DNA of 64,000 nucleotides from Dyella telluris (GTDB lineage: Bacteria > Pseudomonadota > Gammaproteobacteria > Xanthomonadales > Rhodanobacteraceae): NCBI RefSeq assembly GCF_014297575.1, contig NZ_CP060412.1, positions 4,526,001 to 4,590,000 of the forward strand, written 5' to 3'. The stretch's first letter is position 1, and each line of letters starts with the position of its first letter. Below the pieces are notes generated by a model that saw only the letters and a program-made list of their open reading frames with translations, ran no database searches and was not told the DNA's origin. Both the position numbers and the translations under genes were made by a program. Below, piece after piece: positions 1 through 64,000 of the stretch.

Positions 1-296
1 CCAAGTGTGAACACTTGCCCCTGTTCGACTGCCAGGTCGAAAAGCGGCTGGCTTCCGGCCCCGAAATGGTGTCGGCGAACTTCGTCATCCCTTATCCCCC
101 GGGCTTTCCCATCATGGTGCCGGGGCAGGTGATCACGCAGGGGATCATCGACTTCATGCGCAAGCTCGATGTGAAAGAGATCCACGGATACAACCACGAG
201 CAGGGCCTGAAGTTGATCAAGGTCGATGGCGAGCATCGGGAAGCGAGCAAGACGCCTCCCGTCTCCACCAAGCCGGCCGCAAAGAAGAAGCGTTGA
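1..296 (+). CDS. Orn/Lys/Arg decarboxylase, C-terminal end (partial)
   Basis: Only the last 98 or so codons are present; the frame is open to the left edge, so the gene starts outside the window. The segment SANFVIPYPPGFPIMVPGQ followed by a gly/his-containing tail is the C-terminal domain signature of fold-type I PLP amino-acid decarboxylases (lysine, arginine or ornithine), which use up a proton in making an amine and CO2. The tail ends in a lysine-rich KPAAKKKR. It is followed 79 bp later by an AspT-type antiporter, the usual partner for exchanging substrate and product. The substrate cannot be decided from this fragment. Confidence 0.8.
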   Translation, partial: KCEHLPLFDCQVEKRLASGPEMVSANFVIPYPPGFPIMVPGQVITQGIIDFMRKLDVKEIHGYNHEQGLKLIKVDGEHREASKTPPVSTKPAAKKKR

Positions 297-375
297 AGGC
301 GACGACATCCTGTGCGTCGGCACGCCTGCGTGGCATGCCGACGCTGTGGCTCATGCTCTGGAAAAGGATCGCGCA

Positions 376-2076
376 ATGGCATCATTCTTCGAATTTCTTG
401 CAAGAAATCCTTACCTCCTCCTGTTTCTTACCGTAGGGCTGTCCGTCGCTGTCGGACGCATCTCCGTGAAGGGCTACGGCCTGGGCATGGTGGCGGCGGC
501 CATTGTGATCGGCACCGCGCTGGCCGTTTGGGCTTCTCTGTATCAGGTTACCCTGCAGCTGAATGATTTCACCAAGCTGCTCTTCTATTACTTGTTCATG
601 TACGGCGTCGGGCTGCGGGTGGGGCCTTCATTCGTCAACAGTCTCGGCAAGGATGGTCTCCGCTTCACCGTTCTTTCGCTGATCAGCTGCGCGGTTGGCC
701 TGCTTATCGTGGTGGCCGGTTGCCGGTGGCTTTCGCTGCCGCTTGGCGCCGCGGGTGGCATGCTTGCGGGGTCGCAGACGATGTCTGCCGCCATCGGAAC
801 GGCACAGCAGGCGGTTACGGCAGGCGCCGTGACACTGCCCGACGGGACATCCGTCGAGAAGGTTTCCGCGATGATCGCGCTGTCCTATGGCATCACCTAC
901 GTGTGGGGAACCATAGGTATCGTCCTGATCACCAAATACCTGCCCAAATGGTGGGGTATCGATGCCAGGGTGGCGGCGGCCGAGTACGAGAAGGAGCACG
1001 GGGTTACCAGCACCGACACGCAAACCTTGACGGGTTGGCGCATGGGTTCCTTGCGCGCTTACCGGCTGGAAAACACAGCCGTGATTGGAAAATCGATCCG
1101 CGAGTTTCTTGCGGACAATGACGAATACAAGATCATCAATGTGGTCCGACAGGGGCAATCGATAGGCGCGGACGACGATCTTCGCCTGATGGCCGGCGAT
1201 TACATTGCACTGGGCGGAAAGCAGGAAGCCTTGACCCAGAAGATGGGTCTGCTGGGGCCGGAGATCTCCGATCGCATGACCCTTGATGTTCCGTTGGACC
1301 AGGGCGAGATCCTGGTGACCAACAAGGCGATCGTCGGCAAGACCCTGGGCGAACTACGCGCCGAGGTCGCCGCCAATCACCTGGGCCTGGTGAAACTGGA
1401 GCGCGGCTCGGCGCCACTGCCCATCGTGCCGGATATCAAATTGCAGCGGATGGATATCCTGACCGTGGTGGGCATGCCGTTCGCCGTCCAGCGCGCCGGC
1501 GAGCTGATTGGCCGAGTCGTTCGCGCCAGTGTCGCCACCGACCTGTTGACCCTTTCGCTAGGCATGATCCTCGGTCTCTTGATCGGCATGATCGAATTCC
1601 CCGCGTTCGGGGCGAAGGTTGGCCTTGGCGCGGCCGGGGGACTGCTGGTGTCAGGCGTGATCGTCTCTTCGCTGTCGTCCCGGTTGCGCTTTTTCGGTAA
1701 CACGCCTAGCGCGGCCCGCAATGTACTGGAAGATCTTGGCCTGGTCGTCTTCGTGGCCATTGTTGGCATCAATGCGGGCTCGTCGCTTCTGTCGCAGCTG
1801 ACGGGAATGCTCGCACTGAAGATTTTCCTCGTCGGTTTTGTCGCGTGCTCCGTCCCGCCGTTCGTTGTCTGGGCGATTGGCCTGCACCTGTTCAAGATCA
1901 ATCCGGCCGTTCTGATGGGTGGCGTCGCCGGTGCGAGGAGCCATTCGGGACCCTGCCGCGAGGCAGCAGTGGAGATTGGCAGCAATGTGCCCTGGATTGG
2001 CTTTCCGGTCGGCTATGCAGTGTCCGGCGTTCTGCTGACGGTGATGGGCTATTTCGCCATGTTGCTATCGGGCTGA
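376..2076 (+). CDS. AspT-type amino acid antiporter (AAE family)
   Basis: A 566-residue inner-membrane exchanger of the aspartate:alanine exchanger family. Two repeated hydrophobic blocks (about residues 8-180 and 390-560) flank a cytoplasmic pair of TrkA-C/RCK_C-like domains (about 205-370), the standard YidE/AspT duplication layout. The start ATG at 376 has an AAAAGG ribosome site about 9 bases upstream; the frame is open further upstream but that stretch overlaps the decarboxylase gene. Family members exchange an amino acid for its decarboxylation product and so generate proton motive force. Next to a decarboxylase, the likely role is amino acid/amine or amino acid/amino acid exchange. The exact substrates are inferred from context only. 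Confidence 0.85.
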   Translation: MASFFEFLARNPYLLLFLTVGLSVAVGRISVKGYGLGMVAAAIVIGTALAVWASLYQVTLQLNDFTKLLFYYLFMYGVGLRVGPSFVNSLGKDGLRFTVLSLISCAVGLLIVVAGCRWLSLPLGAAGGMLAGSQTMSAAIGTAQQAVTAGAVTLPDGTSVEKVSAMIALSYGITYVWGTIGIVLITKYLPKWWGIDARVAAAEYEKEHGVTSTDTQTLTGWRMGSLRAYRLENTAVIGKSIREFLADNDEYKIINVVRQGQSIGADDDLRLMAGDYIALGGKQEALTQKMGLLGPEISDRMTLDVPLDQGEILVTNKAIVGKTLGELRAEVAANHLGLVKLERGSAPLPIVPDIKLQRMDILTVVGMPFAVQRAGELIGRVVRASVATDLLTLSLGMILGLLIGMIEFPAFGAKVGLGAAGGLLVSGVIVSSLSSRLRFFGNTPSAARNVLEDLGLVVFVAIVGINAGSSLLSQLTGMLALKIFLVGFVACSVPPFVVWAIGLHLFKINPAVLMGGVAGARSHSGPCREAAVEIGSNVPWIGFPVGYAVSGVLLTVMGYFAMLLSG

Positions 2077-2150
2077 GTACTGATCGTCGGCCAGTTGCAG
2101 CGGAAGAGGTGATTTGAATCGTCGGGTGCTACTACTTCCCGGAGGAAGCC

Positions 2151-3554
2151 ATGAATCGAACTGCCAGTGGTTGTGTGCCAGCGCTTGTGATGGGTGCTCT
2201 GCTCCTGACCACGCCTGAGCGTGGTCACGCGACGGATGCCCAGACACAGGCGCAATTGGATTCCATGAAGCGAACCATCGAAGCTCAACAGAGAGAGATC
2301 GACGAGCTCAAGGGCATGCTTCAGCAGAAAGCGACGCCTTCCGCGCCCGCCCAGGGAACGGTGGCGACGACACAACCGAAGAACGAAGCCGTTGCCACGC
2401 AGGCGGCTCCACCCGAATCCAAGGGTGGCGTTGCCGAGGCGGTCGAAAAGAGCAAGTTTGAAGTCTACGGCTTTGCCCAGCTTGACTACATCCAGGACTT
2501 CAAGCGGGTGGACCAGGCCTGGGACGCAACCCTGAGGCCGTCGAAGATCCCGACTGTCTCCGGCGCGGCCGGCGCCAACGGGCAATCGGTGCTCAGCGTT
2601 CGCCAGAGTCGCTTCGGCGTGAAGTCGAGCACTCCCCTGGGCGACGACGTGCTGCAGACACAGTTTGAATTCGACATGTTCGGCACGGGCGACAATGCGG
2701 GGCAGACCACCTTCAGGCTGCGCAAGGCCTATGGATCGTGGGGCGACTGGCTTGCCGGTCAAACCAACAGCGTCTTCATGGATGGCGACTCGTTCCCCAA
2801 CGTGATCGACTACTGGGGCCCCAATGGCATGGTGTTCATCCGCAATCCCCAGTTGCGTTGGGGACATGCATGGGGCGGGCACAGCTTTGCCGTGGCCATC
2901 GAGCAGCCCGGGAACGATATCGACCCTGGCCAGATTCGACAGATCGATCCGGAACTCGCCAGCCAGATCACCTCAAGGGAAAAGGTTCCCGATCTGACTG
3001 CCCACTATCGATACGACGGCAACTGGGGGCACGTGCAGGTGGCGACCGTACTCCGGGATGTCGGCTATCAAGGGCTGGGTACGCCCGATAATCGGCCCAA
3101 AGGCGACGAAACAGGTTGGGGCGTCAACCTGACGGGCAACATCAAGTTTGGCAGTGCCAGCCAGCTGATCCTTGCGGGCGTTCACGGCAAAGGCATCGCC
3201 AGCTACATGAATGACGGCGGGACGGATCTGGCGCCCGGTGGCGTCCAGGACGCACCGATTGCCAAGACCGTCCCACTGACAGGCCTGGTTGCGTATTTCG
3301 ACCACGGCTGGAACGACCAGTGGACCAGTTCCATCGGGTATAGCCAGACCAGCGTCACCAATACGCCTTTCCAGGAGGGAACTGCCTTCCGCAAGGGCCA
3401 GTACGCATCGGTCAACCTTTTGTACTCACCTTTCAAGGCCCTGTTGGTGGGTGGCGAATTCCTCTGGGGTTCGCTGGTCACGAAGAACGGCCAGTCCGGC
3501 AATGACAGTCGTTTGCAGATTTCCGTCAAGTACAGTTTCTCGAGCAATCCGTAA
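2151..3554 (+). CDS. DcaP-like trimeric outer-membrane porin
   Basis: 467 residues with a signal peptide (about 1-26, ending near GHA), then a short coiled coil (about 30-60, rich in Q, E and L) and a low-complexity linker, then a beta-barrel beginning at the FEVYGFAQLDYIQDF segment near residue 103. N-terminal coiled coil plus this barrel opening is typical of DcaP porins, which pass small anionic or dicarboxylic compounds. The start is fixed by GGAGG at about 2140-2144. It sits 74 bp after the antiporter and 25 bp before the glutaminase, so it probably admits the amino acid substrates this locus uses. Confidence 0.8.
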   Translation: MNRTASGCVPALVMGALLLTTPERGHATDAQTQAQLDSMKRTIEAQQREIDELKGMLQQKATPSAPAQGTVATTQPKNEAVATQAAPPESKGGVAEAVEKSKFEVYGFAQLDYIQDFKRVDQAWDATLRPSKIPTVSGAAGANGQSVLSVRQSRFGVKSSTPLGDDVLQTQFEFDMFGTGDNAGQTTFRLRKAYGSWGDWLAGQTNSVFMDGDSFPNVIDYWGPNGMVFIRNPQLRWGHAWGGHSFAVAIEQPGNDIDPGQIRQIDPELASQITSREKVPDLTAHYRYDGNWGHVQVATVLRDVGYQGLGTPDNRPKGDETGWGVNLTGNIKFGSASQLILAGVHGKGIASYMNDGGTDLAPGGVQDAPIAKTVPLTGLVAYFDHGWNDQWTSSIGYSQTSVTNTPFQEGTAFRKGQYASVNLLYSPFKALLVGGEFLWGSLVTKNGQSGNDSRLQISVKYSFSSNP

Positions 3555-3579
3555 CTCACGCTGACACGCGAGGTGGATT

Positions 3580-4638
3580 ATGAAGAAAGTATCTTCGACG
3601 CTTGGCATGGCTTTGACGCTATTGCTCAGCGGTTCCTGGGTGACGGTCGACAATGTCGCTTTCGCCGACACATCGGCCAATCTACAAACCGAGAAATTCA
3701 GCCCGCAGCAGATCCAGGCGGCACTCAATGAGGCATACGCCAAGTTCAAGGATGATCGTACAGGCGCCAACGCCACCTACATTCCGATCCTGGGCAAGAT
3801 GCCATCGGAATTGTTCGGCATCTCCCTGGTTACCGTGGACGGACATGTCTACACCGCTGGCGACGTGGATCAGAAGTTTTCGATGCAATCCATCTCCAAG
3901 GTGTTCACGCTCGCCCAGGTCATCAAGGAGTCCGGCCTGAAGGCGGTGGAGGACAACATCGGTGTCGATGCAACCGGCGACGTGTTCAATTCCATCGAGG
4001 CGATTGAAACGCACAAGGGCAAGGAGATGAATCCCTTCGTGAACCCCGGGGCCATTGCAACCACCTCGATGGTGCAAGGGAAAAATCGCGAAGAGATCTG
4101 GTCGAAGATCATCGGCATCTATAATGACTTCGCTGGCACCAAGTTGACGGTGCTGGATGAAGTCTATAAATCCGAGGCAGCCACGAACCAGCGCAACCAG
4201 GCCATCGGCAAGCTGATGTTTGCTTACGGCCGCATCAAGGAAGATCCCGATCGCGCAACCGATATCTATACGGAACAGTGTTCCGTGGGTGTCGATGCCA
4301 AGAACCTGGCAGCCATGGCCGCGACGCTGGCCAACGGTGGCACCAACCCGGTGACGCACAAGGCAGTGATCACCGCGGAGCAGGCAGAGAACGTCATGGC
4401 GGTCATGGCAACGGCCGGGCTGTACGACGACTCCGGCAAATGGCTGGTCAAGACGGGCTTGCCGGCGAAGAGTGGTGTAGGCGGTGGTGTCATCGCCATT
4501 TCACCTGGACGATTCGGCATTGGTGCGTTCTCGCCGCGGCTGGATGAGGCCGGGAACAGCGTTCGCGCGCAGCTTGCCATCGAGTACGTCACGAATGCAC
4601 TGCATGCCAACCCTTACGACGTCACCCCCGTCAAGTAA
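3580..4638 (+). CDS. glsA: Exported glutaminase (GlsA family)
   Basis: 352 residues. Serine-dependent glutaminase hydrolysing L-glutamine to glutamate and ammonia. The catalytic S-x-x-K pair is visible as S104-I-S-K107 within SMQSISKVF, and the C-terminal GIGAFSPRLDEAGNS block is conserved in the family. Unlike most GlsA proteins it has an N-terminal signal peptide (KK, hydrophobic 7-20, probable cleavage near AFA-D30), so it should work in the periplasm; the mature part has the usual family length. RBS GAGGTGG lies just upstream of ATG 3580. Ammonia release in the periplasm next to a decarboxylase/antiporter pair suggests acid neutralisation or glutamine scavenging. Confidence 0.92.
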   Translation: MKKVSSTLGMALTLLLSGSWVTVDNVAFADTSANLQTEKFSPQQIQAALNEAYAKFKDDRTGANATYIPILGKMPSELFGISLVTVDGHVYTAGDVDQKFSMQSISKVFTLAQVIKESGLKAVEDNIGVDATGDVFNSIEAIETHKGKEMNPFVNPGAIATTSMVQGKNREEIWSKIIGIYNDFAGTKLTVLDEVYKSEAATNQRNQAIGKLMFAYGRIKEDPDRATDIYTEQCSVGVDAKNLAAMAATLANGGTNPVTHKAVITAEQAENVMAVMATAGLYDDSGKWLVKTGLPAKSGVGGGVIAISPGRFGIGAFSPRLDEAGNSVRAQLAIEYVTNALHANPYDVTPVK

Positions 4639-4809
4639 CGGGAATCAGGGCAGCCCCATGGCCAGGGATGGCTTTGCGGTAATCCAGAAGGTGCGTCCTG
4701 ACGTTGCCCGCAGTGCAGATGTCCCTTGAGTTCAGGGTGCAGGGCAGGGGCGCTCATGGCGTGCGCAGTCTGCACCTATCGGTCAGTCGCCAGATGGCGC
4801 AAGAACGAC

Positions 4810-5880
4810 TTAACGCTGCGAGACTTCAGGCGAGTGGTGAACCTGATTCGTGTCCAGGCGCCACGCCAGAGTTTCTCCAGCGAGGAAGGGCACCACGGGC
4901 TGTCCGCCGACTTCAATGACATCGGGAACCTGCCACGGACTGCGCGTCAACGTGACCCGGCCGGCATTGAGGGGAAGGCCATAGAATCGGGGCCCATGCT
5001 CCGAAGCAAAGGCTTCAAGGCGGTTAAGTGCGCCTTCCTCTTCGAATACCTGTGCGTAGACTTCCAGGGCAACGGGTGCATTGAATATCCCCGCGCAACC
5101 GCAGGCCGCTTCCTTCATGGCGCGCGGATGGGGCGCGGAGTCCGTGCCGAGGAAAAAACGCGGTGAGCCAGAGGTCGCCGCCTGGCGCAGCGCGACGCGG
5201 TGTTTTTCGCGCTTGGCCACTGGCAGACAGTAAGCGTGCGGGCGAAATCCGCCTTGAAACATCGCATTGCGATTGATCAGCAGGTGGTGCGGCGTAATGG
5301 TTGCGGCGACCTGGTCGCGAGACTCTCGGATAAAGTCAGCTGCCTCGGCGGTGGTGATGTGCTCCAGCACCACTTTAAGTCCCGGGAAGTCCCGCACGAT
5401 AGGTGAGAGCACGCGTTCAATGAAGATCGCTTCGCGATCGAACACATCCACGGCGGCGTCGGTCACTTCGCCGTGAATAAGCAGCGGCATCCCGATACGT
5501 TCCATGGTGGCCAGTACGGGGTGGATCCGCCGGACGTCCGTCACGCCGTGGCTTGAGTTGGTCGTGGCATGCGCCGGGTAGAGCTTGCATGCGGCAAAGA
5601 CACCGGAAGCGTAACCCGTCGCTACTTCGTCAGGATCGGTATCGTTCGTGAGATAGCAGGTCATGAGGGGCTCAAACGAGGCTCCCACCGGGGTCGCGGC
5701 ACGAATTCGGTTCCGGTATTCGCGAGCAGCCTCCACCGTACAAACGGGAGGAACCAGGTTCGGCATCACGATGGCCCGCGCAAAGCTGCGGGCCGTAGCG
5801 GCGACGGTCTGCTCGAGCTGCGCGCCGTCGCGTAGATGGACATGCCAGTCATCAGGCGTTCGGATCGACATTGTCGTCAT
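4810..5880 (-). CDS. pyrC: Dihydroorotase
   Basis: 356 residues, the usual length of class II (PyrC) dihydroorotases, which close carbamoyl-aspartate to dihydroorotate in pyrimidine synthesis. Metal ligands are visible: H13 and H15 in DWHVHLRD, the carboxylated lysine K99 in KLYPAHATT, H136 in LIHGEV, H174 in LEHIT, and the aspartate of GTDSAPH near 245. The start at 5880 is supported by a perfect AGGAGG (complement of 5890-5895). It points towards glsA (convergent, 171 bp apart) and seems to be a single-gene unit. Confidence 0.97.
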   Translation of the reverse strand: MTTMSIRTPDDWHVHLRDGAQLEQTVAATARSFARAIVMPNLVPPVCTVEAAREYRNRIRAATPVGASFEPLMTCYLTNDTDPDEVATGYASGVFAACKLYPAHATTNSSHGVTDVRRIHPVLATMERIGMPLLIHGEVTDAAVDVFDREAIFIERVLSPIVRDFPGLKVVLEHITTAEAADFIRESRDQVAATITPHHLLINRNAMFQGGFRPHAYCLPVAKREKHRVALRQAATSGSPRFFLGTDSAPHPRAMKEAACGCAGIFNAPVALEVYAQVFEEEGALNRLEAFASEHGPRFYGLPLNAGRVTLTRSPWQVPDVIEVGGQPVVPFLAGETLAWRLDTNQVHHSPEVSQR

Positions 5881-6035
5881 AAATCGCGACCTCCTACCGG
5901 GTCTGGAGCATCAAACGCTGTTTTCGTCATCCTAACGTAAACGGACATGCCGGCCATGGGCGACGCCCAGGCATCCAGTCAATAACGCGTTTTCGCGGAC
6001 AGGAGCACAGCCGTCGTCAGGCCCCGCGCATGTCC

Positions 6036-6989
6036 TCAGGGCCCGGTTCGATCCCATGGGGCGTCTTCCGAGTCGATCCCCTTCCTGGCGTACGCCACCG
6101 CATTGTGCGGGTGCAGGCTTTCCTGGTGTTCGACGCGCACCCGATAGTCGGCGATCCCGCCTTCCGTATCCAGAACGCGCTGGATCCGGCGCGCGGCGTC
6201 TTCGCAGAACATCAGGTTGCGACCATTGGCCAGCGCGAATGCCTGTTCGTCTTCCCGCTTGACGATGGACTGCACAGGCGTGCCGAGCGCCGTTTCAATC
6301 CGGTCGACCAGATGGATGGCATCGAAGGCGGCACACCGGGCTAGCTGCGCCCAGATGTTGGCCACGCTGCGCTGGGCGTGTGGTGTGGCCGCCACGCCTT
6401 GCTCGCTGTTGAGCCAGGCGAGCGCGGTGTCGCGCGGCACGGGCGTGGGTGACGGAAAGCGACGGGCAAAGTGTTCGGTGATGACCTGTCGTGACAGCGC
6501 GGCTGAGGCAGGGCAAGTGGAGGAGTAGGTAACCTGGGTTTCCAGTGACATGTCCAGGCCGTCATGGCAGAGCGTTGCCTCGATGGCCATGGGGTAAACA
6601 CGCCAGCCCTCATGCTGGCTACGCAACGCCCTGCGTCGCACGGGCTGGTCGAACTGAAGGCGCAGCCGCGCGCGGTCCGCCAGTTCGTGCTGCGAATCAA
6701 GGAATTCCTGCAGCAGTCGCTGCAGGGCCGTGGTTCCCAGCGTCTCCGCGCCTAGTCGCTCGTCGATCAGCCGATAGAGGCGAGACATGTGGATGCCACG
6801 CCGGTCTGTCCGGACCAGGTTGACGAAGGCGTCCACGCGGGCCATGACCTGCAAGGTGGATCCGCGCCCGGCATCGATACGTAGGGGCGTGATGATCCCC
6901 TCCATGCCGACCCATTCGAGCGGGCCGCCACGTTCGGGGTCGGCCGCGACATCGGGCATCAGGGTGAGTGGCTCGGCGATCTGCTTCAC
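6036..6989 (-). CDS. folE2: GTP cyclohydrolase FolE2 (type IB)
   Basis: 317 residues. Makes dihydroneopterin triphosphate from GTP, the first step of folate synthesis. It is recognised by the YSSTCPASAALS block holding the metal-binding cysteine, and the C-terminal ESLHPHNAVAY block of the FolE2/MptA family. Type IB enzymes can use metals other than zinc and are often induced under zinc shortage; I saw no clear Zur palindrome in the 21 bp between this gene and the upstream subtilase, so it is probably co-transcribed with that operon. Confidence 0.95.
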   Translation of the reverse strand: MKQIAEPLTLMPDVAADPERGGPLEWVGMEGIITPLRIDAGRGSTLQVMARVDAFVNLVRTDRRGIHMSRLYRLIDERLGAETLGTTALQRLLQEFLDSQHELADRARLRLQFDQPVRRRALRSQHEGWRVYPMAIEATLCHDGLDMSLETQVTYSSTCPASAALSRQVITEHFARRFPSPTPVPRDTALAWLNSEQGVAATPHAQRSVANIWAQLARCAAFDAIHLVDRIETALGTPVQSIVKREDEQAFALANGRNLMFCEDAARRIQRVLDTEGGIADYRVRVEHQESLHPHNAVAYARKGIDSEDAPWDRTGP

Positions 6990-7010
6990 GTCGGTGTCGA
7001 TGAAGGGATG

Positions 7011-8303
7011 TCAGCGATGAGAGGCGCTGCGGGCGTCGCGCAGCTCACGGATGGCCGCGGCCGCGTCGACCTGGGGCGCGCCGCCCACCATCTTGCTGCT
7101 GTCCAGCAGAAGATCATGAACGCTGCGCGCATCGAGGTCCGGTGCAAGCGACAGCAGCAGAGCAATGATGCCGCTCACGTGTGCGGCAGCCATGGAGGAA
7201 CCGGACGTGAAGTCGTATCCGCCGCCGGGTTGCGTCGTGAGTATGTCTTTGCCGGGCGCGCTCAATACCCCGGCTGGCGCCGGCGCGGCGTTGCTGACCC
7301 GCACCACGATGACGCCGGGAACACTGTCGGGAAAGCCGGCACGACTTCCGTCGGGCGGCATGGCTGCAACGACGATCCGCTGTTGTTCCAGCAGTTGCCT
7401 GAGAAGCTTGTCCAGCAGGGGATCCGCTGGCCCGCCAAGGCTGAGATTGATGATGCGCGCGTCGGTGTCGAGGATGCCCGCCATGGCCTTGGCGAGCGTG
7501 AACGAATTGCAGCGCGCGCCATCCGGGCTGTTGGCCGGATACCAGCAGGCCTTGTAGAGGCTGATGCGGGAGCGGGGCGCCATGCCGACGATGCCCACGT
7601 GGTTGTCACCGATGGCGCCGATGATGCCGGCGACTTCCGTGCCGTGGGGGTCGCGGCTGAAGGCCGGCGCATTGTCGTCGACCTCATTGGTGGTGTCGTG
7701 GATGCGGCCTTGCAGGTCAGGGTGCGAGAGATCCGCGCCGGTATCGACAATGGCGATGTGTACGTGGTCGCCCTGGCTGATGGTGTGTGCCGCCGGCGCT
7801 TCGGTTTCCACGAAGCCGCGCTGCAGGTTGGCATAGGGGTCGTTGTACTCGTGGGCCTGTGGCGCGGGCGCCGAGTACACGTTGTAGTCCTGCAGTGGTT
7901 GCGCCAGTGCTACCCGGTCATCCTTGGACAAGGCGGCGAGCAGGTCGTCACGGGACATGCCCGGCGGCGGTTCCAGAACGATGCAGTACACGCTCAGCGC
8001 CTTGATGGGCCAGCCCGTCACTTCGCGCCAGCCGTAATGCTCGCGCATGGCCTTGAGCTCGGAGATGGCCCGCTGCCCGGCACCATAGTTGGCGCTGCTC
8101 ACATAGCCGAGCATGGTGGAGCCGGCGTGGGAGGGCGGTGGATCCTGCGGGTTGGTAACGGCGAGCACGATGTCGCGTCCGCTGTCCATGGCGGCGACGG
8201 AGCGCTGGCTGGCTACGGTCTGCGTGGGCTGATCCTTGCGCAATGGCGTGCATGCGCCCAACAGGGCCACGCTCAGCAGTGCGAGCAGCACGGCGTGCTT
8301 CAT
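7011..8303 (-). CDS. Lipoprotein subtilisin-like serine protease (S8)
   Basis: 430 residues. The signal peptide ends in a lipobox (L-G-A-C18), so the protein should be membrane-anchored and periplasmic or outer-membrane. A prodomain-like region (about 45-140) precedes the S8 domain. The triad is D187 (HIAIVDTGAD), H220 (DPHGTEVAG) and S370 (SGSSMAAAHVSG). The oxyanion-hole asparagine normally seen in VAAAGN is not at its expected place: the strand reads VVAAMPPDGSRAGFP. The start overlaps the anti-sigma stop by 4 bp (ATGA), indicating translational coupling. Context suggests a role in, or as output of, the adjacent ECF signalling pair. Confidence 0.9.
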   Translation of the reverse strand: MKHAVLLALLSVALLGACTPLRKDQPTQTVASQRSVAAMDSGRDIVLAVTNPQDPPPSHAGSTMLGYVSSANYGAGQRAISELKAMREHYGWREVTGWPIKALSVYCIVLEPPPGMSRDDLLAALSKDDRVALAQPLQDYNVYSAPAPQAHEYNDPYANLQRGFVETEAPAAHTISQGDHVHIAIVDTGADLSHPDLQGRIHDTTNEVDDNAPAFSRDPHGTEVAGIIGAIGDNHVGIVGMAPRSRISLYKACWYPANSPDGARCNSFTLAKAMAGILDTDARIINLSLGGPADPLLDKLLRQLLEQQRIVVAAMPPDGSRAGFPDSVPGVIVVRVSNAAPAPAGVLSAPGKDILTTQPGGGYDFTSGSSMAAAHVSGIIALLLSLAPDLDARSVHDLLLDSSKMVGGAPQVDAAAAIRELRDARSASHR

Positions 8304-8938
8304 GAGCCGGGCGCGACCTGTTCAGCCAGGCGGATGCCATGCGTGGCGCGCAGCTGCCGCAAGGCGTCCCCGGTCGTGGAGCCGTGTGTCGGCACCACGG
8401 TATACGCGCCCACGTCGTTGGGGCCGTTGACTACGTCGAGCTGCAATGAGTGCAGCAAGGCATTCCAGTCGGCGAGTTTCATGCTTGCGTCGGGCACGAC
8501 GCGGATCGCGCCGGTCAAGGCAGCGGCTGGTGCGGGGTCGCTCAGTGTGCGGTAGGAGGCTCGCTCGCCGTGTTCCGACCACAGCTCCATGCCGAGGATG
8601 CCGATGCCCACGGCCTGTGCGAGCACGGCGGCCACCAGGGCGCGCGTCACCCAGCTGCCTGCGCGTACCGGAGCTGCCGGTGTTTCAGCCTCGATGGTGT
8701 CCAGCCGTGACAAGAGCCGCTTCAGGCCCGCGTCGGGGTTGAGCTGGATCGCGGTTGGCAACGCCAGTGCAAGCCGCAGCCGGCTCTGCTGCGCAAATTC
8801 CTCGCGACAGGCTTCGCAGCAGGCCAGGTGTTCGGTCAGCCACAGGCTCTGCTCTTCGGGCGCGGTGTCCTGCAGTACCCAGGGCATGGCTTCCCAGGCC
8901 TTGGCGCAGTCCTTGTCGGTGTCTTTGGTCAACTTCAT
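8300..8938 (-). CDS. Membrane anti-sigma factor with zinc-binding N-terminus
   Basis: 212 residues. The N-terminal region has the zinc anti-sigma pattern H37-x3-C41-x2-C44; a single membrane helix follows at about 97-117, then a periplasmic C-terminal domain of about 90 residues. The start at 8938 overlaps the sigma-factor stop (ATGA), typical for a sigma/anti-sigma pair; a longer upstream open frame runs into the sigma gene and was not used. It should bind and silence the adjacent ECF sigma factor. The C-terminal domain resembles the prodomain of the neighbouring subtilase (see findings). Confidence 0.88.
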   Translation of the reverse strand: MKLTKDTDKDCAKAWEAMPWVLQDTAPEEQSLWLTEHLACCEACREEFAQQSRLRLALALPTAIQLNPDAGLKRLLSRLDTIEAETPAAPVRAGSWVTRALVAAVLAQAVGIGILGMELWSEHGERASYRTLSDPAPAAALTGAIRVVPDASMKLADWNALLHSLQLDVVNGPNDVGAYTVVPTHGSTTGDALRQLRATHGIRLAEQVAPGS

Positions 8939-9522
8939 GGCACGCGGTTCTCTTTCTGCGTGAGTTGGTCGCCAGCCAGGGCTGGCAGTACGTTGCGCAG
9001 CTTCACCCTTGCATGGAACAGTCGCGCCTTCACCGTGCCCACCGGGCACTGCATGATGGCGGCGACGTCTTCCAGCGTGTGGCCCACGCCATACACAAGT
9101 TCCACCACGATGCGCTGGTCCGCCGACAGGCGTTCCATGGCCTTGCCCAGCCAGTCGCGCAGTTCGCGGTCTTCGCTGGGGTCGAAAGCCGGGACGCGGT
9201 CTTCGGGCAGGCTTTCCTCATTCACTGGCTCATCGCCCCGCTGGCGCAAGGCCTTCAGGCCACACCGGTACGCAATGCCGATGATCCAGGTGGAGACGCG
9301 AGAGTCGCCATGGAACGAACCGGCCTTCTGCCAGACGATCCAGAAGCAGTCATTGATGACCTCCTCGATGATGTCCCCGCGGCGCGTCAGCCTCGAGAGG
9401 AACCGGCACAGCCGGCTGTGGTACGCGCGGTAGAGCGTTGCCAGCGCGGCGCGATCCTCCGCCGCCATGCGCTGAAGCAGCAGGCGGTCCGTTTCGTCAG
9501 CATCGATGTCGGCATCTTTCAT
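8935..9522 (-). CDS. ECF-type RNA polymerase sigma factor
   Basis: 195 residues. Region 2 is seen in the first half (LYRAYHSRLCRFL to STWIIGIAYRCGLKALR, with the EEVINDCFWIVWQKA core-binding helix) and region 4 in the second (LSADQRIVVELVYGVGHTLEDVA, then a GTVKARLFHAR recognition helix). No region 1 or 3 is present, as in ECF sigma factors. It is the first gene of a unit continuing with its anti-sigma factor, a subtilase and folE2. ECF genes often activate their own promoter, so a target site may lie upstream of 9522; I could not define one with confidence. Confidence 0.94.
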   Translation of the reverse strand: MKDADIDADETDRLLLQRMAAEDRAALATLYRAYHSRLCRFLSRLTRRGDIIEEVINDCFWIVWQKAGSFHGDSRVSTWIIGIAYRCGLKALRQRGDEPVNEESLPEDRVPAFDPSEDRELRDWLGKAMERLSADQRIVVELVYGVGHTLEDVAAIMQCPVGTVKARLFHARVKLRNVLPALAGDQLTQKENRVP

Positions 9523-9588
9523 GGCGGTGACGAAGGCAGGGTGTTATGCCGTTGGTGCCCGATCCGGGTCATAAGGTTGCGGCGGGGC

Positions 9589-10371
9589 TCAAAAGGACCA
9601 GGACATGGTCGCCACCCAGGGCGACGCAGCCAGGTTGGCCTGGCGGATGGCGGCATCGACAAAGACGCGATCCACCTCGATTCGCCACGCCCCTTGCCCC
9701 CAGATCAGGCCCAGGTGCCCGTATCCATAGGAGTTTATGCGGTCGCCGTGGCGGTAGCGGTGGCTGCCGTATTCGTCGGCATAGGTCCGGTAATAAGGCA
9801 CCTGGGCCTGGGCATAGCCCGCGCCCGCGGAGAGGGCGAACTGCCCGGGCAGGGGCCAGTGGAAGTTCATGTCGGCTGCGCCCCGCACGCCGTGCTGGTC
9901 CCCTCCCGTGGGCGCGAGCGCAGCAACGGCCAGGGTCAGTACGTCGCGGTAGATCCAGCTTGCGCTGCCTTCGGCACGGTTGAAGGCGCCATTCCCGCGG
10001 CCCGGGTAGTCGTAATAGGCAAGGCCGGCCGCGAACCGCCAGTCGGGAGTGATCCGCCAGGTGCGGGAGGCCTCGGCGAAGGCCTCGGCCAGGGGCGCGG
10101 CGTCCCGAATCTCGGTACTGGCGGCGACACCGAAAGCCCACCCCGACGGAAGCGTCCAGGCAGCCGCGCCCTGGAGAATGGCGGTGTCGGGTGTGATCGC
10201 CAGGCCGCGGTCGACGAGTTGCGAGCTCAGCGCGACCGTGCCGCTGACATTTGCCGCCTGCGCATGCACCGTGGCCACCAGGCAGGTGCTGGTGAGCAAC
10301 GTAACGAAGCCCGTGCTGCACCAGGATGCGCCAGTGCGACCGCTTCGAAGGAGGCCGCAACTCACCGGCAT
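9589..10371 (-). CDS. Predicted outer-membrane beta-barrel protein (TIGR02001-like)
   Basis: 260 residues. A long N-terminal signal region (about 1-39, ending VHAQA) is followed by alternating amphipathic strands and a final residue F (MSWSF), the usual end of an outer-membrane barrel. The opening of the mature part (SGTVALSSQLVDRGLAI) resembles the Gcw_chp/TIGR02001 family of unknown function. AGGAGG lies only 2 bases before ATG 10371 but 8 bases before GTG 10365, so the GTG may be the true start. It is downstream of the cytochrome genes, with a 175-bp gap. Confidence 0.65.
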   Translation of the reverse strand: MPVSCGLLRSGRTGASWCSTGFVTLLTSTCLVATVHAQAANVSGTVALSSQLVDRGLAITPDTAILQGAAAWTLPSGWAFGVAASTEIRDAAPLAEAFAEASRTWRITPDWRFAAGLAYYDYPGRGNGAFNRAEGSASWIYRDVLTLAVAALAPTGGDQHGVRGAADMNFHWPLPGQFALSAGAGYAQAQVPYYRTYADEYGSHRYRHGDRINSYGYGHLGLIWGQGAWRIEVDRVFVDAAIRQANLAASPWVATMSWSF

Positions 10372-10546
10372 TGCCTCCTGAGCGCAAGCTCGCTGCGCTG
10401 GCCTGAAAGCGCAGCGGGCGGATGGGTCTTGCCGTCGCGAGCGGAGGTGTCGCCGTGCAATGTGAGTCCCCGCACTGGGTTGCGTCTGCGTAGCCTTAGG
10501 TTAATTGGCGCGGCAGACGCTGTACATGTAGCGCACAAGCCGGGCA

Positions 10547-10945
10547 TCAATGATTCGATTGCAGGTAGGCAATGAGATCGTCCAGCTGCCTGGCGTCATC
10601 CAGTCCGGAGTACTTCATGCGGGTGCCCGGGTTCGCCTGCCTGGCTGGTTGTGAGAGGTACCAATGAAGCTTTTCGTCGGTCCATACCCAGTCGGCATTC
10701 TTGAGCGCGTCGGTGTACTTGTAATCAGTGAGGCTGCCCGCGTGGCGCCCCACGATGCCGAACAGGCTGGGTCCCTTCTTGTTGTGGCCCTCCCGCGTGG
10801 TATGGCACTCGGCGCACTCCTGGCGAAACACATCCGCCCCGGCGGCCGGGTCGCCTGCGCGTGCAAGAGGCGCGTGCAAGGCGCCGAAGGTCAGCATGGT
10901 CATCAGGGCGCAGCGCGCCGCTCTCTCCAGCAGGGGATGTGTCAC
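10547..10945 (-). CDS. Periplasmic mono-haem cytochrome c (class I)
   Basis: About 132 residues. A signal peptide (to about ARA-G31) leads into a class I cytochrome c domain with haem motif C44-A-E-C47-H48 and a likely axial methionine M110 (GTRMKYSG). Length and the GPSLFGIVGR segment match the small c2/c550-type electron carriers. I chose GTG 10945 with a TGGAG site; a TTG at 10975 would overlap the preceding gene and has no good ribosome site. It follows the cytochrome-porin gene by about 19 bp, so the two are likely co-expressed, with this protein as soluble electron carrier. Confidence 0.88.
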   Translation of the reverse strand: MTHPLLERAARCALMTMLTFGALHAPLARAGDPAAGADVFRQECAECHTTREGHNKKGPSLFGIVGRHAGSLTDYKYTDALKNADWVWTDEKLHWYLSQPARQANPGTRMKYSGLDDARQLDDLIAYLQSNH

Positions 10946-10964
10946 GTCCAGGCTCCAGGGGGTG

Positions 10965-12293
10965 TCAGAACGCAACGCTTGCGCTCAAGGTGAAGGCATC
11001 GAGGTCGCTGGCGCGAAGCATCGGTGCACCCGGTGGCGCGCCGAAAATGTTGTTGCTTGTGCCATTGAAGCGCGTGAACCGGAACCAGGTGGCGGCAATC
11101 TTCAGGTTCGCCTTGGAGGTGAACGAGCCATCCTTGCCGAACGGTGTCCAGTACAGGCTGATCAGGTTGGCGGTGCTGTCCGGTTTGCCATAGGGCGGAT
11201 AGCGCGCGGGGTCCTCGGTGCCGGTGCTTACCAGGTGGGCAAGCTGCAGGGCATAACTCTGCAGGAACGTGTAGGTCAGGCTGAGCGTGCGATCGCGTGC
11301 GCTGCCGTGCGGCTTGGCCACCACGCCATTGATGGTCGGCGTGCTGCCGTAGTCGCGTTGCTCAAGAATATTCACGTAACTGACCTGCACGATGTGATCG
11401 CGGTTGCCCAGGAACTGATAGGTCAGGTCATAACCGAGGTCGAAAATATCGTCGCCGGGCGCGTTGCGGGGCAGGCGACGCGTTGTGCTGAGCGCCACGA
11501 CGCCCAGCGAGAAGAACTGCCGCTTCATGTCCTTCATGTAGGCAAAGCGGGCGTAGCCGGTGTCGCTCAGGTGTCCCGGGTCGCCGGCCTCGTTATAGCC
11601 AAGGTGGTCCTGCACGGAGGTCGGCATGCTGTTATAGGTGCCGAGCTCGCCGTACCAGTTGTCTGCATACAGCGCATAGACCCCGCCGCCGATCACACGG
11701 TTGTAGAGCGAGTTGGGGCTGGAGAGGTTCAGCAACGTGCCGGAGATCGCCGGAGGGCCGAGGGTCGATGCATTCGGCAACACGCCAATAGGGTCGTCGA
11801 ACCCGGGGCTGTTGTTGATGCTCACCCCGACGATGGTGTCCTTGCCGGCGATCTTCAGGTCCTTGGCGACAAAACGCAGGTCAAGGTTGCTGAGCCGGGT
11901 GCTGAACTGGTCCTTGCCATTGTTGTCGGTCTCGACCTTTACGAAGCCGCCGAGATGATCATTGATGCGACCGGCGAGGTAGATGTCCGCCTCGGTCAGC
12001 TGGGTCGTGTTGTCGCCACGCTCCGGTACGGTATGGGTTCCGACCAGTTGGGCGGCCAGCGGGATCTTGACACCCTGGCCATCCGTATCGGTGTAGCCAT
12101 TGAGCTTGAAGCGTATGCCGTAGGGGGTCAGCGCAGGCCCATAGGCGCCGGCGTGACAGTCCGCACAGGCGGAGCCGGTCTGCCGGGCATAGGCCGGCAC
12201 CGCGCGTGCGCCTCCACTTGCAAGCACAAGCAACATCGCCATCACGGCATAAGGCGTGACGACGAGCCAATGGCGGTTCAGCGAAGCAAGCAT
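10965..12293 (-). CDS. Cyc2-like outer-membrane cytochrome-porin fusion
   Basis: 442 residues. After a signal peptide (about 1-31) comes a single-haem segment AYARQTGSACADCH (C43, C46, H47) followed by PALTPYGIRFKLNGYT, and then about 370 residues of beta-barrel ending in SASVAF. The order ARQTG-CxxCH-PAL-FK-GYT then porin is that of Cyc2, the fused mono-haem cytochrome-porin of iron oxidisers; similar proteins also occur in bacteria not known to oxidise iron. Start ATG 12293 has AAGGAG close upstream. It lies between a cytochrome b561 and a cytochrome c gene, which together could connect the cell surface with the inner membrane. Substrate and direction of electron flow are unknown. Confidence 0.75.
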   Translation of the reverse strand: MLASLNRHWLVVTPYAVMAMLLVLASGGARAVPAYARQTGSACADCHAGAYGPALTPYGIRFKLNGYTDTDGQGVKIPLAAQLVGTHTVPERGDNTTQLTEADIYLAGRINDHLGGFVKVETDNNGKDQFSTRLSNLDLRFVAKDLKIAGKDTIVGVSINNSPGFDDPIGVLPNASTLGPPAISGTLLNLSSPNSLYNRVIGGGVYALYADNWYGELGTYNSMPTSVQDHLGYNEAGDPGHLSDTGYARFAYMKDMKRQFFSLGVVALSTTRRLPRNAPGDDIFDLGYDLTYQFLGNRDHIVQVSYVNILEQRDYGSTPTINGVVAKPHGSARDRTLSLTYTFLQSYALQLAHLVSTGTEDPARYPPYGKPDSTANLISLYWTPFGKDGSFTSKANLKIAATWFRFTRFNGTSNNIFGAPPGAPMLRASDLDAFTLSASVAF

Positions 12294-12342
12294 GATGTCT
12301 CCTTGTTTTCCCGGGGCAGCCGAGCGGGAGTCGGCGTGCACA

Positions 12343-12957
12343 TCACCGGCGGCGCCTGGCCAGCATCATGCGAAGCGTGCGGTCGCGCAGAATGAAGTGA
12401 TGCCAAAGTGCCGCGCCCACATGCAGTGCAATCAGGGCAAGTAGCAGCCAGGCGACGCCCTCGTGCCACTCGGTGAGCCGGTCGGCGAGGTCCTCGTCAC
12501 TGCCGACCAGCGCCGGCAAAGTGAGGCCAAAGAAATGCACAGGTTTGCCCTCGGCGCTGCTGAGCGTCCAGCCGAGCAGCGGTTGCACCAGCAGTAGGGC
12601 GTACAGGGCGAAGTGGGTGCTGCCCGCCGCAAACCTGACCAAGGCCGAGGTGTCCCCGGCCGGGGGCCACTTGCCCAGCCGGTAGCGCAGTCCTGCGCGT
12701 ATGAAAAACAACAGCAGGATCAGCAACCCCAGGTGGCGATGACCCTCCAGCAGCCACAGCCGCCATGCGCGTCCATCCACCTGGTCGCGAATCAGGATGA
12801 CGGCAACGGCCAGCGCAAGAAGCAATGCGGTCAGCCAATGCGTGATCACCAGCGCCCGCGGGCGCATCGGCAGGTTGTCGGCGGCGACATCGGCGGCCGT
12901 CCCACCCTTGGATGTATCGGTCGTGTTCGCTGGCGGGTTCTTGTTCTGCCAATCCAT
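12343..12957 (-). CDS. Cytochrome b561 family membrane protein
   Basis: 204 residues. A soluble 40-residue N-terminus precedes four hydrophobic helices with the histidines expected to hold two b haems (ITHWLTALLL, EGHRHLGLL, STHFALYALL, LHVGAALWHH). This is the prokaryotic CybB/b561 family, which exchanges electrons between the quinone pool and periplasmic partners. Start ATG 12957 was chosen for its AGAGG site. First gene of the b561 / cytochrome-porin / cytochrome c unit; 49 bp separates it from the next gene. Confidence 0.9.
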   Translation of the reverse strand: MDWQNKNPPANTTDTSKGGTAADVAADNLPMRPRALVITHWLTALLLALAVAVILIRDQVDGRAWRLWLLEGHRHLGLLILLLFFIRAGLRYRLGKWPPAGDTSALVRFAAGSTHFALYALLLVQPLLGWTLSSAEGKPVHFFGLTLPALVGSDEDLADRLTEWHEGVAWLLLALIALHVGAALWHHFILRDRTLRMMLARRRR

Positions 12958-13197
12958 GTAAGCGCCTCTGCACCATGCCTGGAGATTCGTCCGGTCCGCA
13001 TGCATCCGGCGGCAGTTCGCCGCGGGAAAGAGATCTGCAGAAGCCGGCCTGACCTATGCGCGTGAGTACCGGGGTCACGAAGAAAGGTTGCGCGGCGAGT
13101 GGCGGGCGCTGTGCGGACGTCATGCAACCTTCGGCGCGGCTGCCGGCACTCAGTGCAAAAGGTCCTTTGCGACCACTCCACATGCCGGGCCAAGAGC

Positions 13198-13635
13198 ATG
13201 GAAATCGAACGCGTTCAACTGCAGATGCACGGCGACCACGGCGGAATGCTCATTGCGCTGGAACAAGACATCAATGTCCCTTTCGTGATCCGGCGGGTGT
13301 ACTACATCTTCGCCACGGAGCGCGACGTGCACCGTGGCAAGCACGCGCACCGGCACCTGAGGCAGCTCGCCGTGGCGGTGCGCGGATCAGTGACCATCCT
13401 GCTGGACGACGGCTCCGGGCCGGTCCGGGTGGTGCTCGATGATCCATCCCAGGGCCTGTTGCTCGGCGACATGGTGTGGCGCGAGCTGTATGACTTCAGC
13501 GACGACTGCGTGCTCATGGTGCTCGCGGATCATCTGTACGACCCGGCGGACTACATCACCGATTACGACACCTTCTTGCGCGAGGTGAAGGGCGTCACCT
13601 ATCCGACGGAGCTGGTGGCATGCCAAAGCGTCTAG
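13198..13635 (+). CDS. fdtA: dTDP-4-oxo-6-deoxyglucose 3,4-ketoisomerase (FdtA/QdtA type)
   Basis: 145 residues, a single cupin of the WxcM/FdtA family. It closely follows the FdtA pattern: IALEQDINVPFVIRRVYYIF, RGKHAH (metal/catalytic histidines), ILLDDG and MVWREMYDFSDD-like LGDMVWRELYDFSDDC. It converts dTDP-4-keto-6-deoxyglucose to the 3-keto sugar, the substrate of the aminotransferase at 16164. Sequence alone does not decide between the 6-deoxy-D-xylo (Fuc3NAc) and D-ribo (Qui3NAc) outcome. First gene of the O-antigen cluster; its end overlaps the next gene by 16 bp. Confidence 0.92.
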   Translation: MEIERVQLQMHGDHGGMLIALEQDINVPFVIRRVYYIFATERDVHRGKHAHRHLRQLAVAVRGSVTILLDDGSGPVRVVLDDPSQGLLLGDMVWRELYDFSDDCVLMVLADHLYDPADYITDYDTFLREVKGVTYPTELVACQSV

Positions 13636-14285
13636 TCCTGATCGGGGCAGGGGAGCTGGCGCAGATCGCCTGCGAGTATTTCGAGCATGACAGCGACTAC
13701 GAGGTGGTCGCTTTCAGCGTCGAAAGCCAGTACCTGAGCCAGGCGGAGCTGGCCGGCAGGCCGGTGGTGTCCTACGAAACGCTGGAGTCGGCCTATCCAC
13801 CGTCGGAGGTCGAGCTGTTCGTCGCCATTCCGGCGAGCGATCTCAACCGGCTGCGCACGCGCTTCTACCTGGACGCCAAGGCGCGCGGCTACCGGTTCGC
13901 GACCTACGTCAGCTCGCGGGCGTTCGTGTGGCGCAACGCCGAGATAGGTGAAAACAGCTTCATCTTCGAGAACAACGTGATCCAGCCCTTCGTTCGCATC
14001 GGCAACAACTGCATCCTGTGGAGCGGCAACCATGTCGGCCACCGCACGGTGATCTGCGACCACGTCTTTGTCGCCTCCCATGCCGTCATATCGGGTTACT
14101 GCGTCGTGGGCGAAAGCAGCTTCATCGGTGTCAATACCACGTTCAATGATCACGTGACCGTTGCTGCGGACAACGTGATCGGCTCCGGCGCGCTGGTCCA
14201 TCGCGACACGGAGCCGGGGAAGGTCTATGTCGGTTCGCCCGCCAAAGCGGTGCCTGGCCGCTCCAGTTTCGACGTGAGGCTTTGA
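13620..14285 (+). CDS. Sugar N/O-acetyltransferase, left-handed beta-helix (NeuD/PglD type)
   Basis: 221 residues. An N-terminal nucleotide-sugar-binding alpha/beta part (KRLVLIGAGELAQIACEYF) is followed by hexapeptide repeats (IGENSFIFENNVIQPFVRIG and after) forming an acetyl-CoA-binding beta-helix, with the candidate catalytic histidine in NHVGH. Placed directly after FdtA and with an FdtB-like enzyme in the same operon, it is the probable FdtC-type N-acetyltransferase that completes dTDP-Fuc3NAc or dTDP-Qui3NAc. It could instead O-acetylate a repeat-unit sugar. Confidence 0.85.
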   Translation: MPKRLVLIGAGELAQIACEYFEHDSDYEVVAFSVESQYLSQAELAGRPVVSYETLESAYPPSEVELFVAIPASDLNRLRTRFYLDAKARGYRFATYVSSRAFVWRNAEIGENSFIFENNVIQPFVRIGNNCILWSGNHVGHRTVICDHVFVASHAVISGYCVVGESSFIGVNTTFNDHVTVAADNVIGSGALVHRDTEPGKVYVGSPAKAVPGRSSFDVRL

Positions 14286-15239
14286 ATGCCGGTGACTGCA
14301 TGGCGCAAGCAGGGACTGGTTTTCGAGACCACGCGGCAAGGCGTGGGCGGATGGATGCGTCATTCGGCGCTGACGCCCACGCCGTGGCGGATCAGCGATG
14401 AGGTGATTCGTGTCTATGCCGGCTTCCGCGACGATGAGGGCATCAGCCGCATCGGCTACGTCGACGTGCTCGCGGATGATCCCTCCGTGGTGGTAAAGGT
14501 CAGTGCCCGGCCCGTGCTGGACGTGGGGCGCGGCGGCTGCTTCGACGACAACGGCGTGATCCTGGGCGATGTGGTGGAAGCGCACGGCCGCATCCACCTG
14601 TTCTACGTCGGCTTCCAGCGTGTGGCGCGCGCCAAGTTCCTCGCCTTTACCGGGCTGGCCGTCTCGACCGATGGCGGCGAGCGCTACGAACGGGTGCAGG
14701 AGACGCCGATTCTGGATCGTGCCCCGGGCCGGAGCACCATCGGCGCCGTGCATTCGGCGATGTTTGATGGTGACCGGTGGCACCTGTGGTATGCCGTCGG
14801 TGATGACTGGGAATTCATCGGCGGGCAGCCTTTTCCCAGGTATCACATCCGCCATGTCACCACTCGTGATCTGGCGGACATACCCCGCCATGATCGTGTC
14901 TGCCTGATGCCGCAGGGCAGCGAATATCGCATCGGTCGCCCGCGCGTTTACCGGATGAACGGGCGATACACCATGCTGTTCACGCGCGGCAACGTGACCG
15001 GCGAGTACTTCCCGGGAATGGCTTTCAGCGATGACGGCATGGACTGGGAGCGCCGCGACGACGCGCTGGGCCTGGCGCTCTCCGATTCGGGGTGGGATTC
15101 ACGCACGCTCTGTTATCCCGCTCTGATACGTCGCGGCAGTGACGTGCTGATGTTCTACAACGGCAACGACATGGGCCGGGACGGCTTTGGCGTGGCAGTC
15201 GGGCAGATGCCACTCCCGGATGGTGACGGCTATGCTTGA
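14286..15239 (+). CDS. GH43/GH130-like five-bladed beta-propeller protein
   Basis: 317 residues, no signal peptide. Repeated blade motifs (IRVYAGFRDDEGISRIGYV, IHLFYVGFQ, RWHLWYAVG, GRYTMLFTRG, DVLMFYNGN) fit the propeller fold shared by GH43, GH32 and GH130. It starts directly at the previous stop codon (TGA-ATG) so it is clearly part of the operon. Similar proteins are found in O-antigen loci, where they could act as intracellular glycan phosphorylases, or bind or transfer sugars. I cannot assign catalytic residues with certainty. Confidence 0.7.
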   Translation: MPVTAWRKQGLVFETTRQGVGGWMRHSALTPTPWRISDEVIRVYAGFRDDEGISRIGYVDVLADDPSVVVKVSARPVLDVGRGGCFDDNGVILGDVVEAHGRIHLFYVGFQRVARAKFLAFTGLAVSTDGGERYERVQETPILDRAPGRSTIGAVHSAMFDGDRWHLWYAVGDDWEFIGGQPFPRYHIRHVTTRDLADIPRHDRVCLMPQGSEYRIGRPRVYRMNGRYTMLFTRGNVTGEYFPGMAFSDDGMDWERRDDALGLALSDSGWDSRTLCYPALIRRGSDVLMFYNGNDMGRDGFGVAVGQMPLPDGDGYA

Positions 15240-16164
15240 GGTGCGCGGCTACCAAGCATCGGATGCCACGGCGTGGGATGCCGTGGTGGAGCAGTCCAGG
15301 AACGGGAACTTCCTGCATCGGCGCGCCTATATGGAGTATCACGCCGACCGCTTCACCGACTGTTCGGTGGTGGTGGAGCAGGGCGGAAAACTCGTCGCCG
15401 TGCTGCCTGCCAACCTGCTCGACGGGGTGGTCACCAGCCATGGTGGTCTCACCTATGGCGGTCTTATCGCTACGCACGACCTTCGCTCCGAATCCACCCT
15501 GGCGGCCTTTGCGCAGATAGGCAATCACTATCGGCGCGCGGGAGCCAGGCAGGTGGTGTACAAACCCGTACCGCACGTCTTTCATGCCTACCCCAGTGAG
15601 GAAGACCTGTACGCCTTGCAATGCGTGGGCGCCCGGCTGACACGGCGCGACATCTCTTCCGTATTGCCGTTGCGACACGGCGCCGGATTCTCGGAAGCGC
15701 GCCGCCGGGCCATCCGCAAGGCGACCCGCGCCGGGGTAGAAGTCAGCCCCGGCGATGACCTCGCTGTGTTTCATGCGCTGCTTTGCGAAGTGCTGCGCGG
15801 GCATGGCGCCGTGCCGGTGCACAGCGTGGCCGAGCTGAACCTGCTTCGCTCCCGGTTTCCCGGGCACATCGTGCTTCACGAGGCGCGCAAGGACGGGGTG
15901 CTTGTAGCTGGCGTGCTCGTATACGACTTCGGCCACACGGTGCACACGCAGTACATCGGCGCTTCGGAAGAGGGAAAACGCCTCGACGCACTGAGCCTGT
16001 TGTTGGGGACGCTGATTGGCTCCGTCTACGCCGATCGTACCTACTTCAGTTTCGGCGTATCCACGGAGCAGGAGGGCAGGGTACTCAATGGCGGGTTGAT
16101 CGCGCAGAAGGAGTCGTTCGGCGCACGGGGCGTCGTCCACGATTTCTATGAGTGGACACTGTGA
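15232..16164 (+). CDS. FemAB/GNAT-like acyltransferase
   Basis: 310 residues. Two GNAT-like halves, with the pattern [13 protein letters not shown] at the front and [20 protein letters not shown] / [19 protein letters not shown] at the end, as in FemAB-related (BioF2-like) acyltransferases found in polysaccharide loci. It probably adds an acyl or aminoacyl group to an amino sugar of the repeat unit, for instance the FdtB product. ATG 15232 overlaps the previous stop by 8 bp. Donor and acceptor are unknown. Confidence 0.75.
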
Positions 16165-17276
16165 TGAACGTGCCCTTTCTCTCGCTGCGGGACGTCAATG
16201 CCCCCTATTCCGATGAACTCAAGGCGGCGGCGGCGCGCGTGATCGACTCCGGCTGGTACGTGATGGGTGAGGAACTCGCGTCTTTCGAGCAGGAGTTTGC
16301 CGCGTACTGCGGCGTCACCCATGCCGTGGGTGTCGGCAACGGCCTGGACGCGCTCTCGCTCATCCTGCGCGGTTACAAGGAGATGGGCCGGCTGCGGGAT
16401 GGCGATGAGATCATCGTTCCCGCCAACACGTTCATCGCCACCTTCCTGGCCATCACCTCCAACCGGCTGGTGCCGGTGCCGGTCGAGCCGGATCCATCGA
16501 CTTACAACATCGACCCGGCCCGCGTGGCTGCGGCGCTCAGTGCGAAAACGCGGGCGATCATGCCGGTGCACCTTTACGGGCAACTGGCGGATATGGACGC
16601 GCTGGCGGAGATCGCGGTCCGGCATCGCCTGCTGCTGATCGAGGATGCCGCGCAGGCACATGGCGCGAGCCGTGGCGGCCTGCGCGCGGGCGCCCTGGGC
16701 GATGCCGCCGGCTTCAGCTTCTTCCCGGCCAAGAATCTCGGCGCACTCGGGGATGCCGGCGCTGTCGTGACGCGTGACAGGGAGCTGGCGCTGTTCGTCA
16801 CCGCGCTGCGCAACTACGGGTCCGGGGTGAAGTACCAGCACATCTATCAAGGCTTCAATTCGCGCCTGGATGAGATGCAGGCGGCCATGCTGAGGGTCAA
16901 GCTGGCGCATCTTGATGACGACGTGACCCGCCGCCGGGAAGTGGCGCTCAGGTATCGCCAGGAGATCCGGCAGCCTTGCCTGAGGTTGCCCGCCGCACGT
17001 ACCGAAGAAGGTCATGCCTGGCATCTGTTCGTGGTTCGCTCCGCGCAACGCGATGTGTTGAAGGAACATCTCGGCAAGCGTGGAGTGCAATGCCAGGTGC
17101 ACTACCCGGTGCCCGTGCATCGGCAACCCGCTTACGCCGCATTGCGCGGCGCCCACCTGCCATTGACCGAGCAGATGCATCAGGAGGTGTTGAGCCTGCC
17201 CTTGAGCCCTGTCATGGATGAGGACGCCATCGCCCATGTCATCGACGCCTGCAACTCCTTCGGGGCCGCCGCATGA
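16164..17276 (+). CDS. DegT/DnrJ/EryC1 sugar aminotransferase (FdtB type)
   Basis: 370 residues. PLP enzyme of the DegT family: cofactor residues D161 and Q164 in EDAAQAHGA, and the PLP lysine K190 in [15 protein letters not shown]. It should transaminate the 3-keto sugar made by FdtA to a 3-amino-3,6-dideoxyhexose. I prefer ATG 16164 (TGATG overlap with the previous gene) to a GTG four codons upstream. The gene order isomerase, acetyltransferase, aminotransferase gives the full Fdt/Qdt route, although the dTDP-glucose synthase and dehydratase (RmlA/RmlB) are not in the window. Confidence 0.93.
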
Positions 17277-18523
17277 ATATCGCGCGCGCCAGCATCTACG
17301 CCTCCGTCGCTACCGCCGCCAGGCTGCTGGCCGGCCTGGTGATCATCAAGCTGGTGGCCTGGGTGGCCGGCCCCGAGGGTGTGGGGCGGCTGGGCCAGTT
17401 CATGAGCCTGATGTCGGTGCTGGCCGTGCTTGCGGGCGGGGGGATCAGCGCGGGGGTGGTGAAGTACGTGGCCGAGTATCGGGACGATCCGGAACGGCTC
17501 TCTCGCCTGTTGGCCGCTGCGCTCTGGTACGCGTTCTTTGCGTCGTGCCTGATTGGCCTGGCTGGCTTGCTGTTCCGCCGGCAGCTCGCCGACTGGCTGC
17601 TGGGTGATGCCGGTTTTCAGGGCCTGATCGGCCTGCTTTCGGCGGTGCAGCTGGGTATCGCACTGGCCAACTACATGCTTGCCGTCATCAACGGCTTCAT
17701 GGATGTGAAACGGCTTGCCTGCATCCAGGTGCTTGGTTCGCTGCTGAGCATCGTGACGGCGCTGGCCCTGGCACGCTGGCTGGGCCTCTACGGTGCCCTG
17801 CTTGCGCTGGTGATCGGGCAGCTGCTGGTGCTCGCCGTCGGGCTTCCCGTATGGCGGCTTAGCCCCTATTTCAACTGGCGGATGCTGCGCATGCGCTTCG
17901 ACCGGGAGATGACGCGGCGGCTGGCCACCTTCTCGCTGATGACCGTGACATCGGCGCTGCTTCCGCCGTTCGTCAACGTGGCCGTGCGCGACCACCTCGC
18001 CGGGCACTTCGGCTGGGAGCAGGTGGGCTACTGGCAGGCCGTGAGCAAGGTGTCAGATGCCTACCTTTTGTTCCTGACCACGGCAATCAACGTCTACTAC
18101 TTGCCCAAGCTCGCGTCGACGCACGCGCGTGACCTGCTGGTATCCGAGCTTCGGCTGGCGTACCGCCACGTGCTTCCCGCGGTGGTGCTTCTGGCCGCCG
18201 GTGTTTACCTGTGCCGCCACTGGGTGACCTCCTTGTTGTTCAGCGATGGCTTCGCGGCAGCCAATGCCTTGTACGCGCCGCAGCTGCTCGGTGACGTGCT
18301 GAAGATCGCCTCCTTCGTGCTGTCGTACGTGATGCTGGCCAAGGCCATGACGGGCCTGTTCGTGGCCTCCGAGGTGGTGTTCGCCGTGACCTATGTAGCG
18401 CTGGTGTTCCTGTTCACCGCGCGCTATGGCGTCGTGGGTGCGATGTATGCGTTTGCCGCGAATTATCTGCTTTACCTGGCCTTCAATGTCGTGGTCGTAC
18501 GCCGCTATCTGGGAGGGCTGTGA
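17273..18523 (+). CDS. wzx: O-antigen/polysaccharide flippase Wzx (WzxE-like)
   Basis: 416 residues with about 12 hydrophobic segments. The beginning ([19 protein letters not shown], then [11 protein letters not shown] and [13 protein letters not shown]) is very like the WzxE lipid-III flippase. It moves the undecaprenyl-linked repeat unit across the inner membrane. Starts inside the aminotransferase stop (ATGA). Confidence 0.9.
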
Positions 18524-18525
18524 CG

Positions 18526-19473
18526 ATGGACGGCGTCAATTCCGTCGCAGGTGCACCCATGCCGCTGGTATCCGTGCTGGTGCCTGCGTACAACCACGAG
18601 GCCTACGTGGAGCGCTGCCTGGACAGCGTGCTGGAAGAGCCTTACCCGTCCAAGGAGATCGTCATTATCGACGATGGCTCCACCGACGCCACCGGCCAGC
18701 GGATTGCCGACTGGATCGCACGCCACGGCGATGAGGTGCCGGTGGAGTATGTGCGGCGCGGCAACAAGGGCATCGCCGCCACACTCAATGAACTGGCGGC
18801 ACGGGCGCGTGGCGATTTTCTGCGGCTGGGCGCCAGCGACGATTACCTGCTGCCCGGCGGGCTGCATGCGCAGGTCGACTACCTGATGACGCACCCGGGC
18901 AAATGGGCGGCCATCGGTGATACGGAAGTCGTGGACCGGCATGGTTGCCGCCTGCATGAGAGCGGCATGCGCGACCTGCACCACGCGGACAAGGGGCTCT
19001 ATCGCACGGACGACGGTATCCGCCGGGCTGTGATCACCCAGTGGGCCATCGGCGGCCCGGTGACGCTCGTGCGCCGTCGCGCGCTTGAAACCGTGGCGGG
19101 ATGGACCGAGGGCCTGCGGTTTGACGACTGGGATTTCTTCCTGCGCCTGGCCGCCCATGACGCCATCGGTTTCATTGATCGCAACGTGTGTGCCTACCGC
19201 ATCCATGGTGCCAACGTCAGCCGCACCAGGGACGCACGCGCTCGCATTCACAACCTTGTGGAAGCCCGCGACGTAGCGATCCGGCGCCTGGGGATGTTCG
19301 ACGAGCCGTATCGCACACTGCTGCTTGCCCAATCCCATTACCTCGGCGCCAAGGTTGCGTTCCTCCAGCGGTGCCTGTGGTCCGTGACCATGCACATGTC
19401 GGCCTATGGAGCGCTCAAGCTGGTTGCGCGGCTGCGGCGCGGACAATCCCAGCGACTGGCCGCGCAGGCATGA
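18526..19473 (+). CDS. Family 2 glycosyltransferase
   Basis: 315 residues, GT-A fold. The nucleotide-sugar pocket is visible as SVLVPAYNHEAYVERCLDSVL, then IIDDGSTDAT, and the metal-binding region GASDDYLLPGG. It transfers a sugar to the lipid-linked O-unit in the cytoplasm; donor not deducible. GGGAGGG at 18510-18516 is spaced 9 bases from ATG 18526 and only 3 from GTG 18520, so the ATG is preferred. Confidence 0.92.
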   Translation: MDGVNSVAGAPMPLVSVLVPAYNHEAYVERCLDSVLEEPYPSKEIVIIDDGSTDATGQRIADWIARHGDEVPVEYVRRGNKGIAATLNELAARARGDFLRLGASDDYLLPGGLHAQVDYLMTHPGKWAAIGDTEVVDRHGCRLHESGMRDLHHADKGLYRTDDGIRRAVITQWAIGGPVTLVRRRALETVAGWTEGLRFDDWDFFLRLAAHDAIGFIDRNVCAYRIHGANVSRTRDARARIHNLVEARDVAIRRLGMFDEPYRTLLLAQSHYLGAKVAFLQRCLWSVTMHMSAYGALKLVARLRRGQSQRLAAQA

Positions 19474-20651
19474 AACAGATGCTTCGCCTGCCTTCGTTCT
19501 ATCTCGCCATGCCGTTGCTGGTGACCTGCGGCCTGACGTGGCTGACCTACGATTTGCCCGTTGATTACCTGGAGGGCTTGTTCCTGCTCGCAGCGTCCGC
19601 CATGGCGATACTGGCGCTGGACATCGTGGTCGGTATCCGGCTTCCGCCGGGGGATGCATTCGTCCAGCGCGACTATACCGGTACACGAGACGGCCTCGTC
19701 GCCCTGGTGTTTGCCGCGCTGATCGTGGTGTTCTGCGTGCTCGACCTGGTGCTGTTTCCCATTCCGCTGTTCGATGCCCCGTCGTCCTACGCCAACATGG
19801 AGGGCGGGCGCGACCATATTCGGCATATCTCGGACATGTGCTGGGTGCTGCCGCCCATCGGGCTGCTTTGCGCGCGCGATCGACGCCTGCGTGCCGCGCT
19901 GATCCTGATCGGCTTTGTCTTCCCCGTGCTGGTGATCGACCGCAACCGCATCTTTGCCGCACTGTTCTCCGTGGTGATGGTGCTGCTCCTGCGCCGGCGG
20001 GAAAGCAGGCCGCTGCCGTGGAAGCGCGTGCTGGTGCTGACGGTTGCCGGCACGACGGTGTTTTCGGTACTGGGTATCCTGCGCTCGGGTACGCTCGATT
20101 ACGTGACGCTGCCCTTCAGTGATCTCTACCGTCACGCGCCCCAGGGGGTGAAGTGGCTGCTGCTGTATGCGAGTGCCGGCCCGTACAACTTCTCTTCCAT
20201 CCTGGCCAAGCAGTACTCCGATAGCCATTTCCTGATCAACCAGGTCGTGCCCATGGCCGGCTCGATTGCCACCGCGGGCACCGGCATCCCGCTGGATGCG
20301 GGCAACATCAACGTGGGCACGGAATTCTTTCCCTTCCTGATGGCACTCGGTCCCATTGGTGCGGTGGCGTCCGTGGCTGCCCTTTACCTGATGCTGCTGT
20401 GGAGCGTGCGACGCGTGCAGCCCACGGTTCCGCTGTTCGGCCTGCTGATTTTCCTGCGGGTGTCGTACACGGCAGTCATGGCGCCATTTGCGCCGCAAGC
20501 CTTTACCTGGACGAGTTTCGGCTTTATCGCCCTTTGCCTGCTGCTGCAGTGGGTGGCGGCATGGCTGCCGGATCGTCGTGACATGGCAGTCCCATTGGCT
20601 GATCCATCTGCCCGCCACGGCGATGGCGCGTCCCAACCCTCCCTTTCATGA
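19470..20651 (+). CDS. wzy: O-antigen polymerase Wzy-like membrane protein
   Basis: 393 residues, about ten membrane helices and a large periplasmic loop in the middle (between about 200 and 290), as in Wzy and oligosaccharide repeat-unit polymerases. Wzy proteins share little sequence, so the call rests on topology, on the polymerase-like RNRIFAALFSVVMVLLLRRR segment, and on position between flippase, glycosyltransferase and Wzz. ATG overlaps the previous stop by 4 bp. Confidence 0.78.
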   Translation: MKQMLRLPSFYLAMPLLVTCGLTWLTYDLPVDYLEGLFLLAASAMAILALDIVVGIRLPPGDAFVQRDYTGTRDGLVALVFAALIVVFCVLDLVLFPIPLFDAPSSYANMEGGRDHIRHISDMCWVLPPIGLLCARDRRLRAALILIGFVFPVLVIDRNRIFAALFSVVMVLLLRRRESRPLPWKRVLVLTVAGTTVFSVLGILRSGTLDYVTLPFSDLYRHAPQGVKWLLLYASAGPYNFSSILAKQYSDSHFLINQVVPMAGSIATAGTGIPLDAGNINVGTEFFPFLMALGPIGAVASVAALYLMLLWSVRRVQPTVPLFGLLIFLRVSYTAVMAPFAPQAFTWTSFGFIALCLLLQWVAAWLPDRRDMAVPLADPSARHGDGASQPSLS

Positions 20652-21592
20652 GCCAGACGACCATGCAACGAGATGAAGTCTACGTAGTCGATATCGGTCG
20701 GATCCTTGTCCGCGAGTGGCGCTGGTTCGCCGCAGGGCTGCTGAGCGTCATCGCGCTGGCGTTCCTGTTCCTGCATGAGGCACGCCCGCAGTGGGAGGCC
20801 ACCGCTTACATCCAGATCGGGCAGGTGGCAGGCGTGCCACCCGGGCAGGATCCGAAAGTGGAACCACTGGCGCGCGTACTGGAGCGACTGAAGTGGGTTC
20901 CCTTCGAAAACGATGTGATGGCGAGCCTTGGCATCGCTCCCGATGCACCCGAAGCATCGCTCTACCGCAAGAGCCTGAAGCTGGAGCCGTTGCCGTATGC
21001 GGGGCCGCTGGTGAAGTTCACCGTGCGTGGCTGGTCGCCGCGGCAGGCACGGCAGTTCGCCGAGGCAACCGTGACGCAGTTGCAGGCGCTGCACCAGAAG
21101 CTGCTGGCCGCCCCCCTGGCCATGACGCAGGCACGGCTGAGCGAAGTGCAGGCCGACCTCGACAGCGCACAGAACCGGCGCAGCGAGCTGAGGCGCGGTG
21201 CGGGTTCGGCCGGTGGCGAGAATACCCAGGCCGCTGGCGTGGCATCCCTGTTGCTGACCACCACGGACACCGAAATTCTCAATCTTCGGCAGGCCAAGGG
21301 TGATCTCTCGGTGCGGCTCAGCCCCAACTACACCTATGAGACGTCGTTGATGTGGCCGGTCTTCGTGCCGCGCGGGCCTGCGTTTCCCAACCCTGCGTTG
21401 ATCGGAGGCATTGCCGTGCTGTTCGGTCTGTCGCTGGGCGCGTTCGCCGCCATCGCACGACACGCGTTGCGCAGGGCGCGCGCGACGCCGTTGTCGTTCA
21501 ACCAAACCGACGGCCTGGGGCACCTACCGTTGAACGACGCACAGCGAGGCAGGGTTGCGTCGACTCCTCAGACCAGCGTGGGAAGTCAGTGA
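20648..21592 (+). CDS. wzz: Wzz-type chain-length determinant protein
   Basis: 314 residues. Membrane helix at about 28-43, a long periplasmic region with coiled-coil character (about 140-215), then a second helix near 255-277: the PCP-1/Wzz plan. The pre-TM2 segment contains the proline-rich FVPRGPAFPNP typical of the family. A cytoplasmic tail of about 35 residues follows. It sets O-antigen length together with Wzy. Starts in the Wzy stop (ATGA). Confidence 0.88.
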   Translation: MSQTTMQRDEVYVVDIGRILVREWRWFAAGLLSVIALAFLFLHEARPQWEATAYIQIGQVAGVPPGQDPKVEPLARVLERLKWVPFENDVMASLGIAPDAPEASLYRKSLKLEPLPYAGPLVKFTVRGWSPRQARQFAEATVTQLQALHQKLLAAPLAMTQARLSEVQADLDSAQNRRSELRRGAGSAGGENTQAAGVASLLLTTTDTEILNLRQAKGDLSVRLSPNYTYETSLMWPVFVPRGPAFPNPALIGGIAVLFGLSLGAFAAIARHALRRARATPLSFNQTDGLGHLPLNDAQRGRVASTPQTSVGSQ

Positions 21593-22431
21593 TGGCACAG
21601 GCAAGTCGACGCCCGCGCGAGGCGACCTTGAACGACGCGCAGTTGCTGGATACGCAACGCGCCTTTGACAGCGTTGCCGGCGACTACGACGGCCCGCGTG
21701 GCAATAACGAGCTGATCCAGCGCATGCGCGTCACGCTGTGGGACACCGTTTGTCGCGAAGTGCCGGCTGGCGCTCAGCTGCTGGACATCGGGTGCGGCAC
21801 CGGGCTGGACGCCGTCGAGTTCGCGCGACGCGGCTATCAGGTGGTGGCGACGGATTGGTCGCCGGCGATGATCGGCCGCACGCGCTCGCGCGCCGCACGG
21901 GAAGGCCTGGAGTCCAGCGTGGTGGCCATGCATCTGGGCGTGCAGGAACTGGATGGCCTGCAGGAGGAGTTCGAAGGCATCTATTCCAACTTCGGGCCGC
22001 TGAACTGTGCGCCCGATCTGCATCAGGTGGCGGAGGAGTGTTCCCGCCTGCTCAAGCCGGGCGGCAAGCTGGTGTTCTCGGTCATCGGTCGCATCTGTCC
22101 GTGGGAGCTGGGGCATTACGCGCTGCGCGGACGCTTTCGCCGGGCGCTGGTGCGCGGCACGCACGGCCCGGCAGCGGTGGGCATGAACAAGCACACGATC
22201 TGGACTTATTACTACCTGCCGCGCGAGTTCTATCAGGCGTTCGCGCCATGGTTCTCGCTCAAGCACTTCCGGGCCCTCAGCCTGTTCATGCCGCCGCCGT
22301 ATCTGGTGCAGTACTACCGCCGGCGCCGGCACTGGTATGAGCGGCTGGGTCGCCTTGATGACCGCCTCGGGGGCCTCCCGCTACTGCGCAGCATGGGCGA
22401 TCACTTTCTTATCGTCATGCAAAGGCGGTAA
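21592..22431 (+). CDS. Class I SAM-dependent methyltransferase
   Basis: 279 residues. SAM-binding motif I is LLDIGCGTGLDAVEFA, with motif II near VVATDWSPAMI. The C-terminal part carries aromatic and arginine-rich sequence (PPPYLVQYYRRRRHW) that may touch membrane or lipid-linked substrate. Overlaps the Wzz stop by 1 bp. Probably methylates an O-antigen component or terminates chain growth; target unknown. Confidence 0.85.
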   Translation: MAQASRRPREATLNDAQLLDTQRAFDSVAGDYDGPRGNNELIQRMRVTLWDTVCREVPAGAQLLDIGCGTGLDAVEFARRGYQVVATDWSPAMIGRTRSRAAREGLESSVVAMHLGVQELDGLQEEFEGIYSNFGPLNCAPDLHQVAEECSRLLKPGGKLVFSVIGRICPWELGHYALRGRFRRALVRGTHGPAAVGMNKHTIWTYYYLPREFYQAFAPWFSLKHFRALSLFMPPPYLVQYYRRRRHWYERLGRLDDRLGGLPLLRSMGDHFLIVMQRR

Positions 22432-22435
22432 TGGC

Positions 22436-23662
22436 GTGAGCGCCCGGTCCGCCAGAACTCACGTCATGCTTTCCGGTGGCGCAACCGTGCAGCCGGAGGG
22501 CGCAGCGCGACGCAACCTCTGCGTGCGCCGGGGAAGGCTGGATACGTCCGTACCGGCGCGGGCCTATCGAGTCGAGCTGGACGGGCACCTGATCTTTCCC
22601 GGGCTGATCAACGCGCACGAACACCTGCAGGTGAATGCGGTACCCCCGTTGGAGAGTGCAGAGGTTTTTTCCAACAGTTACGCATGGATCCAGGCATTCC
22701 AGACGCATTTCAACGATGCGGCCGTGATCGAGGCGCTGCTTGTACCCAAGCCGGTGCGCCTGCGTCATGGTGGGCTGAAGAACCTGTTGGCCGGCACTAC
22801 GGTCGTGGCCCATCACGATCCCTGGCACGCCGCACTGGATGCCGAGGACTTCCCGGTGTCGCTGCTGCGCGACTACGGCTGGAGCTATGCACTGGACTGG
22901 ACGTCGTACGGACCGCCCGTGCAGCAGAGTTTTGCCCAGACAGCCCCCGGCAAGCCGTGGCTGATTCATCTGGCCGAGGGCACCGATGCATCGGCCCGGG
23001 CTGAGCTCTCGCGACTGGACGAACTTGGCTGCCTGGCGTCGCAGAGTGTGCTGGTGCATGGCGTGGGGCTGAGCGAACACGACATCGACCGGATCATTGC
23101 GGTGGGCGCCGGGGTGGTGTGGTGTCCCACCAGTAACGAGCGCCTGCTGGGTCGCACGTTGCGTCCACGTCGGCTGGCCGATGCCGGACGACTCGCGCTG
23201 GGAACCGACTCGCGGCTGAGCGGTTCGCGCGACCTGCTCGACGAACTGCGTCGAGTGGCGCAAGGCGACGAGCTGCCGCCGCAGCAGTGGCTTGGACTGG
23301 TGACACGCGATGCGGCACGCCTGCTGCGCCTGCCGTGGAGCGGCCACCTGGAGACCGGGGCGGCGGCGGACCTGGTGATCGTCGAGGACCGCGGTGGCGA
23401 TCCACAGCGGAGCCTGATCGGCATCGCCCGCCATGAACTGCGCGCCGTGGTGCGCGATGGCTTGCCGCGTATGGCCGATCCGGATTTCGCGGACTGGTTT
23501 GACGCCGCCGGCGTGGAGGCCGTGCCGGTCATGCTGGATGGGCGTCCCAAGCTGCTGGCCCGGGCCTTGGCAGACCCTGCCGTGATGGCGCTTGAGCCTG
23601 GCCTGGAGTTGATGAGGGCGCAGGGAAATTCATCGGTGCGCACGATTTCCATCGAGGCATGA
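22436..23662 (+). CDS. Metal-dependent amidohydrolase family protein
   Basis: About 408 residues from GTG 22436 (AGGCGG upstream); a later ATG at residue 11 is possible. Amidohydrolase superfamily, cytosine deaminase/chlorohydrolase-like: metal-binding H-E-H in INAHEHLQVN, histidine in LIHLAEG, LVHGVGLS, and the aspartate in LGTDSRLSG; the C-terminal TGAAADLVIVED returns to the small beta domain. Such enzymes deaminate or cleave C-N bonds in small molecules, so its place inside an O-antigen operon next to a methyltransferase and a radical SAM enzyme is unusual. Substrate unknown. Confidence 0.82.
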   Translation: MSARSARTHVMLSGGATVQPEGAARRNLCVRRGRLDTSVPARAYRVELDGHLIFPGLINAHEHLQVNAVPPLESAEVFSNSYAWIQAFQTHFNDAAVIEALLVPKPVRLRHGGLKNLLAGTTVVAHHDPWHAALDAEDFPVSLLRDYGWSYALDWTSYGPPVQQSFAQTAPGKPWLIHLAEGTDASARAELSRLDELGCLASQSVLVHGVGLSEHDIDRIIAVGAGVVWCPTSNERLLGRTLRPRRLADAGRLALGTDSRLSGSRDLLDELRRVAQGDELPPQQWLGLVTRDAARLLRLPWSGHLETGAAADLVIVEDRGGDPQRSLIGIARHELRAVVRDGLPRMADPDFADWFDAAGVEAVPVMLDGRPKLLARALADPAVMALEPGLELMRAQGNSSVRTISIEA

Positions 23663-24366
23663 GGCAAATGTTGCACACACCCATACTTGACCCTGTCGAA
23701 GCCTACGCACTATGGGCGCCCAGCTATCCTGCGCATGCACACAACCCGGTGATGCAGGCGGAAGAGCGCGCCATGTTGAGCCTTTTGCCTCATGACCTGG
23801 GCGGGCGCAACGTGCTGGATGCCGGATGTGGCACCGGGCGCTACATGCGCCATGCCCTGAGGCGCGGCGCGGCGCGCGTGGCTGGCGTGGACCTGTCCCG
23901 CGACATGCTGCAACGCGCGGGGGGCGAGCTTCACGAAGAACACAGGCGTGCGCCGGTGGAACTGCTGCAGGGGAGCCTGGATGCACTGCCGGTGGCCGAT
24001 GCCTGGGCGGATCTTGCGGTGTGCGGGCTGGCCGTTGGCCACGTTGAACAACTGGAGCCCGTGCTGGCCGAGTTGTGCCGGGTCACCCAGCCCGGCGGCA
24101 TGGTGTTGTGCAGCGACGTACATCCCACCGGGCACGCGCTTGGCTGGCTGCGCGACTTCACGTCGGGCGGCCGGCGCTACGCCGTGCGGCATACCGCGCA
24201 CCTCTACAGCCACTGGCACGCCGCGTGCGCCGCCATCGGGCTGGAGATCGGCTGTGTGCTGGAACCCATGCTGGATCTCGCCGATATTCCCGCCGGCGCG
24301 CATTTCGATCCAACGGCGCTGGAAGTACCCGTGGCCATCGTTTATCAGTTGTGGCGCAGGCCATGA
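23659..24366 (+). CDS. Class I SAM-dependent methyltransferase
   Basis: 235 residues, UbiE/BioC-like. Motif I is VLDAGCGTGRYMRHAL, motif II VAGVDLSRDML, and the post-motif helix LAELCRVTQPGGMVLCSDVHP is intact. Coupled by 4-bp overlaps to the amidohydrolase before and the radical SAM gene after, so these three probably act in one tailoring pathway. Confidence 0.87.
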   Translation: MRQMLHTPILDPVEAYALWAPSYPAHAHNPVMQAEERAMLSLLPHDLGGRNVLDAGCGTGRYMRHALRRGAARVAGVDLSRDMLQRAGGELHEEHRRAPVELLQGSLDALPVADAWADLAVCGLAVGHVEQLEPVLAELCRVTQPGGMVLCSDVHPTGHALGWLRDFTSGGRRYAVRHTAHLYSHWHAACAAIGLEIGCVLEPMLDLADIPAGAHFDPTALEVPVAIVYQLWRRP

Positions 24367-25901
24367 GTGCACCCATGATCAATGTCACGGGCAACGCCCC
24401 GCATACGTTGCTGGTCAACCCGACCATGACGTCACGGGCCAGTGCACGGTTCCCGTTGTCGCTGCTGCACCTGGCTGCGTCGCTCGATCGCGAGGGAAAC
24501 AGTCGGATCATCGATGGCAATCTGGATCGCGACGTAGTTGCGCGCACGTTGCAAGCGCTGGATGAGCGCGACTATACCGCCGTCGGCATCAGTGTCATGG
24601 GTGGTCCGCAGCTGGAGCCGGCCATTGCCGTCTCGCGCGCCGTGCGGGAACGGCGGCCCGGCCTGCCTATCGTATGGGGCGGCTATTTCCCGACGCTCTA
24701 CACCGAAACGGCGCTCTCCGCACCCTACGTGGACTTTGCCATCCGCGGGCAGGGTGAAGAGAGCTTCCCCGAACTGGTGGCTGCATTACACCAGGGTGAT
24801 GCAGCGCGTCTGCCGGCCATCCATGGGCTCTCGCGGAAACATGAAGAGGGCGTGGTGCATAACGCGAGCCGTCCGTTCTCGCGCCAGGGGCCGGTTGCGG
24901 TCTTGCCATACGAGAAGCTGGGTGATCCGCGCCGTTACCTGGCGCGTACGTTTCTCGGCCGGCGCACGGTCGCCCATCAGGCATCGGTGGGATGTCGTTT
25001 TCGCTGCACCTTCTGCGGCGTCGCGGCCATGTTCGGCGGTGCGACGGCCTTGCCGCCCCTGGCCCGCCTGGAACGGGATCTGCGTTACCTGAAGTACGAA
25101 CTCGGCGCCGACTCCATCCAATACGTCGACCACAATTTCTTCGATCGCGAGCAGGACATGATTCCCCTGCTCGAGATCATGGCGCGCTACGAATTGCCCT
25201 GGTGGTGCTACGCACGCGCGGATGCGCTGCTCAACCTGTCCGAAAGCACATGGAAACTGGTGCGCAAGAGTCGATTGCGCATGGCGTACATCGGCGCGGA
25301 GTCGCCCAGCCCCGCCATGCTGAGGGACATCCGCAAGGGCACGCGCCCCGACCAGACCCTGGCCGTCGCCGAGCTGTGTCGGCGCCACGGCGTGATCCCC
25401 GAACTGTCCTTCATGGTGGCGCCCCCCGAGAACACCGAGGAGGAGACCGAGCACACCTTCGAGTTCATCCGGGAGATAAAGCGCATCAATCCCCAGAGTG
25501 AAATCATCGTCTACATCTACACACCGTTGCCTGAGAGCAGCCGGCACGAGAAAGACCGCCACCGTCGTTCGACCATGCCATTGCGTGACCTGCAGGGCGA
25601 GCCCGTGGTGTTTCCGGCCACGCCCGAGGAGTGGACGCAGAAGCGCTGGGTGGATTACGCCTGCCACGCTGACGCGCCATGGGTAAGCGAACGGCTGCGC
25701 CGACGCATCGACGATTTCGTGACGGTGCTGCGTTGCCGCTATCCCACCGTGCAGGATCTGCGCTCGCCCACGTGGGCCAAGCGCACGCTGGCCGCTGCCG
25801 CGTCGTGGCGTTATGGCCTGCGCCGTTACGACCGCCCCTGGGAGCTGAACCTTGCCAACCGACTGGTGCGCCTGCGGATGCCGCAGGTCTCGGGGCTTTG
25901 A
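24363..25901 (+). CDS. B12-binding-type radical SAM enzyme
   Basis: 512 residues. An N-terminal cobalamin-binding-like Rossmann domain (about 10-135, with the GISVMGGPQ and VWGGYFPT segments) precedes a radical SAM core whose cluster cysteines are C211, C215 and C218 (GCRFRCTFCG). It probably performs a radical methylation or rearrangement on an O-antigen-linked intermediate. The DxHxxG cobalamin motif is not obvious, so B12 use is inferred from fold only. Start ATG overlaps the previous stop. Confidence 0.87.
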   Translation: MSAPMINVTGNAPHTLLVNPTMTSRASARFPLSLLHLAASLDREGNSRIIDGNLDRDVVARTLQALDERDYTAVGISVMGGPQLEPAIAVSRAVRERRPGLPIVWGGYFPTLYTETALSAPYVDFAIRGQGEESFPELVAALHQGDAARLPAIHGLSRKHEEGVVHNASRPFSRQGPVAVLPYEKLGDPRRYLARTFLGRRTVAHQASVGCRFRCTFCGVAAMFGGATALPPLARLERDLRYLKYELGADSIQYVDHNFFDREQDMIPLLEIMARYELPWWCYARADALLNLSESTWKLVRKSRLRMAYIGAESPSPAMLRDIRKGTRPDQTLAVAELCRRHGVIPELSFMVAPPENTEEETEHTFEFIREIKRINPQSEIIVYIYTPLPESSRHEKDRHRRSTMPLRDLQGEPVVFPATPEEWTQKRWVDYACHADAPWVSERLRRRIDDFVTVLRCRYPTVQDLRSPTWAKRTLAAAASWRYGLRRYDRPWELNLANRLVRLRMPQVSGL

Positions 25902-25904
25902 GTG

Positions 25905-27032
25905 ATGCGGCCACTTCGTGTCGCGCAGATCAGCTTTCATCCCGCGCCGAAAGACATGGGGCTGGCCGATACCCTGGCGCAATGGCCATCGCTGGCCGAT
26001 ATCGCCGAGGCGGCGGCAAGCGCGGGTGCACGGGTCACCGTGGTGCAGCGGGCCGGACATGCGGAGCGCCTGCAACGAAACGGTGTGGAATACCGCTTTG
26101 TGGCCGATCGCCGCGCCCGTGCGAATCCGGCGGGTGGCGAGGTGGCGCGCACGCTCGCGGAACTTCGCGTCGACGTGGCCCACGTCCATAGCCTTGCCGC
26201 TGCCGCCGAAGTCCACGCCCTGGCGCGCGTGTTGCCCGACGTGCCGATCCTGATGCAGGACCACGCCGACCCGTTGCCCGCCTGGTGGGGCCGCGCGCGC
26301 TGGCGGCGCTGGTACGCGTCCGCACGGGGTGCCGTATTCACCGCGCCGGAGCTCGCAAGTCCATACGTGTCCACGCGGCTGTTCGACTCCTCGATGCGCT
26401 TGTTTGCCATCCCCGAATCCTCCAGTCGCTTCACGCCAGGAGCGCGCTCGCAAGCGTGGTCCGAGACGGGCTTGTATGGCGACCCTTGTGTCGTGTGGGT
26501 CGGGCATTTCTCGTCGAACAAGGATCCGTTGACCGTGCTGAAGGGCATCGCGCTGGCTACGGAAAGCCTGCCCGGACTTCAGTTGTGGTGCGCCTTCGGC
26601 AGCGCGCCCTTGCTTGCCCGGGTGCATCAGTGCATTCAAGGCGAGCCGAGCCTTCAGGGTCGGGTGCACCTGCTGGGCAAGGTGCCGCACGCGAAGATTC
26701 AGTCGCTGATGCGCGCGGCCGACCTGTATGTTTCGGGCAGTCATGCGGAAAGCTGCGGCTACGCCTTGCTGGAGGCGATGGCCTGCGGCGTGACGCCGGT
26801 GGTCACCAACATACCGTCGTTCCGCGCGATTGCCGGCGAGCTCGGCTATCTGTGGGTACCGGGCGATGCCGCCTCGCTGGCGAAGGCGCTGGTGAATGCC
26901 GCGACACGTCGTGCGCCGCCAGGGGTGGTGCGCGACTACTTCGAGCGCCACCTGTCCCCGCAGGCGGTGGGGCGTCGCTGGATGGATGCCTATCTGCAGC
27001 TGGCTCGGGGCAACAGGGGTGCCGACGCATGA
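25905..27032 (+). CDS. Family 4 glycosyltransferase (GT-B fold)
   Basis: About 375 residues. The N-terminal acceptor domain is followed by a donor domain with the glycogen-synthase-like pattern: VVWVGHFSSNKDPLTVLKG, then YVSGSHAESCGYALLEAMACG with the nucleotide-sugar-binding E-x7-E. GTG 25902 is an alternative start one codon upstream. Adds a sugar to the O-unit or core; donor not deducible. Confidence 0.9.
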   Translation: MRPLRVAQISFHPAPKDMGLADTLAQWPSLADIAEAAASAGARVTVVQRAGHAERLQRNGVEYRFVADRRARANPAGGEVARTLAELRVDVAHVHSLAAAAEVHALARVLPDVPILMQDHADPLPAWWGRARWRRWYASARGAVFTAPELASPYVSTRLFDSSMRLFAIPESSSRFTPGARSQAWSETGLYGDPCVVWVGHFSSNKDPLTVLKGIALATESLPGLQLWCAFGSAPLLARVHQCIQGEPSLQGRVHLLGKVPHAKIQSLMRAADLYVSGSHAESCGYALLEAMACGVTPVVTNIPSFRAIAGELGYLWVPGDAASLAKALVNAATRRAPPGVVRDYFERHLSPQAVGRRWMDAYLQLARGNRGADA

Positions 27033-28141
27033 AGCTCGCCATGGTGGTACCCGGAGGGGTGGATCGCACCGGCGAATTCCGGGTGATTCCCGTATTGCTC
27101 GCCTTGATCCGCCGGCTTGCCTGCGAGCACGAGGTGCACGTGTATGCCCTGCGCCAGGAGGCCGCCGCCGACTGCTGGCAACTCGCCGGTGCCAGCGTTC
27201 ACAACATTGGCGACGGCTGGTCGCGCCTGCGCGCCATCCGGGCCATACGCGACGAACATCGTCGCGCGCCGTTCGACCTGGTGCATGCCATCTTTTCCGG
27301 CTCGTGCAGCTTCGTGGGCGTTTGCGCTGCGATGTCGCTGGGCCTGCCAAGCCTGGTACATATCGCCGGCGGCGAACTGGTATCCATGCATGACATCGGC
27401 TACGGGGGACGACGCTTCCTCAAGGGGAGGTTACGTGAGGCGCTGGTGTTGCGCAGCGCCCATGCGGTGACGGCGGCGAGCGTACCCATCATCCAATCCC
27501 TGGAGGCGCTTGGCCTGCAGGCGCGCCGCGTGCCGCTTGGCGTGGATCTGCGCAGCTGGCCCGCCGCGCCGCCACGGTGCCGCCAGCACGGTCCGGCGCG
27601 ACTAATCCATGTTGCCAGCCTCAATCGCGTGAAGGATCAAACCACCTTGCTTCGCGCACTGGCAGCACTCGTTGAGTCCGGCGTGGACTTTCGCATGGAC
27701 GTGGTCGGGCAGGACACGCTCAACGGCGAAATACAGCGGATGGCCAGTGAGCTGGGTCTCAACGGGCGCGTGTGCTTCCATGGCTTCAAGACCCAGCGCG
27801 AGCTTCGTCCCATGATGGAGGAAGCCGATCTGCTGGTGATGTCTTCCCGCCATGAGGCCGGCCCGCTCGTGCTGCTGGAAGCGGCCGTAGCGGGTGTACC
27901 TGCGGTAGGTACGGCGGTAGGGCACATTGCGGAATGGTCGCCAACGGCGTCACTGGCGGTGCCGGTCGGGAACTGGGCGGCACTGGCCGAGGCCATCGCG
28001 CGCGTGTTGTCCGACGATACGCTGCGACTGCGCATGGCGGTCGCCGCGCAGCGTCGTGCGGTGACCGAAAATGCGGACCGTACCGCGCGAGACTTCCAGG
28101 CGCTCTATCTGCAACTGGTCGCCGAAGGCTCGGGCAGCTGA
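27029..28141 (+). CDS. Family 4 glycosyltransferase (GT-B fold)
   Basis: 370 residues. Donor domain patterns ARLIHVASLNRVKDQTTLLRAL and LLVMSSRHEAGPLVLLEAAVAGVP with the conserved E-x7-E. Starts in the stop of the previous glycosyltransferase. Its 3' end overlaps by 37 bp, tail to tail, with the nucleotidyltransferase gene on the other strand, marking the end of the O-antigen operon. Confidence 0.92.
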   Translation: MKLAMVVPGGVDRTGEFRVIPVLLALIRRLACEHEVHVYALRQEAAADCWQLAGASVHNIGDGWSRLRAIRAIRDEHRRAPFDLVHAIFSGSCSFVGVCAAMSLGLPSLVHIAGGELVSMHDIGYGGRRFLKGRLREALVLRSAHAVTAASVPIIQSLEALGLQARRVPLGVDLRSWPAAPPRCRQHGPARLIHVASLNRVKDQTTLLRALAALVESGVDFRMDVVGQDTLNGEIQRMASELGLNGRVCFHGFKTQRELRPMMEEADLLVMSSRHEAGPLVLLEAAVAGVPAVGTAVGHIAEWSPTASLAVPVGNWAALAEAIARVLSDDTLRLRMAVAAQRRAVTENADRTARDFQALYLQLVAEGSGS

Positions 28142-29385
28142 GCCTCGGCCATGGCCGCCTGACCCAGCGCCGCACGGACCACGTACATCGTGTCCGTTCG
28201 CGGTACCGGCTTGGTCAGCCAGGCGATGGCGCGCCTGAATTGGCCGGAACTTACCCAGCGTGAGTTCTGCAGCCAGAGCTGGGTCTTCAACATATCGGCA
28301 CGCTGTTGCCTGGCCTCGGGCGACGGGCGTACGCGACTCAGCACGTATTGCCCGATCTCGCGCGACGAGCGCGCCCATTCGATACCCGACCACGCATGCA
28401 ACCACAGTTCGGAACAGGACACCTGTGTGAGCGAAAGGCGCCTGGACGCGTATCGCAAGGTGGCGTGGCATTCTTGCTCCAGCTCATAGAGCAGGCTGGG
28501 TGGTACGGCACCGGTGTAGTAGCGCGACACCAGCAGCAGGGGAGGGATGGCCCACCAGGCCGGTTCCCTTGTGCCTTCTCCCCAGAGCACCAGCCATTCA
28601 CTCCGCATCATGCGGGAGGCAAGCAGGGAGATATCGTGGAGATGGATCAGCCGCATCGAGCGGTTGCAGATGTTTCCCGCAGCATGCAGCAAGAGGTGAC
28701 TCATCAGTGCGCCGAGTGAAGGGTAGGGGTTGAGGCCGGGCACGGGGTGGCGCGGATAGACCCAGTGCGTAATGTCCACCGTGGCAACTGGCAGGCGTTC
28801 CTGGATGCGGGTGTGCAGCTCGATGTTGACCGGTGTGTCGCGGTGCTCGCCAAAGCTCGGGACATCCGTGCTTCCCGCCGGTTTGTAGACCCGGTGTTTC
28901 CAGCTGGTGAATATCGCCTCGTAATGCATGCTTTGGAGCATCGCGTGGGCTTGCTCGCGATCATCGTCGCTCACGAGCAAGTCGATATCTGCCATCGGTC
29001 GCTCACCCGGTTCGTACAGGCCAAGCGCGTGCAGCGCCGCCCCCTTCATCGCCACGAGACTGATATTGAGCTCTTTCGCCCGCGCATCGATCTGGCGAAG
29101 CAAGTCATCGATGCGCGCATGGCGCTGCGCCACGTGCTCGTGCTGGCTTGCCAGGAAGTCGCTCCAATGGGGATTCTTCCAGAGCGAGTAAGCGTGCTGC
29201 AGTCCGGCGACGCCGTGCGCGACGGCCGCCGCTGCAGCCAGACGCCATTCCAGTTCGGTCCAGTCTGGCGTGTCACCCTCCGGCTGGGCCAGCTCCCTGG
29301 CCAGCGCCTCCGTGGTTCGCCGTAAACCTGTCTTGATCGTTCGCAGCGGGGGAAGTTGATCGGGTGGGGCGTGGCGATCAGACAT
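28105..29385 (-). CDS. Uncharacterised nucleotidyltransferase family protein (NTP_transf_5 type)
   Basis: 426 residues. The active-site pattern is VAMKGAALHALGLYEPGERPMADIDLLV, with the DxD metal pair in MADIDLLVSDDD, as in the PF14907 family. Later segments (HTRIQERLP, LLLHAAGNICNRSMRLIHLHDI) also match that family. These proteins are repeatedly found beside HPr-kinase-like and PqqD-like genes in exopolysaccharide and peptide-modification loci; their reaction is not known to me. It follows the radical SAM gene with an 8-bp overlap. Confidence 0.8.
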   Translation of the reverse strand: MSDRHAPPDQLPPLRTIKTGLRRTTEALARELAQPEGDTPDWTELEWRLAAAAAVAHGVAGLQHAYSLWKNPHWSDFLASQHEHVAQRHARIDDLLRQIDARAKELNISLVAMKGAALHALGLYEPGERPMADIDLLVSDDDREQAHAMLQSMHYEAIFTSWKHRVYKPAGSTDVPSFGEHRDTPVNIELHTRIQERLPVATVDITHWVYPRHPVPGLNPYPSLGALMSHLLLHAAGNICNRSMRLIHLHDISLLASRMMRSEWLVLWGEGTREPAWWAIPPLLLVSRYYTGAVPPSLLYELEQECHATLRYASRRLSLTQVSCSELWLHAWSGIEWARSSREIGQYVLSRVRPSPEARQQRADMLKTQLWLQNSRWVSSGQFRRAIAWLTKPVPRTDTMYVVRAALGQAAMAEAQLPEPSATSCR

Positions 29386-30853
29386 GCGAGGTCCTTGCCA
29401 GCATGGGCGTTTCCACCACCGCGGTGCGGTGCTCCGCCTCGGTTTCCATCAGGGCGCGCCAGCGCGCATCGAGGGCACGGGAGGCTTGCCGCTGACTATC
29501 TACGCCATCGACCACTTTCCATTGCTGCACGAGGACCTGTTCGTGCAGAAGGTCCCGGACAGACCGGTAAAACTCCGAGTCATAAGCACCCTGGAACATC
29601 ATGGCGAGGTCGCCGCTGTCCTGCCAATGCGTCTTGTCACCGAGCTGGGCTTTCACCTGCTCGTAGAACCGTGTGCCGGGAAGCGGATAGGAAACGCTGA
29701 CGCCGATGTCATCCGGCGAGGCCTGCGCAATAAGCTCCCGGGTGGCAAGCAGGTCGTCGAGCTGCTCGCCAAGGTAACCCAGCTGGATGAAGAAGCCCAC
29801 GCGGATACCGTGGGCACCCAGGCGTTCACGCGCGGTGATCAGGTCAGCCACCCGGGTGCCCTTGTTCATATGGTCGAGCACGTGCTGGCTGCCGCTTTCC
29901 GCGCCGATCCAGGCCTCGGCGCAACCGGCCAGGCTCAACGCGGTTGCCATGCGTTCACTCACCAGATCCGCGCGCGTCTGGATCGTGAAAGGGATGGCTC
30001 CGTTCATCTGACTTACATGCGCCGCGAAGGCTTCCACCCAGTCCACATGGAAGCCGAAAATGTCGTCCGCCAGCCAGATATGGTCGGCCTGGAACCTGTG
30101 CTTCAGATGCGCCATCTCGGTAGCCACATCTTCGGCGGAGCGACGGTTGTAGTGATTTCCCCAGATGGGTTTGGCGCACCAGTTGCAGCGGAAAGGACAA
30201 CCTCGCGAGGCCGCCATATTGAGGCTGAAGTACCCGTGCCGCTCCATCCACAGCGCACGGTAGCGCTCGATATCGACAAGATCCCAGGCCGGGTGGCCGA
30301 CGATGCGTGTGTCGGGCGGCGTCGCGCCAATGCGCGTGACCTGCAGCTCGCCCTGGTCCATCGCGGCTACGCCGGTGAGCCCGGCAACCCAGTCGCGTTT
30401 CGATATCGCGGGATCCTCGTCCAGGCGACGGATCAGCTCGACCAACGGGGCAATGCCTTCGCCGATCAATACCGCATCGGCGCCGGCAGCAAGAAAGGCA
30501 TCCGGCTGGTCCGAGGCATCGGAACCGGCCACGATGACGCGGGCGCCCGACACGCGCGCCATGGCAATCATCTCGCAGGCCGCTTCGCGCATGCGGCCAA
30601 GACACATCTTGGTCAGGTAATTGAAGTTGTCTTCGTAGATGACCACGACGCCTGGCCGTGATGCCGACAGGCTTTGCGCATACTCGTCGACGCCGTCGGC
30701 GAGCATCGCGTCAAACAGCGAGACCTGGTGGCCCATTCGACGAAGCAACGCCGCCACGTGGATGGTCGCGAGCGGCGGATAGGGCTTGCCACGCTCCCAT
30801 TGCTTGCGGTCAAACTTCAGGAAGTAGGAGTGACCGACCTGAATGGTTAGCAT
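29378..30853 (-). CDS. B12-binding-type radical SAM enzyme
   Basis: 491 residues from ATG 30853. N-terminal B12-binding-like domain (about 25-145, VIVAGSDAS and AVLIGEG) then radical SAM core with C219, C223, C226 in SRGCPFRCNWCAKP. HYNRRSAEDVATEM and WIGAESGSQHVLDHMNKGT match the Elp3/MiaB-like core of this class. The frame is open for 52 more codons upstream, but that stretch has no family-like sequence and crosses the promoter region shared with the HPr-kinase-like gene. Coupled to the nucleotidyltransferase. Substrate unknown. Confidence 0.86.
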   Translation of the reverse strand: MLTIQVGHSYFLKFDRKQWERGKPYPPLATIHVAALLRRMGHQVSLFDAMLADGVDEYAQSLSASRPGVVVIYEDNFNYLTKMCLGRMREAACEMIAMARVSGARVIVAGSDASDQPDAFLAAGADAVLIGEGIAPLVELIRRLDEDPAISKRDWVAGLTGVAAMDQGELQVTRIGATPPDTRIVGHPAWDLVDIERYRALWMERHGYFSLNMAASRGCPFRCNWCAKPIWGNHYNRRSAEDVATEMAHLKHRFQADHIWLADDIFGFHVDWVEAFAAHVSQMNGAIPFTIQTRADLVSERMATALSLAGCAEAWIGAESGSQHVLDHMNKGTRVADLITARERLGAHGIRVGFFIQLGYLGEQLDDLLATRELIAQASPDDIGVSVSYPLPGTRFYEQVKAQLGDKTHWQDSGDLAMMFQGAYDSEFYRSVRDLLHEQVLVQQWKVVDGVDSQRQASRALDARWRALMETEAEHRTAVVETPMLARTSHV

Positions 30854-31058
30854 CTTGGACAGGCCTCTATGGCTGCGGGTGGGCGAGTAGCTCCGGCGCA
30901 TCCGCGGTAGGTCGGCACGGAGCCAACAACCTTCTGCACTGGTTAGTGCGTGAGTGCCGGCGCGTGGCCGGCGGGTTGCTTGGGATGGTTGAAATATTTG
31001 GATGTCCATCCGCTTCGCCGTGTGCTATCACGGGGCCGCGTAAACCGGGCGCCGCGCC

Positions 31059-32081
31059 ATGACCTCTGCATTACCAATCGACACAGGTGACATCCTGGCC
31101 GATCCCTTCGGGGAGAGGTCGGCGCGAGGGCGGTCCATCGAACGCTGGATTCTCGGGGCCCGATTTCGCTTTCACAGCGCGAGCGACGCGCTGCTGGCCC
31201 TGGTGGATGCCGCATACGCCGGGCTGCCGGACCACGTGCTGGGCATCACCTCATCCACGCTGGCGATCGAGCTTCGCCTTTCGCCGCATCGCAGCGGATG
31301 GGACGGGGCCGAACCGCCGCCCGTGCGCATGCAATCGGGCGCAGGCCTGCTTGGTGGCGTCGTGGACGCGTCGAACTACGTGGTGATGTCGCCTGACGAT
31401 GGACGTGCGCTTATCGTGGTGTCGGAAGACATGCTCGCCTTCCCGTATAACCTGCGTTACGAGCTGATCGAGTTCGCCGTGTTCACGCTTGCCACGCGCG
31501 TGCAGCAGCTGATTCCACTGCATGGTGCCGGGTTGGGTCGGCATGGCCGCGGCGTTCTGATCATGGGTAACAGCGGCGCGGGAAAGTCCACGCTGGCCCT
31601 GCGGGGCGTGCTGGAGGGCCTGGAGTTCCTTGCTGAGGATGCGGTATTCGTCGACCCCCGAAGCCTTCGTGCCTCAGGCGTTGCCAATTATCTGCACGTT
31701 TGCGCCGACGGCCTGGCGTGGGTGGATGAAGAGCGGCATCGTCGCTGGCTCGGCGAATCGCCCACCATCCGGCGGCGCAGCGGCGTGGAAAAGCACGAGG
31801 TGGATGTTCGTCATGGCATGGCGTGCCTCGCGCCGGCCCCCGTTGAACTGGCCGGACTGGTGTTTCTTTCGGCGCCACCGGCCGGGGAGAATGGCGCGCG
31901 CCTGCGGATGCTGGACACCAGCGAGGCGGTGGCACGGCTGACAGTAGAGCAACCCTATGCCGCGGGCCAGGCGCAATGGGGGCATTTCACCGAGGGCGTG
32001 GCCAGCCTGAGGGCTTACGAACTGGTGCGTGGACACCACCCTGCGGAATCCATCAAGGCCCTCTTGTCGCTGCTCGGTTAA
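31059..32081 (+). CDS. HPr kinase-related ATP-binding protein
   Basis: 340 residues. The C-terminal half is HprK-like: LHGAGLGRHGRGVLIMG leads into a Walker A GNSGAGKST (170-178), then LAEDAVFVDP as the acidic strand. The N-terminal half (about 1-140) lacks the HprK sugar-sensing domain and is of unknown fold. HprK-like proteins outside the PTS occur in exopolysaccharide systems (HPr-rel-A) and in lasso-peptide clusters, where some phosphorylate precursor peptides. No PTS genes are here. Divergent from the radical SAM gene. Confidence 0.8.
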   Translation: MTSALPIDTGDILADPFGERSARGRSIERWILGARFRFHSASDALLALVDAAYAGLPDHVLGITSSTLAIELRLSPHRSGWDGAEPPPVRMQSGAGLLGGVVDASNYVVMSPDDGRALIVVSEDMLAFPYNLRYELIEFAVFTLATRVQQLIPLHGAGLGRHGRGVLIMGNSGAGKSTLALRGVLEGLEFLAEDAVFVDPRSLRASGVANYLHVCADGLAWVDEERHRRWLGESPTIRRRSGVEKHEVDVRHGMACLAPAPVELAGLVFLSAPPAGENGARLRMLDTSEAVARLTVEQPYAAGQAQWGHFTEGVASLRAYELVRGHHPAESIKALLSLLG

Positions 32082-32230
32082 TCCGCCTTCGGCCCTCCGG
32101 GACGCAACCCTTTCGCACTGGTTGCGCACTCATCAACGGTGAGGATTGATCCGGGTAGGGTCTTGCATAGTCATCAGGTGCCAACTCAACCGCGACAGGC
32201 GCGGCCACGCAGCATGAAGGAGTCCTGAGC

Positions 32231-34006
32231 ATGCCGGGGACATGGTCCTGGTTGCAGCGTGGCTGCTCGGATGGCCTGTCGCGGTCCTTTTTTCTCACCT
32301 TGAAAGCGCTGGGTCTGTCGAAGATCGCGACCTATGTCGTCTTGTCGCTAGCCAGTGCTCTCGCGGGCGGCATGGCAGCCCTGTTCGCGGTTCCCCTGAT
32401 CCAGCCAGGCGACGTGGCCTGGTTGGGCCGCCATGGGACGGCCGGTGCCGCGAGCCTGGAAATGTGCGTACTTCTTTTTCTCTGCGCGTCGGTGGCGTTT
32501 GCATTGGCGCGTTGGCAGGCCGCCAGGCTGGCTGCGTGGCTGGCAAGCCGCTATGGCATGCAGTTGCGCGCGCGGGTGCATGAAAGCCTGGTGGATGCAC
32601 GCCTGTCCACGCTGGCCGATGCCACGTCGGCGGAGCTGGCCAACGTGCTTACCCATAATGTGGAAATCGTGACACAGGGCTTCAGCGCCTTGCTGCAGCT
32701 GCTGGTGGCGGGCATGACGACCGTGGTGAGCCTTGCGCTTGCCCTGTGGATTTCGCCGCCCCTGGTGATGGCCGTGCCAGTGATCGTTGTGTGCTCGTTG
32801 ATATCTGCGCGCTTCCGCAGCCGGGAGCACGCGGCTGTCAGTCGTCAGTACATCACCGATATGACGCGGCTGTTCTGGATGAGCGAGGACTTTCCACGGC
32901 GCTGGCGGCATATCAAGTCGTTCGGCCAGGAAGACGCGGAGAAGCGAAGCCACGCGGATTCGTCGGCGCGACTGGGTCATGGCTACCGCCGGCAACTGGA
33001 GCTGATTGCGTCGGGCCGCCTGGTGCTGGAGTTGCTTGCAGCCATCGGGATCGCGGCCATTTTTCTGGTCGCGCATCACTGGAAGGGCGTCGACCAGGCA
33101 TCGCTGATCGCCGTATGCCTGCTGCTGGGCCGGCTGCTTCCGTACATGGTTTCCACCCGGCAGAGCTTCCATCAGCTGGCGTCGGCCGTCCCTGCATTCG
33201 AGCTGTGGTACCGCTACGCCGATGCGGCCCCACAGGCGTCGCCGCGCGCTGCTTTCCATCGACCGGCGAATGGCATGCCACCGGTATGGATTGAAGAGCT
33301 GACGCTGTCCGAGCCGGTGCGTCTTCGCATCACCGACCTGTGGCTCCATCCGGGCGAACTGCTGCTGGTGTCCGGTGATTCGGGCATCGGCAAGACCAGC
33401 CTGGCCGATGTGCTGGCCGGCATGATTCGCCCGTCGACGTTTACCGCCTGGCTGGAAGGGCGCCGGCTGGATTTCGATGCATACGCTGCGTGGGTGCGTC
33501 ATGGCGCCTACCTCAGCCAGAACGTACGACCTTGGCAGCAAACCGTGCGGGCGTGCCTGCGCTGGGCCGCGGAGGGTGTCTCCGACGAGACCATGCAGGA
33601 GGCACTGGCCGATGTCGGCCTCGACAAGCGTCTTGGGGCTGCCAAGTGCGGACTGGAGGCAACACTGGATGGCTCCTCGGGCCGTTTGTCCGGCGGCGAG
33701 CTTCAGCGCCTCTTGTTGGCGCAGGTACTGCTGCGCCAGCCCATGCTGGCCATCCTCGACGAAGCGACCAGCGCGCTTGATGCCGGAGCCGAGAGCAGGG
33801 TGCTTGCAAGGTTGAAGCAGAAGTTGCCGGGCTCCATCCTGATCGTGATCTCACATCGCAGCAGTGTCGCTGATCTTGCCGACCAGAATCTGGTGATCGG
33901 GGGTGACATGGTCGCCACGGTACGGAGGCAAGGTGCGTTAGACCTTGTCCGGCGGGACGCGGCACGCATGACTGAGTCCGGTCATTCGCGCACAACGTCG
34001 GGCTAG
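32231..34006 (+). CDS. ABC-type exporter (fused membrane and ATPase domains)
   Basis: 591 residues. Six membrane helices in the first 320 residues, then an ATPase domain: Walker A SGDSGIGKTS (381-390), Q-loop Q430, signature LSGGE (486-490), Walker B LAILDE (506-511) and H-loop in VISHRSS. Export-type half transporter working as a dimer, like the D proteins of lasso-peptide clusters and lipid/peptide exporters. AAGGAG just upstream of ATG 32231. The end shares a CTAG with the gene on the other strand. Confidence 0.9.
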   Translation: MPGTWSWLQRGCSDGLSRSFFLTLKALGLSKIATYVVLSLASALAGGMAALFAVPLIQPGDVAWLGRHGTAGAASLEMCVLLFLCASVAFALARWQAARLAAWLASRYGMQLRARVHESLVDARLSTLADATSAELANVLTHNVEIVTQGFSALLQLLVAGMTTVVSLALALWISPPLVMAVPVIVVCSLISARFRSREHAAVSRQYITDMTRLFWMSEDFPRRWRHIKSFGQEDAEKRSHADSSARLGHGYRRQLELIASGRLVLELLAAIGIAAIFLVAHHWKGVDQASLIAVCLLLGRLLPYMVSTRQSFHQLASAVPAFELWYRYADAAPQASPRAAFHRPANGMPPVWIEELTLSEPVRLRITDLWLHPGELLLVSGDSGIGKTSLADVLAGMIRPSTFTAWLEGRRLDFDAYAAWVRHGAYLSQNVRPWQQTVRACLRWAAEGVSDETMQEALADVGLDKRLGAAKCGLEATLDGSSGRLSGGELQRLLLAQVLLRQPMLAILDEATSALDAGAESRVLARLKQKLPGSILIVISHRSSVADLADQNLVIGGDMVATVRRQGALDLVRRDAARMTESGHSRTTSG

Positions 34007-34926
34007 GCTTCGGCGAACGGCATGCGACGCTGGCGACGATACGCCTGATAGAAGCCCGGCGTGTGATGAAGCTGGCAACCTTCGGCAAGGCGCTCGTCGT
34101 TGGCAATGCGTCCGATAAAGAAGATATGCGACCCGATGTCCTGGCTGTGCAGTATCGTCAATTCCTGGACGCCTAACGCCTCGGCCACGATGGGGATGCC
34201 GCGCTCCTGTGATGGGCGGACAGGGAAGGGAAGGGCGTGCCAGTCGGGCAGTGGCTGCCTGTGGTGTTCGCTGAGCTTGTAAGCCTCCGGCTTCATGGCT
34301 GCCGGGATACAGGACAGGGCGACATGGCCAGTGTGGCGGATGACCTCCGCGGAAACATTGGTATTTCTTAGTGCCAGTGAATAGAAGCCACTGCGCTCCA
34401 GCGGGCCAATCAAGTCCATGGGGAACATATTTCGGTGTTCCGGCGTGCTGATGGATACGAGCACCACCGGACGAGGGCAGAGGTAAGCAACCATCAGCTG
34501 CTGGACTGCGCTCGGTGCCATCAAGGCATGCTGCGAAGAGGGCTGCTTGCGCATCAGTCGATTTTGCAGCCATCGATTCCAGTGGCGATGCGGCCAGCGA
34601 AGACAGTGGTGTCCTCCTGCCGTTACGCGATAGAGCGTAACGGGTGCGCCGTCGATGGACAGGGACGCCAGGCGACCCAGTCGAAGCGCGCCGACAAGCT
34701 CTCCTGTCATTCGGTCGCGATAGTCGATGACCGGATCCTGGCCCGCATCCAGGCTGGTCGCAATCACCAACGGCTTGAGAGAGGCAACCGTGTGATCCGC
34801 GGTGACATCGGCCTCGCCTCCTTCCCAATGCATGCACGCCGAGGTGGCGTGTTGCGGGGGAGCTACCGCCACTGGCGACCACTGCGGCAGCGGGCGAACG
34901 ATAGGGCGGATCCAGTTCGTCAACAT
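34003..34926 (-). CDS. Flavin-reductase-like protein
   Basis: About 307 residues from ATG 34926. The core RPVVLVSISTPEHRNMFPM, then LALRNTNVSAEVIRHTGHVAL, matches the FMN-binding split-barrel of the flavin reductase-like family. The N-terminal 110 residues are not recognised. It lies 1 bp after the methyltransferase stop, so the two are co-transcribed. Tail-to-tail with the ABC exporter: the two TAG stops share one CTAG at 34003-34006. Likely supplies reduced flavin or reduces a metabolite; partner unknown. Confidence 0.68.
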   Translation of the reverse strand: MLTNWIRPIVRPLPQWSPVAVAPPQHATSACMHWEGGEADVTADHTVASLKPLVIATSLDAGQDPVIDYRDRMTGELVGALRLGRLASLSIDGAPVTLYRVTAGGHHCLRWPHRHWNRWLQNRLMRKQPSSQHALMAPSAVQQLMVAYLCPRPVVLVSISTPEHRNMFPMDLIGPLERSGFYSLALRNTNVSAEVIRHTGHVALSCIPAAMKPEAYKLSEHHRQPLPDWHALPFPVRPSQERGIPIVAEALGVQELTILHSQDIGSHIFFIGRIANDERLAEGCQLHHTPGFYQAYRRQRRMPFAEA

Positions 34927-34927
34927 G

Positions 34928-35557
34928 TCAGATGCGCCGGAACAGCAGGAACATATAGAGCTGAGTGGCCATTCTGAATCCACCGGGAGACCGTTGCTCC
35001 AGTCGGAAGTAGGGCGCCGCTGCACGACTCAGGATGCGCGGTGCGAATCGATGGATGTTGCTCTCGCTTGGAATGGAGTACCGGCCTTCGCGAAGCAGTT
35101 TGAACACATTGCCACGCCACCAGCCGTAACGCGCATCACCGAGATAGAACGGATTGAGAAGGCTCGCCAGAACAAAGCCACCATCGGCAACAATGTGTGC
35201 CAGGTCGGCAAACAATTTGGCGTGGTCGGCGAAGTGATTGAGCACGGCGAAATTTGCGGTAACGGCAGTGACCTTGCAGGACTGCGGAGAATCGACCGCG
35301 ACAATGGTGTTCTTTTCCAGTTCGTCACGGCAATGCACGAAGAGGTACTCCTGCATGCTCGCCGCCGGCTCGTATACAAACGTCCGATGCCCGTGAGCCG
35401 CGTATGTCCTTGCATCGATGCCCGTGCCCGCGCCGAAGTCGAGCACATCGCCGCCCGGCGGAAGCAGGCTCAGGGCCAATCTCTGAAACCTGCTTCGCGT
35501 CAGCAGATCGCGCCTCGATGCCTGGATCACCTCGTGGTAGGCCTCGCCCGTGTGCAT
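34928..35557 (-). CDS. Class I SAM-dependent methyltransferase
   Basis: 209 residues from ATG 35557, which has a GAAGG site at the right distance. Motif I is VLDFGAGTGIDARTYA, motif II FVYEPAASM, and TANFAVLNHF / ADGGFVLASLLNP follow. An open frame continues for 116 codons upstream but its sequence shows no methyltransferase features and no good ribosome site, so I exclude it. Operon partner: the flavin-reductase-like gene. Target unknown. Confidence 0.82.
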   Translation of the reverse strand: MHTGEAYHEVIQASRRDLLTRSRFQRLALSLLPPGGDVLDFGAGTGIDARTYAAHGHRTFVYEPAASMQEYLFVHCRDELEKNTIVAVDSPQSCKVTAVTANFAVLNHFADHAKLFADLAHIVADGGFVLASLLNPFYLGDARYGWWRGNVFKLLREGRYSIPSESNIHRFAPRILSRAAAPYFRLEQRSPGGFRMATQLYMFLLFRRI

Positions 35558-35896
35558 GTCGCCTTCAACCTCGCTGATACCTTCCAGGCCAAGCCTCAGC
35601 CAGCAACAAGGGGCGAACGTGCCCAGTGGCCGGGTTTTGATTGCCCTTGCGGTGAGTGCCGGGAAGGGGACGGATGGTTGAATATGGTCGACGCATCGTC
35701 GAACCATCGATCGCACCCGGGGACCTGCATGGAGCCAGGCCGAATGGGTGATACCGACGTTGGAGCCTGTCTCGGCGCACCCATGCCGACCACCTGTCGT
35801 AGCACCTGCCCGCATAGCCATTGAAGTCGCAACCCAACGCGGGCATTTCGCGCATAGAATCGCCGGTGGTCCGGCCAATGGATCTAAGGAGGATTG
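35558..35896. other. Intergenic region between divergent genes
   Basis: 339 bp between the methyltransferase start (minus strand) and the small exported protein (plus strand). Both genes should have their promoters here. I saw no convincing gene, repeat or terminator; open frames through it lack family-like sequence. Confidence 0.5.
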
Positions 35897-36385
35897 GTGG
35901 GCCAATTGATGCGATTTGCTGTATTCGGCCTTGGGCTGGTCGTGACCACGATATCGTCGGTTTGCAACGCAACGTGCTGGGAGTCCGGTGAGGGATCGAC
36001 TGCCGTCTATCGAAGCCCGTCGGTTCCCGCCGAGTTCAATGCCGCGGCTTTTGTGGTCACAGGGCGCGTCCTGAGTCAGCGCAATATCTCCACGCCGGAT
36101 GACCCGGAGGGCTTCGAGTGGACGGTTTATACCGTCGAGGTGTTGGAGGCCTTCAAAGGGAGGCCGCAGCGGACGATCCGCCTGGCGTCCGAAAACAGTT
36201 CCGCCCGGTTTTACATGGATACCGGCGAGACCTATCTCGTGTTTGTCAGCCGGCTCCCGAAGGTCGTCATGGCCGGGAAAGAACGCCTCCCGGTCTATTT
36301 TGTGGACAACTGCGGGAACTCAGCTTCGGCCAGGGATGCTGGGGTTACGGTCAAGGCGGTAAGGGCGTTATCGAAAGTCCGGTAG
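35897..36385 (+). CDS. Small exported cysteine-containing protein, possibly TIMP/netrin-like
   Basis: About 162 residues. Signal peptide with hydrophobic core FAVFGLGLVVTTISS and cleavage before a cysteine-rich TCW. The mature part has strands VYTVEVLEAFKG, TYLVFVSR and a late VDNCGNS, a pattern seen in bacterial OB-fold proteins related to tissue inhibitors of metalloproteases; this likeness is tentative. AAGGAGG at 35886-35892 best suits GTG 35897; ATG 35909 is a possible later start. Single gene. Confidence 0.6.
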   Translation: MGQLMRFAVFGLGLVVTTISSVCNATCWESGEGSTAVYRSPSVPAEFNAAAFVVTGRVLSQRNISTPDDPEGFEWTVYTVEVLEAFKGRPQRTIRLASENSSARFYMDTGETYLVFVSRLPKVVMAGKERLPVYFVDNCGNSASARDAGVTVKAVRALSKVR

Positions 36386-36443
36386 TGTCCGCTTTCGACT
36401 GTGACTTCAGCCGGTCAACGCAACACCCCTAACGCTTGGGCGT

Positions 36444-36800
36444 CTACGGGGAGTCGCTCTTCAAATAGCTGCGGCGTCGTTGGCGCATCGCGTCAGCAAA
36501 TCGATCGATGAATTCGGCCATTGGGCCGCGATAGCGCAGGGCCTCGGAGGGGAGGGATATACCCAGCTCCCGGGCTATGGCGGTGGCGTACTTGAGCTGG
36601 GCTTCTGTCGGGGGCTTGAGATCGGGATCGAGACATTCGATCAAGCTTATGGCAAAGCACTGGGCAAGCCTTTCTCTGAATCCATCTGCGGCGCCCGCAT
36701 GAGTGGCCCGTTCCCGCTGAAGCAGCCAAGCTTCCTGGGTAATGCCATCCAGGGGCAGTGAGATGCCGCCGTCGTCGTCAAGAATGAGCTGCACTGGCAT
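36444..36800 (-). CDS. Small hypothetical protein with plasmid-type PTEAQLKYA motif
   Basis: 118 residues from ATG 36800, with AAGGAG at the complement of 36810-36815. The C-terminal half (PTEAQLKYATAIARELGISLP, then a FIDRFAD helix) matches a short module seen in plasmid and integrative-element proteins, sometimes at the end of topoisomerases. Function unknown. Divergent from the XRE regulator; the region between holds the twin palindromes, so the regulator may control it. Confidence 0.65.
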   Translation of the reverse strand: MPVQLILDDDGGISLPLDGITQEAWLLQRERATHAGAADGFRERLAQCFAISLIECLDPDLKPPTEAQLKYATAIARELGISLPSEALRYRGPMAEFIDRFADAMRQRRRSYLKSDSP

Positions 36801-36832
36801 TCGGGGGAGCTCCTTGTGAGCCCATTGGGCCT

Positions 36833-36875
36833 GCTTGCCTTGGATACTACGAAACTCGTAGTATCCAAGGCAAGC
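36833..36875. repeat. Perfect inverted repeat (20-bp arms, 3-base loop)
   Basis: Arms at 36833-36852 and 36856-36875 are exact reverse complements around the loop AAC. It lies in the leader of the minus-strand gene starting at 36800 and upstream of the XRE gene at 36920. It contains the first TACGA-N3-TCGTA palindrome. No T-tract follows on either side, so it is more likely an operator, or a leader RNA hairpin, than a terminator. Confidence 0.85.
36848..36860. promoter_or_regulatory. Operator-like palindrome 1, TACGA-N3-TCGTA
   Basis: 13-bp palindrome TACGA-AAC-TCGTA at the centre of the long inverted repeat. The same sequence with a different spacer recurs 34 bp further on. Position between a divergent gene pair that includes an XRE regulator suggests autoregulation. 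Confidence 0.6.
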
Positions 36876-36881
36876 GGAAGT

Positions 36882-36894
36882 TACGAGTCTCGTA
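36882..36894. promoter_or_regulatory. Operator-like palindrome 2, TACGA-N3-TCGTA
   Basis: 13-bp palindrome TACGA-GTC-TCGTA, ending 25 bp before the XRE start codon. Centre-to-centre spacing to the first copy is 34 bp, close to three helical turns, which would allow two dimers to sit on the same face. Confidence 0.6.
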
Positions 36895-36919
36895 GGCCTG
36901 TCCTGCACGGATTCGCGAC

Positions 36920-37237
36920 ATGCCCCGCCGTACCGACATTCGACTTGTGTTTCAGGGGCGGCTCAAGGAGACGCGCGTGCGCCACGAGTTGTCCCAAAGA
37001 GAGTTGGGCATCCAGGCAGGGTTGGATCTTTTCGTGGCCAGCACTCGCATCAACCGCTACGAGCAGGGCGTGCATGAACCGGACATGGCGACGGTGGCTC
37101 GCCTTGCCGCTGCGTTGCAGGTGCCGGTGGCCTATCTTTTTGCTGACGACGAGCGCCTGGCCCGCATGATCTTGGCGTTTGACCAGCTGCCTGCGGCTGA
37201 GAAGGACCGATTATTGAAGGTCGTTGAGTCGCCGTAA
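36920..37237 (+). CDS. XRE-family helix-turn-helix regulator
   Basis: 105 residues. A Cro/CI-type HTH covers about residues 12-68: RLKETRVRHELSQRELGIQAG, then RINRYEQGVHEPDMATVARLAAALQVP. A short helical C-terminus (about 75-103) may dimerise. Two identical palindromes directly upstream are its probable operators. Phage- or element-like in character, in line with the transposase remnant nearby. Confidence 0.88.
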   Translation: MPRRTDIRLVFQGRLKETRVRHELSQRELGIQAGLDLFVASTRINRYEQGVHEPDMATVARLAAALQVPVAYLFADDERLARMILAFDQLPAAEKDRLLKVVESP

Positions 37238-37774
37238 CGACTGCAGCTGCGCGGGTTGGTTGTCAAAGAAGTACTTTCGAGCGATTACCTGCTTGCGTGC
37301 AGTGGGATGGCAGGTCCATGCCTTCGCCTCCCCCCCCCTGACGACGGCCACTCACATCTCTCCTGTGGGCGGACATCCCCTGAACCTTGGATCCGGCAAC
37401 CGATCTCGCGGTCACGCAGATTTGCCGCTAGAAAAGGCGCCCAGAAGTTGGGCGGATGCCTTCTGGTCATCGTTGTAGATTAGCGGCTTACGCGGCCAGG
37501 AGGATGGAAGCGACCGAAGGCGGCCCGACGAGTGGCCTGATCGGAAACCGGTGTGTGACGATTAGGACGCGTTATCGCGGGTAGGGCGTTGGCCTCGACG
37601 CAATGGCACCGACTGGACTGACGGCGCTATCGACCGTCAAAGGCAATGGACCCAGCTCGGAATACGCAGCGCGACTTCGCCAAGGCGGTGGTTCCAGACC
37701 TCAAAGGGCGCCGGTATCCGCACGGTGCGCCGGGGCCGACGTCGGCTTAAAGCAGATTGACCGCACCACCGGTG
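37238..37774. other. Non-coding stretch upstream of the transposase remnant
   Basis: About 540 bp with no supported gene. Open frames are short and unlike any family I know. Together with the remnant that follows it looks like decayed mobile-element DNA; fragments before 37775 may also derive from the same transposase, but I could not align them. Confidence 0.5.
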
Positions 37775-38056
37775 ATGGTGTATTTCGATCAAGGCACAGA
37801 ATGCGGTAGTGATGACTGGCGACGGCTTTGCCGCTCGCTTGACTTGCATGCCTAGTAAGTGTCGGTGGCAACTGCTGGCATCATGCGGGGACCGATTCGT
37901 TCTTCCGTAGCCCGAGGATGAAGCGCATCCGCGAACGCATGTACAAAACCCAAGATATGGCCCGTACCGATTGTCTTTGGCTACATCGAAATTTTCCGCA
38001 ATTGAACTCATCGCCACGGCGACCTTTGCGGCATCAGTCCCGAGGCCGTTGAGAAA
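37775..38056 (+). pseudogene. Degenerate IS3-family transposase (OrfB C-terminal part)
   Basis: Three frames read consecutively give the end of an IS3-type integrase. First, from 37775: DQGTECGSDDWRRLCRSLDLH, then two stops. From 37864 in a second frame: GGNCWHHAGTDSFFRS, then KRIRERMYKTQDMARTD. From 37973 in a third: VFGYIEIFRN, an internal TGA, THRHGDLCGISPEAVEK. These correspond in order to the family blocks SDQGTQYGS, RGNCWDNAxxESFF, RxRxYxTRxxARxD, VFDYIExFYN and GGxSPExFE. Two frameshifts and several stops show it is inactive. Ends about 80 bp after the SecA-like gene's stop. Confidence 0.85.
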
Positions 38057-38139
38057 TCCTCACGGTGAGGCTGGTGAGCGTCGTGAATTTCTGGGCAGCC
38101 CAGATATGGGCACCTCAGGCGTACTTATGGTTCGAAACG

Positions 38140-40128
38140 CTACTTGCGCGTTTTACCCACAAAACCCAACGCCTTCACCCATTGGCTGTCTCTCTGCGTG
38201 GTATCGATACGCTGTCGACGGTAATGGCGTTCGGCGCGGCCTTGCACATGCGTCACCCAGCGTCTAAACCATCGGCTGCTTTGGTGTCCGCCCCGCACGA
38301 TCGCCGCGACAATCCTGCGTTCGAATGACGGCACGAAGCGGCGAAACAGTTCGTCGTCGAGACAGACGATGGCCTCGGTCGTGCCGGGGTTGCCCTGGCG
38401 CGCGCACCGACCGAACAGCTGGCGATCCACGCGGGCGGATTCGTGGAATTCGGTGAGGATCACATGCAAGCCGCCTAGGGCTTCCACCTCTGCGGCGAGC
38501 TTGATGTCCGTGCCGCGCCCGGCCATGTTGGTGGCGACGGTGATGCGTCCCGGTTGTCCGGCCAGCGCAACCGTGTCGGCTTCGCCCTGGTCCTGACGAG
38601 CGTTGAGCACGGTATGTTCCACGCCATGCTGTTCGAACAGGCGGCTTAGTTGCTCGGACGCCTCGACCGAGCGCGTACCGACAAGCACGGAGCGCCCGGT
38701 GGTCGCCATCGTCGCCGCCCTGGTGGCGACAGACTCCCATCGGCGATCACTGTGGGCATAAACTTGATCGGCCATGCGGCGGCGCCGCGAGGGCTTGTGC
38801 GTCGGAATGCGCGTGACCGGCAGGTCGTAGGCGCGCTTCACCTCGGTAGCCACTTCCTGCGCGGTGCCGGTCATGCCGCACAACAGGAGGTAGCGTCCAA
38901 AGAATCGCTGATAGGTGATCTGTGCGAGCGTTCGGCGCTGCCCGGATATCTCGCAGCCTTCCTTGCATTCGATCATCTGGTGCAGGCCGCGCTCCCAGGT
39001 GCGATCGGGCATGACGCGACCGGTGGATTCGTCGACGATCTGCACCTTGCCGTCGGCAAGGATGTAGTGCTGATCGCGAACAAAGCCATGGACGGCGGAA
39101 AGCGCCTTCTGGACGAATTCCTCGCGCCACAACGTGGACTGCCACAATCCGCCAAGCGGGCGCATGGTTTCGCGCACGTGGCGTTTGCCTTGCGGGGTGA
39201 GCCAGATGTCGCGATGCGCACCGTGAGCGTAGTGAAGACCCGGTTGCAGCGCCTGCGCCAGATCGATCGATTGCCGATAGATCTGTGGATCGAGATCGTC
39301 CGGCAAGGTCTCGGAAATGATGAGCGGCGTGCTCGCTTCGTCGATCAGTACGCTGTCGGCTTCGTCGATGATGGCAATGTGCAGGCCGCGCAGGATGGGC
39401 GGCTCGCTGGTGCGACCGCCGCCCAGCGCGCGTACGCGTTGCTGCATCAGCGACATCTCGCCGATGGCGATGCAATCCTTGAGGTAATCGAACGTGAGTT
39501 CCTTGTTGCTGACATAAGTGATGTTGGCGCGATAGGCATCACGACGCTGCGCGGCCTGCATGTCCTGCAATACCACGCCCACATCGAGGCCGAGGAACTC
39601 GAACAGCTTCTGGTTGTGTTCGGCGTCGCGCTGGGCGAGGTAGTCGTTGACGGTCACTACATGTACCGCGGCGCCCGTCAGGGCGGCAGTACACGCCGCC
39701 AGTGTCGCCGCCAGCGTCTTGCCTTCGCCCGTGGACATTTCCGCCAGGCGACCCTGCAGCAGCGTGCGTCCGGCCAGAAGCTGCACGTCGTGATGGCGCA
39801 TGCCCAGCGTGCGGCGCGAAGCTTCGCGAATGAGCGCGAAGGCGGTGGCAAGCATTGGATCGGTGAAGCCGGTAAGCCGCATGGCGCGCGTACTTTCGTG
39901 CAGCGCGGCGCGCAGGCCTTCGTCGTCCAGGGCGCGCGCAGCACCTTCCCGGGCGGCGGTGGCGGCGAGGAAGTGGCGTACTTTGCGCCGATCGAGGCGC
40001 GGCAGTTTTCCCAGCCAGCCGCGCAAGCGTTGTTCCCAGGGGGAGTGGCGCGCGTCGAGGCGTTCCAGGTAAGGACCGTCGCCCAGCAGCAGGCGCTTGC
40101 CGGCCAGCAGGGCGCGCACGTCAGACAT
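38140..40128 (-). CDS. Short SecA-like ATPase
   Basis: 662 residues against about 900 for housekeeping SecA. The motor is intact: Walker A STGEGKTL (132-139), DEAD box IIDEAD (253-258), GMTGTA (418-423), TNMAGRGTDI (533-542) and GRCARQGNPG (573-582, SecA motif VI). A shortened preprotein-binding region remains (VQIVDESTGRVMPDRTW to ECKEG). The helical wing/C-terminal zinc-binding tail of SecA are missing. Start overlaps the stop of the M50/HlyD gene by 8 bp, so it belongs to the secretion operon. Probably drives export of a dedicated substrate, perhaps the giant protein; a housekeeping SecA must be elsewhere. Confidence 0.9.
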   Translation of the reverse strand: MSDVRALLAGKRLLLGDGPYLERLDARHSPWEQRLRGWLGKLPRLDRRKVRHFLAATAAREGAARALDDEGLRAALHESTRAMRLTGFTDPMLATAFALIREASRRTLGMRHHDVQLLAGRTLLQGRLAEMSTGEGKTLAATLAACTAALTGAAVHVVTVNDYLAQRDAEHNQKLFEFLGLDVGVVLQDMQAAQRRDAYRANITYVSNKELTFDYLKDCIAIGEMSLMQQRVRALGGGRTSEPPILRGLHIAIIDEADSVLIDEASTPLIISETLPDDLDPQIYRQSIDLAQALQPGLHYAHGAHRDIWLTPQGKRHVRETMRPLGGLWQSTLWREEFVQKALSAVHGFVRDQHYILADGKVQIVDESTGRVMPDRTWERGLHQMIECKEGCEISGQRRTLAQITYQRFFGRYLLLCGMTGTAQEVATEVKRAYDLPVTRIPTHKPSRRRRMADQVYAHSDRRWESVATRAATMATTGRSVLVGTRSVEASEQLSRLFEQHGVEHTVLNARQDQGEADTVALAGQPGRITVATNMAGRGTDIKLAAEVEALGGLHVILTEFHESARVDRQLFGRCARQGNPGTTEAIVCLDDELFRRFVPSFERRIVAAIVRGGHQSSRWFRRWVTHVQGRAERHYRRQRIDTTQRDSQWVKALGFVGKTRK

Positions 40129-42265
40129 TGAAGTGACTCAGGAACACCTGGCGAAGACGCCGCAAGCACTGCTGCGCCAACGATTCATAGCCGTGATCGA
40201 AGCGCACCTGCACGCGCTCGCCGAATACCGGCGTGGCACCCGGCGGCAAGCTGACGTCCACGATGAACACGCGTTGCAGCGTCTTGAGCCCGTTGGCGTC
40301 ACTGGGTTGGGTGGGAATCTCGCCGCCGGCGTTCATACCCAGCGCCGCGGTGGGCAACTCTTCGACGGCGGCCGGAAAACTGCGGACGAGCGTGGCGTCG
40401 TGTGGCACGCCCGGCGAATCGGACAATCGTAGGCTGATGCCGCGCATCCTCGCATGGACGAGGTCGATGTCGTCCTGGCGCACGATCACCCTCACTATCC
40501 ATTGGCCGTCGCCGAGTACGTAGCCGACCAGTTCGCCTTTCTTGTAGTAGCGCCCCGGCATGTCCTGCGATGTGGGCGCAACGAGGCGTCCGCTGGTGCG
40601 CGCCTCGCCGATCAATCGCGCCTGCTTCAACTCCGCGCGATGCACGACATCCTGGGCTTCCTGCAACTGCCGGCCGGAGACGCGTGCCTTAACGGGGTCG
40701 GTGAACTGTTCGGCGTCGTAACGCGCCTGCGCCTGGTCGCGCTTGGCGCGATCCACTTCCAGTTCGGAGCGAAGCTGTGGATTGTCCAGCAGGTAAAGCG
40801 GTTGACCCTGATGGACCATGCTGTCCGGTGCATGGATCCATTGATTGAAGAACCCGTTCTCGCCCGCGTGCAACATGGCCGTATCCGGCAACCACACCAC
40901 ACCTTGCGCGTGCGTATGCAAGGGCAGTGGAACAAGCACGGCGACGGCACATACCAACGCCAGCGTGGTGCCGGCACGGCGCATGGCGCTGCTGCGCACG
41001 CGGTGCAGGGCAGCGGACGTGCGCAGGTGCTTCCACGCCTTGCGCCAGGGTGTTACGAGCAGCGAGAACGCGCTCCAGCAGGCCATGATCACGCCCGCAA
41101 TGAAGTACTTGGTCGCCACCAGAAAGATCACCGACACCGTGACAAACGTGCGATAGGCCCAGGCCAGCGGTGTATAGAAAAACAGCCAGCGTTGTTCCGC
41201 GGGCGTCTCGTCGGGTCGCGCGGCATCGTGGGAGCCGAAGGCTTGGCGATCGAGCAGATAGGCCCACCACGCCTGCCCACGTTGCGCCAGGTTGGGCATT
41301 TCGATGAGGTCGGCAAGGATGTAGTAACCGTCGTAGCGCAGCAACGGATTGCCGTTCACCAGCAGGGTGGACACGCCGCCAATCACCATGACGTTGAACG
41401 CCACCGCGCGCAGCACGCCGGGTTCGGCCAGCAGCCACACCTGCAACGCCATGGCGGCGAGAAACAGCTCGATCAGCATGCCTGCCGCTGCCACAAGCGC
41501 ACGTCGGTACTTGGAAGGAAAGGCTGCCGATGCGGACGCTTCCACGTAGGGCACGGGAGCGAAGATGAGAAACATCAAGCCCAGTTCGCGCACCGCGCCA
41601 CCCCAGCGCCTCACCGCAAACCCGTGTCCCAGTTCGTGCAGCAGCTTCACCACGGGATAGACGGCGAACATCACCATCAAGTTGCTGGACGACAACACGC
41701 GATCGGACAGATTGAGCGTCAATTCATGCCAGTGCTCGGCGGCCAGCACGGCGCCCGGAACGACCGCGAGCAGCCACAGAAGCAGGCCCCAACGACTGAA
41801 GCACCAACCAACCCATGGCATCAGACGGGTGAGCATGGCGTCCGGATTGAACAGCGGCACCTTGATGCTCATGGGATTGAGCAGCCATTGGCGAAGCGTT
41901 TCGTAGCGCTTGCGCCGGTGCCGTTCCATAGCGTCGCCCGAGTCAGGCGGTACATCGGTTTGCAGCAGGTCGGCCGCATGCAATTGCACCAGCAGATCGA
42001 CCACTTCCGGTTGTGTGCAGGCGTCGCGCGCGTCGGAGGCGTTGGCGCGCTCCCACAGGGTCTGCACCGTATGCGTGCCGTCCATGCCGGCGATGAGGGC
42101 GTAGGCGGCGGTGGAAAGTCGATAGACGCGGCCGCCGGTCTGGTCCTGCACCACGTACCAGGGACGACCACGGAACACCACGCGCTGCACGACGGCATAC
42201 GGCATCAGCCGCGGGCGCAGGGCGGCGACGCTATGCCAGGAAGGGCTGAAGGGTTGGCGCGACAT
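40121..42265 (-). CDS. PqqD-like / M50 site-2-protease-like / HlyD fusion membrane protein
   Basis: 714 residues. An N-terminal PqqD-like domain (about 25-103, VYRLSTAAYALIAGMDG) is followed by a polytopic M50 region with zinc motif HELGH (210-214) and the later ligand D312 in NGNPLLRYDG, then more membrane helices to about 455. The C-terminal third (about 460-710) is a HlyD-type adaptor: a lipoyl-like half, a helical hairpin (QLRSELEVDRAKRDQAQARYD) and a beta-domain. Gene order HlyD, this protein, SecA suggests it takes the inner-membrane place usually held by an ABC transporter, and may process or guide the substrate. Confidence 0.85.
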   Translation of the reverse strand: MSRQPFSPSWHSVAALRPRLMPYAVVQRVVFRGRPWYVVQDQTGGRVYRLSTAAYALIAGMDGTHTVQTLWERANASDARDACTQPEVVDLLVQLHAADLLQTDVPPDSGDAMERHRRKRYETLRQWLLNPMSIKVPLFNPDAMLTRLMPWVGWCFSRWGLLLWLLAVVPGAVLAAEHWHELTLNLSDRVLSSSNLMVMFAVYPVVKLLHELGHGFAVRRWGGAVRELGLMFLIFAPVPYVEASASAAFPSKYRRALVAAAGMLIELFLAAMALQVWLLAEPGVLRAVAFNVMVIGGVSTLLVNGNPLLRYDGYYILADLIEMPNLAQRGQAWWAYLLDRQAFGSHDAARPDETPAEQRWLFFYTPLAWAYRTFVTVSVIFLVATKYFIAGVIMACWSAFSLLVTPWRKAWKHLRTSAALHRVRSSAMRRAGTTLALVCAVAVLVPLPLHTHAQGVVWLPDTAMLHAGENGFFNQWIHAPDSMVHQGQPLYLLDNPQLRSELEVDRAKRDQAQARYDAEQFTDPVKARVSGRQLQEAQDVVHRAELKQARLIGEARTSGRLVAPTSQDMPGRYYKKGELVGYVLGDGQWIVRVIVRQDDIDLVHARMRGISLRLSDSPGVPHDATLVRSFPAAVEELPTAALGMNAGGEIPTQPSDANGLKTLQRVFIVDVSLPPGATPVFGERVQVRFDHGYESLAQQCLRRLRQVFLSHFNV

Positions 42266-42275
42266 GGCGGCTACC

Positions 42276-44120
42276 TCACAGGCCCCAGGTCCACAGAGTC
42301 ATGCGTATCCAGTCGAACGTGGTATGCAGCAGCACCCAGCCAAGTTTGCGTTTGCCGATCTCGACCTTGCCCACGCCTTCCATGCCCGGCAGCAGCACGT
42401 TTGCGTCTTGCGCAAGGCGTGCTTCTACCCGATAGAAATTCCGGCCGTCCTGCGCAGTGGCTACGGGCATGATGCGACCCACCGTGAACGGCATGGACCG
42501 GCCCGACAGTCCATTCATTACCAGTCGGCCGTGCTGCCCCCGTTCCATTTGCGCGATGTCCCGCTCGTCCACCTGTAGGATGACGCGATAACTGTGCAGC
42601 GGCGCGACCTCGAACAGCTTCTTGCCCGCCTCCAGCGGTGTGCCGACCTGCTGGCTCAGATCGCCACTCACCACGACACCGTCGTATGGCGCCAGCACCT
42701 TGGCGCGCGCGAGTTTGTCGTCGAGCAGATCGAGCTGCGCCTGCGCCTCGCGCAGCTGCGCACTGACGACCTGGATGGCGGTGAGGTCATGGCCCGCCAT
42801 GGCCTCACGCAGCTTGTTGTCGTATTGGTCGCGCTCGCTCGACCAGCGTGCCTGCTCGACACGCAGGTCGTGATCGTCCAACTGGGCCATGGTCTGGCCC
42901 TTGCTGACCGTATCGCCAGCGCGGACGTATCCCGCGGCGAGAAAGCCCTCGTAGGGCGCCGCCACCACGCGCTGAATCTCGCCCTCGGTGACCGTCTTGG
43001 CGGATACGCGATAGTCGACCGGAACCAGGATGAGCAACGCCAGGAGCAGGGCGACGGCGGCCGAAGCTGCTTTCCATACCAGATGGCGCGGCCCGACGAT
43101 GGCGGCCAGCATGCGCTCGCCCTCGTCACGAAAGCGCTGCAACGAGCTGCGCTCGGCGTGCGTGCGTTGCGCAACGATGGGCGAAAGAAGGCCGCAAAAG
43201 GTATCCAGCCACTGGCGATCTTCCGCAGTGAAAGCCTCCGGCTGCGTTCGCTCGATGGTGAGCACGGCGATGCAGCGCGCCTGCGCCGTGACGGGAATGG
43301 AAACGACGCGTGCCGCGCCTGTGCGTTCGAGCAGAGCCGCATGAGCACGGAAATGCGCGGCGTCTTCCGTGTCGGTGCCGGTCTCCACCGTCTGTGCAAG
43401 ATCGCATGCCTCGGCCATCGCCGCGGCATAGGCCTGCACCAAAGGCGAGGCCTTCTCGAACGTGGCTGCTTCTGACAATGCTGCCAGGTTCAACTCTCCG
43501 CGATCGACCAGCGCCAAGGCCGCGCGGGAGCCGTCGAAGCGCTGCCGCAGGTCGTTGCATGCGTCGAACAGCGCTTGTTGAAAATGCTCATGACGCAGGG
43601 CGACGGCGACGGCTTCCAGCACGCCGAGGCTGCGGCGATGCGCGCTCACCGCCATGTCGTGATCGCGCTTGCCCAAGAGGTTGCTGAGCCACGCACTCGA
43701 CCAGTGCAACTCGCGCAGCAGCAGCGCCAGCGGCGCGCCAGAGGCGGGCATGGCCAGCACGACTGCTCCGCGAATCTGATCGTGTGCGGTGATGGGCGTG
43801 GCAACGTGCAGTGTTTCCTCGTCATCGGGGGATGGCTGCGCCACTACGCGGCGCTCCGTCAATGCACGCTGCACTGCCGTTCCGAGACTTGCCATCTGCG
43901 CATCCGCGGATGGCCACACGGCGATCGGAACGTAGTTCTGGCCGTCGTTGGATTCCACCAGCACCGCAGCCTGCTGCACGGACGGAAATTTTTCGCACAA
44001 CAAGATCAGCCACGCTTCGGAGAACTCGCCCGCATGACGTGCGGTGATGAAGCGTGTCCACGCATCGGCGATGGGCAGGGGCGTCGAGGTGGATTCGGGA
44101 AGGGAAGGCAGGGCGCTCAT
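42276..44120 (-). CDS. HlyD-family adaptor with N-terminal GAF-like domains
   Basis: 614 residues. The first 330 are cytoplasmic and hold two GAF-like segments (about 30-150 and 175-320, the second with ALALVDRGELNLAALS and VVSIPVTAQARCIAVLTIE). One membrane helix at about 349-368 leads to a periplasmic HlyD part: lipoyl half (VVAAPYEGFLAAGYVRAGDTV), helical hairpin (about 425-475) and return half (APYDGVVVSGDLSQQVG). It would link the inner membrane to the TolC-like channel; the GAF parts hint at control by a small ligand. ATGA overlap with the TolC-like gene. Confidence 0.88.
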   Translation of the reverse strand: MSALPSLPESTSTPLPIADAWTRFITARHAGEFSEAWLILLCEKFPSVQQAAVLVESNDGQNYVPIAVWPSADAQMASLGTAVQRALTERRVVAQPSPDDEETLHVATPITAHDQIRGAVVLAMPASGAPLALLLRELHWSSAWLSNLLGKRDHDMAVSAHRRSLGVLEAVAVALRHEHFQQALFDACNDLRQRFDGSRAALALVDRGELNLAALSEAATFEKASPLVQAYAAAMAEACDLAQTVETGTDTEDAAHFRAHAALLERTGAARVVSIPVTAQARCIAVLTIERTQPEAFTAEDRQWLDTFCGLLSPIVAQRTHAERSSLQRFRDEGERMLAAIVGPRHLVWKAASAAVALLLALLILVPVDYRVSAKTVTEGEIQRVVAAPYEGFLAAGYVRAGDTVSKGQTMAQLDDHDLRVEQARWSSERDQYDNKLREAMAGHDLTAIQVVSAQLREAQAQLDLLDDKLARAKVLAPYDGVVVSGDLSQQVGTPLEAGKKLFEVAPLHSYRVILQVDERDIAQMERGQHGRLVMNGLSGRSMPFTVGRIMPVATAQDGRNFYRVEARLAQDANVLLPGMEGVGKVEIGKRKLGWVLLHTTFDWIRMTLWTWGL

Positions 44121-45652
44121 GGCTTTGCCACTCCTGGCGAGTCGACGTGGGCCACCGCCGCGTCGCGCGTCGCCACGAAACAGTGATCAAGTTCGTCGAT
44201 GTCGGTGATGCTGAGGTCGCCGAGCGTCGACTTGAGCTTGATGTACGAGGTCAGCTGCTGGTATCGCGCGTGGCGCAGGTCGCGTCGCGAGGCGGCCATT
44301 TCCTGTTTCGCCGCCAATACATCGGCTTCGGTCTTGAGGCCACGCGAGGTGCCGTGCTCGGCGACGGATAGCGCGCGCCTTGCCGAGGCCAGCGCTGTGC
44401 GCGAAGCCTTGGCCTTGGCGAGTCCGGCGCGCCACGCAAGAAAAGCGGTCTTCACATTGAGGAAGGCCTGTCGTCGCGCGGCCTCCAGATCTTCGTTCGC
44501 CTTGTCGCGCAGCGCGATGGCTTCGGCCACCTTGGCGGACTGCGTGCCGCCGGAATAGATCGGCACGTTCAATTGCAGTCCCAACGTGAGCGTGCGAATG
44601 CGATAGCCGGACTGCCCCGGAAAGTTGCCCACGTTCTGGTCGTTGTTGCCATAGGAGGCCACGACATCCAGCGTGGGCTTGTGGCCGGCACGCTGCTTGT
44701 CCACTTCATCGTTCGCCGCGGCGACCGCACGCACGGCGGCGCTCAAGGCGGGGCTGTGGGAGTCGACGAGATTCAGCCAGGCATCCATGTCGTTACCGAC
44801 CAGATCGGGCAACTCGATGCCATCGTCCAGATAGGGCTGCTGCAGGTCGTCGGCGGTGCCGATCCATTGCTCCAGCGCTGCGAGCTTGGAAGCATGTTCA
44901 AGTTCGGCAGATGCGGCGTCTGCCGCCGCCTGCTCGTATTTGGCGCGCGCATCATCGGCCTGTGGCTCGCCATGCGAACCCAACTCAACACCGCGGCGCG
45001 CGATGTCCCATTGCGCCTGCAGCGCATCGCGCTGCGCAGCGGTGAACTCCATGCCGTCGCGCGATTCCATCAGGTCGAACCAGGCTTGCGACAGCTTTTG
45101 ATAGAGCTGCTGTTCGGTGTCCTTGAGCTGGTATTCCGCCTGACCGGTCGACTCTTCGGCCTGGTGGAGCGCGGCGACATTCGCGGCACGCCACAGCGGT
45201 TGGGTGAGGCTGATCTGGTCGGTGTTGGCGTGATAGCGGTCGTGCATCGTGCGCGTGAGATTGTCCAGCGTGTCGTAGCGACGCCGGTTGCCGTTGGTGT
45301 TCGCGGTCAGGCTGATCTGCGGAAGCATGGCGCCATAGGCCTGGCGCGTGCGTGCGCGCGACGCATCGAGATTGGCCTTGGCGGCGCGGAAGCCCGGTTC
45401 GCTGTCGTGAGCGATGTCGAACAGTTCGCCAAGCGACGTGACCGGCTCGGTGGCGCGCGCGGGCACAAGAACCAGCAGCAGAAGAAACGCCAGCCACACG
45501 CGCAACGCGCCGACCTGACGCCACTTGGAATAGCCGTCCAAATGCAATAGCCGGAACGGCCCGCCGAGCGACCTATCGGCATTGACGTAATAACCTTCGC
45601 GCAGCACCTCAAATCCCTTCGCTGTGCCCGGAGGGAGAGGTGGGTCCATCAT
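44117..45652 (-). CDS. TolC-family outer-membrane channel
   Basis: 511 residues as opened at ATG 45652; a GTG at 45607 is an alternative, since the signal peptide starts only near residue 43 (hydrophobic WLAFLLLLVLVPARA). The mature protein shows the TolC duplication: two long helical hairpins rich in A, E, Q, and barrel strands (SYGNNDQNVGNF, TLTLGLQLNVPIYSGG). PIYSGG is the typical TolC second-repeat strand. It provides the outer-membrane exit for the secretion set encoded downstream. Confidence 0.92.
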   Translation of the reverse strand: MMDPPLPPGTAKGFEVLREGYYVNADRSLGGPFRLLHLDGYSKWRQVGALRVWLAFLLLLVLVPARATEPVTSLGELFDIAHDSEPGFRAAKANLDASRARTRQAYGAMLPQISLTANTNGNRRRYDTLDNLTRTMHDRYHANTDQISLTQPLWRAANVAALHQAEESTGQAEYQLKDTEQQLYQKLSQAWFDLMESRDGMEFTAAQRDALQAQWDIARRGVELGSHGEPQADDARAKYEQAAADAASAELEHASKLAALEQWIGTADDLQQPYLDDGIELPDLVGNDMDAWLNLVDSHSPALSAAVRAVAAANDEVDKQRAGHKPTLDVVASYGNNDQNVGNFPGQSGYRIRTLTLGLQLNVPIYSGGTQSAKVAEAIALRDKANEDLEAARRQAFLNVKTAFLAWRAGLAKAKASRTALASARRALSVAEHGTSRGLKTEADVLAAKQEMAASRRDLRHARYQQLTSYIKLKSTLGDLSITDIDELDHCFVATRDAAVAHVDSPGVAKP

Positions 45653-45888
45653 GGACCCAAGGCGAACCGCACCGCGATTTGTCGCGATGCCAGCACTCGT
45701 CTAATCCGGCTTTTCCCCCTGTAGCAAAGCCATTCTGGCACCGTCTTGGGCATGCGCCAAGGGGGTGCGGCGTTCATTTTCCGCAAGAAATTGCGCGCTA
45801 GCGAGATTGCCGCAACCGGCCGATCCGCCTACCATGAACCTACGAAAGGCCAGCGCATGGCGAGCAGTCGCCAGATTCAGGGGGAGTC

Positions 45889-46203
45889 ATGAAGCGCATA
45901 CTTGGAACGGCCGCCTTGGTGGTCGCGTTAGCCGGTTGCCACGCCACCGGACAGAAGATCACCCGCCTCGATCCCGGCAGCAGCAGGGACACCGTATTGG
46001 CGACGCTGGGGCGTCCCGACGCGGTGCGCACGTTCGGCGATTTCGAGGTCTACACATACCTCGCGCGCCATCGCAAACGTACCTCGCTCTCGCACACCGA
46101 CTACACCGTGGTGCTGAAGGAGGGGCAGGTGGTGCAGTTCGGGCCTGGGCTGGCGCAGCGTGAAGGCTTGCACGGCGTCACGATTGTGCCGCCGCAGGGT
46201 TGA
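45889..46203 (+). CDS. Small lipoprotein of the SmpA/OmlA (BamE-like) fold
   Basis: 104 residues. Lipobox L-A-G-C17 after a short signal peptide, then the SmpA/OmlA pattern: ITRLDPGSSRDTVLATLGRPD and later FEVYTYLAR, VVLKEGQVVQFG. Shorter than some BamE proteins and lacking its most conserved loop as far as I can see, so an assembly role is not certain. GGGGAG precedes ATG 45889. It is the only plus-strand gene inside the secretion region. Confidence 0.8.
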   Translation: MKRILGTAALVVALAGCHATGQKITRLDPGSSRDTVLATLGRPDAVRTFGDFEVYTYLARHRKRTSLSHTDYTVVLKEGQVVQFGPGLAQREGLHGVTIVPPQG

Positions 46204-46293
46204 TGGCTGCGCGAGCGCAGCAAGCACCTTTGAAAGCAAGCTTCGTGTCGGTCGGCGAATGATGTGTCGACGAGTGCGCTGAGCGGTGCACGC

Positions 46294-47595
46294 TCAGTGC
46301 CTTCCCCACACCCACACCTTTCCTTGATCGTCGATGGCGGCGCTGCTGTTGTGTCCGGCGGCGATGCGCGTGATGTGCCCGATGCCCGGCACCTGGCGCG
46401 GCCAGGGCGTATAGCCTGCGTACTCGCCTCCCGGGCCTTCGGCCGTGCACGTCGCCTGCAGTCCGTCTAGCGCGCGGAAGCGCGGGCCGATTTCCGTATC
46501 CTGGTTTTCACCCCATGCCCAGACTTGGCCTTCGGCATCAAGCGCCAGCACATGGCGCCTGCCTGCAGCGATCTGCCTGATGGAAGGAAGCCCTTGGACG
46601 CGTAACGGCTTTTCACTGTAGGTCATCTGCACAGGGCTCAGTTGCGGTGGCACACCGAGCTGCCCGCAGCTGTTGTAACCCCAGCCCCATACGACACCGT
46701 GGATGTCGAGTGCGAAGTCGCTGGCGTAGTTGGCGGACACCTGCGTGATGGCCGGAAGCCCCTCGACTTTGCGCGGCATGCCATCTACCTTGCCGGAAAG
46801 ATGCTGCGCCTCGTCATCGTGGTCGGGGAAGGGGCAGTAGCTCCAACCGGGTACAGGCTGCGTGCCCCAGGTGGAATCGAAATTGGGGTGGGACAGATTG
46901 CCCCATGTCCACACCTGCCCGTTTTTGTCCAGCGCCATGCTGCCGCGCATTCCCGCGGCGACGGATGCTACGGGCCTGAAATCGGGTACTCGCTTGGCAT
47001 AGGGTGTATTCGTCTGCGTCGTTTGGCGTGCCAGCTGCCCGCAGTCGTTGAGGCCTTGCGACCACAGCAAGCCCTCGGTGCCCACCAACAGCAAGTGCTG
47101 ATCGCCCGCGGCCAGGCTAGCGGTCTCGGGCACGTCCACGCTCTCCAGACTGGGGCATGGACGTGGGCCGGTGCTGCAGGAGATCGGAACGCTCCAGCCG
47201 GTGGCGAGGAAAGTGCGGCCATGTTCGGTCAGTACCGCCCTTCCGGTGACCTGGACGATCTTTCCGGCATCGGGAAACGCCTTGGCAAACACGGTTGCAT
47301 CCACGAGGCGGACAGGGGCAGGGTCATCGCACTGGGTATCGGCGCGGGTATAGGTCCATACGTTGCCGTCTTCGTCCACGATCAGCACGCCACTGCCGAG
47401 GAATCCCACCGATGTCGCTCGCCCAGGCAGTGGCAGCGCTTTCGGCGGATTTTCGCCAAAGCGAGGGCAGAATGCCGGGGTTTTGGCTGTCTGCGGTCCA
47501 ACAAGCGTGGGTGCCTTCAGCAGACCAAGGCCCACTGTGCACAGCAGTGCAAGCAGTAGGGTCATGAACAACGCTTTGCGGACCATGGAATCCAT
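46294..47595 (-). CDS. Exported RCC1-repeat beta-propeller protein
   Basis: 433 residues. N-terminal membrane/signal segment (ALFMTLLLALLCTVGLGLL), then repeated RCC1-type units with W-W/G-G patterns: GNVWTYTRA, GLLWSQGLNDCGQLA, GQVWTWGNL, GVVWGWGYNSCGQLGVP, GQVWAWGEN, GKVWVWGRH. These build a seven-bladed propeller, usually a binding surface. Start ATG 47595 with AAGG close by. It lies between the giant protein and the secretion genes, so it may bind or help fold the giant protein, or be secreted with it; this is inference. Confidence 0.85.
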   Translation of the reverse strand: MDSMVRKALFMTLLLALLCTVGLGLLKAPTLVGPQTAKTPAFCPRFGENPPKALPLPGRATSVGFLGSGVLIVDEDGNVWTYTRADTQCDDPAPVRLVDATVFAKAFPDAGKIVQVTGRAVLTEHGRTFLATGWSVPISCSTGPRPCPSLESVDVPETASLAAGDQHLLLVGTEGLLWSQGLNDCGQLARQTTQTNTPYAKRVPDFRPVASVAAGMRGSMALDKNGQVWTWGNLSHPNFDSTWGTQPVPGWSYCPFPDHDDEAQHLSGKVDGMPRKVEGLPAITQVSANYASDFALDIHGVVWGWGYNSCGQLGVPPQLSPVQMTYSEKPLRVQGLPSIRQIAAGRRHVLALDAEGQVWAWGENQDTEIGPRFRALDGLQATCTAEGPGGEYAGYTPWPRQVPGIGHITRIAAGHNSSAAIDDQGKVWVWGRH

Positions 47596-47682
47596 GCCTT
47601 GGAAAGTCAGGGAATAAGGTACGTCACGGGGCCGGCAAGATTGCACCGGCCCATCACACAACGGCTATCGGACGATCGAAAG

Positions 47683-47711
47683 GGCAGGCTCCGCATGCAT
47701 CGGAGCCTGCC
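47683..47711 (-). terminator. Hairpin terminator after the giant gene
   Basis: Perfect 11-bp stem (47683-47693 with 47701-47711) and 7-base loop, 10 bases past the giant gene's stop on the minus strand. Followed by CTTTCG, a weak T-tract. It probably separates the giant gene's transcript from the RCC1-repeat gene. Confidence 0.7.
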
Positions 47712-47720
47712 TTCGTCACG

Positions 47721-50700
47721 TCAGTTTAGCAGGCGCACGCTCAGCCCGGTCTTGGTCGCCAGATCGTCGTCGCTTCCGTTGGCCGGGGACACCAGCGTGT
47801 TCCACCAGACGCCTCCCACATTGGACGAGTTGCCGATAGATGCCGTGTCAGTACCGTCCCAGTCGACGCTTGCCTGCGTGCCGCTTTCGGCGCCGGCGCG
47901 CATCACCACGATGTACTGCGCGTAATCCGCCACAGCGTTGCTGGCGGCACCCGCCACCACGGACAAGCTCGTCAAGCCGTAGCACCCCGCACCACTGCGC
48001 ACCACATTCAACGTCACCGTGCCCGCGGCGCTCAACTTGCCGTCGCTGACGGTGTAGGTGAACGCATCGGTGCCCAGGAAACCGGACTTGGGACGATAGG
48101 TATAGGTTCCGTCCCAATTGCGGCTCAAGGTGCCCTGGCCTGGTTTGCCGACGGAGATCGTCAGGCAGTCGTCGTCGATGTCGTCCACCAGGCAGCCGAA
48201 GTCGATGCATACGCTGCCGTCCTTCTGCACCTGGAAGCTCGCGTTGCGTGCTGTGGGTGCGTGGTTCACCGGCGCCACCGTGATACACACCGTGGCAACG
48301 CCCGAGTCCACGGTGCCGTCGTTCACGCGGTAGCTGAAGGCATCCGTGCCATACCAGCCCTTGGCGGGCGTGTAGGTGAAGGTGCCATCGGCGTTGAGCT
48401 TCAGCGTGCCGTGCGAGGTGCCGCACACCAGCTTGGGCGAGAGTGCATCGCCGTCTGCATCGGTGTCGTTGACCAGCACGTTGATGTTCACGGCGGTGTT
48501 CACCGTGGTGGTGGCCTGGTCATCGCGGGCGATCGGTGCGTGGTTGGGTGCGAGCACCGTCACCGTTACCGTGGCCGGTGCGGAATTCAACCTGCCGTCG
48601 TTGGCGACGTAGGTGAACGTGTCCGTGCCTACGAAGCCTGCGCGCGGCGTGTAGCTGAAGGTGCCGTCCCAGTTGCGCACCAGCGTGCCGTTGGTCGGGT
48701 TTGCGGTGATCTTTGCGCTCAGCGAATCGCCGTCGACGTCGATGTCATTGGCGAGCACGTCGATGCGCACCGACTGTCCCGTGTGCGTCGTGGCTGCATC
48801 GCTGTTCGCCACTGGCGCCTGGTTCACGTGGGCCACGTTGATCCACACCACGGCCGGGTTCGAGTGGAACTGTCCGTCGAACGCCGCGTAGGTGAACGCG
48901 TCCACGCCGTACCAGTTGGTATCGGGCGTATAGGTGAAGGTGCCGTCCGCATTCATCGCCAGCGTGCCGTGGGCCGGGCCGCACAGTACGTCCGCGGAAA
49001 GCTTGTCGCCATCCAGGTCCCAATCGTTGGAGGCCGGATTGATCTTCACCGCGCCGTTCTCGTTGGCATAGGCCACATCATCGAACGCGATTGGCGGCAG
49101 GTTCGGCCCAAGCACCGAGATGGTCACCGTCGCCACATTCGAATCGCTGTGACCATCGTTGGCGACATAGGTGAACGTGTCGGTGCCGGTGTAGCCGCCG
49201 TTGGCGGTGTAACTGAAGCTGCCGTCCGCGTTGCGCGTCACCGTGCCGTGCTTCGCTCCTGTCACCAGGCGCGAGGTAAGTGCATCGCCATCGGCATCGG
49301 TGTCGTTGGCAAGTACGTTGATGGTGGCGGTCTGATTGTTGTGAATCGACGCGCGATCGTCCTTCGCCACCGGTGCCTGGTTGGTGGGCGTGATCACCAG
49401 GCGCACCGTGGCGACGTTCGACACCGTCTTGCCATCGCTGGCTTCGTAGGTGATCTCGTCGGTGCCACTCCAGCCGTTGGTGGGCGTGTAGGTGAGGCTG
49501 CCATCGGCATTGCGCGTAAGCACGCCGTGCTGCGGGCCGTTGACGATCACGGTCGACAAGGCATCGCCGTCCGCATCGCTGTCGTTGAACAGCGGGTTGA
49601 AGCGGATGGCCTGGCCCTGTGCGCCCGTGAACACATCGTCGTTGGCCACCGGTGCGTGGTTGGTGGCGCGAACGGTGATGGTCACCGAGGCCAGTGCGGA
49701 ATCGACCTGGCCATCGTTGGCGACGTAGCTGAAGCTGTCCACGCCGCTGAACGCCGCATCCGGGATGTAGGTCAGCGTGCCATCGGCATTGATGCTCACC
49801 GACCCGTGCGCCGGCTGCGACACCACGCGTGCGGTGAGTCCAGCGTTCGGTGCGCGACCCGAACCGGCGTTGAGACCGGTGCTGTTGTCGATGTCCGAAT
49901 CGTTGGCGAGCACGTTGATGATCACCGGCTGACCCTGGTCGGTGGCAGCGGTATCGTTCACGGCAGTCGCGGCATGGTTCACCGGTGTAACGGTGAGCAC
50001 CATGGTCGCCACCGTCGAATCCGCCACGCCATCGTTCACCTTGTACGAGAAGCTGTCGCCGCCGGCGTACAGGGCAGATGGCGTGTACGTGAAGCTGCCA
50101 TCTGCGTTGCGCACCAGGGTGCCGTGTGCCGGGCCGCTGACGATCACGACCGAGAGCGGATCGCCATCCACATCGCTGGCTAGCGAGCGCGGATCGATGG
50201 CAGCACTGCCATCTTCCGATACCGTGGCCGTGCCGTCGTGCGCCACTGGCGCATGGTTCACCGGCGTCACCGTCAGGGTGATGGTGGCTACACCCGATTC
50301 GGCCGTGCCATCGCTCACCTTGTAGCTGAAGCTATCGCTGCCGCGGTAGAGCGCATCCGGCACGTAGGTGAAGCTGCCGTCCGCGTTCTGCTGCAACTGG
50401 CCATGGGCCGGACCGCTCACGATGACCGTGGTGAGTGCATCGCCGTCCACATCGTCCGCATCGGTGCGCGGATCGATGACGAGCGAGCCGTCCTCCGCCA
50501 CGCTGGCCGAGGCATTGGCCGCCGTCGGCGCATGATTCACCGGCGTTACCGTCAGCGTGAAGGTGGCGGCGTTCGATTCCAGCGTGCCGTCGCTCACCTT
50601 GTAGGTGAAGCTGTCCGTGCCGTGGAAGAGGGCATCGGGCACGTAGCGGAAGCTGCCATCGGCGTTGCGCGTGAGTACGCCATGCTGCGGGCCGCTGACG

Positions 50701-53700
50701 ATCACCGTTTCCAATGCATCGCCATCGATGTCGCTGGTCTGCGTGCGCGGATCGAGCAACAGCGTGGTTTCCTCGGCCAGCATCGCGCTGGCGTCGCTTG
50801 CGGTCGGCGCATGATTTACCGCCGCCACATGGATGGTGACCGTTGCGATGCCCGACAGTGTCTGCCCGTCGGTTACCTGATAGCTGAAGCTGTCGTCGCC
50901 GTGGAACAGGGCACTTGGCGTGTAAGTGAAGCTGCCGTCGGCGTTGAACACCAGCGTGCCGTGCTGCGGCGATGCCACCAAGGCGGATTGCAACGCATCG
51001 CCATCCACGTCCGTGCTGAACTGGTCGAGCCTGCCCGTGACGGACTGGTCTTCCTGTGTCTGCAGCGTGGCGTCGTGTGCTTCCGGCGCATGATTGACGT
51101 GGATGACCACCAGGCTGACGGTGGCGACCGGCGAATCGGCGGTGCCATCGTTGGCGACATAGGTGAACGTGTCGTCGCCATAGAACAGCGGGCCCGGCAC
51201 ATAGGTGTAGGTGCCATCGCCGTTGTCGGTCAGCGTGCCGTGTTGCGGCTGGTCCACGATGCGGAAGGCGAGGGCATCGCCGTCCACGTCGGACGCCAGT
51301 GGACGCAGATCCACCAGCGCAGTGCCGTCTTCCTGCAATTGCACGGTCAGGTTCTGCGCATCCGGTGCGTGATTCACGTGCGTCACCGCCAGGTGCACCG
51401 TGGCCACGTTCGACTGCGCCTTGCCGTTGTCGAGCGCGTAACTGAACACGTCGTCGCCGTAGAACAACGCGTCCGGCACATAGGTGAAGCTGCCGTCCGC
51501 ATTGAGCGTAAGCGTGCCGTGCGCCGGGCCCTGCACCACGGTGGGCGTCGAGCCGATGGCGTTCACGTCGTTGCCCAACACATTGACGTTGAGCGTGCTG
51601 TCTTCCTTGCCGATGGCGATGTCGTCGTTGGCCTGCGGCAAGCCCATCATGGCGACGTCACTGATCGTGACGTGGCTGCCCGCAGGACCAAAGCCGATCA
51701 GATCGAACGACAGGTTCACCGCCGTACCGGCCGCAATGCCGCGCAGGTCCACCAGATACGTGCGACTGCCGTCGGCGTTGGTCACGAAGCTGACGCCTTG
51801 CGCGATGTACGAACGGCCATCGCCCTGCAGGTTGAGCAGCGAATCGGTGTGGCTCAGATTGATCGCGCCGCCCAGCGATGCACCCGTGACAGCGTCGAGC
51901 AGGGCTGCCTCGAAAGCGTCTTCCGGCATGTCGCCGGGGTTTTGCAGGCTCGCACTATGGATGGTGAAGCGCAGGAAGCGATCGTTCGCGCCGACCATGA
52001 AGGCCTGGCTCAAGCGGGTTTGCGTATTGGCGGACTCGTCCAGTTCGGCAGTGCCCTGGCCGATGAGGACCGTGCCCGTGGTGGACCATCCACTGCCATC
52101 CTGCAGAGAGCCGGACTCCAGCGTGGAATGAGGTGCTGCCACGCCGTTGCTGGCGCCACCGGGCGCGTTGCCGGCTTCCATGATCGGCGTGGTGACCACA
52201 GTCTGGCCATCGGCGATGGCCTGCGCCACCTGGGCCAGGCGCGCTGCGATGACCTGACGCACGGCCTGGAGCAGTTCGGGCGACGGCAGCCGGCGCACGC
52301 CAGGTGCCAGGTCGAGCGCCATCAGGTTATCGGTGCCGCTGTCTTTCAGGCCAAGCAGATGGCCGTATTCGTGCAGTACCACGGTAAGCAGGTCGATCTT
52401 TCCGTCAGCGGCGCTCCCTGGTTTAGCCGTCCAGACGTTCGGATCGGACGTGGGCAGGAAGTCGTCGTTGGAGAGCGGGTCGGCATTGGTATACCAGCCG
52501 TATCCCGCGCCGTCGTCGTCGAGCGAAATCGAGCCATCCTGGGTCAGGCCCAGCGAGTTGCCCGTCATGGCCGAGATCGTTGCGGACGGCGTTCCGGTGA
52601 TGCCGAGGGTGGCGAGATCGGCGGCTGTCAGGCCCCATTCCGTGGCGGCCTGCGCGAGTACGGTCGCTGCCTGCGTTGCGCTGGCGGTGCTGGCGGCCGT
52701 GCCCGGTGCGGGCGTACCGCCCGTCACCAGTGCGTCCTGGTGTTCCGGCAGGGTTTTGGGCTTGAGCTTGATATGAATCATGCCCGCGTAGCCGGCCATC
52801 GGATTGATGTCATGGATGCCGTAGGCGGCGCTGTGTGGATCACTGTCGGCAACGCCGGCGATGTTCAGGCGAATCATGCCCAGCACGGCGACGACATAGC
52901 TGTTGCGATAGCCCGGCCTGTTGTCGCCGAGATAGGCACCGTTCCACTGCGTCCCGGCCGCCAGTCGCAGACAAATGACGTCGACGATGGCGACCTTTTC
53001 CGCCTGGCTGAGATTCGAGATGCCCATGATGTAGTTGATCTGCGGCGCCAGGTCGTTGCCGGTGGCAAGCTGGATGGCGCGAAGGCCATTGCCCACTGCA
53101 TTCATGTCTGGCGCACCCAGCCAGTTATAGGTGCGATAGTCGTAACTCTGCAGGGAGCTGTCGAACAGGATGTCGAACTCTCTGCCGTCCGTGTATTCCA
53201 GCGTGTGGTCGGTAATGGTGGTTGGCAACGTGCCCTGCGGCTGCGCCGGCTTCGTGTAGCTCCAGCCATCGTCCGATGCCTGCAGGACGGACATCTTTGA
53301 GCTGTTGCCGAGATAGGACTGCGCAGCCTTGGCAGCGTTCTCGATGGTGTCGGCGACCCAGCCACTGGCAAAGCGCGAATCGTTGCCCGAGCCGCCAACC
53401 ACCGTGTAGTAGTCATCGTTGGTCAGCTCGCGCCAACGCGATACCAGGCCGCTGTTGAGCCATTGCAGTGTCGGATCGTTCGGTTTGGCACTGATGTAAC
53501 CGGTACGGTCGCTCGCCTTGGATGGATCGAGGGTGGGCTCCACCTTGTTGGTGTAAATGGGATCGCTTCCCGGAGTCCGCGCATCTGTGGCGAGCTGGTG
53601 ATCGGCACCAACGAATTGGTCAATCATCGCGCGCGCCCACAGGATGATGTTGGGCGCCTGCGGTGCCTCGGGATGAACAGCCGAAGCATATGCCGCTGCC

Positions 53701-56700
53701 CACGCCGCGTACGTGTCTTCGTAGCTCCGTCCGGTAAGCCCCTTGACCAGTATCTTGAGGTCATCCATGTAGCTCCCCTCGATGATGGTCGGATTGGTGT
53801 CGGGGCCGTCCTTGAGCATCACGGAATACTCGTGATCCTCAGACACGTCATTGGTCAACTCGTCCTTGATCTGGGCGACGGGCGTGAGAGGCGCTTCGTT
53901 CATGGCGCCATTGGGAACATAGGCGGGCAAGTCGGGCCTGTTGTCGAAGAACAACACGATCTTGCCGGTGTCTTTCTGGACCACCGTAACGAAACGGGAG
54001 GGCTTGCCCGATGCATCAGTGTCGTAGACGGCGTAACGCGGATCGTTACGGTATTCAGCAGGTCGATGGCCGAGCAGCACGTAGGCAAAATTGACGCCCA
54101 CCTGGAACGAATCGAAAGCGCCCGTCGACAACCATGCACTGAACAGATTGGTCCAGCCCGGGACATCACTGAAGTTCAGCGTAGGCATGCCGCTGGCGAA
54201 GGTGGCAAACAATGCGTTGCCAGGGAAGTACTGGCCCAGCCCCTTGTCCTCCCAGACGCCGCGATCTGCGTCGAGCAACTGGCCATCGGTGAGGCGGCCG
54301 TTGCCGCCGTTGCGCAGATTCTCTCGGATCGCGCGCAGGTTGCCTGCGTCGATGTCCATGGAGAACTGGTCCAGGTTGAGGTTGTACGCGCCCGCACCCA
54401 CGGCAGCCTTGCCCAGAGCGTTGCCGATCAGGCCGCCTGCGCCAAAGAAGCCGGAATACGTGGTGATCTGTGCCTGCACCAGCAACAACGGTGCGCCAAC
54501 GCAACTGTATAGAACCATGTAGGCGCCGGCACGGTTGCCGGCGGCAAGCATGGCCTCGGCGCGTTGCAGCAGTTCTTCGGTGACTGGCTTTAGTTCGCTT
54601 TCGCTGAGCGGCCTGAAAATCATGTCATCAGGCTCGGTGCGCACATCGTAGTTCGTGGTCGGCGGTGGCGTGGCGCCGGTGACGGTCTGGAACAGGTCCA
54701 GTGCCGCCTCGGTGCGGCCCACTGTCGGGTTGTTGTTGCCAGTCGGCATGGCTTGCCCGTCCCAGCGGCCATCCACGTAAACCATATTCACCGACTGGCC
54801 GTCCGCTGGCGTACCCGCGGCCGTGTTGTAGGACGGATAACCCAGATACTTCAACCGCTGCTGCACGCGTGCCACGTCCAGCGGGTTGTTGGTCTGGCCG
54901 TTGCCCACGCCGTTGCCCGCGGAGAACGTGATGTCGGTGAAACCAGGATCGGACGTGTTCTTGAAGTCGTTGGGCTTGTAGTGGATGAGCAGCTTGAACG
55001 TGCGGTACTCGTCCACCGTTTGCCCGTTCACGCTCTTCACCTTGACGGTGAAATAGCCCATCGAGGTTTGCGCGGGCAGGTTGCCCTGCTGCAGGTCGGT
55101 GAAATCGAAGTCGGAGGCGAAATAGAACACACCCGAATCGCCGAAGCTGCTGGAGCCGATCGAATTCTGTGTCGAGTCGGACTGTACGATCTGCCAGCCG
55201 TTGGCGTATTGGTAGGCAAGCACGTGGCCGTCGTTGAACCAACCGTAGGTCATCGTGTCTTCGGTGGCGGCATTGGCGCCGGTGCCGCCGGAGAGTTGGC
55301 CCTGCACGCCGTCCATCGAGAACGCCGGATTGCCATCGACGACGATGCCCTGTGCCTGCAGCAGCGACTTCAGATCCACCTTGGTGATGTCGCCGTAGAG
55401 CTGGTTGTCCATCTCCACGGTCTGGAACGCGGGTTGCTGCGTTGGCGCCGCGCCGATGCCGTAGATCCAGCCGAACATCGATGCCGCGGTCGGGCCGTCG
55501 TAACGCGATGGCTGGATCGCTGCATTGCCCAGGTCGATGGGCGTGCTAAGGCCTGCGCCCGCGCGGTAATTGGACACGGCCGCGTTGATCAGGTCGTCCA
55601 CGTTGTTCCAGACCAGCAGCGCCTTGAAGTCGCGCGAGTAGACGCCGGGCTCCGGATTCAGTTCGTCGACGAACACATCAGCGTACAGCGTGCCGTCGTC
55701 ACCCAGTACCAGATGGTCGAAGGCGCCGCCGACGAACGGCGTGGTGGCGCCCAGGTAGCGTGGGCCACCCTGTTTACCGAACGGATCCTGGATGATGCCG
55801 ATCTTGCCGCCGATCTGCTTGCCCAGGATGTCGTCGTTGCCGTAGTGCGCGTCGTTGAAGATGAAGTTGTAGTCGGCAACCAGGGCGTAATCCACTCCCA
55901 GGTAGGTCACGATGACCACGCCGTCGGCGCGCTGGATGTTCTGCTGGAATTGCTTGTTAAGCCAGTTCGGATCGCCCGCCGCCGGCGTGAGGCTCGGTTG
56001 CGTGACCGTTGGTGTCTGGCCCAGCTTGCCATTGGCGTCCACTGGCCAGTTGATCATGATCAAGCCGTTGCTGTGGTCGAACGAATCGGCCACCACGAAC
56101 TCACCGGGACGATCGCCTGCCGCAATGTACTGCGGCCCCTTGCCGGCGAACGACGACGGCATGGAACTCAGCGGCAGCATGCGGACGGCGCCATCGGCCA
56201 GCTTGCCGTTGGCGTCGATCATGCTCAGGTCGAGCACATAGACGCTGCCGGGAGAGGCGGCGGTATTCTGGCTCACGCCGATCGGGTTAAGCGGCACGGT
56301 GATACCCAGATAGCGGCCCGCGTTCACCGCCATGCCCAGATAGCCATCTGGCGCTTGCGCGATGTCGAGGTTGAGCACCTGCTGCGTGCGCAAGAAGCCG
56401 CTGGACGAAGGGTCGATGTCGATGCGCGACAGGCGGCCCGTGCCACCGAAGCGATTGCCCTCCGCCACGTACAGCCAGTTACCGTTGACGATGAGACTGG
56501 CGATGTTGCCGGTCGGATTGGCCAGCTGGAAGGTGTATCCGATGGTCAGCGTGGTCGTATCGATCACGTAGATGCGGCCGCTGCCACCGGCCACGAATGC
56601 GAGCGACTGGTTCGCGTTGTAGACGATCTGGTTGACCTGGCTGCCCAGTAGCTGAAGTGCGCGACCTTGCTCATCCACGGTGGTCTGACGGATCAGCTCC

Positions 56701-59700
56701 AGCTGCGATTCGTTCTGGAAGTAGTTGATGCTGGTGGCGTTGGTTACCATCGCAGCATTGACCACCTGGGTCGGATCGAAGGGATTGACCGCATCGCTGC
56801 GCAGGCCGGTGGCCGGAATCACGAGTTGGCCTTGGTTATCGACCGTTTTGACAATGCGCTCTACGTAAAGCTGGAGTTGCGAAAGCAGGATGCCGCTCGG
56901 CAAAGTCACGGTGAGCGTGCCATCGGACGCCACCGTCGCGGTGAGCGCCATCCACACGAGGCCGTGATCCGGCGTGCTGGTGGGTGCAGCCAGCTCGCTG
57001 CCGCGCGGAGCCAGCCACACCTTCACCACGACATTGCCGATCGGCGTGTCATCGGAAGGCAGGAAGTTCTGGCCCTGGATGGTCATCGTGCCGGTCTTGG
57101 TGTCGAGCGTATAACCCGTCACCGCTGGCTTGTCCCATGTAATGGACGGCGGGTCGGGGAACTGCACGCTCATCACGCCGGTGCTGTCGGTGGTAATGGC
57201 CGTCGCGCGCTGATAAGAACCCGCCAGCGTGTAGTGCATGACGGTGAGCGGGCCCGCTTGCGCAAAGATATCGAGCGCCGCATTCGCCATCGTCGTGCCC
57301 GGTGCCATGGCAATCGATGCCGATGGCGCCCACAGGGCATCCCAGTTCACCGAGACCGCAGTGACCGTGGTCTGGCCCGTGCTCAGGTCGGTCTTGCTGG
57401 TAGTGACGAGGATGTCGCCACCGGCGGTGAAGCCGGAGTACGGTGGGCTGGACGTGTGCGCGAGGCCGTCTGCGCCAATCACACCGTTGTCCACCAGCCA
57501 CCAGGTGTCATGCGCGACGCCGTCCGCGTCGAGCACGATGCCCTTGCGCCAGAAATACACCTGCGTGCCGGCATTCAGCTGGGTCGGCAGGCCGGTCTGC
57601 GGATCGGTCGGGCCGGTGACGTGCAGCGCCATCTGCAAGGGCAGGGCGCTTCCATCCGGGCCGACGTCCACATGGAACGCGCCAACCACGTTGAGCAGGT
57701 CGGGCACCGGCATCGGCATGTTCAGCGACTGCGGGTCGATCGCGTTGATGGACACCGAAGTGTCCTTCGCCAGGGCACCTGGCGGCACCATCAGCAGGTT
57801 GCCCTGCGTGTCCTGCACGGAAGCTCCCGTGGCTGCGCTCACCACGGTCGGTCCGGTCGTGGGGGCTTGCACGTAGAGCAGGATGTTGCGCTGCTGGCCG
57901 CCGTGAATCACGGTGACTGTGGCGTAACCCGATGCCTTGGCGATGATCAGGCCGTCTGGCGTGATGCTGGCGATGTTGGGGTTGCTAATGAAATAGAGCG
58001 TGCCGCTGGTGGCGCTGCTGATGGCGTTGCCGCTGCTGTCGGTGACCTTGAGCTGACGCTCCCCCACCATTTCGGGCAAGTCGATAGCCTGCGGATAGAC
58101 GTCCACTTCAAAGCCGTTGCCCAGGCCCGGAGGCGTGTCGTAGGTGCTGTTGCCCACCGTCACCGCGTCGACGGCACTGATGCCGTGCGAGGACACCTCG
58201 ATCACCGCGGTACCAGCCGTGTTGCCATGGATGGTGCCGTCGCCCAGCACGCTGGCCACCGTCGAATTGCTCGATACGATCCGCACGTAGTCGGCGTCGA
58301 GTTCCACGTTGGCCTGATCGGCGAACGTGCCGATGATGTTCAGGCCCTGCGTGTCGCCATAGGCGAGGCCCGCCAGGCGCTGGATGTCGATCGCCAGCAG
58401 TTGCGCGTCGCTGACCGTCACGGTGAGCTGCACGGTCTGTCCTGCGTTGAAGCCGTCGTCGGCCTTCACGAAGATCGCCGCCGTACCGCTGAAACCCGGC
58501 TCCGGGTGGAAGACGAGCGTCTTGCCGTCCGGGCTCAGCGTGGCCGTGCCATGCGTTGCGCCAATGACGCGCCAGAACAACTCGTCGCCCTCCAGATCTT
58601 GCGCAACCGAAGACAGGCCCAGCTTCGCCGAGAGATCCTCGTGAGTGAACACGCCCGGCAGCGTCTGGGCTTGTACAGGCGCAAGGTTGGCGTGCCAGCC
58701 ATAATTGGCATAGAGCAACTGTCGATCGGCGGCATCGATCTGCCCGTCGCCATCGATGTCGCCCGCGAGGCTACCCGTCGCCTGGTCCTGAGCCCACAGC
58801 GCACTGTCGGCGCCGTCGATCACGCCGTCGCGGTTGAGATCGCCGGCGATGGACGCCGTGATGGTCGCCGTTCCGGTACCACGCACGCGCAGCAGCTTGA
58901 GGCCTGCCTCGGTGATACGGACCAGGACGGTGTGTACGCCGTTGTGCACGGTTTCGCCGAGTACTTCTCCGCCCACGATGTCCAGGCGGGACGCGGCATC
59001 GCTGAAGCTGGCCTGGATGGCGACGATGATGGCGCCGTCGGCTCCCGCCGCATGCACGGTGGAGGCAAGCTCGCTGTCGCGCACGAGGAAGCCCAGCGAC
59101 ACCGGTTGGTCGCCCGTCAGTGCACCGGTCCACTGATTCGATGTGCTGTTGCCGAGCCAGCCGGCGGCGGTGCCGAGGTTTGTGGTCAGCGTGTCGGCAT
59201 AGGGCTGGCCGTCCTCGCCGTAGCCGTAGGGCGTGCCGAGGTCGGATCCGTCGAGAGCGCGGACAAGCAGCAGGCGGCCTTGAGCGTCGTAGCGATAGGC
59301 CATCGTGCGCGCGGTACCGCTGGCATCGACGCCGCCGCTGATGCTGCTGATACGTCCCTGCGTGTCGCGCAGGAAGTCGATGCGTTCGGACGGGGTGCCG
59401 CCAACCAGCGCAATGCCCGCATCGGATACCAGCCAGCGCACGCCGTCGCCGAAGGTCACGCCGGTCAGCTTGCCGCTCACGTCCATTGCGTATTGCGTGC
59501 CATCGGGACCGGTCAACACATAGCCGGTCGGCTGCCAGGGCAGGCCGCTGACCTGGTCAAACAGGCGGCCACCGAGCAACTGCAGATGGTCGCCGCCCAA
59601 TGCCTGCAACTGCCAGCCCTGTTCGCTGGCGAACGTCGGGCTGTAGATGGTCGGTGCGCCGTTGCCCCCGGCCAGCGTCGTGGCCTGCACGCCCAGTGTG

Positions 59701-62700
59701 AAGCGCAGGTTCGCGACATCCGCAGCCACAGCCAGATTGGAAGGCATGCTCAACCAGACGCGTGCGCCCACTGTCCAGGCGACGGTACCGCCGGTGGCGG
59801 TCGTGGTGAGTTGATCCGAGGTCAGGCCAGTATCGAAACCGCGCAACGTCCAGTTGCCGAAATCGCCGCTTCCAGAGGCGTCGAAGTCGCGATTCACCGC
59901 AAAGGCGTGGCCGCCCAATTGATACGTTGCATCGGTGGCGTGTGCGTCGGTGTTGGATTTCTGCGCACTATCGATGATTACGCGCGTGTCGATCTCGCTG
60001 GTGCGACCGCTGAGATCCCACGCCGTGAGCCGCAGCTGATAGACGCCGTTGGCGAACAGTGTCGGATCGAGCACGCCCAGCGCGAGCGCGCCATCGACCG
60101 GCGTGGCATCCAGCGCCGTGTCTGTCAGTGTCTGCCAGGCGTCGGTGCCTGCGGCGGCGATCTCAAGGCGATAGCCCATCGTTTGCGCCTCGGTGAGCAA
60201 GGCGCTGAGCGAGGCAGGTGTGCTGATGGTGGGTGGTGCGGTGTTGGTCGTGCTGTTGGCCAGCGATCCGGCCCATTGCAATTGCGGCGCGCTGGCATCA
60301 GCCGGGTCGCGTACGCGGAGAATCGCATCCTTGGTGCTGGTGAACCCGTCTGCATCCGTGGCGACGACGCGCACGTCAATGAGGCCTGGCTGCGTGGGCA
60401 GCAGGCGGAAACGCCCGCTGCTGTCCATCGCCACGGTCTGCCAGTCGTCCGCGCCGATGCCGATGCCGCGCACCTGCACCACCGTGGAGCCGATCGGACT
60501 GAAACTGCTGGCGCGCACAGTGACCAGAACGCTTTGTCCGGGCACGACCGGCGTGCCGGGCACGGCATCGATCACCACGGACGGCGCGTTACCTTGTGCA
60601 TCGGCAGCAACGCGCAGTGTGAAGGTTGCCTGCGTGGAGGCCAGTCCGTCGCTGACGATGGCGGTCACGACGTAGTCGCCGGTCTGGCCAGGGCCTGGTA
60701 CCCAGTTCAATCGACCGTGTTGCGCATCGTAGGTCGCCCCTTCGGGCAAGCCCAGGAAACTGACCGCGAGCGACTGTGTCTGGCTTGCGCCATCCGGATC
60801 AAAGGCCGAGATCTCGCCTTGCGCGGCATTGGCCGCCAACACCACCGGCAGGCTGAAGTCCTGGCCCACCGTGAGGGCGTGGCTGCTCACCATCAGCTGT
60901 GGTGCGCGATTGGTGTCAAATACGCGCACCTGCACGGTCTGCGTTGTCGTCAGCACTCCATCGGTGGCTTTGAACGTAAACGTAAAGTTGCGCGACGAAC
61001 TGACGGCGTTGTCTACCGTGCCGTATCCGGGCGTCCACTCGAAGTAGCCAGTGGCGCTGTTGAAGGAAATTCCCGTGGGCGTGTTGTCGTCATAGACCAG
61101 ACTCACATGGACCGGATCGCCATCGCCGTCCAGCGTGCGCATGGTGAAGCCCAGCGTGCCGCCCTCGTTCACCAGTTGCAGCGGCATGGGAAGGATCACC
61201 GGCGCCTGGTCGACGTTGGCAACGTGCACTTCGATCACGCGCGTGAAGCTGTCCGAGCCGTCGCTGCCGGTGACCTGCACGCGATAGGTGCCCGGTGCAG
61301 TCGCGCCCAGGTTGCCGCCTTGAGCCGCGAACAGGCCCGGCGTCCAGCGCAGCGTCGCATGGCCGCCACCGCTGGGTACGTCCAGCACCATGCCGGTGGG
61401 CAGGCCGGTAGCGCTCCAGCTGATGAGGTCGGCGTCCGCATCGCGGGCAAACAGGTCCACGTTCAGCGCCTGACCTTCCGCGGTGCTGACCACTACTGGC
61501 GTGGTCGCGCTGCCGGGATCGGCGACATCTGCGCCGTTCACTTGCAAGCCCAGCAATTGCGGGGCGCTGTTGGCCGCGCGTACGATGACGCGCAAGGTGT
61601 GGCTGGTGTGGTTCGGAACAGGGTTGGCGGGATCGCTGTAACCCTGGTCGCGCGGCGGCAGGCCGCTGTCCGTCGCCGTGATGATGATGTCGTGCGGTCC
61701 TATGTCGTCCGCACCGGGTGTCCAGGTGAGGATCGCCTGCCCGTATTGCGCGAGCATGGTGAGTTGCGCACCGAGCGGCAGGTTCGACGCGAGGATCTGC
61801 AGCGCGTCCTGGTCGGCATCGGTGATATTGATCGGCAGGCTGATCGGCTGACCGGCAACGGCCACGATCTGGTCCGGCAGGCTGAACACGGGTGGCTCGG
61901 TCACGCTGCGTGCGGTGACGACAAAACTCACGGAAGTGGCGAGCACGCGCGAAGGGTCGCCATCGCCGTTGTCTCGCGCGGTGAGCGTGATGGTGTAGTC
62001 GCCGCGATCGTTATCGCCAGGTGCAAAGTGGATCGTGCCGGTCACATGGCCGCTGGCGTCCGGCGGGTTCTGCGTGAACGTTGCAAAGCGCGGCAGGCCG
62101 TCGATGGTCAGCGCGATGGGGTTGCCATCGACATCGCTGATGTCCACCGGAATATCCAGGGTCGCCCCCTTGTCGACGAAGGCATTGGTGATCGGAGCGA
62201 CGACGGGCGCCCGGTTCGTGTCCGCCACGACGATCGGAATGATGACCTGCGTGCTGGCGGGTACACCCGTGCCGTCACCGTCATCGGTGGCGATGACGGT
62301 GACGTGGTACGTGCCGGCCTGCACGTAGGTCGGCGTCCAGATGATCTCCAGCGTTTCCGGATCGAACACGGCGCCGTCCGGCAAGCCCAGCACCTGATAC
62401 GTGACGCTGGGTGCGGCGGCGCTGCCCTGGTTGGTTGCCGCGCCAGCGGGATCGAGGCGTACGCTGGGTGCGAAGTTGGGATTGTCGGGATCGAAGGCAA
62501 ACACGCTGATGCGCAGCGGCTGGCCTTCCATCGTGCTCCACTGGTTGCCGAGATTGGCATCGAAGTGCGGCGCGCCATTGGCGTTCAATACGTTGAGACG
62601 CACGATCTGCTGCGTGCTCATCACGGACTGTTTGCCGCCCGGCAACGTGTAGGTTGCGGTCAGCGTGATGGGTAGTTCATAGAGGCCGTGCTGATCGAAG

Positions 62701-64000
62701 CCGGGCGTCCAGCTGATCCAGCCGGTTTCGCTGTTGAGCTGCATGCCAGGAGGTAGCAGGGTAGTGGAATAAGCCAGCGTTACCGAGGTGCCGTCCGCTT
62801 GCTGCGATCCGCCAGGCACGCTTCCGCCGAGCTGGAAGCCAAAGGCATCGCCTTCGCGCAGTGTCTGCTCCGGCGTCGGCGTCAGTACTGGCGCCGCACA
62901 CACTTGCCGCACCACCAGATCGAAGCGTTCGCTGACCACGGTCTTGCCGTCGCTCACCGTTATGGTGACGTCACGGTAGATGCCTGCCTGGTCATAGCCC
63001 GGTGCCCAGTTGAGCACGCCGGTGCGCGCATCGAAGGATGCGCCGGCAGGCAGATTGGACATCGTCACGGTAAGCAGGTCGCCGTCGGCGTCCACCGCGC
63101 GCAGCGGCAGCGACAGCGACTCGCCCTCGCCCAGAGTGATGGTGCCCGGGCTCGCCACCGTTGGCGCGTGATTGCCGTTGGCGACGCTGATGTGCAGGGT
63201 ATGAAGCATCGATCCGCCCCGGCCATCCTGAATGCGAACGACCACAACGGTGTCCGCCATGGCGTCGCTGCCAGGCGTCCAGTTCAGCGTCGCTACGGCG
63301 TGGTAGCGGCCAAACGGGTCAAGCGTGTAAGTGTCGGGCGGAGTGATGCTGAGGCCGGCCGGGCCCTGCACGATCTGCCAATAGAACACGGTGCCATCAA
63401 CATCGGTCGCATCCAGCTGGCCTGACCACGATTGGCCGACGGTGGCGGCGTTCGGGAACGTGTCAGGCACATTGACATCGCGATCGACGACGGTGAAGTC
63501 AGGGATGAGGTTTGCCTGCGGCGCGGCATAGACGCCGTGGCCCAGGTCCGCCTTGGCCAGATCGGCCAGGCCACCTGAGCCGCCGCCCGCCGGAAGAATG
63601 GTGACGGTCTGGTCGGCGATGGTGGCGCCCACCACGAGCTTGCCACCCATGGATTGCAGCACGGATGTGAGATCGATGATCCACAGACCGGCCTGGTTTC
63701 CGCTGCCCTGAAGCGCAGCCGCAATGGCGCCGCCAAAGTACTGGCCCGGATCGAGCACGAGCATCAGCGGGCCATTGAGATCGTCGGAACCCACGTTGGT
63801 GATGCTTACGTCGTAGCTGATTGCACCGGTGGTGTGATCGGCGCGCGTGTTGCTGAAGGTGATCTTCAGCTGACTGCTCATGTTGAGCAGCGCAGTGAAG
63901 CTGGTGACAGCGTCCTGGCCCATGCGCAATTGCGTGGCGCTGCGCAGGTTGCCGCTGATCACCAACTGGTAATACGCCGCACCCAGCCCACTTACGTCCA
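47721..64000 (-). CDS. Giant modular surface/secreted protein with Ig-like and tandem-95 repeats (5' partial)
   Basis: More than 5,420 residues; the frame is open to the right edge, so the true start lies outside. From the N-terminal side: an array of Ig/cadherin-like domains starting with NxAP (about 60530-63190), a region with a YD-like YRYDAQGRLLLV (about 59290), a dockerin-like double calcium loop (58705-58852), a Big_2-like and a ZU5-like segment (about 57750-58400), a propeller-like stretch (about 55400-56660), a peptidoglycan-binding-like segment (about 54670-54890), a long unassigned part, a metzincin-type zinc motif (52341-52373), and 13 tandem-95 repeats, then a unique 90-residue tail. 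No RTX nonapeptides and no LPxTG were seen. Likely exported and attached to or released from the surface; the probable substrate of the adjacent SecA/M50/HlyD/TolC set. The gene continues in one frame for 16 kb. Confidence 0.9.
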   Translation of the reverse strand, partial: DVSGLGAAYYQLVISGNLRSATQLRMGQDAVTSFTALLNMSSQLKITFSNTRADHTTGAISYDVSITNVGSDDLNGPLMLVLDPGQYFGGAIAAALQGSGNQAGLWIIDLTSVLQSMGGKLVVGATIADQTVTILPAGGGSGGLADLAKADLGHGVYAAPQANLIPDFTVVDRDVNVPDTFPNAATVGQSWSGQLDATDVDGTVFYWQIVQGPAGLSITPPDTYTLDPFGRYHAVATLNWTPGSDAMADTVVVVRIQDGRGGSMLHTLHISVANGNHAPTVASPGTITLGEGESLSLPLRAVDADGDLLTVTMSNLPAGASFDARTGVLNWAPGYDQAGIYRDVTITVSDGKTVVSERFDLVVRQVCAAPVLTPTPEQTLREGDAFGFQLGGSVPGGSQQADGTSVTLAYSTTLLPPGMQLNSETGWISWTPGFDQHGLYELPITLTATYTLPGGKQSVMSTQQIVRLNVLNANGAPHFDANLGNQWSTMEGQPLRISVFAFDPDNPNFAPSVRLDPAGAATNQGSAAAPSVTYQVLGLPDGAVFDPETLEIIWTPTYVQAGTYHVTVIATDDGDGTGVPASTQVIIPIVVADTNRAPVVAPITNAFVDKGATLDIPVDISDVDGNPIALTIDGLPRFATFTQNPPDASGHVTGTIHFAPGDNDRGDYTITLTARDNGDGDPSRVLATSVSFVVTARSVTEPPVFSLPDQIVAVAGQPISLPINITDADQDALQILASNLPLGAQLTMLAQYGQAILTWTPGADDIGPHDIIITATDSGLPPRDQGYSDPANPVPNHTSHTLRVIVRAANSAPQLLGLQVNGADVADPGSATTPVVVSTAEGQALNVDLFARDADADLISWSATGLPTGMVLDVPSGGGHATLRWTPGLFAAQGGNLGATAPGTYRVQVTGSDGSDSFTRVIEVHVANVDQAPVILPMPLQLVNEGGTLGFTMRTLDGDGDPVHVSLVYDDNTPTGISFNSATGYFEWTPGYGTVDNAVSSSRNFTFTFKATDGVLTTTQTVQVRVFDTNRAPQLMVSSHALTVGQDFSLPVVLAANAAQGEISAFDPDGASQTQSLAVSFLGLPEGATYDAQHGRLNWVPGPGQTGDYVVTAIVSDGLASTQATFTLRVAADAQGNAPSVVIDAVPGTPVVPGQSVLVTVRASSFSPIGSTVVQVRGIGIGADDWQTVAMDSSGRFRLLPTQPGLIDVRVVATDADGFTSTKDAILRVRDPADASAPQLQWAGSLANSTTNTAPPTISTPASLSALLTEAQTMGYRLEIAAAGTDAWQTLTDTALDATPVDGALALGVLDPTLFANGVYQLRLTAWDLSGRTSEIDTRVIIDSAQKSNTDAHATDATYQLGGHAFAVNRDFDASGSGDFGNWTLRGFDTGLTSDQLTTTATGGTVAWTVGARVWLSMPSNLAVAADVANLRFTLGVQATTLAGGNGAPTIYSPTFASEQGWQLQALGGDHLQLLGGRLFDQVSGLPWQPTGYVLTGPDGTQYAMDVSGKLTGVTFGDGVRWLVSDAGIALVGGTPSERIDFLRDTQGRISSISGGVDASGTARTMAYRYDAQGRLLLVRALDGSDLGTPYGYGEDGQPYADTLTTNLGTAAGWLGNSTSNQWTGALTGDQPVSLGFLVRDSELASTVHAAGADGAIIVAIQASFSDAASRLDIVGGEVLGETVHNGVHTVLVRITEAGLKLLRVRGTGTATITASIAGDLNRDGVIDGADSALWAQDQATGSLAGDIDGDGQIDAADRQLLYANYGWHANLAPVQAQTLPGVFTHEDLSAKLGLSSVAQDLEGDELFWRVIGATHGTATLSPDGKTLVFHPEPGFSGTAAIFVKADDGFNAGQTVQLTVTVSDAQLLAIDIQRLAGLAYGDTQGLNIIGTFADQANVELDADYVRIVSSNSTVASVLGDGTIHGNTAGTAVIEVSSHGISAVDAVTVGNSTYDTPPGLGNGFEVDVYPQAIDLPEMVGERQLKVTDSSGNAISSATSGTLYFISNPNIASITPDGLIIAKASGYATVTVIHGGQQRNILLYVQAPTTGPTVVSAATGASVQDTQGNLLMVPPGALAKDTSVSINAIDPQSLNMPMPVPDLLNVVGAFHVDVGPDGSALPLQMALHVTGPTDPQTGLPTQLNAGTQVYFWRKGIVLDADGVAHDTWWLVDNGVIGADGLAHTSSPPYSGFTAGGDILVTTSKTDLSTGQTTVTAVSVNWDALWAPSASIAMAPGTTMANAALDIFAQAGPLTVMHYTLAGSYQRATAITTDSTGVMSVQFPDPPSITWDKPAVTGYTLDTKTGTMTIQGQNFLPSDDTPIGNVVVKVWLAPRGSELAAPTSTPDHGLVWMALTATVASDGTLTVTLPSGILLSQLQLYVERIVKTVDNQGQLVIPATGLRSDAVNPFDPTQVVNAAMVTNATSINYFQNESQLELIRQTTVDEQGRALQLLGSQVNQIVYNANQSLAFVAGGSGRIYVIDTTTLTIGYTFQLANPTGNIASLIVNGNWLYVAEGNRFGGTGRLSRIDIDPSSSGFLRTQQVLNLDIAQAPDGYLGMAVNAGRYLGITVPLNPIGVSQNTAASPGSVYVLDLSMIDANGKLADGAVRMLPLSSMPSSFAGKGPQYIAAGDRPGEFVVADSFDHSNGLIMINWPVDANGKLGQTPTVTQPSLTPAAGDPNWLNKQFQQNIQRADGVVIVTYLGVDYALVADYNFIFNDAHYGNDDILGKQIGGKIGIIQDPFGKQGGPRYLGATTPFVGGAFDHLVLGDDGTLYADVFVDELNPEPGVYSRDFKALLVWNNVDDLINAAVSNYRAGAGLSTPIDLGNAAIQPSRYDGPTAASMFGWIYGIGAAPTQQPAFQTVEMDNQLYGDITKVDLKSLLQAQGIVVDGNPAFSMDGVQGQLSGGTGANAATEDTMTYGWFNDGHVLAYQYANGWQIVQSDSTQNSIGSSSFGDSGVFYFASDFDFTDLQQGNLPAQTSMGYFTVKVKSVNGQTVDEYRTFKLLIHYKPNDFKNTSDPGFTDITFSAGNGVGNGQTNNPLDVARVQQRLKYLGYPSYNTAAGTPADGQSVNMVYVDGRWDGQAMPTGNNNPTVGRTEAALDLFQTVTGATPPPTTNYDVRTEPDDMIFRPLSESELKPVTEELLQRAEAMLAAGNRAGAYMVLYSCVGAPLLLVQAQITTYSGFFGAGGLIGNALGKAAVGAGAYNLNLDQFSMDIDAGNLRAIRENLRNGGNGRLTDGQLLDADRGVWEDKGLGQYFPGNALFATFASGMPTLNFSDVPGWTNLFSAWLSTGAFDSFQVGVNFAYVLLGHRPAEYRNDPRYAVYDTDASGKPSRFVTVVQKDTGKIVLFFDNRPDLPAYVPNGAMNEAPLTPVAQIKDELTNDVSEDHEYSVMLKDGPDTNPTIIEGSYMDDLKILVKGLTGRSYEDTYAAWAAAYASAVHPEAPQAPNIILWARAMIDQFVGADHQLATDARTPGSDPIYTNKVEPTLDPSKASDRTGYISAKPNDPTLQWLNSGLVSRWRELTNDDYYTVVGGSGNDSRFASGWVADTIENAAKAAQSYLGNSSKMSVLQASDDGWSYTKPAQPQGTLPTTITDHTLEYTDGREFDILFDSSLQSYDYRTYNWLGAPDMNAVGNGLRAIQLATGNDLAPQINYIMGISNLSQAEKVAIVDVICLRLAAGTQWNGAYLGDNRPGYRNSYVVAVLGMIRLNIAGVADSDPHSAAYGIHDINPMAGYAGMIHIKLKPKTLPEHQDALVTGGTPAPGTAASTASATQAATVLAQAATEWGLTAADLATLGITGTPSATISAMTGNSLGLTQDGSISLDDDGAGYGWYTNADPLSNDDFLPTSDPNVWTAKPGSAADGKIDLLTVVLHEYGHLLGLKDSGTDNLMALDLAPGVRRLPSPELLQAVRQVIAARLAQVAQAIADGQTVVTTPIMEAGNAPGGASNGVAAPHSTLESGSLQDGSGWSTTGTVLIGQGTAELDESANTQTRLSQAFMVGANDRFLRFTIHSASLQNPGDMPEDAFEAALLDAVTGASLGGAINLSHTDSLLNLQGDGRSYIAQGVSFVTNADGSRTYLVDLRGIAAGTAVNLSFDLIGFGPAGSHVTISDVAMMGLPQANDDIAIGKEDSTLNVNVLGNDVNAIGSTPTVVQGPAHGTLTLNADGSFTYVPDALFYGDDVFSYALDNGKAQSNVATVHLAVTHVNHAPDAQNLTVQLQEDGTALVDLRPLASDVDGDALAFRIVDQPQHGTLTDNGDGTYTYVPGPLFYGDDTFTYVANDGTADSPVATVSLVVIHVNHAPEAHDATLQTQEDQSVTGRLDQFSTDVDGDALQSALVASPQHGTLVFNADGSFTYTPSALFHGDDSFSYQVTDGQTLSGIATVTIHVAAVNHAPTASDASAMLAEETTLLLDPRTQTSDIDGDALETVIVSGPQHGVLTRNADGSFRYVPDALFHGTDSFTYKVSDGTLESNAATFTLTVTPVNHAPTAANASASVAEDGSLVIDPRTDADDVDGDALTTVIVSGPAHGQLQQNADGSFTYVPDALYRGSDSFSYKVSDGTAESGVATITLTVTPVNHAPVAHDGTATVSEDGSAAIDPRSLASDVDGDPLSVVIVSGPAHGTLVRNADGSFTYTPSALYAGGDSFSYKVNDGVADSTVATMVLTVTPVNHAATAVNDTAATDQGQPVIINVLANDSDIDNSTGLNAGSGRAPNAGLTARVVSQPAHGSVSINADGTLTYIPDAAFSGVDSFSYVANDGQVDSALASVTITVRATNHAPVANDDVFTGAQGQAIRFNPLFNDSDADGDALSTVIVNGPQHGVLTRNADGSLTYTPTNGWSGTDEITYEASDGKTVSNVATVRLVITPTNQAPVAKDDRASIHNNQTATINVLANDTDADGDALTSRLVTGAKHGTVTRNADGSFSYTANGGYTGTDTFTYVANDGHSDSNVATVTISVLGPNLPPIAFDDVAYANENGAVKINPASNDWDLDGDKLSADVLCGPAHGTLAMNADGTFTYTPDTNWYGVDAFTYAAFDGQFHSNPAVVWINVAHVNQAPVANSDAATTHTGQSVRIDVLANDIDVDGDSLSAKITANPTNGTLVRNWDGTFSYTPRAGFVGTDTFTYVANDGRLNSAPATVTVTVLAPNHAPIARDDQATTTVNTAVNINVLVNDTDADGDALSPKLVCGTSHGTLKLNADGTFTYTPAKGWYGTDAFSYRVNDGTVDSGVATVCITVAPVNHAPTARNASFQVQKDGSVCIDFGCLVDDIDDDCLTISVGKPGQGTLSRNWDGTYTYRPKSGFLGTDAFTYTVSDGKLSAAGTVTLNVVRSGAGCYGLTSLSVVAGAASNAVADYAQYIVVMRAGAESGTQASVDWDGTDTASIGNSSNVGGVWWNTLVSPANGSDDDLATKTGLSVRLLN
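47998..51640 (-). repeat. Thirteen tandem-95-type repeats in the giant protein
   Basis: About 280 bp per unit. Each opens with a variant of VNHAPxA, followed by DVDGDAL, HGTL, NADGSFTY, and DSFxYxVxDG. This is the Big_17/cadherin-like tandem-95 unit, a calcium-linked Ig-like fold typical of giant adhesins. Neighbouring copies differ modestly, so expansion by recombination within the gene is likely. Confidence 0.9.
52341..52373 (-). other. Metzincin-type zinc-binding motif in the giant protein
   Basis: The motif HEYGHLLGLKD has the HExxHxxGxxD pattern with aspartate as third ligand, and a methionine follows in NLMALDL as a possible Met-turn. It suggests an M10-like zincin domain directly before the tandem-95 array. 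Possible roles are self-cleavage or attack on other surface proteins. Confidence 0.7.
58705..58852 (-). other. Dockerin-like double calcium-binding module in the giant protein
   Basis: Two EF-like loops, DLNRDGVIDGAD and DIDGDGQIDAAD, about 30 residues apart, the spacing of a type I dockerin. In cellulosomes these bind cohesin domains; no cohesin was seen in this window. Confidence 0.8.
60530..63190 (-). repeat. Array of N-terminal Ig/cadherin-like domains in the giant protein
   Basis: About eight or nine domains of roughly 90-100 residues, each starting near an N-x-A-P or equivalent (NHAPTVASPG, NRAPVVAPITN, NSAPQLLG, NRAPQLMVSS) with inner patterns DADGD and WTPG. They resemble the putative-Ig He_PIG family and differ clearly from the C-terminal tandem-95 units. 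Confidence 0.75.

Follow-up and report, generated by a model that had tools for sequence, protein, structure and literature searches.

LapBCE is a type I secretion system for giant adhesins. SecA2 of Gram-positive bacteria works with SecY, and in known complexes SecY is contacted by the two-helix finger, wing and scaffold of SecA. In peptidase-containing ABC exporters (PCAT) the leader is removed by C39, and in RiPP pathways leader peptides are bound by PqqD-like domains or RiPP recognition elements. The closest described relative of the locus reported here is a conserved 'secondary SecA_DEAD' locus found in several phyla, presented in the main text of Kamneva, Poudel and Ward (2015, PLoS One; PMC4452313). 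It comprises genes for SecA_DEAD, a weak Peptidase_M50, GAF-HlyD, HlyD/biotin_lipoyl and sometimes OEP, and the secondary SecA_DEAD proteins lack the wing-scaffold entirely or for the most part. The same main text notes the missing ABC and proposes that SecA is the ATPase and that M50 forms the pore, with the broader role described as 'completely unknown' (PMC4452313).

We analysed a 64,000-nucleotide stretch of the Dyella telluris genome (NZ_CP060412.1; hereafter the window), together with flanking genome where a gene runs beyond it. TolC, GAF-HlyD, PqqD/M50/HlyD and short SecA-like genes form a single minus-strand operon in the window, running from 45652 to 38140. The features of the locus are as follows.

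38140..40128, minus strand: short SecA-like ATPase, 662 aa (Pfam, NCBIfam, motif alignment, AF2 model)
40121..42265, minus strand: M50-HlyD fusion (PqqD/M50/HlyD), 714 aa (alignments, Pfam on relatives, model)
42276..44120, minus strand: GAF-domain HlyD adaptor, 614 aa (Pfam GAF and HlyD_3)
44117..45652, minus strand: TolC-type outer-membrane channel, 511 aa if translated from the first ATG, though the real start may lie further in (OEP 179 bits; TIGR01844 235 bits, above cut-off)
46294..47595, minus strand: RCC1 beta-propeller protein with an N-terminal hydrophobic segment, start picked by eye (Pfam WD40_RLD, RCC1)
47721..64000, minus strand: C-terminal part of a giant protein, about 5,425 codons (about 15 cadherin/Big_9 repeats)
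C1:4612129-4612998, just upstream of the giant gene: short HlyD adaptor, 289 residues (HlyD domain above cut-off)

A preliminary description of this DNA had placed the four genes in one tight operon, in agreement with the junctions (an 8-base overlap, a 10-base gap and a 4-base overlap), none of which exceeds 10 bases. It had also reported that the set contains no ABC transporter gene, and indeed the ORF list and Pfam reveal none in the operon; an ABC exporter gene at 32231-34006 is on the other strand. We considered this ABC exporter gene as an operon partner and rejected it, given its opposite strand and its position near a glycosyltransferase gene. HlyD domains score above cut-off in both GAF-HlyD and the short HlyD, and the M50-HlyD model displays an adaptor fold. 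The same operon with an adjacent giant, homologous at one end, is present in four relatives. Among the five nearest-kin loci of the wider set introduced below (L148-L151 and L160), no ABC-motif ORF was found within 10 kb of M50-HlyD.

The Dyella telluris locus fits the Kamneva locus, as it combines a short SecA_DEAD, M50, GAF-HlyD and HlyD and has no ABC; in contrast to that locus, its short HlyD gene is located upstream of the giant rather than beside the SecA-like gene. Hence, the view of the preliminary description that no described system joins M50-HlyD with a SecA paralogue has to be corrected, and we do not regard the gene set as undescribed, given the main text of PMC4452313. As in type I secretion (HlyBD-TolC; LapBCE), there is an HlyD adaptor, a TolC duct and a giant repeat cargo without a Sec signal. 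Unlike type I secretion, the set has no ABC ATPase but a SecA-type motor, has extra M50, PqqD-like and GAF domains, and is accompanied by a cargo with a conserved motif at its N-terminus. The locus resembles accessory Sec (SecA2, Gram-positives) in providing a second SecA motor alongside the housekeeping SecA, but differs from it in a SecA-like protein truncated before the wing, finger and tail, and in its operon partners HlyD, M50 and TolC. It further resembles C39/PCAT exporters and the daptide M50 in tying leader-reading (PqqD/RRE-like) and protease domains to an export machine. Compared to these and to RiPP peptidases, the cargo is thousands of residues long, the protease is of the intramembrane-metalloprotease type, and cleavage is predicted here.

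The SecA-like protein matches SecA_DEAD (329 bits), SecA_PP_bind (81 bits) and P-loop_SecA (169 bits) in Pfam and NCBIfam, and retains NBD1, the preprotein cross-linking domain and NBD2 (DEAD motor). It stops early in the scaffold helix and thus lacks the wing, two-helix finger and C-tail, its model ending in one long helix. Beyond the aligned part, the housekeeping SecA of Dyella telluris continues for at least 269 residues, compared to 16 for the SecA-like protein. The motor residues G134, E135, G136, K137, D255, E256 and D258 are invariant in 33 aligned sequences. The AF2 model (pLDDT 82.9) superimposes with a TM of 0.78, by query length, on the SecA of 6itc, a substrate-engaged SecA-SecY complex. 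The protein falls below all four NCBIfam SecA2 cut-offs (e.g. 453 of 930 bits).

Three regions can be distinguished in the M50-HlyD protein: a PqqD-like N-domain (residues ~18-102), a membrane M50 core and a periplasmic adaptor (residues ~445-702). The protease site consists of HExxH (H210, E211, H214) and D312, all four being invariant in 48 aligned sequences. The window protein itself reaches 23.7 bits for Peptidase_M50, below the Pfam cut-off of 27.2, and 14.1 bits for PqqD against a cut-off of 23.4 (E 0.063), and neither an HlyD nor a PqqD domain was found above cut-off by Pfam. Among 18 aligned relatives, at a Pfam E of at most 1, M50 is matched in 18/18, HlyD_3 in 16/18 and PqqD in 12/18, the best E for PF05402 (PqqD) among these members being 6.8e-7. 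Furthermore, a 48-row M50-HlyD profile matches PqqD 3g2b over residues 18-102 (E 0.0047). The model shows the adaptor domain; the Foldseek/VIA-align matches listed for it cover residues 445-702 (adaptor) and 12-105, with none for the membrane M50 part, and the structural neighbours listed for residues 12-105 are GdmN chains, not PqqD. The best named NCBIfam match is daptide_HExxH, at 128 bits with a cut-off of 300.

The upstream protein, put at more than 5,400 residues in the preliminary description, proves considerably larger: with flanking genome included, its gene is a single unbroken frame of 12,757 codons (C1:4573721-4611994, extending to 85994 in window numbering). A Pfam scan covering all but ~430 of the 12,757 residues finds 14 CARDB stretches, PPC, four He_PIG stretches and, toward the C-terminus, ~15 cadherin/Big_9 repeats. 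On the basis of these domains, the giant looks like an adhesin or matrix protein. No RTX-like repeats were matched in it with the one pattern used; the accessible text of PMC10868602 reports a Vibrio LEPR-XLL giant with an RTX domain. The LEPR-XLL and CARDB parts of the giant lie in flanking DNA, outside the window.

The giant N-terminus carries the LEPR-XLL motif NF012209 at residues 41-59, with 34.3 bits against a curated cut-off of 17. Across 30 LEPR N-termini, taken from 30 of the 31 LEPR-positive genomes of the class sample described below, the core typically reads FExLEPRxLLSAD and is preceded by a short, often basic stretch. A 12-residue hydrophobicity scan found no Sec-like hydrophobic segment at the start of the giant. 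By this measure the top values of the 30 N-termini range from 0.88 to 2.35, with 24/30 under 1.6 (a line set in this analysis), all being lower than those of the TolC (3.26) and RCC1 (2.74) N-termini at the Dyella telluris locus. LEPR-x-LL is probably the address label of the machine.

Co-occurrence was determined in a sample of 227 genomes of the Rhodanobacteraceae, the family of the window, in which close M50-HlyD proteins (384 bits or more) are present in 14 genomes and distant ones (177 bits or less) alone in 21. LEPR-XLL was detected in 12/14 genomes with close M50-HlyD and in 0/213 others, including all 21 with distant M50-HlyD alone (Fisher p 3e-18; here and below the sampled genomes are not phylogenetically independent). 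The two close-M50 genomes without LEPR-XLL are assemblies in 460 and 510 contigs. In all 12 LEPR genomes the LEPR frame is located on the contig of M50-HlyD, at a gap of ~3-8 kb. The 20 genomes listed for the genus of the window divide into 2 with both and 18 with neither close M50-HlyD nor LEPR-XLL.

A similar pattern is seen in a class sample of 370 genomes, where close M50-HlyD was defined as 300 bits or more, a cut chosen after a gap in the scores (332 bits, then 241) was seen. LEPR-XLL is present in 24/30 genomes with close M50-HlyD and in 7/340 without (p 4e-26), and close M50-HlyD and LEPR-XLL are each found in 22 families, 18 of them common to both. Both lie on one contig in 14 of the 24 double positives (13 within 5.5 kb, one at 13 kb) and on different contigs in 10. 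At E 1e-10, some M50-HlyD is present in 29/31 LEPR genomes, five of which have the distant type only, and none was found in G125 and G247; no SecA of any kind was found in the G125 assembly. A weaker motif form, called by our own model or pattern and having no curated cut-off, adjoins the operon in 5/6 of the close-M50 genomes without an NF012209 match. A survey for co-occurrence of these genes with a giant protein, as suggested in the preliminary description, thus finds the LEPR-XLL motif tracking close M50-HlyD at both the family and the class level.

A scan of GTDB contigs with an 18-row alignment (A1) yielded at least 588 relatives, the best 80 of which, i.e. the matches closest to the query, are referred to as named loci. 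For 50 of these 80 (47 with contigs of at least 40 kb plus three), corresponding to 48 genomes, LEPR-XLL was found above cut-off in 45/48, or in 40/43 once the five genomes shared, by coordinates, with the family sample are removed. By record titles, the positives include Alpha-, Beta- and Gammaproteobacteria, Desulfobulbaceae and an Omnitrophota genome. The motif frame spans just 86 or 145 codons in two positives (G456, G463). The LEPR frame is less than 15 kb from M50-HlyD in 16/48 genomes with an identical contig number, and in 38/48 by coordinates alone with contig identity unchecked. The three genomes without LEPR-XLL above cut-off are those of L181, L196 (Rokubacteria) and L214; at L214 there is a weak motif 1 kb from the SecA-like gene. 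No LEPR-XLL was found in 14 well-known control genomes (0/14). An alphaproteobacterial class sample has LEPR-XLL in 2/289 genomes, the seed and G536 (distant M50-HlyD); 12 genomes of this sample have M50-HlyD at 150-366 bits, with LEPR-XLL in one and absent in 11. In a phylum sample of 14 genomes around the Omnitrophota genome, the machine occurs in the seed alone, for which reason this sample does not enter the co-occurrence comparison.

LEPR proteins therefore co-occur with, and often adjoin, an M50-HlyD machine whose gene set has no ABC exporter. We take this association to be real rather than due to chance. It is likely that the operon constitutes a trans-envelope protein exporter, with the adjacent giant, and LEPR-XLL proteins in general, as putative cargo; this cargo assignment is well supported, both by co-occurrence and by gene neighbourhood. 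The mechanism, for which we infer reader, motor and protease roles within the machine, is offered as a testable proposal. The LEPR leader would do the work of a Sec signal or of the C-terminal signal of a T1SS. As PqqD-like domains bind RiPP leaders, the PqqD-like domain of M50-HlyD is the natural reader, and would bind the leader of LEPR proteins at the inner membrane. Powered by ATP, the SecA-like motor would push the unfolded chain either through the membrane domain of M50 or alongside it, with the PPXD clamp holding the chain. The intact protease site suggests that M50 may, like C39, cut the leader, or may cut a chain passing the membrane domain. The three HlyD-type proteins and TolC would form a periplasmic duct. 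Once released, the exported protein would serve as an adhesin or matrix protein, either on the cell surface or in the medium.

The gene set itself is mostly known, and the LEPR-XLL cargo assignment appears new in the literature searched. The main text of PMC4452313 does not contain the terms LEPR, giant or PqqD and names no cargo. No paper joining LEPR-XLL or PF07595, a planctomycete extracellular signal, to the SecA/M50-HlyD locus was found in the literature searched, most subscription journals and bioRxiv lying outside it. What is added here to the Kamneva locus is the cargo class, the N-terminal motif, the PqqD-like domain and the conserved protease site.

The gene content of the relatives bears on the role of the SecA-like protein. 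The 80 named loci contain a GAF-HlyD homologue in 76, a SecA-like gene after M50-HlyD in 75, a short HlyD in 43 and TolC near the core in 15. Of the five named loci without the SecA-like gene, three are cut off by a contig edge, and the other two have a LEPR ORF close by in its place. In the class sample, the SecA-like gene is adjacent in 21 of 35 regions with close M50-HlyD, and is located elsewhere in the genome in others. A genome-wide search of 58 of the 370 class genomes (30 close-M50 and 28 other) found the SecA-like protein, at 231 bits or more, in 24/30 and 0/28 respectively, one of the 28 (G113) having a divergent SecA-like protein at 96 bits. The six close-M50 genomes in which it was not found genome-wide are G107, G140, G223, G228, G242 and G361; the M50 genes of G107 and G140 extend past a contig end, while G242 and G361, listed as 99-100% complete, have LEPR giants. 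The SecA-like protein is therefore usual, perhaps not universal, and the LEPR giants of G242 and G361 indicate that the motor may be replaceable. Hence, the interpretation as an exporter, already put forward in the preliminary description, stands as regards the missing ABC, the SecA-like gene following M50-HlyD and the giant as plausible cargo, and is weakened by the six genomes for the SecA motor.

These observations might be taken to mean that M50-HlyD and the adaptors are themselves the LEPR translocase, with the SecA-like protein an optional unfoldase or coupling factor and another energy source used where it is absent. We consider this unlikely. LEPR ORFs do adjoin the M50-HlyD operons of G242, G361, G223 and G228, and distant M50-HlyD loci without a SecA-like gene adjoin ORFs with a related N-terminal motif; however, two of these four assemblies comprise over 150 contigs, the motor residues of the SecA-like protein are invariant, and the protein is retained in 24/30 close-M50 genomes as well as after M50-HlyD in 75/80 loci, these being the closest matches to the query.

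Export of the giant by a conventional ABC type I system whose genes lie elsewhere, with the operon processing or regulating the exported protein or serving another role, is improbable. The HlyD and TolC components are compatible with a T1SS, and an LssB-type ABC was found above cut-off in 9/31 LEPR genomes, tending to be commoner where no SecA-like protein was found (6/12 versus 3/19, p 0.056). Nevertheless, this search, which was confined to LssB-type models in the 31 LEPR-positive genomes, gave no match above cut-off in 22/31, including Dyella telluris, and the Dyella telluris giant has no RTX-like repeat by the pattern mentioned above. Furthermore, the preliminary description had considered that homologous clusters might regularly contain an ABC ATPase nearby; within ~10 kb, where contigs allow, an ABC-motif ORF is seen at just 2/35 close class loci and 4/80 named loci. 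One of these, directly behind the SecA-like gene in L155, encodes two ABC_tran domains without a membrane domain and is ABCF-like. The LssB excess in genomes without the SecA-like protein provides a lead on what drives SecA-less versions. Feeding of LEPR proteins by the SecA-like protein into SecYEG, as in an accessory, SecA2-like Sec, with HlyD/TolC carrying them onward from the periplasm, has little to recommend it, as the resemblance of motor and PPXD to the SecA of a SecA-SecY complex (6itc) is countered by a protein lacking the two-helix finger, the wing and most of the scaffold, by LEPR N-termini without a strong hydrophobic segment, and by the genetic tie to M50-HlyD in 75/80 named loci.

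The proposed export of LEPR-XLL proteins by the M50-HlyD machine can also be considered in light of a second motif dialect. Of 25 regions surrounding distant M50-HlyD genes, six contain an ORF that begins with LExR-hh-D[GA]A, and a single region contains one of the SA type; none of these regions has a close-type SecA-like gene, with L147 having a divergent one. Applied to the 35 regions of the close class, the pattern matches 12 ORFs, every one of which belongs to the SA type. The dialect is associated with the close or distant class (Fisher p 2.6e-4, with L097, which reads AA, counted as SA, and the L130 match, of weak class and in a 123-aa frame, set aside as chance). As motif and machine subtype vary together, the sequences favour direct recognition of the motif by the machine.

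A further motif may belong to the same family of signals. Cell-surface proteins of R. baltica have an N-terminal RRLxxExLExRxLLA, thought to be a novel export signal (Studholme et al. 2004, as cited in PMC8567305), and the literature found, as far as its accessible text goes, assigns no exporter to the planctomycete signal PF07595. PF07595 matches the LEPR core in 5/10 N-termini given, at E 0.0012-0.074 and 13-19 of 25.5 bits, and gives no match in the Dyella telluris giant. All matches being below the Pfam cut-off, kinship of the LEPR-XLL and PF07595 motifs is suggested rather than established. The SecA locus is reported in Planctomycetes in the main text of PMC4452313, and one machine may therefore serve both LEPR-XLL and PF07595 proteins. 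We tentatively extend the proposal, at a confidence somewhat short of probable, to a distinct secretion system in which a LEPRxLLSAD leader, a PqqD-like reader, M50 trimming and a wing-less SecA motor would deliver chains of up to ~14,000 residues via TolC, with PF07595 proteins as additional cargo and an LExR--FDGA dialect for SecA-less M50-HlyD.

In the literature searched, the locus has been described since 2015 with no cargo assigned to it, while the LEPR-XLL and planctomycete motifs have been annotated without an exporter; linking locus and motifs makes both testable together. If true, the proposal would mean that Gram-negative bacteria have recruited a SecA motor to a task beyond the classical Sec pathway, and it would account for the exit of proteins longer than 10,000 residues from the cell. 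The RCC1 gene, which sits between TolC and the giant gene in Dyella telluris, has homologues at the locus in G026 and, as pieces, in G028.

LssB-type ABC transporters, which bear on the alternative that an ABC system exports the giant adhesin-like protein, were found in 6 of the 12 LEPR genomes in which no SecA-like gene was found, compared to 3 of the 19 with one (p = 0.056). The former genomes entered for this transporter type are G217, G223, G247, G309, G361 and G383.

ORFs starting with LExR-[ML]FD[GA]A or LExR-VLD[GA]A were observed adjoining distant M50-HlyD genes, or in the same genome as these. Such ORFs accompany distant M50-HlyD genes at loci L134, L139, L140, L141, L142 and L145, as well as L086 (genome G256), where the M50-HlyD genes lack the close SecA-like type. 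These starts represent the LEPR motif in a second dialect.

LEPR frames can be multiple: a tandem pair (13,848 and 3,186 codons) lies immediately upstream of the operon in G108:C1:429854-486191, and several further genomes contain 2-5 LEPR matches each. In a relative of the same genus (G002:C1:398117-400033), a single TGA falls in frame within the SecA-like match, and the giant is located downstream of that match as a shorter, 5,351-codon frame.

Other genes in the window include:
46294-47595, minus strand, RCC1 beta-propeller protein whose N-terminus holds a hydrophobic segment, encoded between TolC and the giant gene
45889-46203, plus strand, small ORF with a lipoprotein-like start, between TolC and the RCC1 gene and opposite in strand to both
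26285-34006, glycosyltransferase, NTP_transf_5 (minus strand), HPr-kinase-like and MsbA/CydD-like ABC genes

The RCC1 protein also occurs in genomes G026 and G028, lying close to a partial SecA-like frame in G026. The genes at 26285-34006 form a separate cluster, whose product may be a polysaccharide or a modified peptide.
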